From contig NC_054701.1 of assembly GCF_016097555.1 (NCBI RefSeq), positions 1,960,091-2,024,090 of the forward strand: DNA of 64,000 bases. Direction: 5' to 3'. Shown here piece after piece: positions 1 to 64,000 of this stretch (the stretch's first letter is position 1; every line of letters starts with the position of its first letter). This stretch comes from Gigantopelta aegis. Its lineage: Eukaryota; Mollusca; Gastropoda; Neomphalida; Peltospiridae. The position numbers were made by a program, and so were the translations under genes. The notes beneath the pieces were generated by a model. The model did no database searches. It had not been told where the DNA came from and was given only the letters and a program-made list of their open reading frames with translations.

Positions 1-303
1 AACAACCGTTACCTCCCACCCGCCCCGAGGGAGGTCTTTTTTGATTCAGTCATTCCGGACTTTGAATCGGTAACGAGGATATACGGTCTACCCATGCGCG
101 AGTGTAGGTTATACATCCGGCAAGGGGAGATAATTCTGCAGTGGAGGTTATAACTCAGGGTCATACAGCATTGTTGTTGTGCTAGTACTAGGTAAGTATG
201 AATAATAATGAAAATTAGAAACAAATTTTCTAATAAACACCTGCATTTAAGAATAACAGGCTTCGTAAATTCGGCCCATAAAGTTTTGTTTTGCTGTTTT
301 CAG
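1..303. other. Unassigned sequence and SMG6 intron end
   Basis: The first 190 bases are GC-richer than what follows and read like an interspersed repeat, but I cannot name a family. A good donor-like AGGTAAGTATG occurs near 190, yet the frame that would join it to the exon at 304 has stops just before it. From about 200 to 303 the sequence is AT-rich and ends in a pyrimidine tract plus CAG, the acceptor of the SMG6 exon. Confidence 0.4.
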
Positions 304-444
304 TTGGAGGATGTTGTGGTGGAGAGTGATGATGACGTTGATGCTGGAGACATTGAAGCTGACCATGTCAGTCACCTGCGAGCTCGCAAACTAGAACTCA
401 AGAAGAAGGTGGAAGAACAAAGAAAACTGGAAGAAAATGCAAAG
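304..444 (+). CDS. SMG6: SMG6 (EST1A) exon A: acidic/coiled linker before the PIN domain (gene continues left)
   Basis: First of five exons in the window for SMG6, the endonuclease that cuts mRNAs at premature stops in nonsense-mediated decay, acting in the cytoplasm with UPF1. The exon follows TTTTCAG and ends before GTTTTA, a weak donor. It has 47 codons with no stop: an acidic stretch (VVVESDDDVDAGDIE), then a charged helix (LRARKLELKKKVEEQRKLEE). In known SMG6 proteins the same acidic patch and LRA.KL.L helix stand just before the PIN domain. The five exons (304-444, 4658-4808, 7250-7461, 10794-10875, 11325-11455) join in phase to 238 residues plus a stop. The N-terminal part, with the exon-junction-binding motifs and 14-3-3-like domain, must lie upstream of the window. 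Confidence 0.85.
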
Positions 445-880
445 GTTTTATTTTTACTTTTTTTTAAATTGTTTTTGTGCAAATATGTTTTAAGTGTTTT
501 TTTATATGTATTCATCCAGTGTCCCACCTGTTTACATGATTTCTCATTTGTCTGTGGTATGCTAAGTATATTATGTACAAAAGTACAAACGAGTAGAACT
601 ATACGAATCCTTAAAATATGTCATGTGTATTTTTACAACTTAAAACAATAATGTGTCAATGAAAATATTTAGTTCTCAATTCATTGAGATGCTGGGGTAC
701 CATTAAACATTCATTCATTCATTCAGCCATTCGTTAATTCATTCATTCATTCGTCACTACTTTCTGAAGTAGCTTCAAGGGCATTCTAACTGACTTGTAG
801 TAACGACATATACTAGCAATTTGTAGTACTCTGTTTTTTCGATACATAAATTGTAGCATGTGACAAAATCATAACAATTT
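445..880. other. SMG6 intron, start
   Basis: AT-rich intron. A degenerate ATTC tetranucleotide run lies at about 709-755. Nothing else is recognisable. Confidence 0.6.
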
Positions 881-3800
881 AATGGTTTCCCACAATACAG
901 CTTGACCAGATACTACTAGCCATTATTACAAGCATCATAACAAATGACAGTTTAACACTGGTTAATGGTTTCCCCACAATACGGCTTGACCAGATACTAC
1001 TAGTCATTGCTACAAGCATCACAGTAAATGACAGTTTAACACGGGTTAATGGTTCCCCACAATACGGCTTGACCAGATACTACTAGTCATTACTACAAGC
1101 ATCACAGTAAATGACAGTTTAACAGGGGTTAATGGTTTCCCCACAATACAGCTTGACCAGATACTACTAGTCATTGCTACAAACATCACAGTAACTGACA
1201 GTTTAACACGGGTTAATGGTTCCCCACAATACGGCTTGACCAGATACTACTAGCCATTACTACAAGCATCACAGTAAATGACAGTTTAACAGGGGTTAAT
1301 GGTTTCCCACAATACAGCTTGACCAGATACTACTAGTCATTACTACAAGCATCACAGTAAATGACAGTTTAACAGGGGTTAATGGTTTCCCACAATACAG
1401 CTTGACCAGATACTATTAGTCATTACTACAAGCATCACAGTAAATGACAGTTTAACACGGGTTAATGGTTTCCCCACAATACGGCTTGACCAGATACTAC
1501 TAGTCATTACTACAAGCATCACGGTAAATGACAGTTTAACAGGGGTTAATGGTTTCCCACAATACAGCTTGACCAGATACTACTAGTCATTACTACAAGC
1601 ATCACAGTAAGTGACAGTTTAACAGGGGTTAATGGTTTCCCACAATACAGCTTGACCAGATACTACTAGTCATTACTACAGCCATTACTACAAGCATCAC
1701 AGTAAATGACAGTTTAACACGGGTTAATGGTTTCCCACAATACGGCTTGACCAGATACTACTAGTCATTACTACAAGCATCACAGTAAATGACAGTTTAA
1801 CACAGGTTAATCGTTTCCCCACAATACGGCTTGACCAGATACTACTAGTCATTACTACAAGCATCACAGTAAATGACAGTTTAACACCGGTTAATGGTTT
1901 CCCCACAATACGGCTTGACCAGATACTACTAGCCATTACTACAAGCATCACAGTAAATGACAGTTTAACACGGGTTAATGGTTCCCCACAATACGACTTG
2001 ACCAGATACTACTACTAGTCATTGCTACAAGCATCACGGTAAATGACAGTTTAACAAGGGTTAATGGTTTCCCCACAATACGGCTTGACCAGATACTACT
2101 AGTCATTGCTACAAGTATCACGGTAAATGACAGTTTAACACGGGTTAATGGTTCCCCACAATACGGCTTGACCAGATACTACTAGCCATTACTACAAGCA
2201 TCACAGTAACTGACAGTTTAACAGGGGTTAATGGTTTCCTACAATACGGCTTGACCAGATACTACTAGCCATTACTACAAGCATCACAGTAAATGACAGT
2301 TTAACTAGGGTTAATGGTTTCCCACAATACGGCTTGACCAGATACTACTAGCCATTACTACAAGCATCACAGTAAATGACAGTTTAACACAGGTTAATGG
2401 TTCCCCACAATACGGCTTGACCAGATACTACTAGTCATTACTACAAGCATCACAGTAAATGACAGTTTAACAAGGGATAATGGTTCCCCACAATACGGCT
2501 TGACCAGATACTACTAGTCATTACTACAAGCATCACGGTAAATGACAGTTTAACACCGGTTAATGGTTCCCCACAATACGGCTTGACCAGATACTACTAG
2601 TCATTACTACAAGCATCACAGTAAATGACAGTTTAACAAGGGTTATTGGTTCCCCACAATACGGCTTGACCAGATACTACTAGCCAATACTACAAGCATC
2701 ACAGTAAATGACAGTTTAACACAGGTTAATGGTTTCCCACAATACGGCTTGACCAGATACTACTAGTCATTACTACAAGCATCACAGTAAATGACAGTTT
2801 AACAAGGGTTAATGGTTCCCCACAATACGGCTTGACCAGATACTACTAGTCATTACTACAAGCATCACAGTAAATGACAGTTTAACAAGCGTTAATGGTT
2901 CCCCACAATACGGCTTGACCAGATACTACTAGTCATTACTACAAGCATCACAGTAAATGACAGTTTAACAAGGGTTAATGGTTCCCCACAATACGGCTTG
3001 ACCAGATACTACTAGCCAATACTACAAGCATCACAGTAAATGACAGTTTAACACGGGTTAATGGTTTCCCACAATACGGCTTGACCAGATACTACTAGTC
3101 ATTACTACAAGCATCACGGTAAATGACAGTTTAACAAGGGTTAATGGTTCCCCACAATACGGCTTGACCAGATACTACTAGTCATTACTACAAGCATCAC
3201 AGTAAATGACAGTTTAACAAGCGTTAATGGTTCCCCACAATACGGCTTGACCAGATACTACTAGTCATTACTACAAGCATCACGGTAAATGACCGTTTAA
3301 CAAGCGTTAATGGTTCCCCACAATACGGCTTGACCAGATACTACTAGTCATTACTACAAGCATCACGGTAAATGACAGTTTAACAAGGGTTAATGGTTTC
3401 CCACAATACGGCTTGACCAGATACTACTAGTCATTACTACAAGCATCACGGTAAATGACAGTTTAACAAGGGTTAATGGTTCCCCACAATACGGCTTGAC
3501 CAGATACTACTAGTCATTGCTACAAGCATCACAGTAAATGACAGTTTAACAAGCGTTAATGGTTTCCCACAATACGACTTGACCAGATACTACTAGCCAT
3601 TACTACAAGCATCACAGTAAATGACAGTTTAACAAGGGTTAATGGTTCCCCACAATACGGCTTGACCAGATACTACTAGCCAATACTACAAGCATCACAG
3701 TAAATGACAGTTTAACACAGGTTAATGGTTTCCCACAATACGGCTTGACCAGATACTACTAGTCATTACTACAAGCATCACAGTAAATGACAGTTTAACA

Positions 3801-4568
3801 CGGGTTAATGGTTTCCCACAATACGGCTTGACCAGATACTACTAGTCATTACTACAAGCATCACGGTAAATGACAGTTTAACAAGGGTTAATGGTTCCCC
3901 ACAATACGGCTTGACCAGATACTACTAGTCATTACTACAAGCATCACGGTAAATGACAGTTTAACAGGGGTTAATGGTTCCCCACAATACGGCTTAACCA
4001 GATACTACTAGTCATTACTACAAGCATCACAGTAAATGACAGTTTAACAAGCGTTAATGGTTCCCCACAATACGGCTTGACCAGATACTACTAGTCATTA
4101 CTACAAGCATCACGGTAAATGACCGTTTAACAAGCGTTAATGGTTCCCCACAATACGGCTTGACCAGATACTACTAGTCATTACTACAAGCATCACGGTA
4201 AATGACAGTTTAACAAGGGTTAATGGTTTCCCACAATACGGCTTGACCAGATACTACTAGTCATTACTACAAGCATCACGGTAAATGACAGTTTAACAAG
4301 GGTTAATGGTTCCCCACAATACGGCTTGACCAGATACTACTAGTCATTGCTACAAGCATCACAGTAAATGACAGTTTAACAAGCGTTAATGGTTTCCCAC
4401 AATACGACTTGACCAGATACTACTAGTCATTGCTACAAGCATCACAGTAAATGACAGTTTAACAAGCGTTAATGGTTTCCCACAATACGACTTGACCAGA
4501 TACTACTAGCCATTACTACAAGCATCACAGTAAATGACAGTTTAACAAGGGTTAATGGTTCCCCACAA
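881..4568. repeat. Minisatellite, 83-84 bp unit, about 44 copies (SMG6 intron)
   Basis: Tandem units contain ACGGCTTGACCAGATACTAC, followed by a CATTACTACAAGCATCAC part and a variable AACAAGGGTTAATGG end. Copies are about 90-95% alike. Units near 3291 and 4121 share the rare variant GACCGTTTAAC and identical neighbours, so a block of about 830 bp (10 units) was itself duplicated. The array ends 89 bases before the exon at 4658 and copies no exon sequence. Confidence 0.97.
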
Positions 4569-4657
4569 CTTCAGCATACTACACAAATAAGACGGTGATA
4601 AGAATTGTCAGTCATTTCTGCACACTATATTAAGAAAAGATTATTTTTCTCACTCAG

Positions 4658-4808
4658 GCGATAGTTGACGAGAACCGACACCATGTGATTGAGCTGGAGA
4701 TTCACCCGATATTTCTCGTTCCGGACACAAACTGTTTCATCGACCACCTTGACCCGCTTTGTGCCATTCTCCAGTCGAAGAAGTTTACTCTCGTGATTCC
4801 ACTAGTCG
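4658..4808 (+). CDS. SMG6: SMG6 exon B: start of the PIN domain, first catalytic Asp
   Basis: The exon follows TTTTTCTCACTCAG and ends G before GTATGAG. It encodes AIVDENRHHVIELEIHPIF and then LVPDTNCFIDHL, the first strand and first acidic residue of the SMG6 PIN nuclease. The Asp codon is 4724-4726 and corresponds to human D1251. Human SMG6 has LVPDTNGFIDHL, so the Gly is Cys here. The rest (LCAILQSKKFTLVIPLV) is the following helix and strand. It leaves one base, completing a Val codon with the next exon. Confidence 0.95.
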
Positions 4809-5012
4809 GTATGAGATAAATAAACATTGCTTTCCTTTCCAGACCAAGTATTAATTAAAAACAACTGTATGAGACACCAAATAGCCATAGTTTAAAATGT
4901 GCTGAGGTGTTGATAAATAAACAGTCCTAGGCACAGGCACTTGTATTTATTATATAACATTTAGTGAAATATCTTAAAATATCAGTGAAATAAAAGTGTT
5001 GTCAGTCACTCA

Positions 5013-5325
5013 GTGATGATAACACATTTTAGAGTGGAAATTTCACTATTTCACACTAAAATGTGTTATCGTCACTATAGAAAGTGTTATCTTCACTGTG
5101 AGAAAGCCGGAACTATTTTGCTGCTGGCATTTTAAAAATAAAGGTAAATTGCCAAAAGTTATATAATAAAAAGAATATTTCATTTTTTGGTCAAATATGA
5201 TTTATATCTCATCTTGTGAAGATTGCAATCATATCACACTCGTTGTACAAGCGTAACTCATGAGATATGATTGCAAACTTCACTCAATGAGATATAAATC
5301 ACGTTTGACAAAAAACATGAAATAT
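5013..5325. mobile_element. MITE-like foldback, two adjacent imperfect hairpins
   Basis: Arms 5013-5032 (GTGATGATAACACATTTTAG) and about 5056-5075 (its complement with one mismatch) form one hairpin. Arms 5175-5212 and 5287-5325 (about 38 bp, few mismatches) form a second, with an inner pair around GATTGCAATCATATC and GATATGATTGCAA. This looks like a non-autonomous foldback element. I could not fix target duplications. Confidence 0.6.
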
Positions 5326-5350
5326 CCTCTGTATACTTTCTCTTGTGTTT

Positions 5351-5515
5351 GGACCGGGATGAGATTTAGCAGTGGAGCACTCACCTAATGTTCCTAGATC
5401 CAAGGATCAAATACCCTTGATGGACCCACTTTCTGATTGGGATTTCCCCATTACAACCAGTGTTCCACAACTGGTATATCGAAGAGCATGGTTTGTGGGA
5501 CAGTGAAATGATCAT
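5351..5515 (+). mobile_element. Decayed, 3'-truncated tRNA-headed SINE
   Basis: GGGATGAGATTTAGCAGTGG resembles the GGGATGTAGCCCAGTGG head at 61397. It is followed by a B-box-like GGATCAAATACCC and the body motif CAACTGGTATATCGAAG...GGTTTGTG, which parallels CACGACTGGTATATCAAAGG...TGGTATGTG in the better copies. The tail is missing. Confidence 0.6.
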
Positions 5516-6151
5516 TGAAAAAATGCTACTTTGAGTTAATTTTATTATTATTAAATATTTACATAATGTGAAAACAATAATTTGAAAAGGAAGTATAAAA
5601 TTATTAGACTAAGCACAAATAGATAATATACATTACATTATTAACTAAAATCCAGGTCTTCTAGAATTTTCACTAACCATGGGATTGGTGATTTAAAATT
5701 CACTAGCCATGATTGAATATCCACTAGCCCTACTGTCAGGGGTTCTAGAATTAAGAAAACAAAGACACTTCCCACACTGAACAGTGGATTAAAAATTTAC
5801 TGGTCACATTTAAAAATTTACGTGCTAAATTTTAATCACTGATAAAACCAATGAAAGAAAGTAAATAATTTTTCATTGTACAATTTGAAATACTTATATA
5901 ACTGAGACTGTGTCTGATAGTTTGTTACTTTACACAACAGATGGGTGGATTAGTTAGTGGATACTTTTACTAATTTGTCTTTAAAAATATGCTAAACAAA
6001 GTAATTGGCTATTGGAGTAAAACAAAGGTAATGAATGAAGTGTTAAACAGATGAATGAAATTAAACATTAAACAATAAATTAATATTTAATATTTATTTA
6101 CATGTGTAATGGCAAGTCACTTCCCCTCCCCACCAGAAGGATTTTTTTAAC

Positions 6152-6388
6152 AATAATTGTATCCCAGTTTAAAAGCCTTATAGTATAATACTCCCACCCA
6201 CAAACTGGTAATAAATTGTATCCCAGTTTAAAAGGCGTATAGTATAATACTCCCACCCACAAACTGGTAATAAATTGTATCCCAGTTTAAAAGGCTTATA
6301 GTATAATACTTCCATTGACAAACAGGTAATAAATTGTATCCCAGTTTAAAAGGCTTATAGTATAATACTCCCATCGACAAGCTGGTGA
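6152..6388. repeat. Short tandem repeat, about 60 bp x 4
   Basis: Four copies of TTGTATCCCAGTTTAAAAGG followed by CTTATAGTATAATACTCCCA and an ACAAACTGGTAATAAA end. Confidence 0.9.
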
Positions 6389-7249
6389 TAAAATGAGAAA
6401 TAAAATAGGAATTTTTAAAAACATTTTTTTTTATGTAGGTACATTTTTAAATTTGTGTTAATTCATCATATAATGCACTTCAAAATAATTTCTTGCAAGT
6501 CTTGCAAATTTAATTATGTAATGTTTAAATATAACTAAAACAAATAATAATAACAATACATATTTGGAAATTTGCAAAAAAAATATGGTTATTGACAACC
6601 TTGAAAACCCTGACCTGACCAGACTGGTCACTGTTTACATGATTAATCCTGCACTGTGTTATGGTAACAACTGTTTGGGTGCAAGTCACTCCAATAGTTA
6701 CAGGAAAATGGCACCAAATTGACATTGCAACATTTTGTTAACTTGGACGGATGGGCATAGATTACTGGTGACCATATATTCATTAGTGAACGGTTGCATG
6801 TGAAAGGAAATTAGAAAGTATTGACTTGTAGATCCTTTTTTCTGTTTTACATATGATCGATGTTGGTTGATTTTTTTTTATTTGATCATCATCACAGTGG
6901 TTTATTTGTTTTCCCCTCATTGGCCATTGGGCTCTAACAATGTACATATCTGGTGAATACTAGTATATTTATGACTACTAGCATTTGAATTAAAAAATTT
7001 TTTTATAATATCGGCGAATTGATCACAGAGGTGAGTCCCGTTTTTTTAATGGTTACAATTTTTACAGTCCTGGTAAAGAAATTCACGGAGTCAATGCAGG
7101 GTCTTGCCAGCCTCTAGGGAAAACACTGCGAGTTAATAATGGTAAATATGAAATAGGTTTATGACAAGGATATTATTGGTTAGTTACAGCATAATTAAGC
7201 TTCTCTTGTGGGTTTTGCTACCAAGTGACTGTGTGCACTGTGTTTCCAG

Positions 7250-7461
7250 TTATAAACGAGCTGGACGGACTGGCGAAGGGGAGCCGCGAGGGACAGTACG
7301 ACAGCCCGGACCACGCGTGGATGGTGAAGCAGTGTGCCAAGCAAGCAGTCGCCTTCCTCGAGGCCGAGTTCGAAAAGAAAAACTCACATCTCAGAGCTCA
7401 GACGTCGAAAGGGTCAACACTCGAAACCATTGCCTTCCGCAGCGAGGAGACCAGCAAGAGT
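7250..7461 (+). CDS. SMG6: SMG6 exon C: middle of the PIN domain, ends inside a minisatellite
   Basis: The exon follows TGTTTCCAG. With one base from exon B it reads V-INELDGLAKGSREG, the conserved VINELDGLAKG motif of SMG6. It continues through HAWMVKQCAKQAVAFLE and LRAQTSKGSTLETIAFRSEE to SKS. Human SMG6 has similar LRALTSRG and SIAFRSED stretches. The donor AGT followed by GTGAGT (7462-7467) is strong and leaves phase 0, which joins cleanly to GNNDD in exon D. The final 11 exon bases (CCAGCAAGAGT) and the donor are the first copy of a 54-bp minisatellite that runs on to 9834, so dozens of equivalent donors lie downstream. Confidence 0.95.
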
Positions 7462-9834
7462 GTGAGTATGACACAGTTCTGTTTATTATTAGTCACCCAC
7501 CGGTCCAGCAAGAGTGTGAGTATGACACAGTTCTGTTTATTATTAGTCACCCACCGGTCCACCAAGAGTGTGAGTATGATACAGTTCTGTTTATTATTAG
7601 TCACCCACCGGTCCAGCAAGAGTGTGAGTATGACACAGTTCTGTTTATTATTAGTCACCCACCGGTCCAGCAAGAGTGTGAGTATGACACAGTTCTGTTT
7701 ATTATTAGTCACCCACCGGTCCAGCAAGAGTGTGAGTATGACACAGTTCTGTTTATTATTAGTCACCCACCGGTCCAGCAAGAGTGTGAGTATGACACAG
7801 TTCTGTTTATTATTAGTCACCCACCGGTCCAGCAAGAGTGTGAGTATGGCACAGTTCTGTTTATTATTAGTCACCCACCGGTCCACCAAGAGTGTGAGTA
7901 TGACACAGTTCTGTTTATTATTATTCACCACATGGTCCAGCAAGAGTGTGAGTATGACACAGTTCTGTTTATTATTAGTCAACCACCAGTCCAGCAAGAG
8001 TGTGAGTATGACACAGTTCTGTTTATTATTAGTCACCCACCGGTCCACCAAGAGTGTGAGTATGACACAGTTCTGTTTATTATTATTCACCACATGATCC
8101 AGCAAGAGTGTGAGTATGACACAGTTCTGTTTATTATTATTCACCACATGGTCCAGCAAGAGTGTGAGTATGACACAGTTCTGTTTATTATTAGTCACCC
8201 ACCGGTCCAGCAAGAGTGTGTGTATGACAGAATTCTGTTTATTATTAGTCACCTACCAGTCCACCAAGAGTGTGAGTATGACACAGTTCTGTTTATTATT
8301 AGTCACCCACCGGTCCACCAAGAGTGTGAGTATGACACAGTTCTGCAAGAGTGTGAGTATGACACAGTTCTGTTTATTATTAGTCACCCACCGGTCCAGC
8401 AAGAGTGTGAGTATGACACAGTTCTGTTTATTATTAGTCACCCACCGGTCCAGCAAGAGTGTGTGTATGACAGAATTCTGTTTATTATTAGTCACCCACC
8501 GGTCCACCAAGAGTGAGTATGACACAGTTCTGTTTATTATTAGTCACCCACCGGTCCACCAAGAGTGTGAGTATGACACAGTTCTGTTTATTATTAGTCA
8601 CCCACCGGTCCAGCAAGAGTGTGAGTATGACACAGTTCTGTTTATTATTAGTCACCCACCGGTCCACCAAGAGTGTGAGTATGATACAGTTCTGTTTATT
8701 ATTAGTCACCCACCGGTCCAGCAAGAGTGTGAGTATGACACAGTTCTGTTTATTATTAGTCACCCACCGGTCCAGCAAGAGTGTGAGTATGACACAGTTC
8801 TGTTTATTATTAGTCACCCACCGGTCCAGCAAGAGTGTGAGTATGACACAGTTGTGTTTATTATTAGTCACCCACCGGTCCAGCAAGAGTGTGAGTATGA
8901 CACAGTTCTGTTTATTATTAGTCACCCACCGGTCCAGCAAGAGTGTGAGTATGGCACAGTTCTGTTTATTATTAGTCACCCACCGGTCCACCAAGAGTGT
9001 GAGTATGACACAGTTCTGTTTATTATTATTCACCACATGGTCCAGCAAGAGTGTGAGTATGACACAGTTCTGTTTATTATTAGTCAACCACCAGTCCAGC
9101 AAGAGTGTGAGTATGACACAGTTCTGTTTATTATTAGTCACCCACCGGTCCACCAAGAGTGTGAGTATGACACAGTTCTGTTTATTATTATTCACCACAT
9201 GATCCAGCAAGAGTGTGAGTATGACACAGTTCTGTTTATTATTATTCACCACATGGTCCAGCAAGAGTGTGAGTATGACACAGTTCTGTTTATTATTAGT
9301 CACCCACCGGTCCAGCAAGAGTGTGTGTATGACAGAATTCTGTTTATTATTAGTCACCTACCAGTCCACCAAGAGTGTGAGTATGACACAGTTCTGTTTA
9401 TTATTAGTCACCCACCGGTCCACCAAGAGTGTGAGTATGACACAGTTCTGCAAGAGTGTGAGTATGACACAGTTCTGTTTATTATTAGTCACCCACCGGT
9501 CCAGCAAGAGTGTGAGTATGACACAGTTCTGTTTATTATTAGTCACCCACCGGTCCAGCAAGAGTGTGTGTATGACAGAATTCTGTTTATTATTAGTCAC
9601 CCACCGGTCCACCAAGAGTGTGAGTATGACACAGTTCTGTTTATTATTAGTCACCCACCGGTCCACCAAGAGTGTGAGTATGACACAGTTCTGTTTATTA
9701 TTAGTCACCCACCGGTCCAGCAAGAGTGTGAGTATGACACAGTTCTGTTTATTATTAGTCACCCACCGGTCCACCAAGAGTGTGAGTATGACACAGTTCT
9801 GTTTATTATTAGTCACCCACCGGTCCAGCAAGAG
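7451..9834. repeat. Splice-donor minisatellite, 54 bp x about 44, seeded at SMG6 exon C
   Basis: Each unit carries CCAGCAAGAGT then GTGAGTATGACACAG, then a TTATTATTAGTCACCCACCG part. This is the last 11 bases of exon C, its 5' splice site and 43 intron bases. Nearly all units keep GTGAGT; a few have GTGTGT, and near 8511 one has lost two bases. As 54 is a multiple of three and the unit has no stop in the exon frame, that frame stays open from exon C to 8097 through about 12 units, adding VSMTQFCLLLVTHRSSKS per unit. Rare variants recur about 1105 bp apart (GATACAG near 7579 and 8683; GTGTGTATGACAG near 8218 and 9323), so half of the array is a block duplication. Confidence 0.97.
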
Positions 9835-10793
9835 GAGACTGTAGATTTGTCTCCATCTGTCTGTCCATTCATCTATTTGTCCGTCTGTCCTACATACAGC
9901 TTTCCTAACTTTTTCCCCCAAGTGCCTCGAGATATTGAGACTGAAATTTTATTTATAGCTTTATCATGTAGAGTTACAGATCAATTTTATGTTTCATGGG
10001 AATTTCTTCAAAGCCATTTTTAACAGTTGTGGCAGATCAAGTTTGTCTTTTATGGAAATTTAGTCAAGGGCCATAACTGTCAAACATGTAATTGATCCAT
10101 TATGAGTTGTGGCTCTTGAAGTTAGGCGATATGAAATATGTGAGGTCTAGTAGGGGACATGTTTGGTTTGTCAGCACTCTCAGCATGCTTCTTGTTGTAT
10201 CACCTCCAAAATATGTACATTATGTCTTGTGTCAAGTGTTTTGAATACCAACCAAAAAATAATGGAACTCTTAAAGAGACCGTTCGGAGTTAGCAGCCAT
10301 TGCAAGATGTCTGCGATTAACAAAGTCTTTTTGGTGACTAAAAATATGTCATAAATACATTCTCTTGCTTAGAATACCTGTTTATCCAGTGTGTTTGTGG
10401 TTGTGTGCTACTATTTGTAGCAATCAGTGTTCATTTTACTTTGTAATACATATTTTTTCATACATGCAAAATGACTGGAAGGTAAAATCTGGTTTGGGCT
10501 ACTAGAAAGATTACGACATCAACAAACATGTTTTTCATACAGATACAGATACTCTAAACAGGCAGTTATCTCTAATCTGTCATTTTAGTCATCAAAACGG
10601 CTGTTAGTCACAAACATCTGACAATGGCAGCAAACTTTAAACACTGATAGAAATGTTGCAGTGAGTGTGAGCAATAATAAATTGCTATTTATATCAATTT
10701 GTTGACTATCAGTACGATACTATCTGTCATGTTTATTTACTTGGTAAAAATATTAAATTATTGAATATAATTCTGTTTTTTTCTTTCTTTCAG
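9835..10793. other. SMG6 intron, downstream of the donor array
   Basis: A degenerate CTGTC-rich stretch at 9845-9900, then AT-rich intron with no recognisable element. It ends in a long pyrimidine tract and CAG at 10791-10793. Confidence 0.7.
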
Positions 10794-10875
10794 GGCAATA
10801 ATGATGACCTTATTTTATCATGCTGTACACACTATTGCAAGGATAAAGCAAACGTTTACATGAACAGGAAGAAAG
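10794..10875 (+). CDS. SMG6: SMG6 exon D: second catalytic Asp (GNNDDLIL)
   Basis: The exon follows TTTCTTTCTTTCAG and ends AAAG before GTAATC. It encodes GNNDDLILSCCTHYCKDKAN and then VYMNRKK. GNNDDLILSCC.HYCKDKA is nearly identical to human SMG6, where the second Asp is D1353, the residue whose loss kills endonuclease activity; here its codon is 10806-10808. Phase 1 out. Confidence 0.96.
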
Positions 10876-11324
10876 GTAATCTTAACATGGCAATACCATT
10901 TGATGTACTATGGGTATCTAAAGTAAGACAAATCAGTACAACATTTAATTGTTTATGCCCCCCACTTCTAGTTTTTAGTTTAGAACTTGGAATCCATAAA
11001 AATAAAATTTATTTTGTACTCTTCTGTTCGTCCATTGAAGGAACAGCTTGCATAATTTTGAAATCTGGTATAATTTTTAAGTATATTTAAGACAGTTATT
11101 AATTATTTTGATAATTATTTCAGTCTGTGTTTATAAGAGAATGGATTTTTAACTCATCTTGTAATAAAAAATCTATGAATTTCACTGATGTCTTGGATTT
11201 CTTTAAACCCTATTAAAGTTAAATACTCTATTTTTTAATGATTTGCAGCAAGTTGGTTTTTTGTACAAGTAAAATATAGTTTGTTTGGTACTGGAGAAGC
11301 ATGTTTTTCATTAATTTTATCCAG
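10876..11324. other. SMG6 last intron
   Basis: A 449-base AT-rich intron from GTAATC to TTTTATCCAG. I see no repeat or other feature in it. Confidence 0.85.
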
Positions 11325-11455
11325 ACACTCCGGTCCGCCTGTACCGTGACGTGGTCCTGCTGACTGACGATCGCAACCTGCGCCTGAAGGCTCTGTCGGT
11401 GAACGTGCCCGTCAAGGATATCCCATCATTCATGCGCTGGAGCAAGGTCACGTGA
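11325..11455 (+). CDS. SMG6: SMG6 exon E: C-terminal PIN segment and stop
   Basis: Completes a split Asp codon, then reads TPVRLYRDVVLLTDDRNLRL and KALSVNVPVKDIPSFMRW, ending SKVT and TGA (11453-11455). VVLLTDDRNLR.KAL..NVPV.DIP.F..W is the conserved end of SMG6. The first Asp of LLTDD (codon 11366-11368) is the third catalytic acid, human D1392. All three catalytic Asp residues are therefore present. This exon is markedly GC-rich against its AT-rich flanks. Confidence 0.96.
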
Positions 11456-11689
11456 GGCCAGTCCCACGCACGTCGAGACAAGCAGTGAAGTGCAACCAGC
11501 CGAGTGCCACTGGCCAGTCACACGGTCACCAACGCCCTGTGTTATCGCTTGACCCCCCCGAGAACCGTTCCTGCGAACCTTTGTGCTTACTAGTTTAGAA
11601 TGAAACGCAAAACCCGAGCTGTGAGAGAACCCTCGTCACAGAGAGACGTGATGGCTTAACAGAGATGTCTGCCCAAGGTGATGGTGGTC

Positions 11690-11800
11690 TTGTGATCTAG
11701 TTCCTGTAATCTAGTTCCTGTGGTCTACTTCCTGTGATCTAGTTCCTGTGGTCTAGTTCCTGTGATCTAGTTCCTGCGATCTAGTTCCTGTGGTCTAGAT
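11690..11800. repeat. Short tandem repeat, 15-16 bp x about 7
   Basis: Degenerate copies of TGATCTAGTTCCTG alternating GTGATC, GTGGTC, GTAATC and GCGATC, inside the probable SMG6 3' UTR. Confidence 0.9.
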
Positions 11801-12446
11801 TTGACTGGAGAGAGAAACATGACTGGCTTGACGAAGGTTGCAAGTCAACAAGTCCGATGTTTTACGTACATGACTTTAAAGAATTGCTGTAAAAATTGGT
11901 TTAAACAATATTTATTGACCGCAAAATAAGCAGTATTGGGATTGTAGGAATTGGTTTTGAAAGATGATTTTATTGATAGTTGAAGCACAGTTTTAGTAAT
12001 GTTTTTGTCAACCTTTATTACAGTTGGATAGTTGTGTGTTGAAGTACACAGTCTAATGGTGACAGGTTTTTATTGTGAATGGTTTTGTTTTACAACTGAT
12101 GGATATGTTTGCTCTCCATTGATGGAGCAGTCACCCTGTTGAGCCTGCGTGGTCCAACACCTGGTGACGTCAGGTGCTTCATTTGATCACACATCGCTTG
12201 TTTCTTACACACTGACAGTCTCGTTTTAAATCACATAAACTGGCTGCTTTGGATTCATTTGTTGGTTATCAGGGCAGCATTGTTCTTCCTACTATATTAG
12301 TTGAGGGTGTACCACTGTGAATCACATTTTGGTTTAATCAGTATTTATTGTTGTTCAAAAACATTAGCTGTCTGGGGATTGACCAACCGACCTTAGCCTA
12401 TATTAACGACTTTCCCAACATTTCACAATATGAATATTTTACAAGC

Positions 12447-12457
12447 AATAAAATAAA
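12447..12457 (+). terminator. Candidate poly(A) signal of SMG6 (double AATAAA)
   Basis: AATAAAATAAA about 1 kb after the SMG6 stop, and the first AATAAA on this strand downstream of it. Position only; no cleavage site can be shown from the sequence. Confidence 0.4.
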
Positions 12458-12816
12458 ACCTAATAATTATAACTTATTCCTAATTTACCAACAGAGTGGG
12501 GAAATAGAAGGAAGAAGGGTAAAGAAGATGAACAGGTTATTATTTTTACATTATGCATTATTAAGAATCAGATGTCATAGTTGAAATAGAAAGAGAAAAA
12601 AAGAAGGTGAATGGTTAATTAATTCAAAACATTTGTTATTTATAATGAAGTTGTAGACCGATTTGAATATAGCACTATTTTCTTGGAGACTAATCACATT
12701 TTGCCACCTCATAACATTTTGCTGCCCTGCTGTTGTGTTTTGCCACTGTCCTTTTTATGTCCCTCAGCAAATTTGAAGACATTCAAGTTCATGTTGTCAG
12801 GCACTGAGCATTACAC

Positions 12817-14131
12817 CAGGTTAATAGTACACATTTCACTCTATGATATGTTGATTGCTGGCACAATGAACCACTCGGGTTGACAGTACACGTTTCATGT
12901 ATGACATGCTAGCATAACGAACCACTCGGGTTGACAGTACACGTTTCGTGTATGACATAACGAACCACTCGGGTTGACAGTACATGTTTCATGTATGGCA
13001 TGCTAGCATAACGAACCACTCGGGTTGACAGTACACGTTTCGTGTATGACATAACGAACCACTCGGGTTGACAGTACATGTTTCATGTATGACATGCTAG
13101 CATAACGAACCACTCGGGTTGACAGTACACGTTTCATGTATGGCATGCTAGCATAACGAACCACTCAGGTTAACAAAACACGCTTCACTATATGACATGC
13201 TGGCATAACGAACCACTGAGGTTAACAGTACACGTTTCATGTATGACATGCTAGCATAATGAACCACTGAGGTTATGACATGCTAGCATAATGAACCACT
13301 GAGGTTAACAGTACATGCTTCACTATATGACATGCTGGCATAACGAACCACTGAGGTTAACAGTACATGCTTCACTATATGACATGCTGGCATAACGAAC
13401 CACTCAGGTTAACAGTACATGCTTCACTATATGACATGCTGGCATAACGAACCACTCTGGTTAACAGTACATGCTTCACTATATGACATGCTGGCGTAAC
13501 AAACCACTCTGGTTAACAGTACATGCTTCACTATATGACATGCTGGCGTAACAAACCACTCAGGTTAACAGTACATGCTTCACTATATGACATGCTAGCA
13601 TAACGAACCACTGAGGTTAACAGTACATGCGTCACTATATGACATGCTGGCGTAACGAACCACTCTGGTTAACAGTACATGCGTCACTATATGACATGCT
13701 GGCATAACGAACCACTCTGGTTAACAGTACATGCTTCACTATATGACATGCTGGCGTAACAAACCACTCTGGTTAACAGTACATGCTTCACTATATGACA
13801 TGCTGGCATAACGAACCACTCAGGTTAACAGTACATGCTTCACTATATGACATGCTGGCATAACGAACCACTCTGGTTAACAGTACATGCTTCACTATAT
13901 GACATGCTGGCGTAACAAACCACTCTGGTTAACAGTACATGCTTCACTATATGACATGCTGGCGTAACAAACCACTCAGGTTAACAGTACATGCTTCACT
14001 ATATGACATGCTAGCATAACGAACCACTGAGGTTAACAGTACATGCGTCACTATATGACATGCTGGCGTAACGAACCACTCTGGTTAACAGTACATGCGT
14101 CACTATATGACATGCTGGCATAACGAACCAT
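12817..14131. repeat. Minisatellite, 52 bp unit, about 25 copies
   Basis: Units carry GGTTAACAGTACATGCTTCA then CTATATGACATGCTGGCATA and ACGAACCACT. Early copies (12817-13270) are more diverged, with CGTTTCATGTATGAC in place of GCTTCACTATATGAC. Later copies are nearly uniform and include a repeated multi-unit block (13480-13700 matching 13740-14130). It lies downstream of SMG6. Confidence 0.96.
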
Positions 14132-17128
14132 TCGAGAAGCATTTGATTACCACATGTAACGAGAGAGGCACGGATCATTGAGTGAATGTCTCGTTTAAGC
14201 AATCTGTCTTGTAGGATGTAACAAACGGAGGGGATTACTGAATCAGTCACAGATGAAATGAAATGCATGTTGTCTTTAGTAGTTTGAGCAACCCTTTTGG
14301 AGGAATTTACGAAAAACATGCATTGAATGAAATTGGTTCTGTTACATGTTTGTGAGATTAAACTAAACAAGAAGCCAGTTTATCCAGCTGTCACAGCATT
14401 GTAAATTAACTGGATCATTTTAGTTGCTGGAGTATTGTTAGTGTTGTCGGATGTTTTACATTTTATTGGGTAGAGTTGAAAATGCTGTACAGAGTTTGAT
14501 GTTTCTAGGGTCACTAGCAAGGCTTGATAATCATATAAACTATTCATTGGATTCACTCCATGGGTGTAGTCACTGGGTATACTTCACTGGGTACATTAAA
14601 AATGAACTGGCTGGATATACTCGGTGAGTGTACTCGCATGGTGTACTCACTGGGTACTTGAAAGATGCCGGATCAGACAGTAGCTTTTCACTTACATCTG
14701 AATGTAGTCAAAGATTGTTTAGTTGATTAGACGTGTTTAGAAGACATCTGCACTGCAGGCGAATGGTAGTGTTGTGAATGAGACTATCTACTGAATGTTG
14801 CTGTTTGTCTGTGCTGGTCTAACCACACTTCATACACTGACACTGACAACAATAGTTCTAGTCATGTGGGCAAACATCGGTGGTCAGAGCCAGGTCTCGG
14901 ACAACAAGTCTAGCTCACTGGTGCATCCATGTATATAATGTTGCTGTTTGTCTGTGCTGGTCTAACCACACTTCATACACTGACACTGATAACAATAGTT
15001 CTAGTCATGTGGGGAACTATCGGTGGTCAGAGCCAGGTCTCGGACAACAAGTCTAGCTCACTGGTGCATCCATGTATATAATGTTCTGCCTGTCATAAAG
15101 TTAATACACTTCGTATTTATACAGGTATATGTATACACAGTATGCACAAGTACTAACAATCATTAGTTCAGAAACAATATTACTTAAAACTAGTATTAAA
15201 TACACAATTTAAGTGAGTAAGAAGTTACATTAAGAAATAAAATCGTTTAATCTAAAATATTTCAAAGTGTTAGAACAGGTCCAAATTTGTGAATACATGT
15301 TGACAAATACTATTTATCACTTACCGTTGGCTTTGAAACCTTTTGCATGACAGTTTTCTTGTTCACTGAATTCCATATTGTCGTGGTCGTGTATTCCATA
15401 TTGTCGTGGTCGTGTATTCCATATTGTCGTGGTCGTGTATTTCACACGTAGAACTCCGTTTCTAATTTTCTCTGTTGTAAAACATAAAACATCTCTAAGT
15501 TATCTCACAAAGTCGTGAAATCTTTTACCTTAGTTTTATGGAAGGCCTGTTATTAGTATGTTCTACAGTCTGAAATTGAAGATATATATTTTGTTTTCCT
15601 AAGCGGTCTTCTCATCTTAAGATTTTCAAAGAAAAGACGTGTGGTAGGGACTCGAATCGTAATGTGCGAGACATCATATGTTTCCATGACATAACATATC
15701 TCGTGTCAGTTTAAACTTTTTGTGGAAAATTATTAGTGCATACATATTTCCATTGAAATAAAGGAAATATTAATGTAGAAATCTTACTGATATTATTATA
15801 TAATCAACCAATTACTGACCACATTTTCGACAATATCGGCTTTAATATGGAGCCAAGAAATCTAAATATTTTGACATGTTTGTAAACAGACAACTAAAAA
15901 TGCTACAGGACAGAATTCTTTATGGGTGTACATAATGTGATTTGATTGGTTGAGAGCTTGCTATTTGTTGTTAGGAATAGGACGTGTTCTAATTGCTATG
16001 ATGTCATGATTTGTAGTACCTACAAAAGTTGTTACTATATAGGGGTTCACACAAATTCATTCGAGTTTACTGTAAGTCATTACTACAAAACGCATAACGT
16101 GAGAACCCCTTTTACTGAATGTTAACTGAACATTTTGATGAAGCAAGTTGAGGGGGGGGGGGGGGGGGCGGGGAGGTGGTCTCCTACCCCTCCAGATGAA
16201 AACTTTAGTGTTTGGTTCAACATAAAAAAAATTATACCTTTAAAACAGCTGGTAATGTTATCCAAAACACTGCTACCTGTATGTTGTTATGACATCACAC
16301 TTGACATCATCCAAAGATAAATATTTTCTGGGGTACAATCCTCCTAATTAGCTTGTGCTGACTTCAAATATAATTTCTAGGTGCCTGTGAAAGTAGTTTT
16401 TTTTTAATTAGGCAGTAAATGGTTACATCGGACACCGATGTTTTTGGACAGAGATGTCGTGTGTTGAATGTGTCGGTCTTCATCGCTGGTATTAAATGGT
16501 TTAGCTCAGGATTTTGCTTTGAGCACTTTGTGATGTTTTAACTGTTTGAATTAACATATTTTACCTCACGTATGTGGCGTGTAATAGCAATGTATGCAGC
16601 AACAAAGAGACAACTCTGTGTTATTTTTGAAATGTTATCTTTGTTTACTTCCCATGGTTAGTACAATTTGTTTAACACTGGTTATTTAGATTTTTTTTAT
16701 TTTTAATTTTGTTCTTATGAAGCACTATTAATTATAATTGTTTACTGATTAAGTTGTTACAGTGTACACTAACAGTTGTTAACATTGCTATGGTGTATTT
16801 CCGCAAGTTGACATGTTTTATTGCCGCCATCTGTAAATACACGCATCCACTTCAGGAAGTTTTAATCTCGTCTCTTTGCCATCATGGCCATCAGTTTAGT
16901 TGAATATTATTGCAAGGGTTGTAAATGTTTTTGTTTTTTTTCTCTTGATGTGCCTTTGTACAAAATACAGTTGAATCTGTTTATTAAGACCAATGAAAAG
17001 CCTTTGCAAGTATGTGACCTCAGTACGAAGGTTTAAACATATATGCACCAGTTTGTGTACATACTGTTAGTGCTTGTTCAGGTGTAAGTAATAAGAATGT
17101 TAATACGTTTAATGTGGGTGTGTGCCTG
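14132..17128. other. Intergenic stretch with small duplications
   Basis: A direct duplication of about 143 bp at 14795-14937 and 14938-15080 (TGTTGCTGTTTGTCTGTGCT...). A 21-bp unit (TATTCCATATTGTCGTGGTC) occurs three times at about 15372-15440. A G-run of 18 lies near 16150. No gene is recognised. Confidence 0.7.
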
Positions 17129-18836
17129 TATTACCTCCACCAGTCACACCAGTTCTGTGCTGGGAGATTCTGGCCGGGACCCAGCACAAGCAGGGTGGAT
17201 GTATTACCTCCGCCACAGTCACACCAGTTCTGTGCTGGGAGACTTGGGCCGGGACCCAGCACAAGCAGGGTGGATGTATTACCTCCGCCACAGTCACACC
17301 AGTTCTGTGCTGGGAGACTTGGGCGAGGTCCCAGCACAAGTAGGGTGGATGTATTACCTCCGCCACAGTCGCACCAGTTCTGTGCTGGGAGATTCTGGCC
17401 GGGTCCCAGCACAAGCAGGGTGGATGTATTACCTCCGCCACAGTCGCACCAGTTCTGTGCTGGGAGACTTGGGGCCAGGTCCCAGCACAAGCAGGGTGGA
17501 TGTATTACCTCCGCCACAGTCGCACCAGTTCTGTGCTGGGAGACTTGGGGCCGGGTCCCAGCACAAGCAGGGTGGATGTATTACCTCCGCCACAGTCGCA
17601 CCAGTTCTGTGCTGGGAGACTTGGGGCCAGGTCCCAGCACAAGCAGGGTGGATGTATTACCTCCGCCACAGTCGCACCAGTTCTGTGCTGGGAGACTTGG
17701 GCCAGGTCCCAGCACAAGCAGGGTGGATGTATTACCTCTGCCACAGTCACACCAGTTCTGTGCTGGGAGACTTGGGCCGGGGCACAAGCAGGGGTCCGCC
17801 ACAGTCACAAGTTCTGTAGGAGTGGCCGGGTCCCAGCACAAGCAGGGTGGATGTATTACCTCCGCCACAGTCGCACCAGTTCTGTGCTGGGAGACTTCGG
17901 GCCGGGTCCTAGCACAAGCAGGGTGGATGTATTACCTCCGCCACAGTCACACCAGTTCTGTGCTGGGAGACTTGGGGCCAGGTCCCAGCACAAGCAGGGT
18001 GGATGTATTACCTCCGCCACAGTCGCACCAGTTCTGTGCTGGGAGACTTGGGCCGGGTCCCAGCACAAGCAGGGTGGATGTATTACCTCCGCCACAGTCG
18101 CACCAGTTCTGTGCTGGGAGACTTGGGGCCAGGTCCCAGCACAAGCAGGGTGGATGTATTACCTCCGCCACAGTCACACCAGTTCTGTGCTGGGAGACTT
18201 GGGCCGGGTCCCAGCACAAGCAGGGTGGATGTATTACCTCCGCCACAGTCACACCAGTTCTGTGCTGGGAGACTTGGGGCCAGGTCCCAGCACAAGCAGG
18301 GTGGATGTATTACCTCCGCCACAGTCACACCAGTTCTGTGCTGGGAGACTTGGGCCGGGTCCCAGCACAAGCAGGGTGGATGTATTACCTCCGCCACAGT
18401 CACACCAGTTCTGTGCTGGGAGACTTGGGCCGGGTCCCAGCACAAGCAGGGTGGATGTATTACCTCCGCCACAGTCACACCAGTTCTGTGCTGGGAGACT
18501 TGGGGCCAGGTCCCAGCACAAGCAGGGTGGATGTATTACCTCCGCCACAGTCGCACCAGTTCTGTGCTGGGAGACTTGGGCCGGGTCCCAGCACAAGCAG
18601 GGTGGATGTATTGCCTCCGCCACAGTCACACCAGTTCTGTGCTGGGAGACTTGGGGCCAGGTCCCAGCACAAGTAGGGTGGATGTATTACTTCCGCCACA
18701 GTCGCACCAGTTCTGTGCTGGGAGACTCGGGCCGGGTCCCAGCACAAGCAGGGTGGATGTATTACCTCCGCCACAGTCGCACCAGTTCTGTGCTGGGAGA
18801 TTCTGGCCGGGTCCCAGCACAAGCAGGGTGGATGTA
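17129..18836. repeat. GC-rich minisatellite with hairpin units, 75 bp x about 23
   Basis: Each unit carries TGTGCTGGGA, a 13-base loop (GACTTGGGCCGGG) and TCCCAGCACA, a perfect 10-bp inverted repeat, followed by AGCAGGGTGGATGTATTACC and TCCGCCACAGTCACACCAGT. Frames stay open in both strands because 75 is a multiple of three; they show no protein family. One unit near 17777-17830 is shortened. The array lies between SMG6 and the thioredoxin-like gene. Confidence 0.96.
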
Positions 18837-21800
18837 CAAGAACCTCAGGTAAATCACCTCAGGTAAATACAGACTGTAAACAGAATTACCGGTCCTATCC
18901 ACCAATAGCTGAATTGGAGTATTTTCTTGTTTCACTTTCATTTAAGGCAGCCTCCTACCCTGGGAGGAAGGGGGGTGGAAGTGAATATTCAGACCCTGTG
19001 GGAATAAAATTGTTTAGAAAATTAATATGGATGTTTTGGCTTGCTAAATATGCTTTGTCAAAATATATAATAGCTTGCAGTTAAAATGGTTTCACTGTTG
19101 TAGCAGGTTTCTGCCTTACAAGTCTAATTACTTACAAGTCTAGTTACTTACAAGTCTAGTTACTTACAACTACACAACATTGTATGTAAATATTTCATCA
19201 CTGTGGCTGTCATTAATTTCTGTGACAGATTTTTTTGTTTTTAACATGTCTTATATGACAGTTAGTCAAATTGCTGATGGGTCTAACAACTGCCTCACAC
19301 ATTTCCATCCTTTCCGAATACCAGGAGGCCCAAACACACAGCTACAAGAAAAACAAATAGTAGTCGTATTTTTAACTCCAGGCAGCTTTTAATATTTTAG
19401 AAATTTGTCATATTTGTAATTTTAATTTAAAAGTCATTTTATTGTTTCTTATTATAGTAGACATGTAATTATGTGCGTGATGTTTGATTTTACTTTCAAT
19501 AAGATGAACACTGATTGATATTTGACATTTACCGTTGTTTTGCAATGTCCGTGTTTGGTGACGGTTTCCAGCTATTAACTTGCCTTCTTCTTTCAGCTAG
19601 CGGTTTTCTCATTACTACTATTTAGGCTTCAGCAAAATTAACACATCAAATAGATCGTTTGTCACGATCTATATAACTTTGCCTCAAATATGTTTTAATT
19701 TAATAAGAAAAATATTCTGTATCCATGTAACAGACTGTACGAATATCCAATAGTTGCACTAAAGTCATGTAGAATTTGTTAGATAATTCTGAAATCATTA
19801 GTCACGAATGTTTTAATGTGATATTAAAGAACGTGCAAGTGATCAGGGGTGGGTTGGAGGACACCCCGACTTGGACCACCCTACAAACGGCACCATATCC
19901 CTCAGCTCTTGTACCACCCCTTAACCTATATCCTTTACTGACCACTGGTCAATATTAAAGGTGAGACTATCACTGTTAGTCATAAAAAGAACATTTTTGA
20001 AGTAAATTTTAGCATTGATCCCCAGTACACAACTTGTTGTGTCCATTACAGATCAAAACAGTCCTGTCATTTTATGCTGTAAGTGGCTTTTGTTGTTAAA
20101 ATTATCAGTTACCACTCGTTAACCATACCGATGATCATTTTATACATGTATTAATATTTCAATATTATAGTCACCATTTAGCATTGGTAACGGCTGTTTT
20201 TGTTATTTTAAAAATTAATAACATCTTGTAACTTTCATTGAATTCATTCTTCAAAATTGTTCAGAATCTTAGCAAGATGAACCTATAAAATACCATGGCA
20301 AACGATACAGATGGCCTTTTGTTGTTGAACTTGTTTTACACTTGTTTTCCACCTTCATTTTACTGTGTATATTTTGAGACAGTTTGTCTTGTATATTATG
20401 GATAACTATGTACCCAAGTTTTCTTCCAAGATTGACAACTTTAAATGTTGTTTACTGTCGTATTTGAAAACCACGTTTCATCTTTCTTCTGAGTTATGGG
20501 CTTTCGTTTGTCCTTTAAAAAAAAAATTGTTTCTATTTTAAAAAACTATTATTATAATATTTTTTATCAAGAGGTAAACGAAGTGTGAAATACCACTGGT
20601 TACCTTCTTGGTGCTGGTCTCTTGTAGAATACTTAACTGGGGGAGAGACTGTAAATAAACATCATTATTATATAATATTGTTACTACGGTTGAAGAAGAG
20701 TGAGGGTCATACTCTCTTCATTCGACAGCCCTTTGATGTTACATAGACTACAGAGGTAGAAAGTGGAAGAAAGCAGGCATATATTACATTTCTTGTCGGT
20801 CAGTAGAAAGCTGTGGTCAGACCGTGGATATACTCTTGAGAAGAGTTTATTTACTGGTAGAAAGAAATAAGGGACCACATTATAGTAACGGCCAATATTG
20901 ACTGCTGTAAGACCCGTCATCCAGGAATTTACCATCTTAGAAATAGGCACAAAGGCACAATATCTGGAGTGTGTATAGAATCTTTAGTGGGGTGGGGTTG
21001 GGGGTAGGGGTGGGTGGTTTGTGTGAGTGCACAGCTTCTATGGTGGTGGTCACAAGTCATATTTTTACCTTTATTTATTTAGAGTAGAAAAAACAAAATA
21101 CTGTACATTTTCATCCTCAAATGGGGGGCACATCCCCTTCCAACCCCGGTTACCAGGGGCTTGCCATCCTTCAGTCAAACATTACATCTCTGTATTATAT
21201 GCAGGCATTACTAACAGTGAAATCAAACATTACATCTCTGTATTATATACAGGCATTACTACTCTAACAGTAAAATCTAATTTGGTCTAAAATACGATGT
21301 GTTCCCTAATTTCTTTCCATCAGTATAGTTACAGATCACAGTACACACAGGTGACACAGTGTTTTCAAAGTTATATTCACTTGTAGTTTCACAACATCAT
21401 GTACATATTGCCTGGATGCTAGGTTCACACTAAACAAGTGCAACTCTTCCTTGAGAACACATAGCATTGTAACAAATAGACATGCTCTTACATTGACTTG
21501 TGTACATTTTGTTTAAACGTGTCTTGTTGACGTATTTATACAAATTGTAAATGCGTCTCATTCAACAAGTTTGAATTGGGTTATTTTCAGTGACATTGTG
21601 TTGATGTAAATGTTTGTATGTGTATTAAAGTTATGGAGTGTGTTCATTTGACATTGTTGTAGTGTTTTTGTTTTATTCTCTCTCTCATATCCTAATTTTT
21701 TAATTCAACCATGTTTAAAAAAAACAATGTTTATGGTCTTTTTACATCCTGATGCATTTAGTCATTTCAAGATATTTTTTCAAATTTCAACTGAATAAGA

Positions 21801-21948
21801 TTCACCCCATCCGACCCCTCAAAAGAATAATTTAAAAGGACAGTTATTGAAAGCATATTGAAGCACAGTATGTAAAGTGTCTACAACTTAAAAAATCTTG
21901 AGAACAAAAAGAAATCTTAAATTTTAGAAATGTTGTGATTTCCAATAT
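18837..21948. other. Intergenic stretch
   Basis: AT-rich. ACTTACAAGTCTAGTT occurs about three times at 19115-19165. A pair of about 45-bp repeats (TCAAACATTACATCTCTGTA...) lies at 21176-21265. No gene, and no other element that I can name. Confidence 0.6.
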
Positions 21949-21961
21949 TTATCTGTACTGA

Positions 21962-22401
21962 GGGGCGAGAAGTACCCCAGTGGTAAAGCACTTGCTTAAT
22001 GCATGTTCGGTTTGGGATCGATCCATTAGGCTATTAGCAAGTGCACCACGACTAGTGCATTAAAGGCTGTGGTATGTGCTATCCTGTCTGGGATGGTGCA
22101 TATAAAAGATCCCTTGCTGCTAATTGAAAAGAGTAGCCCATGAAGTAGGGACAGTGGGTTTCCTCCCTCAATCCAGCCAGTGCACCACGACTGGTACATC
22201 AAAGGCTGTGGTATGTGCTATCCTGTCTATGGGATGGTGCATATAAAAGATCCCTTGCTGCTAATCCAAAAGAGTAGCCCACGAAGTGGTGACAGCAGGT
22301 TTCCTCCCTCAATATCCGTGTGATCTTTAACCATATGTCTGATGACATATAACCATAAATAAAATGTGTTGAGTGCGTCGTTAAATAAAACATTTCCTTC
22401 C
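21962..22401 (+). mobile_element. tRNA-headed SINE (head 1, tail 1) with internal duplication and clear TSD
   Basis: The 5' end AAGTACCCCAGTGGTAAAGC is a tRNA-like A box region and GGTTTGGGATCGATCC a B box. The body CACCACGACTGGTACATCAA is present twice (about 22046-22178 and 22187-22312). The tail is CATATGTCTGATGACATATA then AAATAAAATGTGTTGAGTGC and GTCGTTAAATAAAACATTTC. It is flanked by TTATCTGTACTGA at 21949-21961 and 22402-22414, a 13-bp target duplication that proves recent retroposition on the + strand. Confidence 0.9.
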
Positions 22402-22481
22402 TTATCTGTACTGATGTCACATCATGGATTGTAGTTAACTTGATAGTTTACTTCCACCCCACCATTCACTTTCACACATTC

Positions 22482-22617
22482 CAGTGGCGTAGGAAGGTGC
22501 CAAAAAATGAGGGGGGCACACTTCTATATTTACACACTTTTACACTATTATAAAGCAAAATATCTGAAAAGTGGGGGGGGGGGGGGGATGTCCCCCCCAC
22601 TTCCTACATTAGTGCAT
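22482..22617. mobile_element. Probable hAT-like MITE
   Basis: Starts CAGTGGCGTAGGAAG and ends CTTCCTACATTAGTG, a degraded inverted copy. The inside carries GGGGGG/CCCCCC pairing (22570-22600). CAGTGGCGTAG ends are typical of hAT MITEs. Target duplications are not clear. Confidence 0.5.
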
Positions 22618-22821
22618 TCTCCCACCCCCCACCCCCAATTATATCACCTGTGTATTTGCTGTGTTTTAAACCATACTGCATGTTTAAAAGTGCAGTTGGA
22701 TTACAAAAACAATTTGATTTCTACTTGCCAAGTACTTGTACAGCTTGGAAATGAGATTTCTACTTTGAACTATAACCTGTTCATAAAGTGCAGGAATTCA
22801 TGACTTCTAAGCACGTGCACA

Positions 22822-23375
22822 ATCTGAAGATAACACACGTGTAAGGAATGAAAACCTGCCCGTTATTGATCAACATCACCTTGTAATGACGTTTCTAACA
22901 CAGACTATTTCTAAGCACCTGAAGAAAGAAAGAAATGTTTTATTTAACGACGCACTCAACACATTTTATTTACGGTTATATGGCGTCAGACATATGGTTA
23001 AGGACCACACAGATTTTGAGAGGAAACCCGCTGTCGCCACTACATGGGCTACTCTTTCCAATGAACAGCAAGGGATCTTTTATTTGCACTTCCCACAGGC
23101 AGGATAGCACAAACCATGGCCTTTGTTAACCAGTTATGGATCACTAGTGGGTGCAAGTGGTTTACACCTACCCATTGAGCCTTGCGGAGCACTCACTCGG
23201 GGTTTGGAGTCGGTATCTGGATTAAATGAACCCAGTACCTACCAGCTTGTAGACCGATGGCCTAACCACTACACCACCGATGCCAGTGCAATCTGAAGAT
23301 CCCACACATGTAAGGAATGAAAACCTGTCTGTTATTGATCTACATCACCTTGTAATGACGTTTCTAACACGGACT
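22822..23375. repeat. Diverged direct repeats of about 90 bp flanking a SINE
   Basis: 22822-22908 and 23291-23377 share TGTAAGGAATGAAAACCTG, TTATTGATC, and ACATCACCTTGTAATGACGT followed by TTCTAACAC. The SINE at 22928-23288 lies between them. They are too long and too diverged for a target duplication. Confidence 0.8.
22928..23288 (-). mobile_element. tRNA-headed SINE (head 2, tail 1), reverse orientation
   Basis: On the minus strand it begins ACTGGCATCGGTGGTGTAGT then GGTTAGGCCATCGG (A-box side) and GGTAGGTACTGGGTTCA (B box). It ends in the same tail as the element at 21962 (AAATGTGTTGAGTGCGTCG). So the tail is shared while the head differs. Confidence 0.85.
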
Positions 23376-23515
23376 ATTGGTGTGTGTACCGCACCAGCTG
23401 GTCATACCTGGATTTATATTTATATTTAAGTAGAGCAATACAATAAAATCAATGTATGTGCAGTTAGAAGCTGAGATTTTATCATTTTCCAACAAGTGAC
23501 CCTTTCTAAGCTGAA

Positions 23516-23788
23516 ATGAGCTTCACAACTTCTGTTTACCTGTTCGCTATTGGTGCTATTTGTGGATCAGTCTTGATACTGAGACGGGAGGTTGGTTTTG
23601 TCTACAAGAATGGAAAGCCAGAAGCTGAGATGAAAATTGATTTGTTCGTCGATCTGTTTTGTCCCAAAAGCAAGGCTTTGTTCTCTAGACTGATGGAGGT
23701 GGTGGACGGTTACCGCGATGACCAGATACGGCTGAAGACCCACCTGGTACCGTTACCATACCACGCATTCTCGTTCATGGCCAGCAAG
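23516..23788 (+). CDS. Thioredoxin/DsbA-fold protein, exon 1
   Basis: First coding exon of a four-exon gene (23516-23788, 27506-27630, 28063-28181, 32401-32513) that joins in phase to 209 residues. The start is the first ATG of the open frame. Residues 3-22 (FTTSVYLFAIGAICGSVLIL) form a hydrophobic signal or anchor. Then come a strand and active-site position, IDLFVDLFCPKSKALF, where the usual CxxC is CPKS, so only the first Cys is kept. RLKTHLVPLPYHAFSFMASK resembles the DsbA-like order after the active site. The family is inferred from this layout and a cis-Pro motif in exon 4. It probably sits in the ER or secretory pathway. Substrate unknown. Donor AAG before GTACAT. Confidence 0.75.
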
Positions 23789-23831
23789 GTACATCAAACA
23801 CATTCCTGGGTCTGGTTGGTACACGCTTAGC

Positions 23832-26652
23832 AGGTGGTTGTAGAATACTACCGGGGACATGGGATGTAGGTTTAGTTGTAGAATATCACTGTGGACATGG
23901 GATGAAGGTTTAGTTGTAGAATATCACTGGGGACATGGGGTGAAGGTTTAGTTGTAGAATATCACTGGGGACATGGGAGGTAGGTTTAGTTGTAGAATAT
24001 CACTGGGGACATGGGATGTAGGTTTAGTTGTAGAATATCACTGTGTACATGGGGGTGAAGGTTTAGTTGTAGAATATCAATGGGGACGTGGGATGAAGGT
24101 TTAGTTGTATAATATCACCGGGGACATGGGATGTAGGTTTAGTTGTAGAATATCAATGGGGACGTGGGATGAAGGTTTAGTTGTATAATATCACCGGGGA
24201 CATGGGATGTAGGTTTAGTTGTAGAATATCACTGGGGACATGGGATGTAGGTTTAGTTGTAGAATATCGCTGGTGATATGGGGTGAAGGTTTAGTTGCAG
24301 AATATCACTGGGGACGTGAGATGAAGGTTTAGTTGTAGAATATCACTGGTGACATGGGGTGAAGGTTTAGTTGTAGAATATCGCCGGGGACATGGGATGT
24401 AGGTTTAGTTGTAGAATATCACTGTGGACATGGGATGTAGGTTTAGTTGTAGAATATCACTGTGGACATGGGATGTAGGTTTAGTTGTAGAATATCGCCG
24501 GGGACATGGGATGTAAGTTTAGTTGTATAATATCACTGGGAACATGGGATGTAGGTTTAGTTGTAGAATATCACTGTGGACATGGGATGTAGGTTTAATT
24601 GTATAATATCACTGGGGACATGGGATGTAGGTTTAGTAGAATATTGTTGGGGACATGAGATGGAGGTTTTGTTGAATATCACTGGGGACATGGGAAGTAG
24701 GTTTAGTTGTAGCATATCACTGGGGACAAGGGATGGATGGATTTTGTTGAACATCACTGGGGACATGGGAAGTAGATTTAGTTGTAGAATATCACTGAAG
24801 ATGTGGAATGAAGGTTTAGTTGTAGAATATCACTGGGGACATGGGGTGAAGGTTTAGTTGTAGCACATCACTGGGGACATGGGATGGAGGATTTTGTTGA
24901 ATATCACTGGGGACATGGGAAGTAGGTTTAGTTGTAGAATATCACTGGGACATGGGATGGAGGTTTTGTAGAATATCACTGGGGACATGGGATGGAGGTT
25001 TAGTAAAATATCACTGGGGACATGTGATGGAGGTTTAATAGAATATCACTGGGGACATGAGATGGAGGTTTAGTAGAATACCACTGGGGACATGGGATGG
25101 AGGTTTTTGTACAATATCACTGGGGACATGGGATGGAGGTTTAGTAGAATATCACTGGGGACATGAGATGGAGGTTTTTGTAGAATATCACTAGGGACAT
25201 GAGATGGAGGTTTAGTAAAATATCACTGGGGACATGAGATGGAGGTTTTGTAGAATATCACTGTGGACATGGGATGGAGGGTTTGTAGAATATCACTGGG
25301 GACATGAGATGGAGGTTTTGTAGAATATCACGGGGGACATGGGATGGAGGTTTTTGTAGAATATCACTGGGGACATGGGATGGAGGTTTTGTAGAATATC
25401 ACTGGGGACATGGGATGGAGGTTTTTGTAGAATATCACTAGGGACATGAGATGGAGGTTTTGTACAATATCACTGGGGACATGGGATGGAGGTTTAGTAA
25501 AATATCACTGGGGACATGAGATGGAGGTTTTGTAGAATATCACTGTGGACATGGGATGGAGGGTTTGTAGAATATCACTGGGGACATGAGATGGAGGTTT
25601 TGTAGAATATCACGGGGGACATGGGATGGAGGTTTTTGTAGAATATCACTGGGGACATGGGATGGAGGTTTTGTAGAATATCACTGGGGACATGGGATGG
25701 AGGTTTTTGTAGAATATCACTAGGGACATGAGATGGAGGTTTTGTACAATATCACTGGGGACATGGGATGGAGGTTTTGTAGAATATCACTGGGGACATG
25801 AGATGGAGGTTTTGTAGAATATCACTGGGGACATGAGATTGAGGTTTTTGTAGAATATCACGGGGGACATGGGATGGAGGTTTAGTAAAATATCACTGGG
25901 GACATGAGATGGAGGTTTTGTAGAATATCACTGTGGACATGGGATGGAGGGTTTGTAGAATATCACTGGGGACATGAGATGGAGGTTTTGTAGAATATCA
26001 CTGGGGACATGGGATGGAGGTTTTTGTAGCATATCACTGGAGACATATGGAGGTTTTGTAGAATATCACTAGGGACATGAGATGGAGGTTTAGTAGAATA
26101 TCACTGGGTACATGAGATGGAGGTTTTGTAGAATATCACTGGGGACATGGGATGGAGGTTTTTGTAGCATATCACTGGAGACATATGGAGGTTTTGTAGA
26201 ATATCACTAGGGACATGAGATGGAGGTTTAGTAGAATATCACTGGGTACATGAGATGGAGGTTTTGTAGAATATCACTGGGGACATGGGATGGAGGTTTT
26301 GTAGAATATCACTGGGACATGAGATGGAGGTTTTGTAGAATATCATTAGGGACATGAGATGGAGGTTTTGTAGAATATCACTGGGGACATGAGATGGAGA
26401 TTTTGTAGAATATCACTGGGGACATGGGATGGAGGTTTTGTAGAATATCACTGGGGACATGGGATGGAGGTTTTTGTAGAATATCACTATGGATATGGGA
26501 TGGAGGTTTAGTAGAATATCACTGGGGACATGGGATGGAGGTTTAGTAGAATATCACTGCGGACATGGGATGGAGGTTTAGTAGAATATCACTGGGGACA
26601 TGGGATGGAGGTTTAGTAGAATATCACTGCGGACATGAGATGGAGGTTTAAT
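23832..26652. repeat. Minisatellite, 35-38 bp unit, about 75 copies (intron 1)
   Basis: Two subfamilies in succession. The early 38-bp form has GGTTTAGTTGTAGAATATCA (about 23832-24600); the later 35-bp form has GGAGGTTTTGTAGAATATCA. Both carry CTGGGGACATGGGATG. A block of about 260 bp is repeated (for example around 25250-25440 and 25540-25730). It starts 44 bases after the donor of exon 1 and copies no exon sequence. Confidence 0.96.
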
Positions 26653-26692
26653 GATATCCAATGTAGCCAGTGTTTATGATATCCAATGTAGC

Positions 26693-27510
26693 CAGTTGTT
26701 ACAAATAATCTGTAGTTTAGTTAACCAATTGCTGCTCTCATTCACAGACTGTGGTTACAAATAATCTGTAGTTTAGTTAACCAATCGCTGCTTTCATTCA
26801 CAGACTGTGGTTACAAATAATCTGTAGTTTAATTAACCAGTCGCTGCTCTCCTTCACACTGGTTACAAATAATCTGTAGTTAACCAATCGCTGCTCTCCT
26901 TCACAGACTGTGGTTACAAATAATCTGTAGTTTAGTTAGCAATCACTGCTCTCCTTCAGACTGTGGTTACAAATAATCTGTAGTTTAGTTAACCAATCGC
27001 AGCTCTCCTTCACATACTGTGGTTACAAATAATCTGTAGTTAACCAATCGCTGCTCTCCTTCAGACTGTGGTTACAAATAATCTGTAGTTTAGTTAACCA
27101 GTCGCAGCTCTCCTTCACATACTGTGGTTACAAATAATCTGTAGTTTAGTTAACCAATCGCTGCTCTCCTTCACATACTGTGGTTACAAATAATCTGTAG
27201 TTTAGTTAACCAATCGCAGCTCTCCTTCACATACTGTGGTTACAAATAATCTGTAGTTAACCAATCGCTGCTCTCCTTCAGACTGTGGTTACAAATAATC
27301 TGTAGTTTAGTTAACCAATCGCTGCTCTCCTTCACATACTGTGGTTACAAATAATCTGTAGTTTAGTTAACCAGTCGCAGCTCTCCTTCACATACTGTGG
27401 TTACAAATAATCTGTAGTTTAGTTAACCAATCGCTGCTCTCCGTCACATACTGTGGTTACAAATAATATGTAGTTTAGTTAACCAATCGCTGCTCTCCTT
27501 CACAGACTGT
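26693..27510. repeat. Splice-acceptor minisatellite, about 56 bp x 15, seeded at exon 2 acceptor
   Basis: Each unit carries GGTTACAAATAATCTGTAGT, TTAGTTAACCAATCGC and TGCTCTCCTTCACAG then ACTGT. The last 26 intron bases and the first five exon bases (ACTGT) of exon 2 are the repeated part. Many inner copies read CACATACTG or TTCAGACTG where the true site reads CACAGACTG, so the AG is lost or shifted in about half. The copy at 27501-27510 is the functional acceptor. Confidence 0.93.
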
Positions 27511-27630
27511 ACACTCCGTGTCCACACTGACCAGGGACCAACAAACGTATAACTGGATGGCAGCCATCTTTTCAAACATGTCACTGTTTAGAGAGAATGC
27601 GCATTCCAAGACACAACACGATGTTATGAC
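27506..27630 (+). CDS. Thioredoxin/DsbA-fold protein, exon 2
   Basis: The exon follows TCTCCTTCACAG. It encodes TVHSVSTLTRDQQTYNWMAA, then IFSNMSLFRENAHSKTQHDV and MT, a helical segment as expected for the insert domain of DsbA-like proteins. It ends AC before GTAAGA, phase 2. The acceptor is the last copy of a tandem array; an inner copy used instead would add TVVTNNL and then a stop. Confidence 0.8.
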
Positions 27631-28062
27631 GTAAGACTCCTACCTGCATTTTAATTTCTCTAACCGATGACACAGCTATAATTTTTTTTACATGACTTGT
27701 ACAAACTTAAAACATAATAACCAATAATATAAATAATAAAATACCGTAAGCCATTCCAGCTGTTTACTATTAATTTAAAATTAAACATTACTTATCTTTT
27801 GATTTAATTATCAATTTTGGAAAAATCCAATGTGTTTCTGGGTGTAATTTTGTTTGTAGCAGTTTCAAACACATCTGGAAAAAGTACATACTTTGGAAAG
27901 TCCTAGACACTTGACATTTAATGTCCGTCGTACAATATTGGTTAAAACCTGAAGAATCTTGCTTAGAATATCCAATTCTGTACCAAATGTATGTTCTTTG
28001 TTGTCTTGACCGTTATAGAAACTCAAGACTGCAAATGGAAGACATATAACTGTTTGTTTCAG
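27631..28062. other. Intron 2 of the thioredoxin-like gene
   Basis: A 432-base AT-rich intron from GTAAGA to TTTGTTTCAG, the only intron of this gene without a minisatellite. Confidence 0.85.
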
Positions 28063-28181
28063 GCAATTCACGGATATGGTTGAGACATTCAAAGTCGACA
28101 AGGACGACTTCACACAACTGTGTTGTTCCGATTTACATGTTGAAGATGACACAAGAGTTGGCTGGAAATATTCGTGTTCAC
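28063..28181 (+). CDS. Thioredoxin/DsbA-fold protein, exon 3
   Basis: Completes a Thr codon, then reads QFTDMVETFKVDKDDFTQLC, CSDLHVEDDTRVGWKYSCS and the first base of Arg. Donor C before GTGAGT. It looks like the end of the helical region before the return to the thioredoxin core. The Cys-rich pieces (LCCSD, YSCS) could form structural disulfides; this is speculation. Confidence 0.8.
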
Positions 28182-29058
28182 GTGAGTTTTGTCAGTGAAC
28201 AAACAGAAATAGAATAAACAGAAAGACGCCGTGTGGTAGGTACTGGGCTCATGTCCCACTGCCGGGTCCAACGCAGCGTAAGTGTTTATCTTAGTCACCA
28301 CAGTGGTCTAAGTCCTTACATCAAAACAAACTAGGGCGTAACGTTTTTTTTGTTTTCTGAACGCTGGACAGCTTTCAGTGTCAATTTGCCATTGAAATGC
28401 TTTTATTCGATGACTATGAATGCATGTCAATTATGGAGAGTACATTTGCTTGAGTGTCAATAAACCTAGTGCCGTGACCTCGATTAATTTACATTTAATT
28501 TGCAAAGTTATCAAATTCTTAAAGTATGTGATCTTAAAAATATCACATACTTTGATTGCACTGAAAATGTAAGATATTACTAGTATATGATAAATACTGA
28601 TATATTTAGTGTTAGAATTTGAGGTTTCTGTCACAAAGCAGATACGAGGCTTAGCAAGGAATATTTCTAATAAACAATAAATCTTCAGGTTTTCCTTCTT
28701 TACCAACCGGCCTTGGTGGTGTCGTGGTTGAGCCATCAGACATAAGGTTGGTAGGTATTGGGTTCGCAGCCTGGTACCGGCTCCCACCTAGAGCGAGTTT
28801 TAATGACTCAATGGGTACGTGTTACACCAACTCTCTCACTAACAACTAACCCATTGTCCTGGACAGACAGCCCAGATAGCCGAGGTGTGTGCCCAGGACA
28901 GCATGCTTGAAACTTTAACTGGATATAAGCACGAACAATCAGTTGAAATTAATGAATGAAAATTCTTTACCAGTGCCAGGTAAATTTCAACACTTTAAAT
29001 TATTTATCATCTCTACCGTGTATACATTTTATGAAGTTTTGGGCATGAAAAAAATCCA
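28182..29058. other. Intron 3 of the thioredoxin-like gene, 5' part
   Basis: Mostly unique AT-rich intron, holding one SINE (28706-28962). The minisatellite starts at 29059. Confidence 0.8.
28706..28962 (+). mobile_element. tRNA-headed SINE (head 2, tail 3) with TSD
   Basis: Starts ACCGGCCTTGGTGGTGTCGT with GGTTGAGCCATCAG (A-box side) and TTGGGTTCGCAGCC (B box). It ends in a tail CTTTAACTGGATATAAGCAC then GAACAATCAGTTGAAATTAA, unlike the other SINEs here. It is flanked by TTCTTTACCA at 28696-28705 and 28963-28972, a 10-bp target duplication. Confidence 0.9.
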
Positions 29059-32000
29059 GAATATCTAGGAGCCATTACCCTGTAATAATAACATCTTAAC
29101 CTTATATGTGGGGTTTAGTCTGTTCCGTGGTTCATGAATATCTAGGAGACACTACCCTGTAATAATAACATCTTAACCTTGTAGGTGGTGTTTATTCTGT
29201 TCCGTGGTTCATGAATATCTAGGAGCCACTAACTACGCTGTGATAATAACATCTTAACCTTATAGGTGGTGTTTATTCTGTTCCGTGGTTCATGAATATC
29301 TAGGAGCCACTACCCTGTAATAATAACATCTTAACCTTATAGGTGGGGTTTATTCTGTTCCGTGGTTCATGAATATCTAGGAGACACTACCCTGTAATAA
29401 TAACATCTTAACCTTATAGGTGGGGTTTATTCTGTTCCGTGGTTCATGAATATCTAGGAGACACTACCCTGTAATAATAACATCTTAACCGTGTAGGTGG
29501 TGTTTATTCTGTTCCGTGGTTCATGAATATCTAGGAGCCACTAACTACGCTGTGATAATAACATCTTAACCTTATAGGTGGTGTTTATTCTGTTCCGTGG
29601 TTCATGAATATCTAGGAGACACTACCCTGTAATAATAACATCTTAACCTTATAGGTGGGGTTTATTCTGTTCCGTGGTTCATGAATATCTAGGAGACACT
29701 ACCCTGTAATAATAACATCTTAACCTTATAGGTGGGGTTTATTCTGTTCCGTGGTTCATGAATATCTAGGAGACACTACCCTGTAATAATAACATCTTAA
29801 CCTTATAGGTGGGGTTTATTCTGTTCCGTGGTTCATGAATATCTAGGAGACACTACCCTGTAATAATAACATCTTAACTGTGTAGGTGGTGTTTATTCTG
29901 TTCCGTGGTTCATGAATATCTAGGAGCCACTAACTACCCTGTGATAATAACATCTTAACCTTGTAGGTGGTGTTTATTCTGTTCCGTGGTTCATGAACAT
30001 CTAGGAGCCACTAACTACCCTGTAATAATAACAGCTTAACCTTGTAGGTGGGGTTTATTCTGTTCCATGGTTCATGAACATCTAGGAGACACTAACTACC
30101 CTGTAATAATAACATCTTAACCTTGTAGGTGGGGTTTATTCTGTTCCATGGTTCATGAACATCTAGGAGACACTAACTACCCTGTAATAATAACATCTTA
30201 ACCTTGTAGGTGGTGTTTATTCTGTTCCGTGGTTCATGAACATCTAGGAGCCACTAACTACGCTGTGATAATAACATCTTAACCTTGTAGGTGGTGTTTA
30301 TTCTGTTCCGTGGTTCATGAACATCTAGGAGCCACTAACTACGCTGTGATAATAACATCTTAACCTTGTAGGTGGTGTTTATTCTGTTCCGTGGTTCATG
30401 AACATCTAGGAGCCACTAACTACGCTGTGATAATAACATCTTAACCTTGTAGGTGGTGTTTATTCTCTTCCGTGGTTCATGAACATCTAGGAGCCACTAA
30501 CTACCCTGTAATAATAACATCTTAACCTTGTAGGTGGGGTTTATTCTGTTCCGTGGTTCATGAACATCTAGGAGACACTAACTACCCTGTAATAATAACA
30601 TCTTAACCTTGTAGGTGGGGTTTATTCTGTTCCGTGGTTCATGAATATCTAGGAGCCACTACACTGTAATAATAACATCTTAACCTTGGAGGTGGGGTTT
30701 ATTCTGTTCCGTGGTTCATGAATATCTAGGAGACACTACCCTGTAATAACAACATCTTAACCTTGTAGGTGGGGTTTATTCTGTTCCGTGGTTCATGAAT
30801 ATCTAGGAGACACTACCCTGTCATAACATCTTAACCTTGTAGGTGGGGTTTATTCTGTTCCATGGTTCATGAATATCTAGGAGACACTACCCTGTAATAA
30901 CAACATCTTAACCTTGTAGGTGGGGTTTATTCTGTTCCATGGTTCATGAATATCTAGGAGACACTACCCTGTAATAACAACATCTTAACCTTGTAGGTGG
31001 TGTTTATTCTGTTCTGTGGTTCATGAATATCTAGGAGACACCAACTACCCTGTAATAATAACATCTTAACCTTGTAGGTGGGGTTTATTCTGTTCCATGG
31101 TTCATGAACATCTAGGAGACACTAACTACCCTGTAATAATAACATCTTAACCTTGTAGGTGGGGTTTATTCTGTTCCGTGGTTCATGAATATCTAGGAAC
31201 CACTACACTGTAATAATAACATCTTAACCTTGGAGGTGGGGTTTATTCTGTTCCGTGGTTCATGAATATCTAGGAGACACTACCCTGTAATAATAACATC
31301 TTAACCTTGTAGGTGGTGCTTATTCTGTTCCGTGGTTCATGAATATCTAGGAGACACTAACTACCCTGTAATAATAACATCTTAACCTTGTAGGTGGTGT
31401 TTATTCTGTTCCGTGGTTCATGAATATCTAGGAGACACTACGCTGTAATAATAACATCTTAACCTTGTAGGTGGTGTTTATTCTGTTCCGTGGTTCATGA
31501 ATATCTAGGAGACACTACGCTGTAATATCTTAACCTTGTAGGTGGTGTTTATTCTGTTCCGTGGTTCATGAATATCTAGGAGCCACTACACTGTAATAAT
31601 AACATCTTAACCTTGGAGGTGGGGTTTATTCTGTTCCGTGGTTCATGAATATCTAGGAGCCACTACACTGTAATAATAACATCTTAACCTTGGAGGTGGG
31701 GTTTATTCTGTTCCGTGGTTCATGAATATCTAGGAGCCACTACACTGTAATAATAACATCTTAACCTTGGAGGTGGGGTTTATTCTGTTCCGTGGTTCAT
31801 GAATATCTAGGAGACACTACCCTGTAATAATAACATCTGAACCTTGTAGGTGGTGTTTATTCTGTTCCGTGGTTCATGAATATCTAGGAGCCACTACCCT
31901 GTAATAATAACATCTTAACCTTATAGGTGGGGTTTATTCTGTTCCGTGGTTCATGAATATCTAGGAGACACTACCCTGTAATAATAACATCTTAACCTTA

Positions 32001-32429
32001 TAGGTGGGGTTTATTCTGTTCCGTGGTTCATGAATATCTAGGAGACACTACCCTGTAATAATAACATCTTAACTGTGTAGGTGGTGTTTATTCTGTTCCG
32101 TGGTTCATGAATATCTAGGAGCCACTAACTACCCTGTGATAATAACATCTTAACCTTGTAGGTGGTGTTTATTCTGTTCCGTGGTTCATGAACATCTAGG
32201 AGCCACTAACTACCCTGTAATAATAACAGCTTAACCTTGTAGGTGGGCTTTATTCTGTTCCATGGTTCATGAACATCTAGGAGACACTAACTACCCTGTA
32301 ATAATAACATCTTAACCTTGTAGGTGGTGTTTATTCTGTTCTGTGGTTCATGAATATCTAGGAGACACTACGCTGTAATAATAACATCTTAACCTTGTAG
32401 GTGGTGTTCATTCTGTTCCATGGTTCATG
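29059..32429. repeat. Splice-acceptor minisatellite, 77-81 bp x about 43, seeded at exon 4 acceptor
   Basis: Each unit carries AACATCTTAACCTTGTAG (a polypyrimidine-poor acceptor) followed by GTGGTGTTTATTCTGTTCCG and TGGTTCATGAATATCTAGGA. The part after TAG is a copy of the first 29 or so bases of exon 4, with CAT to TAT and ATAAAC to AATATC changes. In the gene frame each copy reads GVYSVPWFMNI and then stop. Acceptor variants CTTATAG, CTTGTAG and CTTGGAG recur in blocks; a multi-unit block near 29770-30060 recurs near 31980-32270. The copy at 32401 is the true exon. Confidence 0.96.
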
Positions 32430-32513
32430 ATAAACGACATGACAGTTAACGCGGAAGAATGGACCGTGCAAGACTGGAAGAAACAAATTGATAAATTACT
32501 TGGCAGTCAATAA
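32401..32513 (+). CDS. Thioredoxin/DsbA-fold protein, exon 4 and stop
   Basis: Directly follows CTTAACCTTGTAG, the last copy of the acceptor array. It completes Arg and reads GVHSVPWFMINDMTVNAEEW, then TVQDWKKQIDKLLGSQ and TAA (32511-32513). VPWFMIND is the cis-Pro loop and following strand of thioredoxin/DsbA folds, and the WKKQIDKLL helix closes the domain. This is the main evidence for the family. Confidence 0.82.
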
Positions 32514-32571
32514 ACCATGGATATTGTTTGTTTTTTGTTCTAGGTTTTTTTTATGCTCCTATACAAACTGG

Positions 32572-33891
32572 ATGTATCAAGACATGTACTCACAAATATT
32601 CTTTACAAACTGGATATATAAAATCATAATATATACTTACGAACATTCTTTACAAACTGGATATATCAAAATCATAATATATACTTACGAACATTCTTTA
32701 CGAACTGGATATATCAAGCCATGTATACTCTCTAACATTCTTTACGAACTGGATATATCAAGCCATGTATACTCTCTGACATTCTTTACAAACTGGATAT
32801 ATCAAGCCATGTATACTCTCTGACATTCTTTACAAACTGGATGAATCAAGCCATCTATACTCTCAGACATTCTTTACGAACTGGATATATCAAGCCATGT
32901 ATACTCTCTGACATTCTTTACAAACTGGATATATCAAGCCATGTATACTCTCTGACATTCTTTACAAACTGGATATATCAAGCCATGTATACTCTCTGAC
33001 ATTCTTTACAAACTGGATGAATCAAGCCATCTATACTCTCTGACATTCTTTACAAACTGGATGAATCAAGCCATGTATACTCTCTGACATTCTTTACGAA
33101 CTGGATATATCAAGCCATGTATACTCTCTGACATTCTTTACAAACTGGATATATCAAGCCATGTATACTCTCTGACATTCTTTACAAACTGGATGAATCA
33201 AGCCATGTATACTCTCTGACATTCTTTACAAACTGGATGAATCAAGCCATGTATACTCTCTGACATTCTTTACAAACTGGATGAATCAAGCCATGTATAC
33301 TCTCTGACATTCTTTACAAACTGGATGAATCAAGCCATGTATACTCTCTGACATTCTTTACAAACTGGATGAATCAAGCCATGTATACTCTCTGACATTC
33401 TTTACAAACTGGATATATCAAGCCATGTATACTCTCTGACATTCTTTACAAACTGGATATATCAAGCCATGTATACTCTCTGACATTCTTTACAAACTGG
33501 ATATATCAAGCCATGTATACTCTCTGACATTCTTTACAAACTGGATGAATCAAGCCATGTATACTCTCTGACATTCTTTACAAACTGGATGAATCAAGCC
33601 ATCTATACTCTCAGACATTCTTTACGAACTGGATATATCAAGCCATGTATACTCTCTGACATTCTTTACAAACTGGATATATCAAGCCATGTATACTCTC
33701 TGACATTCTTTACAAACTGGATGAATCAAGCCATGTATACTCTCTGACATTCTTTACAAACTGGATATATCAAGCCATGTATACTCTCTGACATTCTTTA
33801 CAAACTGGATGAATCAAGCCATGTATACTCTCTGACATTCTTTACAAACTGGATGAATCAAGCCATCTATACTCTCAGACATTCTTTACAA
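32572..33891. repeat. Minisatellite, 44 bp x about 30 (3' flank of the thioredoxin-like gene)
   Basis: Units carry TCTTTACAAACTGGATGAAT (or ATAT) then CAAGCCATGTATACTCTCTG and ACAT. It begins 58 bases after the stop codon, so it may be transcribed as 3' UTR. A SINE is inserted at its right end. Confidence 0.96.
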
Positions 33892-33899
33892 ATGTATAG

Positions 33900-34225
33900 G
33901 AAGGAAATGTTTTATTTAATGACGTACTGAACACATTTTATTTATGGTTATATGGCATCATACATATGGTCAAGGACTACACATATTGAGAGAAGAAACC
34001 CACTGTCACCACTTCATGGGCTACTCTTTTCAATTAGCAGCAAGGGATCTTTTATATGCACCTCCCACAGACAGAATAGTACATACCACAGCCTTTGTTA
34101 CACCAGTTGTGGAGCATTGGCTGGAACAAGAAATAGCCCAATGGGTCCACCGACGGGGATTGATCCTAGACCGACCACGCATCACGTGAGCGCTTTACCA
34201 CTGGGCTACATCCCGCCCCTTACAG
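33900..34225 (-). mobile_element. tRNA-headed SINE (head 1, tail 1), reverse orientation, with TSD
   Basis: On the minus strand it starts GGGGCGGGATGTAGCCCAGT then GGTAAAGCGCTCACGTGATG (A box) and GGTCTAGGATCAATCC (B box). It ends in the tail AATGTGTTCAGTACGTCATT then AAATAAAACATTTCC. It is flanked by ATGTATAG at 33892-33899 and 34226-34233. The left TSD touches the last unit of the 44-bp array, so the SINE arrived at or after array growth. Confidence 0.88.
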
Positions 34226-34233
34226 ATGTATAG

Positions 34234-35124
34234 TTAAGAATACAATATTCTTCGTTATTCTAATGATGAAGGAACAAAAACTTCTTTTAAGAAGAAAAAC
34301 TTTGTAATTAAGTAGGCAAAAAAAAGAATTGGTGTAGATATGGCAATTTCAATCCATGGCACAAAATGGTTTTGTAAGAAACCTTGGCCCTCGCAAAACA
34401 TTTTTCTCTTGGTTTGGAATTGCCATATCGTAGGGCTTGAAATAGCGGCCTGTGAGAAGCAGTCCATTTCAGGGTCCAACAGGTTAAATAAACATTCACC
34501 TGTTGAAATTATGCAAATTCACAGGTCATTGTTCAAGAAGATGTATGTACGATCATCTCATCTTCTACATAGCTGAGGCTGAGCTTGAGATTCTCTTACA
34601 GTTTAATTTTATAATGTTCTAAAGTATGGTACATCTCGGAGGTCTCCACACTGTCCCAAACACCCCACTCTCTGTCCCAAACACCCCACTCGCTGTCCCC
34701 AAACACCCCACTCGCTGTCCCAAACACCCCACTCACTGTCCCAAACAACCCACTCACTGTCCCCAAACAACCCACTCACCGTCTTACTTCCTGTAAGCTG
34801 TAGATTTTCTTGGCAGACCATATTTCTTGTGGTCTACTTTAAACAAAAACAACAGCAGACAATATTTCACTTCCTGTTTCGAGCCCTGTACCTCACAACG
34901 GTAAACGGTTCTGTTAATCTTGAGAGTGGAGGGTAAATAAAAAAGATGTCTCCTCCCCTTAAATATTAACATTGAAAAATCTGACTGGCTATTCTGTATC
35001 TGACCTTTTCCATCACAGACGACTGTTTTGTCGACTTAAAATCAAAACATCTGTAAACTAAAAGCAATGTTGACCAACTGTAAACGTTGTGCCTACAAAC
35101 TTGAAAAGTAGTCTCATAATGACG
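34234..35124. other. Intergenic stretch
   Basis: Holds a short array of CCCAAACACCCCACTCGCTG type (21-23 bp, about 6 copies, 34655-34782). The rest shows no gene or element I can name. Confidence 0.65.
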
Positions 35125-36135
35125 TATCTAAGATAATGATCAAGATGCCTCCCTCTCTCCAATGTGATCTAAGATAATTATCAAGATGCCTCCCTCTCTG
35201 CAATGTGATCTAAGATAATGATCAACATGCCTCCCTCTCTGCAGTGTGATCTAAGATAATTATCAAGATGCCTCCCTCTCTCCAGTGTGATCTAAGATAA
35301 TGATCAACATGCTTCCCTCTCTCCAATGTGATCCAAGATAATGATCAACATGCCTCCCTCTCTCCAATGTGATCCAAGATAATGATCAAGATGCCTCCCT
35401 CTCTCCAATGTGATCTAAGATAATTATCAAGATGCCTCCCTCTCTCCAGTGTGATCTAAGATAATTATCAAGATGCCTCCCTCTCTCCAGTGTGATCTAA
35501 GATAATGATCAACATGCTTCCCTCTCTCCAATGTGATCCAAGATAATGATCAACATGCCTCCCTCTCTCCAATGTGATCTAAGATAATGATCAACATGCC
35601 TCCCTCTCTCCAATGTGATCTAAGATAATTATCAAGATGCCTCCCTCTCTCCAATGTGATCTAAGATAATTATCAAGATGCCCCCCTCTCTGCAATGTGA
35701 TCCAAGATAATGATCAACATGCCCCCCTCTCTCCAATGTGATCCAAGATAATTATCAAGATGCCTCCCTCTCTCCAATGTGATCCAAGATAATGATCAAG
35801 ATGCCTCCCTCTCCAATGTGATCTAAGATAATGATCAACATGCCTCCCGCTCTCCAATGTGATCCAAGATAATGATCAAGATGCCTCCCTCTCTCCAATG
35901 TGATCTAAGATAATGATCAAGATGCCTCCCTCTCTCCAATGTGATCTAAGATAATTATCAACATGCCTCCCTCTCTCCAATGTGATCCAAGATAATTATC
36001 AACATGCCTCCCTCTCCAATTATCAAGATGCCTCCCTCTCTGCAATGTGATCCAAGATAATGATCAACATACCTCCCTCTCTCCAATGTGATCTAAGATA
36101 ATTATCAAGATGCCACCCTCTCTCCAATGTGATCT
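35125..36135. repeat. Minisatellite, 41 bp x about 25
   Basis: Units carry GTGATCTAAGATAATGATCA then ACATGCCTCCCTCTCTCCAA, with alternating TTATCAAG/TGATCAAC and CTAAG/CCAAG variants in a mixed order. It lies between convergent genes. Confidence 0.96.
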
Positions 36136-36420
36136 GAAAGACTAGTAATTATCAACATGCCTTGCTCATTCACTGGATGCATTTTATTCATCAAAAATCA
36201 GATAATGTTTGGATATTTAATTAATTTCATTACAAACTCATTGTTTGGTGCAAATGTACAAATATAAATAATTATTTTGGCACACTGGAGCATCCTTCTA
36301 TATAAGTTACAAATGGTAAACTACAAATGCTGTTGACATGAATTTTATCAATTCAATCCTACTGAATAATCAGCAAATAGTGCATGACTGAATAATTCCA
36401 ATCAATGTCCAACTTTCGAA

Positions 36421-36790
36421 TATATGTCTCTCACTTGATACTTGATAAAGTAAAGTGAATACTTGTCTCTCACTTGATACTTGATAAAGTAAAGTGAATA
36501 CATGTCGCTCACTTGATACTTGATAAAGTAAAGTGAATACATGTCGCTCACTTGATACTTGATAAAGTAAAGTGAATACATGTCTCTCACTTGATAAAGT
36601 AAAGTGAATACACGTCTCTCACTTGATACTTGATAAAGTAAAGTGAATACATGTCTCTCACTTGATACTTGATAAAGTAAAGTGAATACATGTCGCTCAC
36701 TTGATACTTGATAAAGTGAATACATGTCTCTCACTTGACAAAGTAAAGTAAATACATGTCACTCACTTGATACTTGATAAAGTAAAGTGC
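36421..36790. repeat. Minisatellite, 38 bp x about 10
   Basis: Units carry TGTCTCTCACTTGATACTTG then ATAAAGTAAAGTGAATAC; two are shortened. The minus-strand open frame (MYSLYQVSSERHVF...) is only this repeat. Confidence 0.95.
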
Positions 36791-37884
36791 TAGTCAGACA
36801 TAACACAAACAGTTTGCGGCAATCTGCCATGATGTTTGTTCAGCCATTACACATTGGCAAACTGGCCGGTTTTTAATATATAATAATGTCTTACCTGCAA
36901 CTGTTTGTGTCTTGTGCACTAATATAATAGGTAACAGAATGCAGTTGAAACAATGAAAGCAATCGAAGATAAATGACATTTCAAAAGGTGAATAATAGAG
37001 TGACTTTCAACAAAACACGTTCACTTTACTCTTTGAATAACTTCAATTTATGTTTCTAATAACATTTCTATGTAGTAAAAATTATGTATATATTTTGTTA
37101 TTTTATATTTTTCATGACTTGATACATTTAAGCATTCAACTTTAGTAGTAGTTTTGATAGTAACCTATGTCTTTATTTACCTGTATATAACAGCCATCTG
37201 TTCATAATGTCAACTTTTGCCAGGTCCCTTGAATGGCCGTTACATACAGGTCCGCCTGTATATATATATATACTTTTGTTTCCCTGATACAGTTAATATG
37301 GTAAATATATAAGTGTACAATACAGTGGGGGGGGGGGGCAACTGCTCAAATTCATGCAAAAAGATAAAAGAATTTCAGGCAAAATAAGCTGGCCTGAAAC
37401 CATTTCACCACATTTTCCCATCATTCTACCCACAGTATTAGTTGTAATATATGTAAAAATGCACTTGCAACCATATGTAGCTGTTTGACAGTAATGGTAA
37501 TATTAATAAATGTTAAACACCGGATACTGACATTTTCGTTTCATTCGGGCAAATAGCAGCCTTGCGTACCTACAAAACTGGAAGCCTGTATGCCTATGGG
37601 TAAAGAGAATATCAAAATGGGCCTACAATGCAGCTCACAAGACACTGATAATGTTAGCAGACACAAACACTAGTGAGATTCAAACTGAATACTTGTAAAT
37701 AAAGAAAACTAAATTAACATTTGTCTTTTGTTGGTTCAGTGTATTTTCAGGTAATATTTAGTCAGGCAGTTTATTAGACTTGTTTACCTGTATTCACACT
37801 GATGGATTCTGCTGAATAAATACATGATTGTGTGGTTAACTTCATTGTTCAAGCACTGAACTGCTGTATTTAAAACATCTTGTC
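36791..37884. other. Intergenic stretch
   Basis: AT-rich, with a TATATATATA run near 37259 and a G-run near 37327. No gene recognised. The 3' end of the BTB-ZF transcript may fall here or nearer 38 kb. Confidence 0.6.
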
Positions 37885-38293
37885 AGGCTTCACACATAGC
37901 ACAGTATGTAGCATTGCCTGGCTTCACACATAGCACAGTGTGTAGCATTGCCTGGCTTCACACATAGCACAGTGTGTAGCATTGCCTGGCTTCACACATA
38001 GCACAGTGTGTAGCATTGCCTGGCTTCACACATAGCACAGTGTGTAGCATTGCCAGGCTTCACACATAGCACAGTGTGTAGCATTGCCTGGCTTCACACA
38101 TAGCACAGTGTGTAGCATTGCCTGGCTTCACACATAGCACAGTGTGTAGCATTGCCTGGCTTCACACATAGCACAGTGTGTAGCATTGCCTGGCTTCACA
38201 CAGAGCACAGTGTGTAGCATTGCCAGGCTTCACACACAGCACAGTGTGTAGCATTGCCTGGCTTCACACACAGCACAGTGTGTAGCATTGCCT
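37885..38293. repeat. Minisatellite, 34 bp x 12
   Basis: Very uniform units of TTCACACATAGCACAGTGTG then TAGCATTGCCTGGC. It lies about 470 bases past the BTB-ZF stop codon, so probably in or near its 3' UTR. Confidence 0.96.
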
Positions 38294-38761
38294 GTATAAT
38301 TGACATCCTATTATAACTTCACTTATGTCAACATGCTTTGGTCAAGACATGTTTTTTTAAACAAACGACAGTTTTTTCACCATAACAAATTAAATACTGC
38401 AGTAAATCCATCAAACTTTAGGCAAAACCAATACTGAACATCAAAACATGTCAATAATAATAATGGCACCTGTATTTCTGGAATAACACTAACACCATAA
38501 CAGGCCTAAAAAACCCTGACAACTGGCCATTTTTGTGTTATAAAACCAAAGTCAGGTAACCCATTATTTTCTGCATAACCCATTATTATCACTACGTAAA
38601 TGATGTCGTAAATATAATGTAAGAGTGAACAAATGGCTAATACAAAACCAGACTTGTGGAGCATTGTGCAAATAAAACTGTCGTCGTTATAATTTTCAGA
38701 GGTTTTCAGAATCATTAATCTGAATAATCATTTTAACAAGCTGAACTCATCTTAGTTAATT

Positions 38762-39469
38762 TCAAATGAACTTGAAGCCGACCGATTCTAGCACTGAAAA
38801 CGCGTCCGACTTGCTGTCACATATGACTGTGAGCTGGGTCCCGGCCGTGCCTTCCTCCAGTCCTATATTACCGATCGTGGTCGTCGCTGCGTCCGTTTGA
38901 ACCGGCACCATCTCGTGAATGATTATCGCTGCCTCGTCGGCACTCTCCGCCGTGAACTCCGCACTGGCCACATCGTCCTGCAGTGCGCCGTAGTCCGCGA
39001 TCCCCGAACTGTCCGCCTGGATGTCGAGGGAGTTGGCCGAGTTGGCGGAACAGCCGGTGTTGGGTTGCCAGGACTGATCGGGCTCCATGTCCGGTACCGT
39101 CTGTGTTATCTGAGATTTGTGGCTCTTATCCTCCAGGTAGCTCTCCGTTTCCGAACTCCCGTCGTACTTCATCGAGCGAGCGATTGCCTCATTGAGGGCT
39201 GCCTCAAACTGGGCCTGTTTCATGGGCTTCGTATCTTCCCCCGACATCGGTTCTTTTTTCACTAACGACAGACCTTCCATGGAGAAATCATCGGAAGTGA
39301 TGTCCAAAGACCTCTCGAATTCATCCCCCGAGGATACCGGATTATAGCGGTACCTAGCCCGGCGTTTGTTAACCAGATCAAGCTTGTGCACACTTCGCAG
39401 ATGTTTGTCGAGGTTTCCTTTCAAACCACTTCTGTGAGGGCACAAGTGACAAACATACGGCTTCACGTC
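38762..39469 (-). CDS. BTB-C2H2 zinc finger protein, terminal exon 8 (finger 9 and acidic tail)
   Basis: The exon follows TTTTCTTCAG. It begins DVKPYVCHLCPHRSGLKGNL, the ninth finger (CHLC...HLRSVH), and runs 235 residues to a stop. The tail is Ser/Asp/Glu/Ala-rich, without known domains. It contains LVKKEP, a consensus SUMOylation site, and IIIHEMVPVQTDAATTTI, a type of hydrophobic/Gln/Thr stretch seen in activation domains. The exon is GC-richer than its surroundings. It supplies residues 657-891 of the predicted protein. Confidence 0.93.
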   Translation of the reverse strand, partial: DVKPYVCHLCPHRSGLKGNLDKHLRSVHKLDLVNKRRARYRYNPVSSGDEFERSLDITSDDFSMEGLSLVKKEPMSGEDTKPMKQAQFEAALNEAIARSMKYDGSSETESYLEDKSHKSQITQTVPDMEPDQSWQPNTGCSANSANSLDIQADSSGIADYGALQDDVASAEFTAESADEAAIIIHEMVPVQTDAATTTIGNIGLEEGTAGTQLTVICDSKSDAFSVLESVGFKFI

Positions 39470-40214
39470 CTGAAGAAAATAAACACAATATAACCTATAT
39501 AGACCATAAAGTCACAATAATACCTATATATAGACCATAAAGTCACAATAATACCTATATATAGACCATAAAGTCACAATAATACCTATCTAGATTTTAA
39601 AATCTTTTATAAAATGTCTAAAAAAAGTCTTTAATAACATCTTCCAACTTTAACATCATAGCAATGTAATACAAAATGCATGTATGTGACATCATTGAAA
39701 CTTTCAGTTTACTTTCTAAAGTTTTATAAGTACGGGCTCTGGAAAATAAGGCAAACTCCATAATTTCAAAACCGGAAAACATTTATCACAATAAAATAAG
39801 AAAAAGATTTTCAAACCAATAATTATTTTTTAATAATTGCAAGCACTTTCCTAATGCTTTTGTGTTTCATACAAAAACAGATAAAGTGAATGCTCAATTC
39901 TATTAGAATCTGCTGTGTATTCTGTCACAAGCTATAACATCATCAATTTCATGGCCTTCAGCTTGACCAAAACAATTTGATGAATTTATGCCAAAATATG
40001 CAATCAACTTTAAGTTTCAATCAGTCAAACAAATCTAACCAAATAAAGCTCTTTAAAGAAATTAATTTACATAATATTTTATTTTCAAATGAGTGTTTGG
40101 TGAAATAATAATGAAATATATTCACTAAATTCAACAACAATTAATTTTTGATCAATTTCAGCATAAATGTTAAGAATTGTAATTGTTTGTGTGAAGAGTG
40201 TCAACTATATTTAC
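39470..40214. other. BTB-ZF intron 7
   Basis: AT-rich intron on the minus strand (GTAAAT donor, TTCTTCAG acceptor). It contains three copies of ACCTATATATAGACCATAAA with GTCACAATAAT at 39489-39590. Confidence 0.85.
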
Positions 40215-40309
40215 CTTTCCAGTATGCATCAGGCGCGTGTGTTCTTCTAACGATTTCTTCTGGACGGTGGCATACTGACAATCGCCATAGGTGCACTTAA
40301 ACTTCTTCT
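40215..40309 (-). CDS. BTB-ZF exon 7 (finger 8, C-x4-C type)
   Basis: Reads (E)KKFKCTYGDCQYATVQKKSL and EEHTRLMHTGK. The finger is CTYGDC...HTRLMH, with four residues between the cysteines. Acceptor TTTTCAG, donor GGAAAG before GTAAAT, phase 0 out. Confidence 0.93.
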
Positions 40310-40906
40310 CTGAAAACAGATATATCACCACAACTATTTATAGAAACTGTGAACACACAAATAAAACTACTTATAGAGACTGTGAACACACAAACAAACA
40401 AACAAAGAATGAATACACAGTATGCCATCATGAAACAAAAGTCACGGTATGTACAAAAAATAAAACAATTAGATGCAAACTAATAATGATTAAAATATAT
40501 TTACATTTATTATAATACACATCTTCAGCAGCAATTTAGCTCATCTCTAATCTTTTATTACTGCTGTAGGGAAGCATATCAGGTATTTCTATATAGCATA
40601 TAACAAAGCCAGATATGAATGATGAACAAAATGGTCAGAATAAATACACTAAAAATACCCTCAATGAGGATTGGCAAACATGTGGCAGGAAAGGAGACAA
40701 GAACAGAGATGTGGAGTTGGACAGGGAAAAGAAGTAAAATGACGACGATGCTGCTACTATGGCGGGGGGGGGGGGGGGGGGGTGGTATGGACCTCAGAGG
40801 AGGTAAAGGATGTGAAAATGCAGATGAAGACGACAGAAGATAACAAGGAAAGGACAAAAGAATAAAATATGTCCATAAATTAATCATCATAGTTTATGTC
40901 ACTTGC
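40310..40906. other. BTB-ZF intron 6
   Basis: Minus-strand intron beginning with the GC donor GCAAGT. It contains a C-rich run on that strand (plus-strand G run at 40764-40781). No other element. Confidence 0.85.
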
Positions 40907-40990
40907 CTCCATGCCATATCATGTGTCTGGCTAGCGCTGGCTGGCTGACAAATCCCTTTTTACAAACCACACATATGAAGTCTTTTTCAC
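40907..40990 (-). CDS. BTB-ZF exon 6 (finger 7), GC donor
   Basis: Reads (G)EKDFICVVCKKGFVSQPALA and RHMIWHG. It is a canonical C-x2-C-x12-H-x3-H finger, preceded by the linker HKGEKDF that spans exons 5 and 6. It ends GGAG before GCAAGT, a GC-AG intron donor with otherwise perfect consensus. Phase 2 in, phase 1 out. Confidence 0.92.
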
Positions 40991-41160
40991 CTGTCAATTA
41001 TATCAAATCGCCTTTTAGAAACCACATATGAAGTCTTTTTTACTTGTCAATATCCAATCTCTTTTTACAAACTACACATATGAAGTTTTTTTTCACCTGC
41101 CCTATTATAACAAATAAATCCATTTTTACAAACTACACATTCATATGAAATCTGTTCCCC
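40975..41160. repeat. Decayed tandem copies of the exon 6 acceptor region, about 55 bp x 4
   Basis: The true site (plus strand CCTTTTTACAAACCACACAT then ATGAAGTCTTTTTCACCTGT) is followed by three worn copies at about 41010-41050, 41065-41105 and 41120-41160. On the minus strand each keeps part of GACAG, GTGAAAAAGAC and TTCATATGTGTGG. Confidence 0.75.
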
Positions 41161-41296
41161 CAATCTATAATGAATATTGCTGAAATCAATGGCTGTTATA
41201 GGATTACATAATATCACATTTATCTTGACAATTGATGCTGCAATCTATGGTTATTGTGGGTCTGACCTCTCAAAGTTTATTAACAGGACAACTTGC

Positions 41297-41370
41297 CTTT
41301 GTGTCTCTTCATGTGTTCCGTAAACCTGTACCGCTTGAATGACTCGAAACCACACATCTCACACGAAAAC
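41297..41370 (-). CDS. BTB-ZF exon 5 (finger 6), GC donor
   Basis: Completes Leu and reads FSCEMCGFESFKRYRFTEHM and KRHK, a full C-x2-C-x12-H-x3-H finger. It follows TCGTCTGCAG and ends AAAG before GCAAGT, the second GC donor in a row. Phases 2 in and 1 out agree with both neighbours. Confidence 0.92.
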
Positions 41371-41405
41371 CTGCAGACGAGAAAACACACATTCTTATCA
41401 AATAT

Positions 41406-43445
41406 GTCACTAAATCACTAAAGCTGAAACCATATTATCACTAAAGCTGAAATCATAGTATCACTAAAGCTGAAATCATATTACTAAAGCTGAAATCACA
41501 TTATCACTAAAGCTGAAATCACATTATCACTAAAGCTGAAATCATAGTATCACTAAAGCTGAAATCATATTACTAAAGCTGAAATCACATTATCACTAAA
41601 GCTGAAATCACATTATCACTAAAGCTGAAATCACATTACCACTAAAGCTGAAATCACATTACCACTAAAGCTGAAATCATATTACCACTAAAGCTGAAAT
41701 CATATTACCACTAAAGCTGAAATCATAGTACCACTAAAGCTGAAATCATATCACTAAAGCTGAAATCATATTACTAAAGCTGAAATCACATTACCACTAA
41801 AGCTGAAATCATATTACCACTAAAGCTGAAATCATATTACCACTAAAGCTGAAATCATATCACTAAAGCTGAAATCATATTACTAAAGCTGAAATCACAT
41901 TACCACTAAAGCTGAAATCATATTACCACTAAAGCTGAAATCATATTACCACTAAAGCTGAAATCATATCACTAAAGCTGAAATCATATTACTAAAGCTG
42001 AAATCACATTATCACTAAAGCTGAATTCACATTATCACTAAAGCTGAATTCACATTATCACTAAAGCTGAAATCACATTACCACTAAAGCTGAAATCATA
42101 TTACCACTAAAGCTGAAATCACATTACCACTAAAGCTGAAATCATATTACCACTAAAGCTGAAATCATATTACCACTAAAGCTGAAATCATATCACTAAA
42201 GCTGAAATCACATTATCACTAAAGCTGAAATCACATTACCACTAAAGCTGAAATCATATTACCACTAAAGCTGAAATCATATTACCACTAAAGCTGAAAT
42301 CATATCACTAAAGCTGAAATCACATTATCACTAAAGCTGAAATCACATTATCACTAAAGCTGAAATCACATTACCACTAAAGCTGAAATCATATCACTAA
42401 AGCTGAAATAGTAATACCACTAAAGCTGAAATCATATTACCACTAAAGCTGAAATCATATTACCACTAAAGCTGAAATCATATTACCACTAAAGCTGAAA
42501 TCATATCACTAAAGCTGAAATAGTAATACCACTAAAGCTGAAATCATAGTATCACCACTAAAGCTTAAATCATAGTATCACTAAAGCTGAAATCATATTA
42601 CCACTAAAGCTGAAATCATATTATCACTAATGCTGAAATCATATTACCACTAAAGCTGAAATCATATTACCACTAAAGCTGAAATCATATCACTAAAGCT
42701 GAAATAGTAATACTACTAAAGCTGAAATCATACTATCACTAAAGCTGAAATCATATTACCACTAAAGCTGAAATCATATTACCACTAAAGCTGAAATCAT
42801 ATTACCACTAAAGCTGAAATAGTAATACCACTAAAGCTGAAATCATAGTATCACCACTAAAGCTTAAATCATAGTATCACTAAAGCTGAAATCATATTAC
42901 CACTAAAGCTGAAATCATATTATCACTAATGCTGAAATCATATTACCACTAAAGCTAAAATCATATTATCACTAAAGCTGAAATAGTAATATCACTAAAG
43001 CTGAAATCATATTATCACTAAAGCTGAAATCATATCACTAAAGCTGAAATCACATTACCACTAAAGCTAAAATCATAGTATCACTAAAGCTGAAATAGTA
43101 ATACCACTAAAGCTGAAATCATAGTATCACTAAAGCTGAAATCATAGTATCACTAAAGCTGAAATCACAGTATCACTAAAGCTGAAATCACAGTATCACT
43201 AAAGCTGAAATCATATTACCACTAAAGCTAAAATCATAGTATCACTAAAGCTAAAATCATATTACCACTAAAGCTAAAATCATAGTATCACTAAAGCTGA
43301 AATCATATTACCACTAAAACTGAAATCATATTATCACTAAAGCTGAAATCATAGTATCACTAAAGCTGAAATCATAGTATCACTAAAGCTGAAATCATAT
43401 TCACTAAAGCTGAAATCATATTAATTAAAGCTGAAATCGTATTGT
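41406..43445. repeat. Minisatellite, 19-25 bp unit, about 85 copies (BTB-ZF intron 4)
   Basis: Units carry CACTAAAGCTGAAATCAT plus ATTAC, AGTAT or nothing, so lengths vary. On the gene strand each unit reads TGATTTCAGCTTTAGTG, giving dense TTTCAG acceptor-like motifs just upstream of the true acceptor of exon 5 (36 bases away). No exon bases are copied. Confidence 0.96.
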
Positions 43446-44263
43446 AACATCATTTGCTAATGCACAGCTCACACAACTAAAGTTTTAATAAACTCATGTG
43501 TTATTTGTATCAACAATTCCCATCAGCTGCCTTTATACAACACACAAAACTATCACCATGTTTGTAACAGTTTGTACTAAAAAACACGATTCCCAGTCTG
43601 GAGCTCCATGCGATAAGACGTGTTTGTTTCGCTTGTGCACACTGCACGTGCTTTCGTGTGCTCGACTTGGGGGTCCTTCATTTCGTTGTTTTTGTCAGCA
43701 AAATGAAGCTTTCTACCTTGCCTCCACGTCATTTCTCCGTCTGACTGTCGACTTGTTTTTGTCGTGACTTGTATGACGGCCATTCTGCAGAATGCCACGG
43801 TTGTTCGCGTTTAGTCTCTACATGTCCGAGCCTGTCCTAGCAGCACTGGAAGATTGACCGCCCCACTCTAAGAAGAAATAGGAAGCAGGGTCAGCCCCTA
43901 CTACTCTTTTTCTAGACTTTCCCTTGCTTTATAGTGATACCATCTCGTATCCTCCGGAGTCGGGCCCGTCCGCACCACTATACCAACCCATGACGACTGG
44001 ACTATACCCTAGTCTGATACTCTCTCTCGTTCAGACGGATCTGGCTTCTCAAGATCTGTATTTCAGCACAGCACTACACCTTCAACGTCTATTGACTGTC
44101 AAGCTAGGGGTTTTCTTGACCGGATGCAACCCATCTCGTCCCTTTAAGCTGTGCACCCAAACGGCCGTAACGAGGCCACTCGCGTGGACATATCGATCGG
44201 ACTTTAAACTTTTAGATCTGCGTTCAAAATTTTATGTCGAAATTACTCTCTTTTTTTTAAATA
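43446..44263 (+). mobile_element. Retroposon-like repeat, 5' part, split by the Tc1-like insertion
   Basis: From about 43590 the sequence is CG-richer than the intron around it and reads like an interspersed repeat. It resumes after the Tc1-like element and ends at about 46183 in (ATC)n, a typical non-LTR retroposon end. No reverse transcriptase is visible and the open frame at 43924-44283 matches nothing I know. The 5' boundary is uncertain. Confidence 0.45.
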
Positions 44264-45868
44264 TACTACTCAAAAGAATTTAAGGGTCAGACGATATTTT
44301 CGACATTATTTTCTGAATGTCAATTATATTAGCTAGACCATAATGTCACGCATGGTATTGTTCCATTTTGACGAAAGTGGGTCTAAGCAACCCATAAATG
44401 AATTAAAATCCACTGTCATTGACACTGTCGACTAGTTCTAATGGCGAAAACATGCTTACATTTGCACGTAAATTAGGGCGAAAGCGAAAGGTCTGCTAAG
44501 TGCCCATAACTTGCTTTTTCACAAAGCGCTTCATTTGCACGCTTTGCATGTGTATTCCATGTTCCCAATGCTGAGTTTCCGTATAATTGGAGCTTGCGTT
44601 CGTGTACGGTGCACACTCCAAATTCGACAATGGTACGACGTCAACTGACTATCGAAGATCGAGGAAGGGCTATTGCTTGGCTTCAGGATGGCAATACGCA
44701 AAGAAATGTTGCTCTGAGACTTGGTGTCAGTCAGAGTGTCGTTGGCCGACTGTGGCAACGGTACCAAGCAACGAATTCTGTTCGAAATCGTCCACGTTCG
44801 GGAAGACCCCGAAGCACTACAAATAGAGAGGACCGCTACATCACCAATATGGCTCTACGTCAACGCACAACCACTGCACGCCGATTACGTGACAATCTGC
44901 GGACTGCGACTGGAACTCGAGTGTCTGATCAAACCATACGCAATCGTCTGAGAGCCAATAATCTACGCTGCCGTCGCCAGGCTGTTCGACCACCACTCCT
45001 ACCACGTCACAGAACAGCCAGACGTCACTGGTGCACGCTTCATCTGCAGTGGCAACGTGTTCAGTGGGGTCGAGTGATGTTCACTGATGAGTCCAGGTTT
45101 AGTCTCCAGTTCAACGACGGTCGGGTTCGTGTCTACAGACGTCCTGGGGAGCGCTTCGCTGACGTTAACATTAGACAACGTCACCGGTTCGGTGGTGGCA
45201 GCGTCATGGTGTGGGGCGGCATCTCTATCCACCACAGGACCCCCCTCTATGTGGTGGATGGCAATCTGAATGGAATCCGCTATCTGAATGAGATTATCCG
45301 GCCGTTGGTTCTCCCAGGCCTTTAGCAGATTGGCGGCGGGGCAGTTCTGCAGGATGACAATGCCAGACCCCACCGCGCCAGGGTGGTAACGGACTTTCTC
45401 AGACAACAAGGTATCGCCAGGATGGATTGGCCAGCATATTCGCCTGACTTGGCCCCAACAGAGCACGCCTGGGACGAATTAGGCAGGAGAGTTCGGGATA
45501 ACCATGCCCCTCCGGCCAACCTTCATGATCTGGGTCAACTTCTTATGGCAGAGTGGCAGGCCATTCCCCAAGAGTTCTTCAGACGTCTGATCAACAGCAT
45601 GAGGCAACGATGTGTCGAGTGTATTCGCGCCAGGGGTGGATTCACACACTATTAAACAAATGTTCTAATGTGTAAAATCCATGTTTGACAACCTTCAACT
45701 TTGACAGCATGTCATGTGACTTTCTTATATAAAGTGACGTTTATTTGTGGTTTTTTGTAAATATGGAACAATAAATTAAATTTTTGGTGTAGTTTACATC
45801 ATCAATCTAATACTCTCTGAAACCTATTTGGTTATAAATTTTTGACCCTTAAATTCTTTTGAGTAGTA
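44264..45868 (+). mobile_element. Tc1-like DNA transposon (DD34E), near whole
   Basis: Perfect 26-bp terminal inverted repeats (TACTACTCAAAAGAATTTAA plus GGGTCA; 44264-44289 and 45843-45868) flanked by TA on both sides. Length is 1605 bp with one transposase frame. It sits in BTB-ZF intron 4, in the opposite direction to the gene. The perfect TIRs suggest recent arrival. Confidence 0.95.
44630..45655 (+). pseudogene. Tc1-like transposase with one nonsense codon
   Basis: The 341-codon frame starts MVRRQLTIEDRGRAIAWLQD. It has a helix-turn-helix (NVALRLGVSQSVVGRLWQRY), the GRPR hinge (SGRPRSTT), and the catalytic triad in VMFTDESRFS, QDDNARPHRA and SPDLAPTEHAWDE, with 34 residues between the second Asp and the Glu (DD34E). 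The length equals the family norm. One in-frame TAG at 45323-45325, in LPGL-stop-QIGGG where relatives usually have Gln, is the only break; otherwise the frame runs to TAA at 45653-45655. Confidence 0.93.
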
Positions 45869-46183
45869 TATTATTAAATAGTCTGATCCTCTCTTCTTTC
45901 TCTTATTTAATTTTGGACTGTCCTTCTAAAATGCTCCAAATTATATAAATATTCGGCTGAGCAGTCAATTCTTTTTATTTTTGGCTTGTAACATTTTTAT
46001 TTTTTAAATTTATTTTATTAACTTTTTTACTAATTGCTATTTTCAAAATTCTGCCTATTTTCACCCCCCCCCCCCCCATCCCGAGTCAGGCCACCAATCT
46101 TATCGGAGGTCGGACTCGGGATGGGCGTGTTCGAAACCCTAGTGGTATATGGGCGCGTTAAACTAGTTATCATCATCATCATC
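45869..46183 (+). mobile_element. Retroposon-like repeat, 3' part with hairpin and (ATC)n tail
   Basis: Continues the repeat interrupted by the Tc1 element. It contains a C-run at 46065-46079, then CCCGAGTC and GACTCGGG as an 8-bp inverted repeat (46079-46120), then GGGCGCGTTAAACTAGTTAT and (CATC)n-like (ATC) triplets. The hairpin and triplet tail are typical of molluscan LINE/SINE 3' ends, but I cannot name the clade. Confidence 0.5.
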
Positions 46184-46294
46184 TAAAAAACACTGGCATG
46201 GCACCTTGCTTCTCAGTGTCTAAATGGAGAATATTTTCTTTTATGACCAGATATATTTGAATGACTTGTACATTTTTACAGCACATCTACTCAC

Positions 46295-46431
46295 AGGTTG
46301 CACTTTGCTGGTAGTGGGACTCTGTGCAACTTATAAAGATGTCGGTCTAAGTGGAGTCGATTTACTGCTCGGTGACAACACAGATGACACAAGAATTTCT
46401 TCCGGCCAAAGTGCTGGTGCTCAATGTGATC
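46295..46431 (-). CDS. BTB-ZF exon 4 (end of finger 4, finger 5)
   Basis: The exon follows ATATTACAG and starts DHIEHQHFGRKKFLCHLCCH. DH...QH supplies the two His of finger 4 begun in exon 3. Finger 5 is CHLC...HLYKLH, then RVPLPAKCN and two bases of Leu. Donor CAACCT before GTGAGT. Phases 0 in and 2 out fit exons 3 and 5. The two-exon split of finger 4 with exact 12-residue spacing supports the splice call. Confidence 0.92.
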
Positions 46432-47131
46432 CTGTAATATATTATACACCTTCTTGTTCATTCAATAACTAGCAGTTCATAAACAACAACTCTTTTTTTT
46501 AAAACAAGACTAAGTATTACTACATATTATACCACTCACCACAGAATTTGCTCAGTGACTATCTTCATGGTTATCAGTGTTTGAGGTCTAGAAATTTAGA
46601 TCATGTTACGACAACAATTTCATACAAATAATCAAGTAAATTCCCAATCATGTTAAAAATGCAGTTTCAGATAATACTTCAACAACTGTTTTTGCAGCAA
46701 CAGCAGCAGCAGCAGAAGCAGCACTACTGATCACCATTATGAATTTGAAAGGCTGGCAGTGTTTCATCATTAGCGTGCTCGATTGATAGATATTTGCTAC
46801 TATTCACAAAGACAAACAATTATACTCAGTCATTATTTCGTCCAAATCTTCTAGTGAAAAACTCAAGTTTGATGGTAAATATTGCCCACCTTTTTCTTTT
46901 TGGAATAAAGAAAGTTAGCCTCATTTCATCTATGTTTTAGACTTTACAATGATGTAATTGGAACAAGATTTAGTATGGTGCATTTACAAAACACATGGTA
47001 CCGTACATTAACAAACATTAAAGTTTATAGGAACTAAATTAAAACATTAAAAACCACAAGAAGACCACTTCTACATAGACTGATTGACTTGATTTAGAAA
47101 AGAAATACTGGGATGCTTCATGTATATTTCC
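46432..47131. other. BTB-ZF intron 3, near exon 4
   Basis: AT-rich intron with a CAGCAG-type run at about 46698-46720. Nothing else recognised. Confidence 0.7.
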
Positions 47132-47568
47132 AGGTTGTATTTACTAGATGGTTATTATATTTCTAGGTTGTATTTACTAGATGGTTATTATATTTCTTAG
47201 GTTGTATTTACTAGATGGTTATTATATTTCTTAGGTTGTATTTACTAGATGGTTATTATATTTCTAGGTTGTATTTACTAGATGGTTATTATATTTCTAG
47301 GTTGTATTTACTAGATGGTTATTATATTTCTAGGTTGTATTTACTAGATGGTTATTATATTTCTTAGGTTGTATTTACTAGATGGTTATTATATTTCTAG
47401 GTTGTATTTACTAGATGGTTATTATATTTCTAGGTTGTATTTATTAGATGGTTATTATATTTCTTAGGTTGTATTTATTAGATGGTTATTATATTTCTAG
47501 GTTGTATTTACTAGATGGTTATTATATTTCTTGGGTTGTATTTATTAGATGGTTATTATATTTCTAGG
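47132..47568. repeat. Minisatellite, 33-34 bp, first block (BTB-ZF intron 3)
   Basis: About 13 units of GGTTGTATTTACTAGATGGT then TATTATATTTCTA or TCTTA. Same family as 48553-52213 and 53913-54318. Confidence 0.95.
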
Positions 47569-48552
47569 TTTTATTACATACCCATTAAATCTTACTATAT
47601 AAATACAGCTCTGAATACAAGAATTGAATACAACTTTCTGTATTCAACTCCAACTGCCGGAACTATACCGTATTCAACGCTACTATTTATAGCACATGGT
47701 TACCGGGAATGCCCTTCGCGATATATAAACAAAGTTTGTGCTTGGTTTGTTTAAAATGTTATTTTATGGAAAATTTGAACTGAAAACAGACGAAAATGGT
47801 GACAAATATTTACAATATAATGAGCGCGATACCAAAACTTGAGATGGGAACACTACTAACCAACAAGCTTTTAATCCACGATAGTTAAGGTCGACGACAG
47901 TCACTTTTTGGACCCTTGTTTTGGCTTCGTTACATCGTACACAATTCTTATTCTTTTTCAATAAATAAAACATCTCCAACCGTAATTTTGTGATATGATA
48001 TATTTGACAAAAGGTACGTTTTATTTCTTTCATCTTTCAAAACTTCAAATTAATATTTTGTCCAGAATTAGTAGACTAGTCTTTATTTTAATGTGGCACA
48101 GCATTGTAATAGTACAGCTAATTTTGAATTTAAATGACGTCAGTATTCCAATGACGTCACTTTGCATCTCCTTACAATAACCATAAACTGGGTACATGAC
48201 GTTTCCTTTTTGAAAAAATTCCAATGTAAAATTGCTATTGAATTTTTTTATTCTTAACATTACTAATGCACCTGGATGTCTTTGAACAAAATCTTGTGAT
48301 TAAAAAATTGCACCTTTTACGAAATATGGATTTCTAGTGAAATTACGGTAAGATATGCTATATTTATTGTGTAAGAAGCCAAAACAAGGGTGTGAAAAGT
48401 GACTGTCGTCGACTTTAGCAACAATGCCGTCTCCTCACGTAGAAAACTTGAATGAACTGTCAACAGGATTATTCAGTGGAGCGATGATTTATGGAGGCAC
48501 ATTTAATATAAACTTAAACTTTTCAGCAACGAATAATTCCATGAACATCAAT
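47569..48552. other. Unique island inside the 33-bp array, with inverted repeats
   Basis: Holds near-perfect inverted arms of 39 bases at 47891-47929 and 48377-48415 (GTCGACGACAGTCACTTTTT and its complement). Two TGACGTCA motifs lie at about 48134 and 48150. A 52-codon plus-strand frame starts at 48424 (MPSPHVENLNELSTGLFSGA, then GGTFNINLNFS). This may be an inserted MITE-like element carrying a small frame, or the remains of a larger one. Confidence 0.5.
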
Positions 48553-51500
48553 ACATGGTTATTATATTTCTAGGTTGTATTTATTATATGGTTATTATAT
48601 TTCTTAGGTCGTATTTACTAGATGGTTATTATATTTCTAGGTTGTATTTACTAGATGGTTATCATATTTCTAGGTTGTATTTATTAGATGGTTATTATAT
48701 TTCTAGGTTGTATTTACTAGATGGTTATTATATTTCTAGGTTGTATTTACTAGATGGTTATTATATTTCTTAGGTTGTATTTACTAGATGGTTATTATAT
48801 TTCTTACGTTGTTATTATATTTCTTTGGTTGTATTTACTAGATGGTTATCATATTTCTAGGTTGTATTTACTAGATGGTTATCATATTTCTAGGTTGTAT
48901 TTACTAGATGGTTATCATATTTCTTAGGTTGTATTTACTAGATGGTTATTATATTTCTAGGTTGTATTTACTAGATAGTTATCATATTTCTAGGTTGTAT
49001 TTATTAGATGGTTATTATATTTCTAGGTTGTATTTACTAGATAGTTATTATATTTCTTAGGTCGTATTTACTAGATGGTTATTATATTTCTTAGGTTGTA
49101 TTTACTAGATGGTTATTATATTTCTAGGTTGTATTTCTTAGGCTGTTAATATATTTCTTAGGTTGTATTTACTAGATGGTTATTATATTTCTAGGTTGTA
49201 TTTACTAGATGGTTATTATATTTCTAGGTTGTATTTACTAAATGGTTATTATATTTCTTAGGTTGTATTTACTAGATGGTTATTATATTTCTAGGTTGTA
49301 TTTCTTAGGCTGTTAATATATTTCTTAGGTTGTATTTACTAGATGGTTATTATATTTCTAGGTTGTATTTACTAGATGGTTATTATACTTCTAGGTTGTA
49401 TTTACTAGATGGTTATTATATTTCTTTGGTTGTTATTATATTTCTTTAGTTGTATTTACTAGATGGTTATTATATTTCTTAGGTTGTATTTACTAGATGG
49501 TTATTATATTTCTTTGGTTGTTATTATATTTCTTTAGTTGTATTTACTAGATGGTTATTATATTTCTTAGGTTGTATTTACTAGATGGTTATTACATTTC
49601 TTAGGTTGTATTTACTAGATGGTTATTATATTTCTTAGGTTGTATTTACTAGATGGTTATTATATTTCTTAGGTTGTATTTACTAGATGGTTATTACATT
49701 TCTTAGGTTGTTATTATATTTCTTAGGTTGTATTTACTAGATGGTTATTATATTTCTTAGGTTGTATTTACTAGATGGTTATTATATTTCTTTGGTTGTT
49801 ATTATATTTCTTTAGTTGTATTTACTAGATGGTTATTATATTTCTTAGGTTGTATTTACTAGATGGTTATTATATTTCTTAGGTTGTATTTACTAGATGG
49901 TTATTATATTTCTTAGGTCGTATTTATTATATGGTTATTATATTTCTAGGTTGTATTTATTAGATGGTTATTATATTTCTAGGTTGTATTTACTAGATGG
50001 TTATTATATTTCTTAGGTTGTATTTACTAGATGGTTATTATATTTCTTAGGTTGTTATTATATTTCTAGGTTGTATTTACTAGATGGTTATCATATTTCT
50101 AGGTTGTATTTACTAGATGGTTATTATATTTCTAGGTTGTATTTCTTAGGCTGTTAATATATTTCTTAGGTTGTATTTACTAGATGGTTATTATATTTCT
50201 AGGTTGTATTTACTAGATGGTTATCATATTTGTTAGGTTGTATTTACTAGATGGTTATTATACTTCTAGGTTGTATTTACTAGATGGTTATTATATTTCT
50301 AGGTTGTATTTACTAGATGGTTATTATATTTCTAGGTTGTATTTACTAGATGGTTATTATACTTCTAGGTTGTATTTACTAGATGGTTATTATATTTTTT
50401 AAGTTGTATTTACTAGATGGTTATTATATTTCTTAGGTTGTATTTACTAGATGGTTATTATATTTCTTAGGTTGTTATTATATTTCTTTGGTTGTATTTA
50501 CTAGATGGTTATCATATTTCTAGGTTGTATTTACTAGATGGTTATCATATTTCTAGGTTGTATTTACTAGATGGTTATCATATTTCTTAGGTTGTATTTA
50601 CTAGATGGTTATTATATTTCTAGGTTGTATTTACTAGATAGTTATCATATTTCTAGGTTGTATTTATTAGATGGTTATTATATTTCTAGGTTGTATTTAC
50701 TAGATGGTTATTATATTTCTTAGGTCGTATTTACTAGATGGTTATTATATTTCTTAGGTTGTATTTACTAGATGGTTATTATATTTCTAGGTTGTATTTC
50801 TTAGGCTGTTAATATATTTCTTAGGTTGTATTTACTAGATGGTTATTATATTTCTAGGTTGTATTTACTAGATGGTTATTATATTTCTAGGTTGTATTTA
50901 CTAGATGGTTATTATATTTCTTAGGTTGTATTTACTAGATGGTTATTATATTTCTAGGTTGTATTTCTTAGGCTGTTAATATATTTCTTAGGTTGTATTT
51001 ACTAGATGGTTATTATATTTCTAGGTTGTATTTACTAGATGGTTATTATACTTCTAGGTTGTATTTACTAGATGGTTATTATATTTCTTTGGTTGTATTT
51101 ATTAGATGGTTATTATATTTCTAGGTTGTATTTACTAGATGGTTATTATATTTCTTAGGTTGTATTTACTAGATGGTTATTATATTTCTTTGGTTGTTAT
51201 TATATTTCTTTAGTTGTATTTACTAGATGGTTATTATATTTCTTAGGTTGTATTTACTAGATGGTTATTATATTTCTTAGGTTGTATTTACTAGATGGTT
51301 ATTACATTTCTTAGGTTGTTATTATATTTCTTAGGTTGTATTTACTAGATGGTTATTATATTTCTTAGGTTGTATTTACTAGATGGTTATTATATTTCTT
51401 TGGTTGTTATTATATTTCTTTAGTTGTATTTACTAGATGGTTATTATATTTCTTAGGTTGTATTTACTAGATGGTTATTATATTTCTTAGGTTGTTATTA

Positions 51501-52213
51501 TATTTCTTAGGTTGTATTTACTAGATGGTTATTATATTTCTTAGGTTGTATTTACTAGATGGTTATTATATTTCTTAGGTCGTATTTATTATATGGTTAT
51601 TATATTTCTAGGTTGTATTTATTAGATGGTTATTATATTTCTAGGTTGTATTTACTAGATGGTTATTATATTTCTTAGGTTGTATTTACTAGATGGTTAT
51701 TATATTTCTTAGGTTGTTATTATATTTCTAGGTTGTATTTACTAGATGGTTATCATATTTCTAGGTTGTATTTACTAGATGGTTATTATATTTCTAGGTT
51801 GTATTTCTTAGGCTGTTAATATATTTCTTAGGTTGTATTTACTAGATGGTTATTATATTTCTAGGTTGTATTTACTAGATGGTTATCATATTTCTTAGGT
51901 TGTATTTACTAGATGGTTATAAACTTCTAGGTTGTATTTACTAGATGGTTATTATATTTCTAGGTTGTATTTACTAGATGGTTATTATATTTCTAGGTTG
52001 TATTTACTAGATGGTTATTATACTTCTAGGTTGTATTTACTAGATGGTTATTATATTTCTTAGGTTGTATTTACTAGATGGTTATTATATTTCTAGGTTG
52101 TATTTACTGGATGGTTATTATATTTCTAGGTTGTATTTACTAGATGGTTATTATATTTCTAGGTTGTATTTACTAGATGGTTATTATATTTCTTAGGTTG
52201 TATTTACTAGATG
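48553..52213. repeat. Minisatellite, 33-34 bp, main block, about 108 copies
   Basis: Units as at 47132, with variants TTATCATATTTC, TTATTATACTTC, TTTGGTTGTTATTATA and TTCTTAGGCTGTTAATATAT. The last variant recurs at 49136, 49303, 50145, 50802, 50961 and 51804, marking large block duplications of roughly 840 and 1660 bp. On the gene strand the unit is full of stops and copies no exon. Confidence 0.96.
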
Positions 52214-53912
52214 TAGAGGGGATGATTTTCCGTTTCAGATTTTGCCACATTCCATTTCAGATTTTTGCAAATTCTGTTTTTTTTTCCGTTTTTGTGTTCA
52301 ATTAGTGTCATGTTTTATTGTTATAAACTATATACATTTGTTATATTGTTCCAGCTCTGAGCTGGTTTGCTATTGCTATTTTTTTAAATAACTGTAAAAA
52401 TAATTTTTGAAACAAACTTTAAATAAAAAAGAAGTGTATAAACCGCACCACTTGGTTCCCACCTTCATCCGTAAATAAACCGCACCTTTAAGTAAGCCGC
52501 GGTTAAAACAAAGCCACGAACTTAATTACGGTTAATTATTTTTTGTATTTAATAATAATAAAGAGATCCGTTCTCCCTTGAATTCAAACAATAAATAATT
52601 GTTGATTGTGTGGCTTTCAGTTTCATTTCATCTGATGGATTATGGTATGGGTAAGTTTCATTTATAAACAAAACACACCGTTAACAAACCCCGCTATTTT
52701 CACGAAAATATGAACAAGAACTTTGGTAATGTATTGTTCGTAATCTTACATTAGTTGCCAAAAAGTATGTATAAATAAATAAATACATGATAACATTTAC
52801 ATATGATTACAAAGCGTGAACCAAAAAAACAAAGGGGGGGGGGGGGGGGCACACATAAGAATTACTATTTTAGTACTCACTCGATTACACATGTATGTTT
52901 CTCTGTAACCTAACTAGCGTGCTGTGTGCACAAATTACATATTCAAACGAGGTCGGGTCAATCTGGATATAGGCCAGTGGTAGTGAGTGAACCGAAACTA
53001 AACACTGTTCTGTCGATCATTTAAAGTTTCGACATTATTTTATAACTTTAAAAAAATATATATTTGCCTAGAATTATATATTCAGAGCCGGTTTAAGGAT
53101 CCGCGGGGCCTGTAGCACAAATAACAGCTGGGCCCAATTTCCAAGATATATATTTTGCAACCCCCTCGGGGAGAGGGGGAAAATGTACACAATGCCTCAC
53201 CGCGGGAACCCCTGAACCGCAGGGTCTGTAGCACGTGCTACATGTGTTACAATAATAAACCGGTGAGAAAAAAAGTAAAATGCTATTTTTGTGTGCAATT
53301 TAGAAAACAATCGGTTCAGAAATAAATAACATGTAGTAAATTCCGTAGCATGAAAAAAGGCGTTCCACGTGGGACGGACTATAAATGTGAAATGTTTCCG
53401 TACAAGTTAACGAATATGCCCGAAGTTTTACGAAATTACGTTTTCTGGCAAAAGCGTTGTGTAAATTGGCTATGCTTTTGAATCGTAATAAGTATTATTG
53501 AAAAATATCGAAATTGAACGTCCTAGAAATCTTATTATATAATCAACATTCTAAAATGGTATTAATAAATGTTTATTTTTATATTTCAAGTTAAATTTCA
53601 CTATGTAAAGTTACACAGGTAAACAGTCACATGCTTTGTTGCAAGCTTACGGCAATTAAGCGTAACTTCCGAGAATTAACGGTTCTGAAAATATTTAGGC
53701 ATACAATACACTCCATGAAAGTTCGCATACCAAAACACTATGTGTATATTATCAATATTGAATCTTAAAACTACTAAAAATATTTATTATGGTGATTGAA
53801 CCAGAAATACAACTTTTGAAGGTTATTTTTTTAAAATTGCAAATTCTGTTTCAGTTACTAAATTCCGTGATTCCGTCCGTTTTTCCGTGATCGCGGAAAA
53901 TCATCCCCTCTA
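52214..53912. mobile_element. 1.7-kb TIR element (hAT-like ends) inserted in the minisatellite
   Basis: Starts TAGAGGGGATGATTTTCCG and ends CGGAAAATCATCCCCTCTA, a 19-bp perfect inverted pair. It is flanked by TAGATG at 52208-52213 and 53913-53918, which is array sequence, so removing the element with one copy of TAGATG restores a normal unit. The YARNG-like end (TAGAG) fits hAT; a 6-bp duplication fits the less common hAT groups, with Dada as an alternative. No transposase frame is visible, so it is non-autonomous. Inside is a G-run near 52835 and a nested GC-rich repeat at about 53090-53240. Confidence 0.85.
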
Positions 53913-54318
53913 TAGATGGTTATTATATTTCTTAGGTTGTATTTACTAGATGGTTATTATATTTCTTAGGTTGTATTTACTAGATGGTTATTATATTTCT
54001 AGGTTGTATTTACTAGATGGTTATTATATTTCTAGGTTGTATTTACTAGATGGTTATTATATTTCTAGGTTGTATTTACTAGATGGTTATTATACTTCTA
54101 GGTTGTATTTACTAGATGGTTATTATACTTCTAGGCTGTATTTACTAGATGGTTATTATATTTCTAGGTTGTATTTACTAGATGGTTATTATATTTCTAG
54201 GTTGTATTTACTAGATGGTTATTATATTTCTAGGTTGTATTTACTAGATGGTTATTATACTTCTAGGTTGTATTTACTAGATGGTTATTGTATTTCTTAG
54301 GTTGAATTTATTAGATGG
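53913..54318. repeat. Minisatellite, 33-34 bp, third block
   Basis: About 12 units continuing the array beyond the inserted TIR element. It ends about 180 bases before the end of exon 3. Confidence 0.95.
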
Positions 54319-54496
54319 ATATTATTCCTTTAAAACATACCATTTCATACAGTTGTGAGTTAATCCAAGTAAGATTTTTCTAAAAAAAAATTACAAATCA
54401 CAATGTCAGATGATCAAACTAATAATTTACTGTTAAAAAAATTAAAATAGTGATATTCTTGCCAAGTTAAAGGTATGAAATGAAAATGGTGCAAAC

Positions 54497-54703
54497 CTTG
54501 AGATTATAAACGGTTGAGAAAGTTTTTCCGCAGTGTGTACAGTCGAGCATGGATGGATTTATGTGAACCTTGGCATGCATGGTCAGCTCACAGGACAGTT
54601 TGAAGGATTTGCCGCACGTCTCACAAACAAACGGACGATCGTCTGAGTGGCTGGCGATGTGGATGTCTAGTCGGGCCGCCATCAGGGTTTCATAGCCACA
54701 AAC
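54497..54703 (-). CDS. BTB-ZF exon 3 (fingers 2-4)
   Basis: The exon follows TTTCACTTCCAG and reads VCGYETLMAARLDIHIASHS, then DDRPFVCETCGKSFKLSCEL, TMHAKVHINPSMLDCTHCGK and TFSTVYNLK. Its first two residues (VC) finish the CKVC knuckle of finger 2 begun in exon 2, giving exact C-x2-C-x12-H-x3-H spacing. Finger 3 is CETC...HAKVH. Finger 4 (CTHC) is completed by exon 4. It is 69 codons, phase 0 at both ends. Donor CTCAAG before GTTTGC. Confidence 0.94.
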
Positions 54704-54957
54704 CTGGAAGTGAAACATTCAACATGCAGTGAAAATAAACATCAGAAGCAAATAATATCACTGAACACAAAATGGTAAACAACTCTAATAAAATGACGGT
54801 GATCCCCAGTGTCGTGATAAACAAAGAGACGAGAAATTAATTAAAAACATGTATCATAAATTCTCACTGCACAGATGCCAGCAACAGGAAATGGGGTGAG
54901 TGCATACTGGTAACCTCTAGAGTTGGGAGGCCAAGTACAGCTTTGCTTGCAATTCAA

Positions 54958-57633
54958 CATGTGTACATTGTATGATGAGTTGGATCGTAAGGATACAAAC
55001 CTTGCACGTGTATATTGTATGACGAGTTGGATCGTAAGGATACAAACCGTACACGTGTATATTGTATGACGAGTTGGATCGTAAGGATACAAACCCTGCA
55101 CGTGTATACTGTATGACGAGTTGGGTCGTAAGGATACAAACCTTGCACATGTATATTGTATGACGAGTTGGACCGTAAGGATACAAACTTGCACATGTAT
55201 ATTGTATGACGTGTTGGATCGAAAGGATACAAACCTTGCACGTGTATATTGTACGAGTTGGGTCGTAAGGATACAAACCTTGCACATTTATATTGTATGA
55301 GTTGGATCGTAAGGATACAAACCTTACACATGTATATTGTACGACGTGTTGGATCATAAGGATACAAACCTTGCACGTGTATATTGTATGACGAGTTGGA
55401 TCGTAAGGATACAAACCTTGCACATGTATATTGTATGACGAGTTGGATCGTAAGGATACAAACCTTACATGTGTATATTTTACGTGTTGGACCGTAAGGA
55501 TACAAACCTTGCACGTGTACATTGTATGACGAGTTGGATCGTAAGGATACAAACCGTATACGTGTATATTGTACGTGTTGGACCGTAAGGATACAAACCT
55601 TACACATGTATATTGTACGACGTGTTGGATCGTAAGGATACAAACCTTGCACGTGTATATTATACGACGTGTTGGATCGTAAGGATACAAACCTTGCACG
55701 TGTATATTGTATGACGAGTTGGATCGTAAGGATACAAACCTTGCACATGTATATTGTATGACGAGTTGGATCGTAAGGATACAAACCTTACATGTGTATA
55801 TTTTACGTGTTGGACCGTAAGGATACAAACCTTGCACGTGTACATTGTATGACGAGTTGGATCGTAAGGATACAAACCTTGCACGTGTATATTATACGAC
55901 ATGTTGGATCGTAAGGATACAAACCTTGCACGTGTATATTGTATGACGAGTTGGATCGTAAGGATACAAACCTTGCACATGTATATTGTATGACGAGTTG
56001 GATCGTAAGGATACAAACCTTACATGTGTATATTTTACGTGTTGGACCGTAAGGATACAAACCTTGCACGTGTACATTGTATGACGAGTTGGACCGTAAG
56101 GATACAAACCTTGCACGTGTATATTATACGACGTGTTGGATCGTAAGGATACAAACCTTGCACGTGTATATTGTATGACGAGTTGGATCGTAAGGATACA
56201 AACCTTGCACGTGTATATTGTATGACGAGTTGGATCGTAAGGATACAAACCGTATACGTGTATATTGTACGTGTTGGACCGTAAGGATACAAACCTTGCA
56301 CGTGTATATTGTATGACGAGTTGGATCGTAAGGATACAAACCTTACACATGCATATTGTACGTGTTGGATCGTAAGGATACAAACCTTGCACATGTACAT
56401 TGTACGACGAGTTGGACCGTAAGAATACAAACCTTGCACGTGTATATTGTATGACGAGTTGGATCGTAAGGATACAAACCTTACACATGCATATTGTACA
56501 ACGTGTTGGATCGTAAGGATACAAACCTTGCACGTGTATATTGTATGACGTGTTGGATCGAAAGGATATAAACCTTGTACGTTTATATTGTATGAGTTGG
56601 ATCGTAAGCATACAAACCTTGTATGTGTATATTGTATGTGTTGAGTCGTAAGGATACAAACCTTGGACGTGTATATTGCACGACGTGTTGGGTCGTAAGG
56701 ATACAAACCTTGCACATGTATATTGTACGAGTTGGGTCGTAAGGATAGAAACCTTGCACGTGTATATTGTATGACGTGTTGGATCGTAAGGATACAAAAC
56801 GTGTACGTGTATATTGTATGACGAGTTGGGTCGTAAGGATACAAACCTTGCATGTGTATATTGTATGATGTGTTGGATCGTAAGGATACAAACATTGCAC
56901 GTGTACATTGTATGAAGAGTTTGATCATACAGATAGAAACCTTGCACGTGTATATTGTATGACGTGTTGGATCGTACAGATACAAACCTTGCACGTGTAT
57001 ATTGTATGACGAGTTGGATCGTACGGATACAAACCTTGCACGTGTATATTGTACGAAGTGTTGGATCTTACGGATACAAACCTTGCACGTGTATATTGTA
57101 TGACGAGTTGGATCGTACGGATACAAACTTTGCACGTGTATATTGTACGAAGTGTTGGATCATACGGATACAAACCTTGCACGTGTATATTGTACGAAGT
57201 GTTGGATGTTATGGATACAAACCTTGTACGAGTATATTGTATGATATGTTGGATCATAAGGATACAAACCTTAGACGTGTATATTGTATGACGTGTTAGG
57301 TTGCAAGGATACAAACCTTGCACATGTATATTGTACGAGTTGGGTCGTAAGGATACAAACCTTGCACATGTATATTGTATGACATGTTGGATCGAAAGGA
57401 TACAAACCTTGTACGTTTATATTGTATGACGTGTTGGGTCGTAAGGATACAAACCTTGCACGTGTATATTGTATGATGTGTTGGATCATAAGGATACAAA
57501 CCTTGCACGTGTATATTGTATGATGTGTTGGATCATAAGGATACAAACATTGCACGTGTATATTGTACGACGTGTTGGAGCGTAAGGATACAAACCTTGC
57601 ACGTGTATATTGTATGACGAGTTGGATCGTAAG
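54958..57633. repeat. Splice-donor minisatellite, 47 bp x about 57, seeded at BTB-ZF exon 2
   Basis: On the gene strand each unit is TCCTTACGATCCAACTCGTC, ATACAATATACACGTGCAAG and GTTTGTA. About 40 of 47 bases are the end of exon 2 and the rest is its donor (AAG before GTTTGT). The first unit in transcription order (57596-57633) is the exon end itself. Units are 41-47 bp. As 47 is not a multiple of three, each further donor changes the frame. Open frames over 300 codons run through it in several frames (YPYDPTRHTIYTCKVC...) and are repeats only. Confidence 0.96.
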
Positions 57634-57912
57634 GAATGTCGTGTTTGGAATGTTTGTGCATCTCCAGAGCTTTGAAGTTAACAGCGAAATGGTTGCAAAA
57701 TTCACACTCAAATGTTTCTGACGTTGATTTCTTCATTCTTCTCTGTATTTTTCTCACAGTCAGTTTCTTTTTTCTCTTCTTCGTGGTCTTCCCTTCATCC
57801 TCTTTCTTCACTTTCACATCTTCGGATATTGTAAACTTTAACTTTTTACATTTTGTTAGTGATGATTTACTCATTATACTTTCATCAGGTGCTACTTCCA
57901 TCTTTTGTTTTC
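57596..57912 (-). CDS. BTB-ZF exon 2 (basic linker, finger 1, start of finger 2)
   Basis: The exon follows TTATTTACAG. It reads (R)KQKMEVAPDESIMSKSSL, a Lys-rich stretch (KKRKKKLTVRKIQRRMKKS) that is a likely nuclear localisation signal, then finger 1 (ECEFCNHFAVNFKALEMHKH...H). The end DIPYDPTRHTIYTCK carries the first Cys of finger 2. Length 317 bases, phase 1 in, phase 0 out. VKVKKEDE is a possible SUMO site. Its last 40 bases are the seed of the minisatellite. Confidence 0.92.
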
Positions 57913-58259
57913 CTGTAAATAACCACAATGACAATAACATGATAAATGATAAAATAAATGAGTTTGTAGTAGTTTGAAGTCAATATTAAAAGGGTACTAA
58001 GAGTTTGAGGTTGCTAAAATAGACAATGAATTAATCTACTCAATTGTACATGTAATACATCTGGGTCATAAAACTACTGAAATGTTTCAAATATAGAGCA
58101 TTGTATCAATAAACTAGCGATTCCCTTTGATCCAAATTATACAAAATACATATATGTAAAATTTTATATGTGAAATTACTGAAATAAAAGTTTTTGAAAT
58201 AAAATATCAAGTTATATATAAAAAAAAATTCAACACACAATATTTGGTTTTCCACTTAC
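57913..58259. other. BTB-ZF intron 1 (first coding intron)
   Basis: A 347-base AT-rich intron from GTAAGT to TTATTTACAG on the minus strand. No repeat is seen. Confidence 0.9.
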
Positions 58260-59336
58260 TTTTATTAGACTTTTTCTTGCCTTGTTCGACCAATATTTGT
58301 TCTTTTTCTTCACCTGCGAGACTCTGCTCAGAACATAGGTTTTTGTCACCTGTGGAGTTTTCCCTTGTACATTTTCTCTGCGCAGTTTTCGTCTTTTCTT
58401 CTTTCAAAGCAACATACTTAGCTGAGGCCCGCCGCGCCCGCTCGCTCCTTCTTACAGGTGACACACTGCTCGAAGACTTGGACCCTGTCGGCAGCACACA
58501 GCCCAGAGATAAACCGTCTCTGTGAGAACCGTCTCGGTTAGTACCGTCTCGGTCAGTACCGTCGAACACTGCACTGTTGTCTGCAACGTCTTGATTACCA
58601 GATCCTTCTGTCTCTACTGACATTCCCACATCCTTGTGCTTGCTACTAATACTAGTGTACTGGTCCACATCTGCTACACTGCCATTATTGTCTTCAAGAT
58701 GATTCACAGAATCAAAATTCACAGCACCATCATTTCTCATCATATCAGTGATAAGGTTTTCATTAGATGTATTGTTTTTACCAGCTGCAATAAGAGTTGT
58801 AAGCCTGCCACCAACAGAATGCATATTTTCTTCATCTACCTCACGCATTCCACTAACAAAAACACTGCCATTTTGAGATGACTCAGTACTGCTTTTAACA
58901 TCCATAGTTGCTGCTTTCAATTGACTAGAAACAAATTCATTACAAAGGGTAACTGCTTCTTCTATACATAACTTTTTAAACAGTTTAAGATATGCGTCAA
59001 TATTTTCAGGGGTTAAAACTAATCGACCTGTGTAGAAAAATTCTGTCAACTCTTTCAGTTGTATCAAAGTAACTTCAGGAACTTCAAAGATCAACTTCTT
59101 TTTCTTGTGTGCTGGTTTCTGGAGAAGCCACTGCTGGAAGAACGTACTGCAGGCTGCGAACACGAGACTGTGCACGAACACAAAACCGTCCTTGGCTTGT
59201 AGAGAAACATCACAAAGTTTTTGCGACTGCTGCAACTCGTACAATGTGTGCAGGACGTTATCACAAAACCCTGTGGCTGTGTACGCTATAGCTTTCTTCT
59301 CTTCCACGGCCATCAGCTAATGCATGGCAGGCAATT
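58260..59336 (-). CDS. BTB-ZF exon 1 coding: BTB/POZ domain and linker
   Basis: First coding exon of a nuclear BTB-C2H2 protein (891 residues over eight exons; sequence-specific DNA-binding regulator by family). The coding part starts at ATG 59313-59311; 59336-59314 is 5' UTR after the acceptor TATTTTCAG, so a non-coding exon lies further upstream. Residues about 12-125 are a BTB/POZ domain: LCDVSLQAKDGFVFVHSLVF, AACSTFFQQW, a Lys-rich loop, LIQLKELTEFFYTGRLVLTP and IDAYLKLFKKLCIEEAVTLC. The rest is an acidic, Ser/Asn-rich linker with a DGTDRDGTNRDGSHRDG repeat and a basic end. Donor AAAA before GTAAGT, phase 1. I cannot assign a vertebrate ZBTB orthologue. Confidence 0.93.
59320..59328 (-). 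promoter_or_regulatory. Minimal uORF just before the BTB-ZF start
   Basis: On the minus strand ATG-CAT-TAG lies directly upstream, followed by CTG and the coding ATG. This is a two-codon upstream frame ending four bases before the main start. Such minimal uORFs usually reduce or condition translation; effect here is inferred. Confidence 0.5.
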
Positions 59337-59549
59337 CTGAAAATACATCACATTGTCAGAATTTACTAACATGTAATATAAGTTTAAAGGACATTATAAC
59401 AAAAGTTTTAAACACCGTGGCGTATACATATAGGCTTAACTTTCCCCTTTACCATCTTCATTGTGTATCAATATACAGCCAAGCAATGTTGTGTCAAAAT
59501 CGTGGGGACCACATAAAAATATAAATTTTATCAATCTTTGTAATCATAT
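59337..59549. other. 5' side intron of BTB-ZF
   Basis: Presumed intron upstream of the first coding exon. AT-rich, no recognised feature. The promoter and the first non-coding exon could not be placed. Confidence 0.5.
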
Positions 59550-59965
59550 GGAAGACTGGGTTAGAAGCAGAGTGGAACCTTTTTTGTCACCTCGCAGGGC
59601 AAAAGTGCCTGTGACGGCATTGGAGGTACAGTTAAGAGGCTTCTGACAAAAGCCAGTCTTCAGCGTCCATACAGTGATCCAATTCTTACAATATAGACAA
59701 TCATGTCATTCTGCACAGAAAACATCCCGGGCATTCGATTTTTCAAAGTTACACCAGAGGAGGTTACCAATTGTGAAACTGAGCTCAAAGGAAGGTTTCA
59801 AAAGGCTAAGACAATCAAAGGAACACTTCAGTTTTACCGATTACATACATTTAAGTGGAGTGCTTAAGCTGACCCACCAGAGTTGGCATCTGTCTCAAAT
59901 GTGGAGGAGGAAATGGCAGACGAGTTGAAAGCTGTTACACCAGTGATCAAAAAGCAAAACTATGT
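59550..59965 (+). pseudogene. Broken fragment of a repeat-associated protein gene
   Basis: Stretches such as GKSACDGIGGTVKRLLTKAS, NIPGIRFFKVTPEEVTNCE and LKGRFQKAKTIKGTLQFY read like a coding sequence found in many copies in invertebrate genomes, probably from a transposable element or a repeatedly copied gene. The fragment is broken by a few interruptions. It sits in reverse direction in the 5' region of the BTB-ZF gene. Family assignment is from memory and uncertain. Confidence 0.4.
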
Positions 59966-61395
59966 GTGTTGTGTCTAATTCAAGGAGAATGTATAGTATC
60001 AGCAAAGGTGACACCAATAGAATAGCAAGACTTTGGAAGAAGTGGGTTGTTGATGACTGATGCATCCAACATGCATTAAACAATGTTTAATATGTGCAAA
60101 GCATACATTATTGCCTCAGGTATGCATACTTTGATTGAATAATGCTGACCTATAAAGAATATTACACCTCTAGATTTTCTACATGTTGTTACTAACATCC
60201 TGGGCTATAATTCTGACTAAAGGTCATTTCAAGATCACGTGATACACAAGGTCAATTTCAAGGTCAAACAAAAGGCCAAAAGGTCAGGAACCCTTGAGTT
60301 AAGCCTATACTAAAAGTAATGATTTGGATTCCTTCTGGAATTCCGTTTCCAGCAACACCAACATTATGAAGATTGGCCTACTGGTTGCTGAAATATTGGG
60401 GTCTAAAGATTGGCGGCCACGCCCGTTTTGACCAAAAATGTAAAATTTCGAAGGGTCATATTTCCAAAAGTATTGGTCCGATGAAGCTGAAGTGTTATAT
60501 TTAGGCGTTTGAGACCAAAACAAATATGTATACCAATTTTTATCAAAATCGGAATCGGTCTGGTTACACCCATTGGGTTAAATGACATGGAATGACCCAG
60601 AGACTGTAACTGGCACATGCATATTCCACTGAAGTCACACCGTTTGTTACTAGGTGTGATAATGGGGCAGCCGTACTCCGAATCTCTCGACTCAGATGCT
60701 CTGACAGTGGTGTCATTGAAAAAACAGTGAGATCGCTGCTTTCTTTATTACTTAACAACTAATTGAGTAATTAACCTACTTTTACCAGTCATCAATTTCT
60801 CAAAGCCACAAGTCATATAACTAGTTGCATTCTGTAACAATCGTCGTCTGCTTGCATTTTCTTTTAAGTTTGTTCATCTCACATGTGAACTGTTTACAGT
60901 CAAATGTCAGCAACTCTTTTGATGGTGCTCACAATACCAGTACAGCATTGATTTCAGATCATGCAATTCATATCTACCTTATTTTATTTTAACACAATAT
61001 TAATACCGACACATAAAGACAATGTTTCTATATAAAAGTCTATATTGGGACCCAAAAGATATATATATTGACACAAACGTAATATTGACTCAATTGTTTT
61101 AAAAAATGTATATAAGTTTTCTTTCAAATTACAGTCTTTCAAAATCATAGAAAAAAGGTATTAATGATGTTTCCATATGTATGAGTAGGTAAAGTTCAAT
61201 CTTGGTTTGTTTGCTTGTTTTATTTTTTAACCTCAATTTTGCAAAATGTTTACAAATGTTACAAACATTTGTTTACTTTCTTCATGTAAAAGTTGATGAC
61301 ATCACAAACCTTCTAATTCTATTGTGCATATTACTACGTGCAACAGACACATCCATCAAAAGATCCCACACCAAAACAGAACACCTGTTGGTAAC
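59966..61395. other. Stretch without recognised genes
   Basis: 60150-60620 has long mixed-composition sequence (AAGGTCA repeats at 60220-60290) that may be an old interspersed repeat. I can support no gene here. Confidence 0.4.
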
Positions 61396-61721
61396 GAGCG
61401 GGATGTAGCCCAGTGGTGAAGCACTCGTTTGATACGCAGTCGGTTTCGGATTGCTCCCCGTCGGTTTTGGATCGCTCCCCGTCCTTGCGCCCATTGGGCT
61501 ATTTCTTGTTCCAGCCAGTGCACCACGATTGGTATATCAATAGCCGTGGTATGTGCTAGCCTATCTGTGAGATGGTGCACATAAAAGATCCCATGCTACT
61601 AATGAAAAAAATGTAGCGGGTTTCTTCACTTAAGACTGTCAAAATAACCAAATGTTAGACATCCAATAGTCAATTAATAAATCAATGTGCTCTGGTGATG
61701 TCGTTAAACAAAACAAACAAA
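61396..61721 (+). mobile_element. tRNA-headed SINE (head 1, tail 2)
   Basis: Begins GCGGGATGTAGCCCAGTGGT then GAAGCACTCG (A box) and GGTTTCGGATTGCTCC (B box; a near-copy follows 22 bases later as a small duplication). The body CACCACGATTGGTATATCAA is followed by a different tail, GTCAAAATAACCAAATGTTA, then TAATAAATCAATGTGCTCTG and GTCGTTAAACAAAACAAAC. Confidence 0.88.
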
Positions 61722-62953
61722 CTGATGATAAGTATATTTAGTCTCCATAAGGCCTAAAACTTAAATATGTAGGTAGGTAGGTAGGAATTTTATTTTATTA
61801 TTATTATTTGTTTTTAAATCGAATCAAACTGAGAAACTGTAATCGGCTGAGGTGTTCCGAATTTTGCAAAAAATTAGGAATCATAATTTGTTTTTAAAAT
61901 ATTTTCGTTTATGTTTTTTTGCTTCAAACATTTTAGGGTCAGTACATAAAATTAGGCTAGGTTGGGAAAATGGATACACACATATTTGTTTGTGAGGTCT
62001 AAGTCAGAAACTGAGTAATACAGGGGATATTTCAAAATCTTAGGTAACCAGAAAATGGTTTACGGTACACTTTTTTTTTGCCCAGCAGGGCTACTGATTG
62101 TTTGATGAAGTAAATTATATATATTTATGTAACTCATGTTCACCTTGCCTTTCAACATAATGTGCAGATAGTGACAAATACCAGTTAGCAAACAGCTGGA
62201 ACTTTAATCATGCTTATTAATTTTGATTTAAACAAACATTCTGAGAGCACTGCTAAAACAATACATGTCCCCTACCAGGCATAAAAACATTTCCCTGTCA
62301 AAAATTGGCAAATCCCCATGAACGTCATACTTGATCTTAACTCTACATAATAAATCTATACATAAAATTTCACATCAATATTTTGTGGCATTGTGGAAAA
62401 AAAAGTCCAGGAAACTACACAGGCGGATGGATGGATGGATGGATGGACAGACAGACCTATAGACAGACAAAATATTGATAGTCCACTCCAGTTGGTCCTG
62501 TAGTGGACTGAAAATGACACCATTTGATCTTTGTTACAGCATTTGGCACTTTTAATGCTTGGATTACACTTGGGAACCAATAATTTTAATAAAGAAAATT
62601 AATTAAGAATCGCAATCCTGTAACTTTAATAGTATTATCAAGTTTATACAAAAAATTGGGCGAGAATATACATTGTATATACATACAATGTAGATAATAT
62701 AGGCCCTATATATTTTTAATAAGCATATATATGGATTAAATAATATGTTTTTAATAATAAGATATTTTTAATACAACTTGTGTTCATTTATGATTTAAAA
62801 AACAGGAAACTTGTCTTTTCGGCATTGAACAAAGGGATGTAACTCCTGACAGTTTTATTGCAAAGAACAGAATTATAGGGAACAACAAAACTTAATCACC
62901 CAAACCAGTCTACTGTGTTAAAATCAATTTAAAGACACACAAACACACACTCA

Positions 62954-63036
<83 letters not shown>

Positions 63037-64000
63037 ATCTGATAAAAAGCTGAAAAACTACATGAGTAAAATGTTTACAAAAATAACAAATTTGACCTCT
63101 GAAATACTTGATAACCTGCTGTGCTTATCACTACGCTGACAATATTTCTTGCTGTGAAATGCGACCAGCTTGTATTAATTAATTTTATTTATGTCTATGT
63201 GGTTTTAACTTTAAGTTTATAAAAAAAATGCTTGGTGCTCAATCATCGATTCAATCGAATCAATGCAGTGGACACAATATTTGTTCAATCATGAAACATT
63301 AACACCCCAAAATTAAAATTTATGCTATTAAAATGTGACTATTTGATTAGAAAAGTTCTTAAAATTTCACATTCTACAAAGCGACAAAATATATACATAG
63401 CGATCCTGACGAATTTATAGACTTAATACTTTTGGAACAATAATGTAGGCCTACAATTTTCCAAAATGGCCGACTTAAGAAGTGCCTATGCGTCTTATTT
63501 TATTTATGTACCAGGACAATTCTAATTAAACGATTAAGTCATTTCGTGTTTTTCGTTAGCATACATATATTAACATGCGGTATACCTGTTTCTTTTGAAT
63601 TACCATTAGATAAACAATAAAATCATAATTATTTTAAATATTTGGACGAACACTTTACATGGCTTGTCTCCCCTTGCGTGCACGACTGGGTTTACGCCTG
63701 TTACCTTTCTCATGCAAACGTTAGAAGCGTAACATCTACAAATATCGGTTGGCAATCCAGGTACTCGTGCAATAATTTCTTATTTTTGGTGTGTAACTAC
63801 ACCGTCAAATTAAGCCAGTTAACTTCAGATGTTTGGTAAAAAAAAATTGTTGTAAGTTATTTTTCTGACTTTATTGCGACATATATTTTTGTCATCTTGT
63901 GGGGGTGCACCCCCTCCTTTTGCTACAGCCGGTACAGGTCTGTCAAAAACAGCAGGGGAAGGGACATGTCACATAGCGATGTAGCCCGAGTACTCTGACT
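61722..64000. other. Stretch without recognised genes; simple repeats
   Basis: AT-rich. (TAGG)n near 61771, (GGAT)n then (GACA)n at 62426-62470, and a CT run of about 70 bases at 62955-63027 flanked by CA repeats. The small plus-strand frames (for example from 63464, MADLRSAYAS) are too short to call. The last 100 bases are GC-richer and may be the start of another element. Confidence 0.5.
62955..63027. repeat. (CT)n microsatellite
   Basis: About 36 uninterrupted CT dinucleotides with CA/AC repeats on each side. Confidence 0.97.

Follow-up and report, generated by a model that had tools for sequence, protein, structure and literature searches.

A stretch of 64,000 nucleotides from the gastropod Gigantopelta aegis (positions 1960091-2024090, here called the window) holds minisatellites whose repeat units contain true exon-intron boundaries, which raises the question whether splice junctions seed such repeats or just tolerate them. 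An earlier note on this DNA described four such arrays in three unrelated genes and attributed them either to a process that favours junctions or to tolerance. The three spliceable genes that bear junction arrays are indeed unrelated:

304..11455, forward strand: SMG6/EST1A (PIN_4, 1.4e-24; human EST1A PIN 2dok, 8e-68); 3' exons at 304-444, 4658-4808, 7250-7461, 10794-10875 and 11325-11455 (stop), open spliced frame
23516..32513, forward strand: thioredoxin-fold gene LOC121367367 (Thioredoxin_4, 1.3e-8; identical to P0001); exons at 23516-23788, 27506-27630, 28063-28181 and 32401-32513
38762..59336, reverse strand: BTB zinc-finger gene (ZBTB17-like at NCBI; identical to P0002); exons 1-4 at 59336-58260, 57912-57596, 54703-54497 and 46431-46295, exons 5-8 at 41370-41297, 40990-40907, 40309-40215 and 39469-38762

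The frames were open in the hand-spliced models of all three genes. The models of the thioredoxin-fold and BTB zinc-finger genes were identical in every letter to the deposited G. aegis proteins P0001 (209 aa) and P0002 (891 aa), and the alignment of SMG6 with human EST1A PIN 2dok crossed the array junction with a one-residue gap there.

The four reported arrays were recovered by TRF in their places, two at donors and two at acceptors, with 11, 5, 30 and 40 exon bases in their units where 5 to 40 had been claimed. The tally of eight intronic arrays with four at junctions had to be corrected to 12 and five, the acceptor array A5 having been missed. This count applies to a TRF score of at least 80, with a split 33-bp array taken as one. 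The junction arrays are:

7451..9834, forward strand: A1, SMG6 donor array, 54-bp unit, 45 unit rows (TRF, unit table)
26698..27510, forward strand: A2, acceptor array of the thioredoxin-fold gene, 56-bp unit x 15 (TRF)
29059..32430, forward strand: A3, acceptor array of the thioredoxin-fold gene, 77-bp unit x 43 (TRF)
54961..57635, reverse strand: A4, donor array of the BTB zinc-finger gene, 47-bp unit x 57.7 (TRF)
40949..41140, reverse strand: A5, acceptor array of the BTB zinc-finger gene, 53-bp unit x 3.5 (TRF)

With two donors and three acceptors in the window, either boundary type is duplicated. The A1 unit combines 11 exon bases (7451-7461), followed by the donor GTGAGT, and 43 own intron bases. 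The A2 unit has 5 exon bases (27506-27510) and 51 own intron bases, the A3 unit 30 (32401-32430) and 47, and the A5 unit 42 (40949-40990) and about 11-16, while the A4 unit takes about 40 of its bases from the exon (57596-57635) and 7-8 from the intron. A5, with 76% matches, is an older array than the other four. The consensus matches the exon-proximal unit exactly in A1 and in A4, and variants repeat block-wise in the unit tables of A1 and A3. The exonic part of A3 falls within the Thioredoxin_4 match and includes SVPWF, which we take to be a conserved segment. For A4 (PYDPTRHTIYTCK) and A5 (GEKDFICVVCKKGF), the exonic portion of the array is alignable with the paralogue P0003, so the exon was the source from which both arrays grew.

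According to the hand-spliced protein models, splicing takes place at the exon-proximal copy in all four originally reported arrays, and this unit preserves the reading frame, as had been proposed; the deposited protein models P0001 and P0002 use the exon-proximal copy in A2-A5. The window arrays are probably mirage-type junction minisatellites that were founded by chance, tolerated and subsequently enlarged within the intron. Some 45-80 bp would have been duplicated in tandem by chance, across a pre-existing exon-intron junction. The duplication would have been tolerated because the exon-proximal complete junction, which the protein models show in use, should still yield correct mRNA, and the remaining copies would all end up intronic. 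Slippage or unequal exchange could then have expanded and shuffled the array within the intron. Founding duplications of this kind would occur genome-wide, without a preference for junctions. The array endpoints were abandoned as evidence of microhomology, since a partial last unit and microhomology are indistinguishable.

In the window, junction arrays occupy 5 of 28 junctions and account for 5 of the 12 intronic arrays. Self-alignment with 40-base junction probes gave strong signals at 4 of the 28 junctions (A5, z 14.6) and a weak one for A2 (z 4.6), whose copies have just 5 exon bases in common; at the other 23 junctions, these probes revealed no hidden degenerate copies above shuffles. With founders spread evenly over array-collapsed introns, 1.06 straddling arrays were expected and five observed (P 0.002, in a window chosen for the feature), and P climbed to 0.018, 0.07 and 0.23 when ancestral introns were limited to at most 1000, 500 and 300 bp. 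The window's own junction-array count is high under the null of chance founding.

An array-blind sample of the same genome comprised 57 RRM-exon stretches, which hold 58 of the at least 86 RRM matches obtained with 150 of 341 candidates scored. Left out were 28 matches (14 in-frame stops, 12 long open frames of 264-1459 aa, one contig edge and one probable second copy). Fourteen of the stretches lie on small contigs, some of them perhaps haplotigs or foreign, and 43 on contigs C1-C15; a by-eye count in the latter gave about 75 junctions (39 donors, 36 acceptors). Several of the 43 represent related hnRNP-like genes and are not fully independent, and L068/L088 and L080/L084 resemble duplicates or close paralogues. 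Repeats with units shorter than 12 bp and glycine-rich coding repeats located wholly in exons (L062, L063, L065) were excluded from the array count. Three junction arrays were present, all at donors and all among the 43 stretches on C1-C15, a rate of 4% of junctions (interval 0.8-11%). A true exon-intron boundary inside the repeat unit was hence observed in five window arrays, three RRM-exon stretches and one paralogue elsewhere.

The background was taken from a 200-kb genome sample with 58 arrays (score of at least 80, period of at least 15). Genome-wide, the density is about one minisatellite in every 2.9-5.3 kb, varying with the score cut-off, and about 1.4-2% of junctions would accordingly be hit without any preference (0.0197 expected straddles per junction at a score of at least 80, 0.0141 at a score of 300). 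For the RRM sample this predicts 1.06-1.48 straddles against the three observed; the roughly 2-3 fold excess is not significant (P 0.09-0.18). A junction-favouring process is thus not demonstrated, and chance together with tolerance suffices. The heavy general repeat load of the snail may account for the junction arrays without a special process. Of the two readings offered by the earlier note, tolerance fits the genome sample.

Such a process is the chief rival, although we consider it rather unlikely. Strong 5' splice sites, through U1-pairing motifs or transcription structures, would promote local tandem duplication and thereby repeated seeding. The arrays at 5 of 28 window junctions fit this proposal, as do the arrays at 3 of 39 RRM donors (P 0.02-0.04 in a post hoc split; acceptors 0 of 36), but across all junctions the RRM sample lies within chance, and acceptors are also affected, in three of the five window arrays. 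Array donors pair more strongly with U1 than other donors (median -8.4 vs -6.6 kcal/mol, n=6 vs 30, P 0.0012, post hoc), and the two strongest of the 14 window donors are array donors. This lies outside the prediction of pure chance and is one hint of more than chance founding; selection for tolerance could produce stronger donors too, and the strong donors may merely be survivors of duplication. The neighbouring paralogue L052 bears a different array (70-bp unit x 5.3) at the donor homologous to that of A4, and recurrence at the same donor in one of the two paralogues inspected has a probability of about 4% as a coincidence, by arithmetic from the per-junction rate. Against a preference for junctions, intronic arrays near a junction almost equal the straddlers: 15 arrays (10 in the window, 5 in the RRM sample) lie on a junction or no more than 100 bp away, and 8 of them straddle it and 7 do not, with 4.7 straddles expected (P 0.06). 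The recurrence in L052 and the U1 result keep a junction bias possible. We give slightly less weight still to the proposition that founding duplications concentrate at strong 5' splice sites as their hot spots, or survive at no other donors, so that in a repeat-rich animal genome several per cent of all donors carry exon-derived minisatellites, recurrent and independent in paralogues.

That the introns themselves were created by tandem duplication of exon sequence appears very improbable. GTTTGT opens both the intron of A4 and the next exon, which fits the AGGT-duplication model, and mirages were proposed as an intron source in PMC3087553. However, both of the paralogues inspected have the A4 intron at the homologous position, and in the gene of P0003 (L051) it measures 452 bp and lacks a junction array; the intron therefore predates the arrays, and its gain by duplication was rejected. 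The own intron bases in the units of A1, A2, A3 and A5 speak against intron gain as well. Even less credible is a function of the arrays, in which many equal splice sites serve as a decoy bank or as a source of alternative in-frame products. The 54-bp unit of A1 corresponds to 18 codons and reads stop-free to 8095, with 45 donors, but the unit length is not divisible by three in A2, A4, A5 or, at 77 bp, A3. The core GT is intact in 45/45 copies of A1 and 56/58 copies of A4, and the donor stretch of both is among the least variable 15-17% of unit windows. The AG is intact in 42/43 copies of A3, but in only 7/15 of A2 (lost in 8) and 2/4 of A5 (lost in 2), and the acceptor stretches of A2, A3 and A5 were no more conserved than other unit windows. 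Splice-site conservation over copies was rejected as a sign of use, being inconsistent among the five arrays. An inflation of copy number by assembly error is barely conceivable: the copy numbers are those of the assembly, but the copies differ at many positions, the arrays sit within a 96.8-Mb contig and similar arrays recur in other genes.

The earlier statement that no class of splice-site minisatellites had been described does not hold, as the mirages of amphioxus and the human CBS 31-bp VNTR are of the same kind. As described in PMC3087553 and PMC3902484, mirages occur in Adh3, the globins BflGb6 and BflGb9, PGBD5 and TnC, and regular splicing is reported to be undisturbed. Like those of the snail arrays, their tandem units include the exon-intron boundary, donor or acceptor, and many copies retain the splice signal. 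They differ in host (a cephalochordate, here a mollusc) and in copy number (2-7 in the globin and PGBD5 mirages described, 3.5 to 58 in the snail), and the snail side consists of the sequence of one assembly. The CBS VNTR c.1444_1467+7(16_21) consists of 24 exon and 7 intron bases in 16-21 copies (PMC2630376). It crosses a donor, very like A4 with its about 40 + 7 bases; CBS is a single gene with population data, the snail a single assembly. CBS 844ins68 is a two-copy duplication of the intron 7/exon 8 junction of which the distal site is spliced; the passage in PMC2630376 terms the sites donor sites. The human boundary repeats in duplicated genes described in PMC2812944 are likewise minisatellite-sized and located at exon-intron boundaries, but there the link is with newly arisen introns in recent paralogues. 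Intron gain by tandem genomic duplication, as presented in PMC4974935 and PMC2891723, shares the local duplication over splice-like sequence but gives rise to a new intron, whereas the sole snail intron tested (A4) predates its array. The published repeats of earthworm metallothionein and Conus are intronic, and inclusion of a junction is not demonstrated in the passages concerned. No junction minisatellite of a mollusc was found in the literature searched.

A phenomenon of a few amphioxus genes and one human gene is now seen in a mollusc, with larger arrays and with a rough genome rate of 3 of about 75 sampled junctions. Dozens of near-identical sites per intron provide natural material for the choice of copies by the splicing machinery, and annotated genomes rich in minisatellites can reveal whether splice junctions seed repeats or just tolerate them.

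Five tandem arrays in the window, which lies at C3:1960091-2024090 in the neomphaline gastropod Gigantopelta aegis, have a repeat unit that spans a true exon-intron junction. The earlier note had placed four of them, A1 to A4, at junctions, and these hold; the fifth, A5, had been overlooked. Window coordinates, unit lengths and the exon bases within each unit are as follows.

A1, 7451-9834: 54-bp unit, SMG6 donor, 11 exon bases
A2, 26698-27510: 56-bp unit, thioredoxin-fold acceptor, 5 exon bases
A3, 29059-32430: 77-bp unit, thioredoxin-fold acceptor, 30 exon bases
A4, 54961-57635: 47-bp unit, zinc-finger donor, 40 exon bases
A5, 40949-41140, minus strand: 53-bp unit, acceptor of the zinc-finger exon 40990-40907, 42 exon bases

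With 76% matches, A5 is an older array. Splicing of all exons gave open reading frames for SMG6, the thioredoxin-fold gene and the BTB zinc-finger gene. For the thioredoxin-fold and BTB zinc-finger genes, the proteins spliced by hand were letter-identical to the deposited G. aegis proteins P0001 (209 aa) and P0002 (891 aa), and the match of SMG6 to the human EST1A PIN runs across the A1-bearing junction. Fourteen introns have both ends inside the window; two zinc-finger-gene introns have GC donors and the remaining introns GT.

41297/41296, minus strand: GC-AG intron of the zinc-finger gene, AAG/GCAAGT
40907/40906, minus strand: neighbouring GC-AG intron of the same gene, GAG/GCAAGT

When 30 exon and 10 intron bases of all 28 junctions of the window were aligned to their own introns, self-alignment was strong at A1, A3, A4 and A5 and weak at A2; at the other 23 of the 28 it did not exceed shuffles. 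The exon bases shared in A4 and A5 are zinc-finger-coding segments alignable to the paralogue P0003, so the exon is the source of both arrays. The shared exon bases of A3 fall within the Thioredoxin_4 match and include an SVPWF segment which we take to be conserved. Unit variants repeat block-wise along A1 and A3, as would be expected of growth via slippage or unequal exchange. Within A1 (7559-9768), a block of about 1.1 kb is duplicated with an identical succession of unit variants (88% ungapped shift identity at 1105 bp).

In both A1 and A4 the unit next to the exon matches exactly the consensus of the 45 and 58 copies, respectively. The core GT was kept in 45/45 copies of A1 and 56/58 of A4, the core AG in 42/43 copies of A3, 7/15 of A2 and 2/4 of A5. 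Among windows of the unit, the A1 and A4 donor stretches rank in the least variable 15-17%; for A2, A3 and A5, the acceptor stretch does not fall among the least variable windows. Over the five arrays there was no consistent sign of selection on splice sites across copies. Use of a later copy in A1 stays in frame as far as a stop at 8095.

The window is 46% tandem array, compared with 19% for a 200-kb sample from ten contigs (cut-offs differ slightly). Seven additional arrays of the window are wholly intronic, five of them no more than 100 bp from a junction. With array-collapsed introns, 1.06 junction straddles were expected and five observed (P 0.002); capping ancestral introns at 1000, 500 or 300 bp gave P 0.018, 0.07 and 0.23, and genome-wide array density P 0.00004-0.0002. 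Because the window had been picked for its junction arrays, a sample blind to arrays was required. The genome was searched with Pfam for RRM exons (at least 86 matches), and 57 stretches were read. Donor-straddling arrays were present in three (1/20, 2/17 and 0/20 per batch): L036, L054 and L060, which from their peptides are presumably SR-protein-like, ENOX-like and U1A/U2B''-like. Junctions identified by eye in 43 RRM stretches on C1-C15 (about 39 donors and 36 acceptors) gave a rate of 3/75, or 4% (0.8-11%). Background density expects 1.06-1.48 straddles vs the three seen (P 0.09-0.18), or 0.55-0.77 for donors only (P 0.02-0.04, a split chosen post hoc). Over window and RRM sample, 8 of 15 straddling or near-junction arrays straddle, with 4.7 expected (P 0.06). 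A twofold to threefold junction preference is possible, though not proved, and a junction-favouring cause is not needed to explain the arrays.

U1 pairing was scored on 11-base donor contexts against what we take to be the U1 5' end. The A1 and A4 donors had the two strongest pairings among 14 window donors. Across window, sample and paralogue, medians were -8.4 kcal/mol for six array donors and -6.6 for 30 others (P 0.0012, post hoc); the 18 sample controls were clearly legible donors and the paralogue donor a targeted look. Four controls (L031, L061 and L067, with L034 and L047 about equal) match or exceed most array donors. The stronger pairing of array donors could mean that arrays are seeded at strong donors, or that they survive nowhere else.

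Other elements were also observed in the window. An element of about 1.7 kb with matching inverted ends (GAGGGGATGATTTTCCG) at 52215-53912 was apparently inserted in a 33-bp array of its own intron. A Tc1/mariner-type transposase remnant (HTH_Tnp_Tc3_2, DDE_3) lies in a zinc-finger-gene intron (44510-45652, plus strand). By eye, 22036-22313, 33950-34230 and 61280-61600 are apparent copies of a single dispersed SINE-like repeat. Apart from these copies, L034, L041, L042 and L065 hold 92-100% matches to unplaced window parts.

BTB zinc-finger paralogues adjoin one another in a cluster at C3:1998852-2136791, and the A4 intron position is common to two neighbouring ones. The homologous intron of the P0003 gene, 452 bp long, contains a (GA)n run but no junction array. 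That of the second paralogue (C3:2067698-2071147, minus strand) has 2028 bp, and the homologous donor, read in L052 (C3:2067851-2070030), sits in an array of 5.3 70-bp units with 32 exon and 38 intron bases each, a unit different from that of A4. An array of 21 55-bp units also lies within this intron. Since the intron is common to both paralogues and one lacks a junction array, the A4 intron is older than the arrays. The different unit limits of A4 and L052 suggest two founding events.

The earlier note had regarded the arrays as an undescribed class, a view superseded by published cases. Junction arrays have a precedent in the amphioxus mirages, tandem units that take in an exon-intron boundary (PMC3087553, PMC3902484). 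PMC2630376 describes, in human CBS, a 31-bp VNTR, c.1444_1467+7(16_21), and a 68-bp duplication of the intron 7/exon 8 junction whose distal site is spliced; PMC2812944 describes tandem repeats at exon-intron boundaries of human duplicated genes. No mollusc example was found in the literature searched. By their anatomy, as read from the genome sequence, the snail arrays belong to this kind, known from amphioxus and human CBS.
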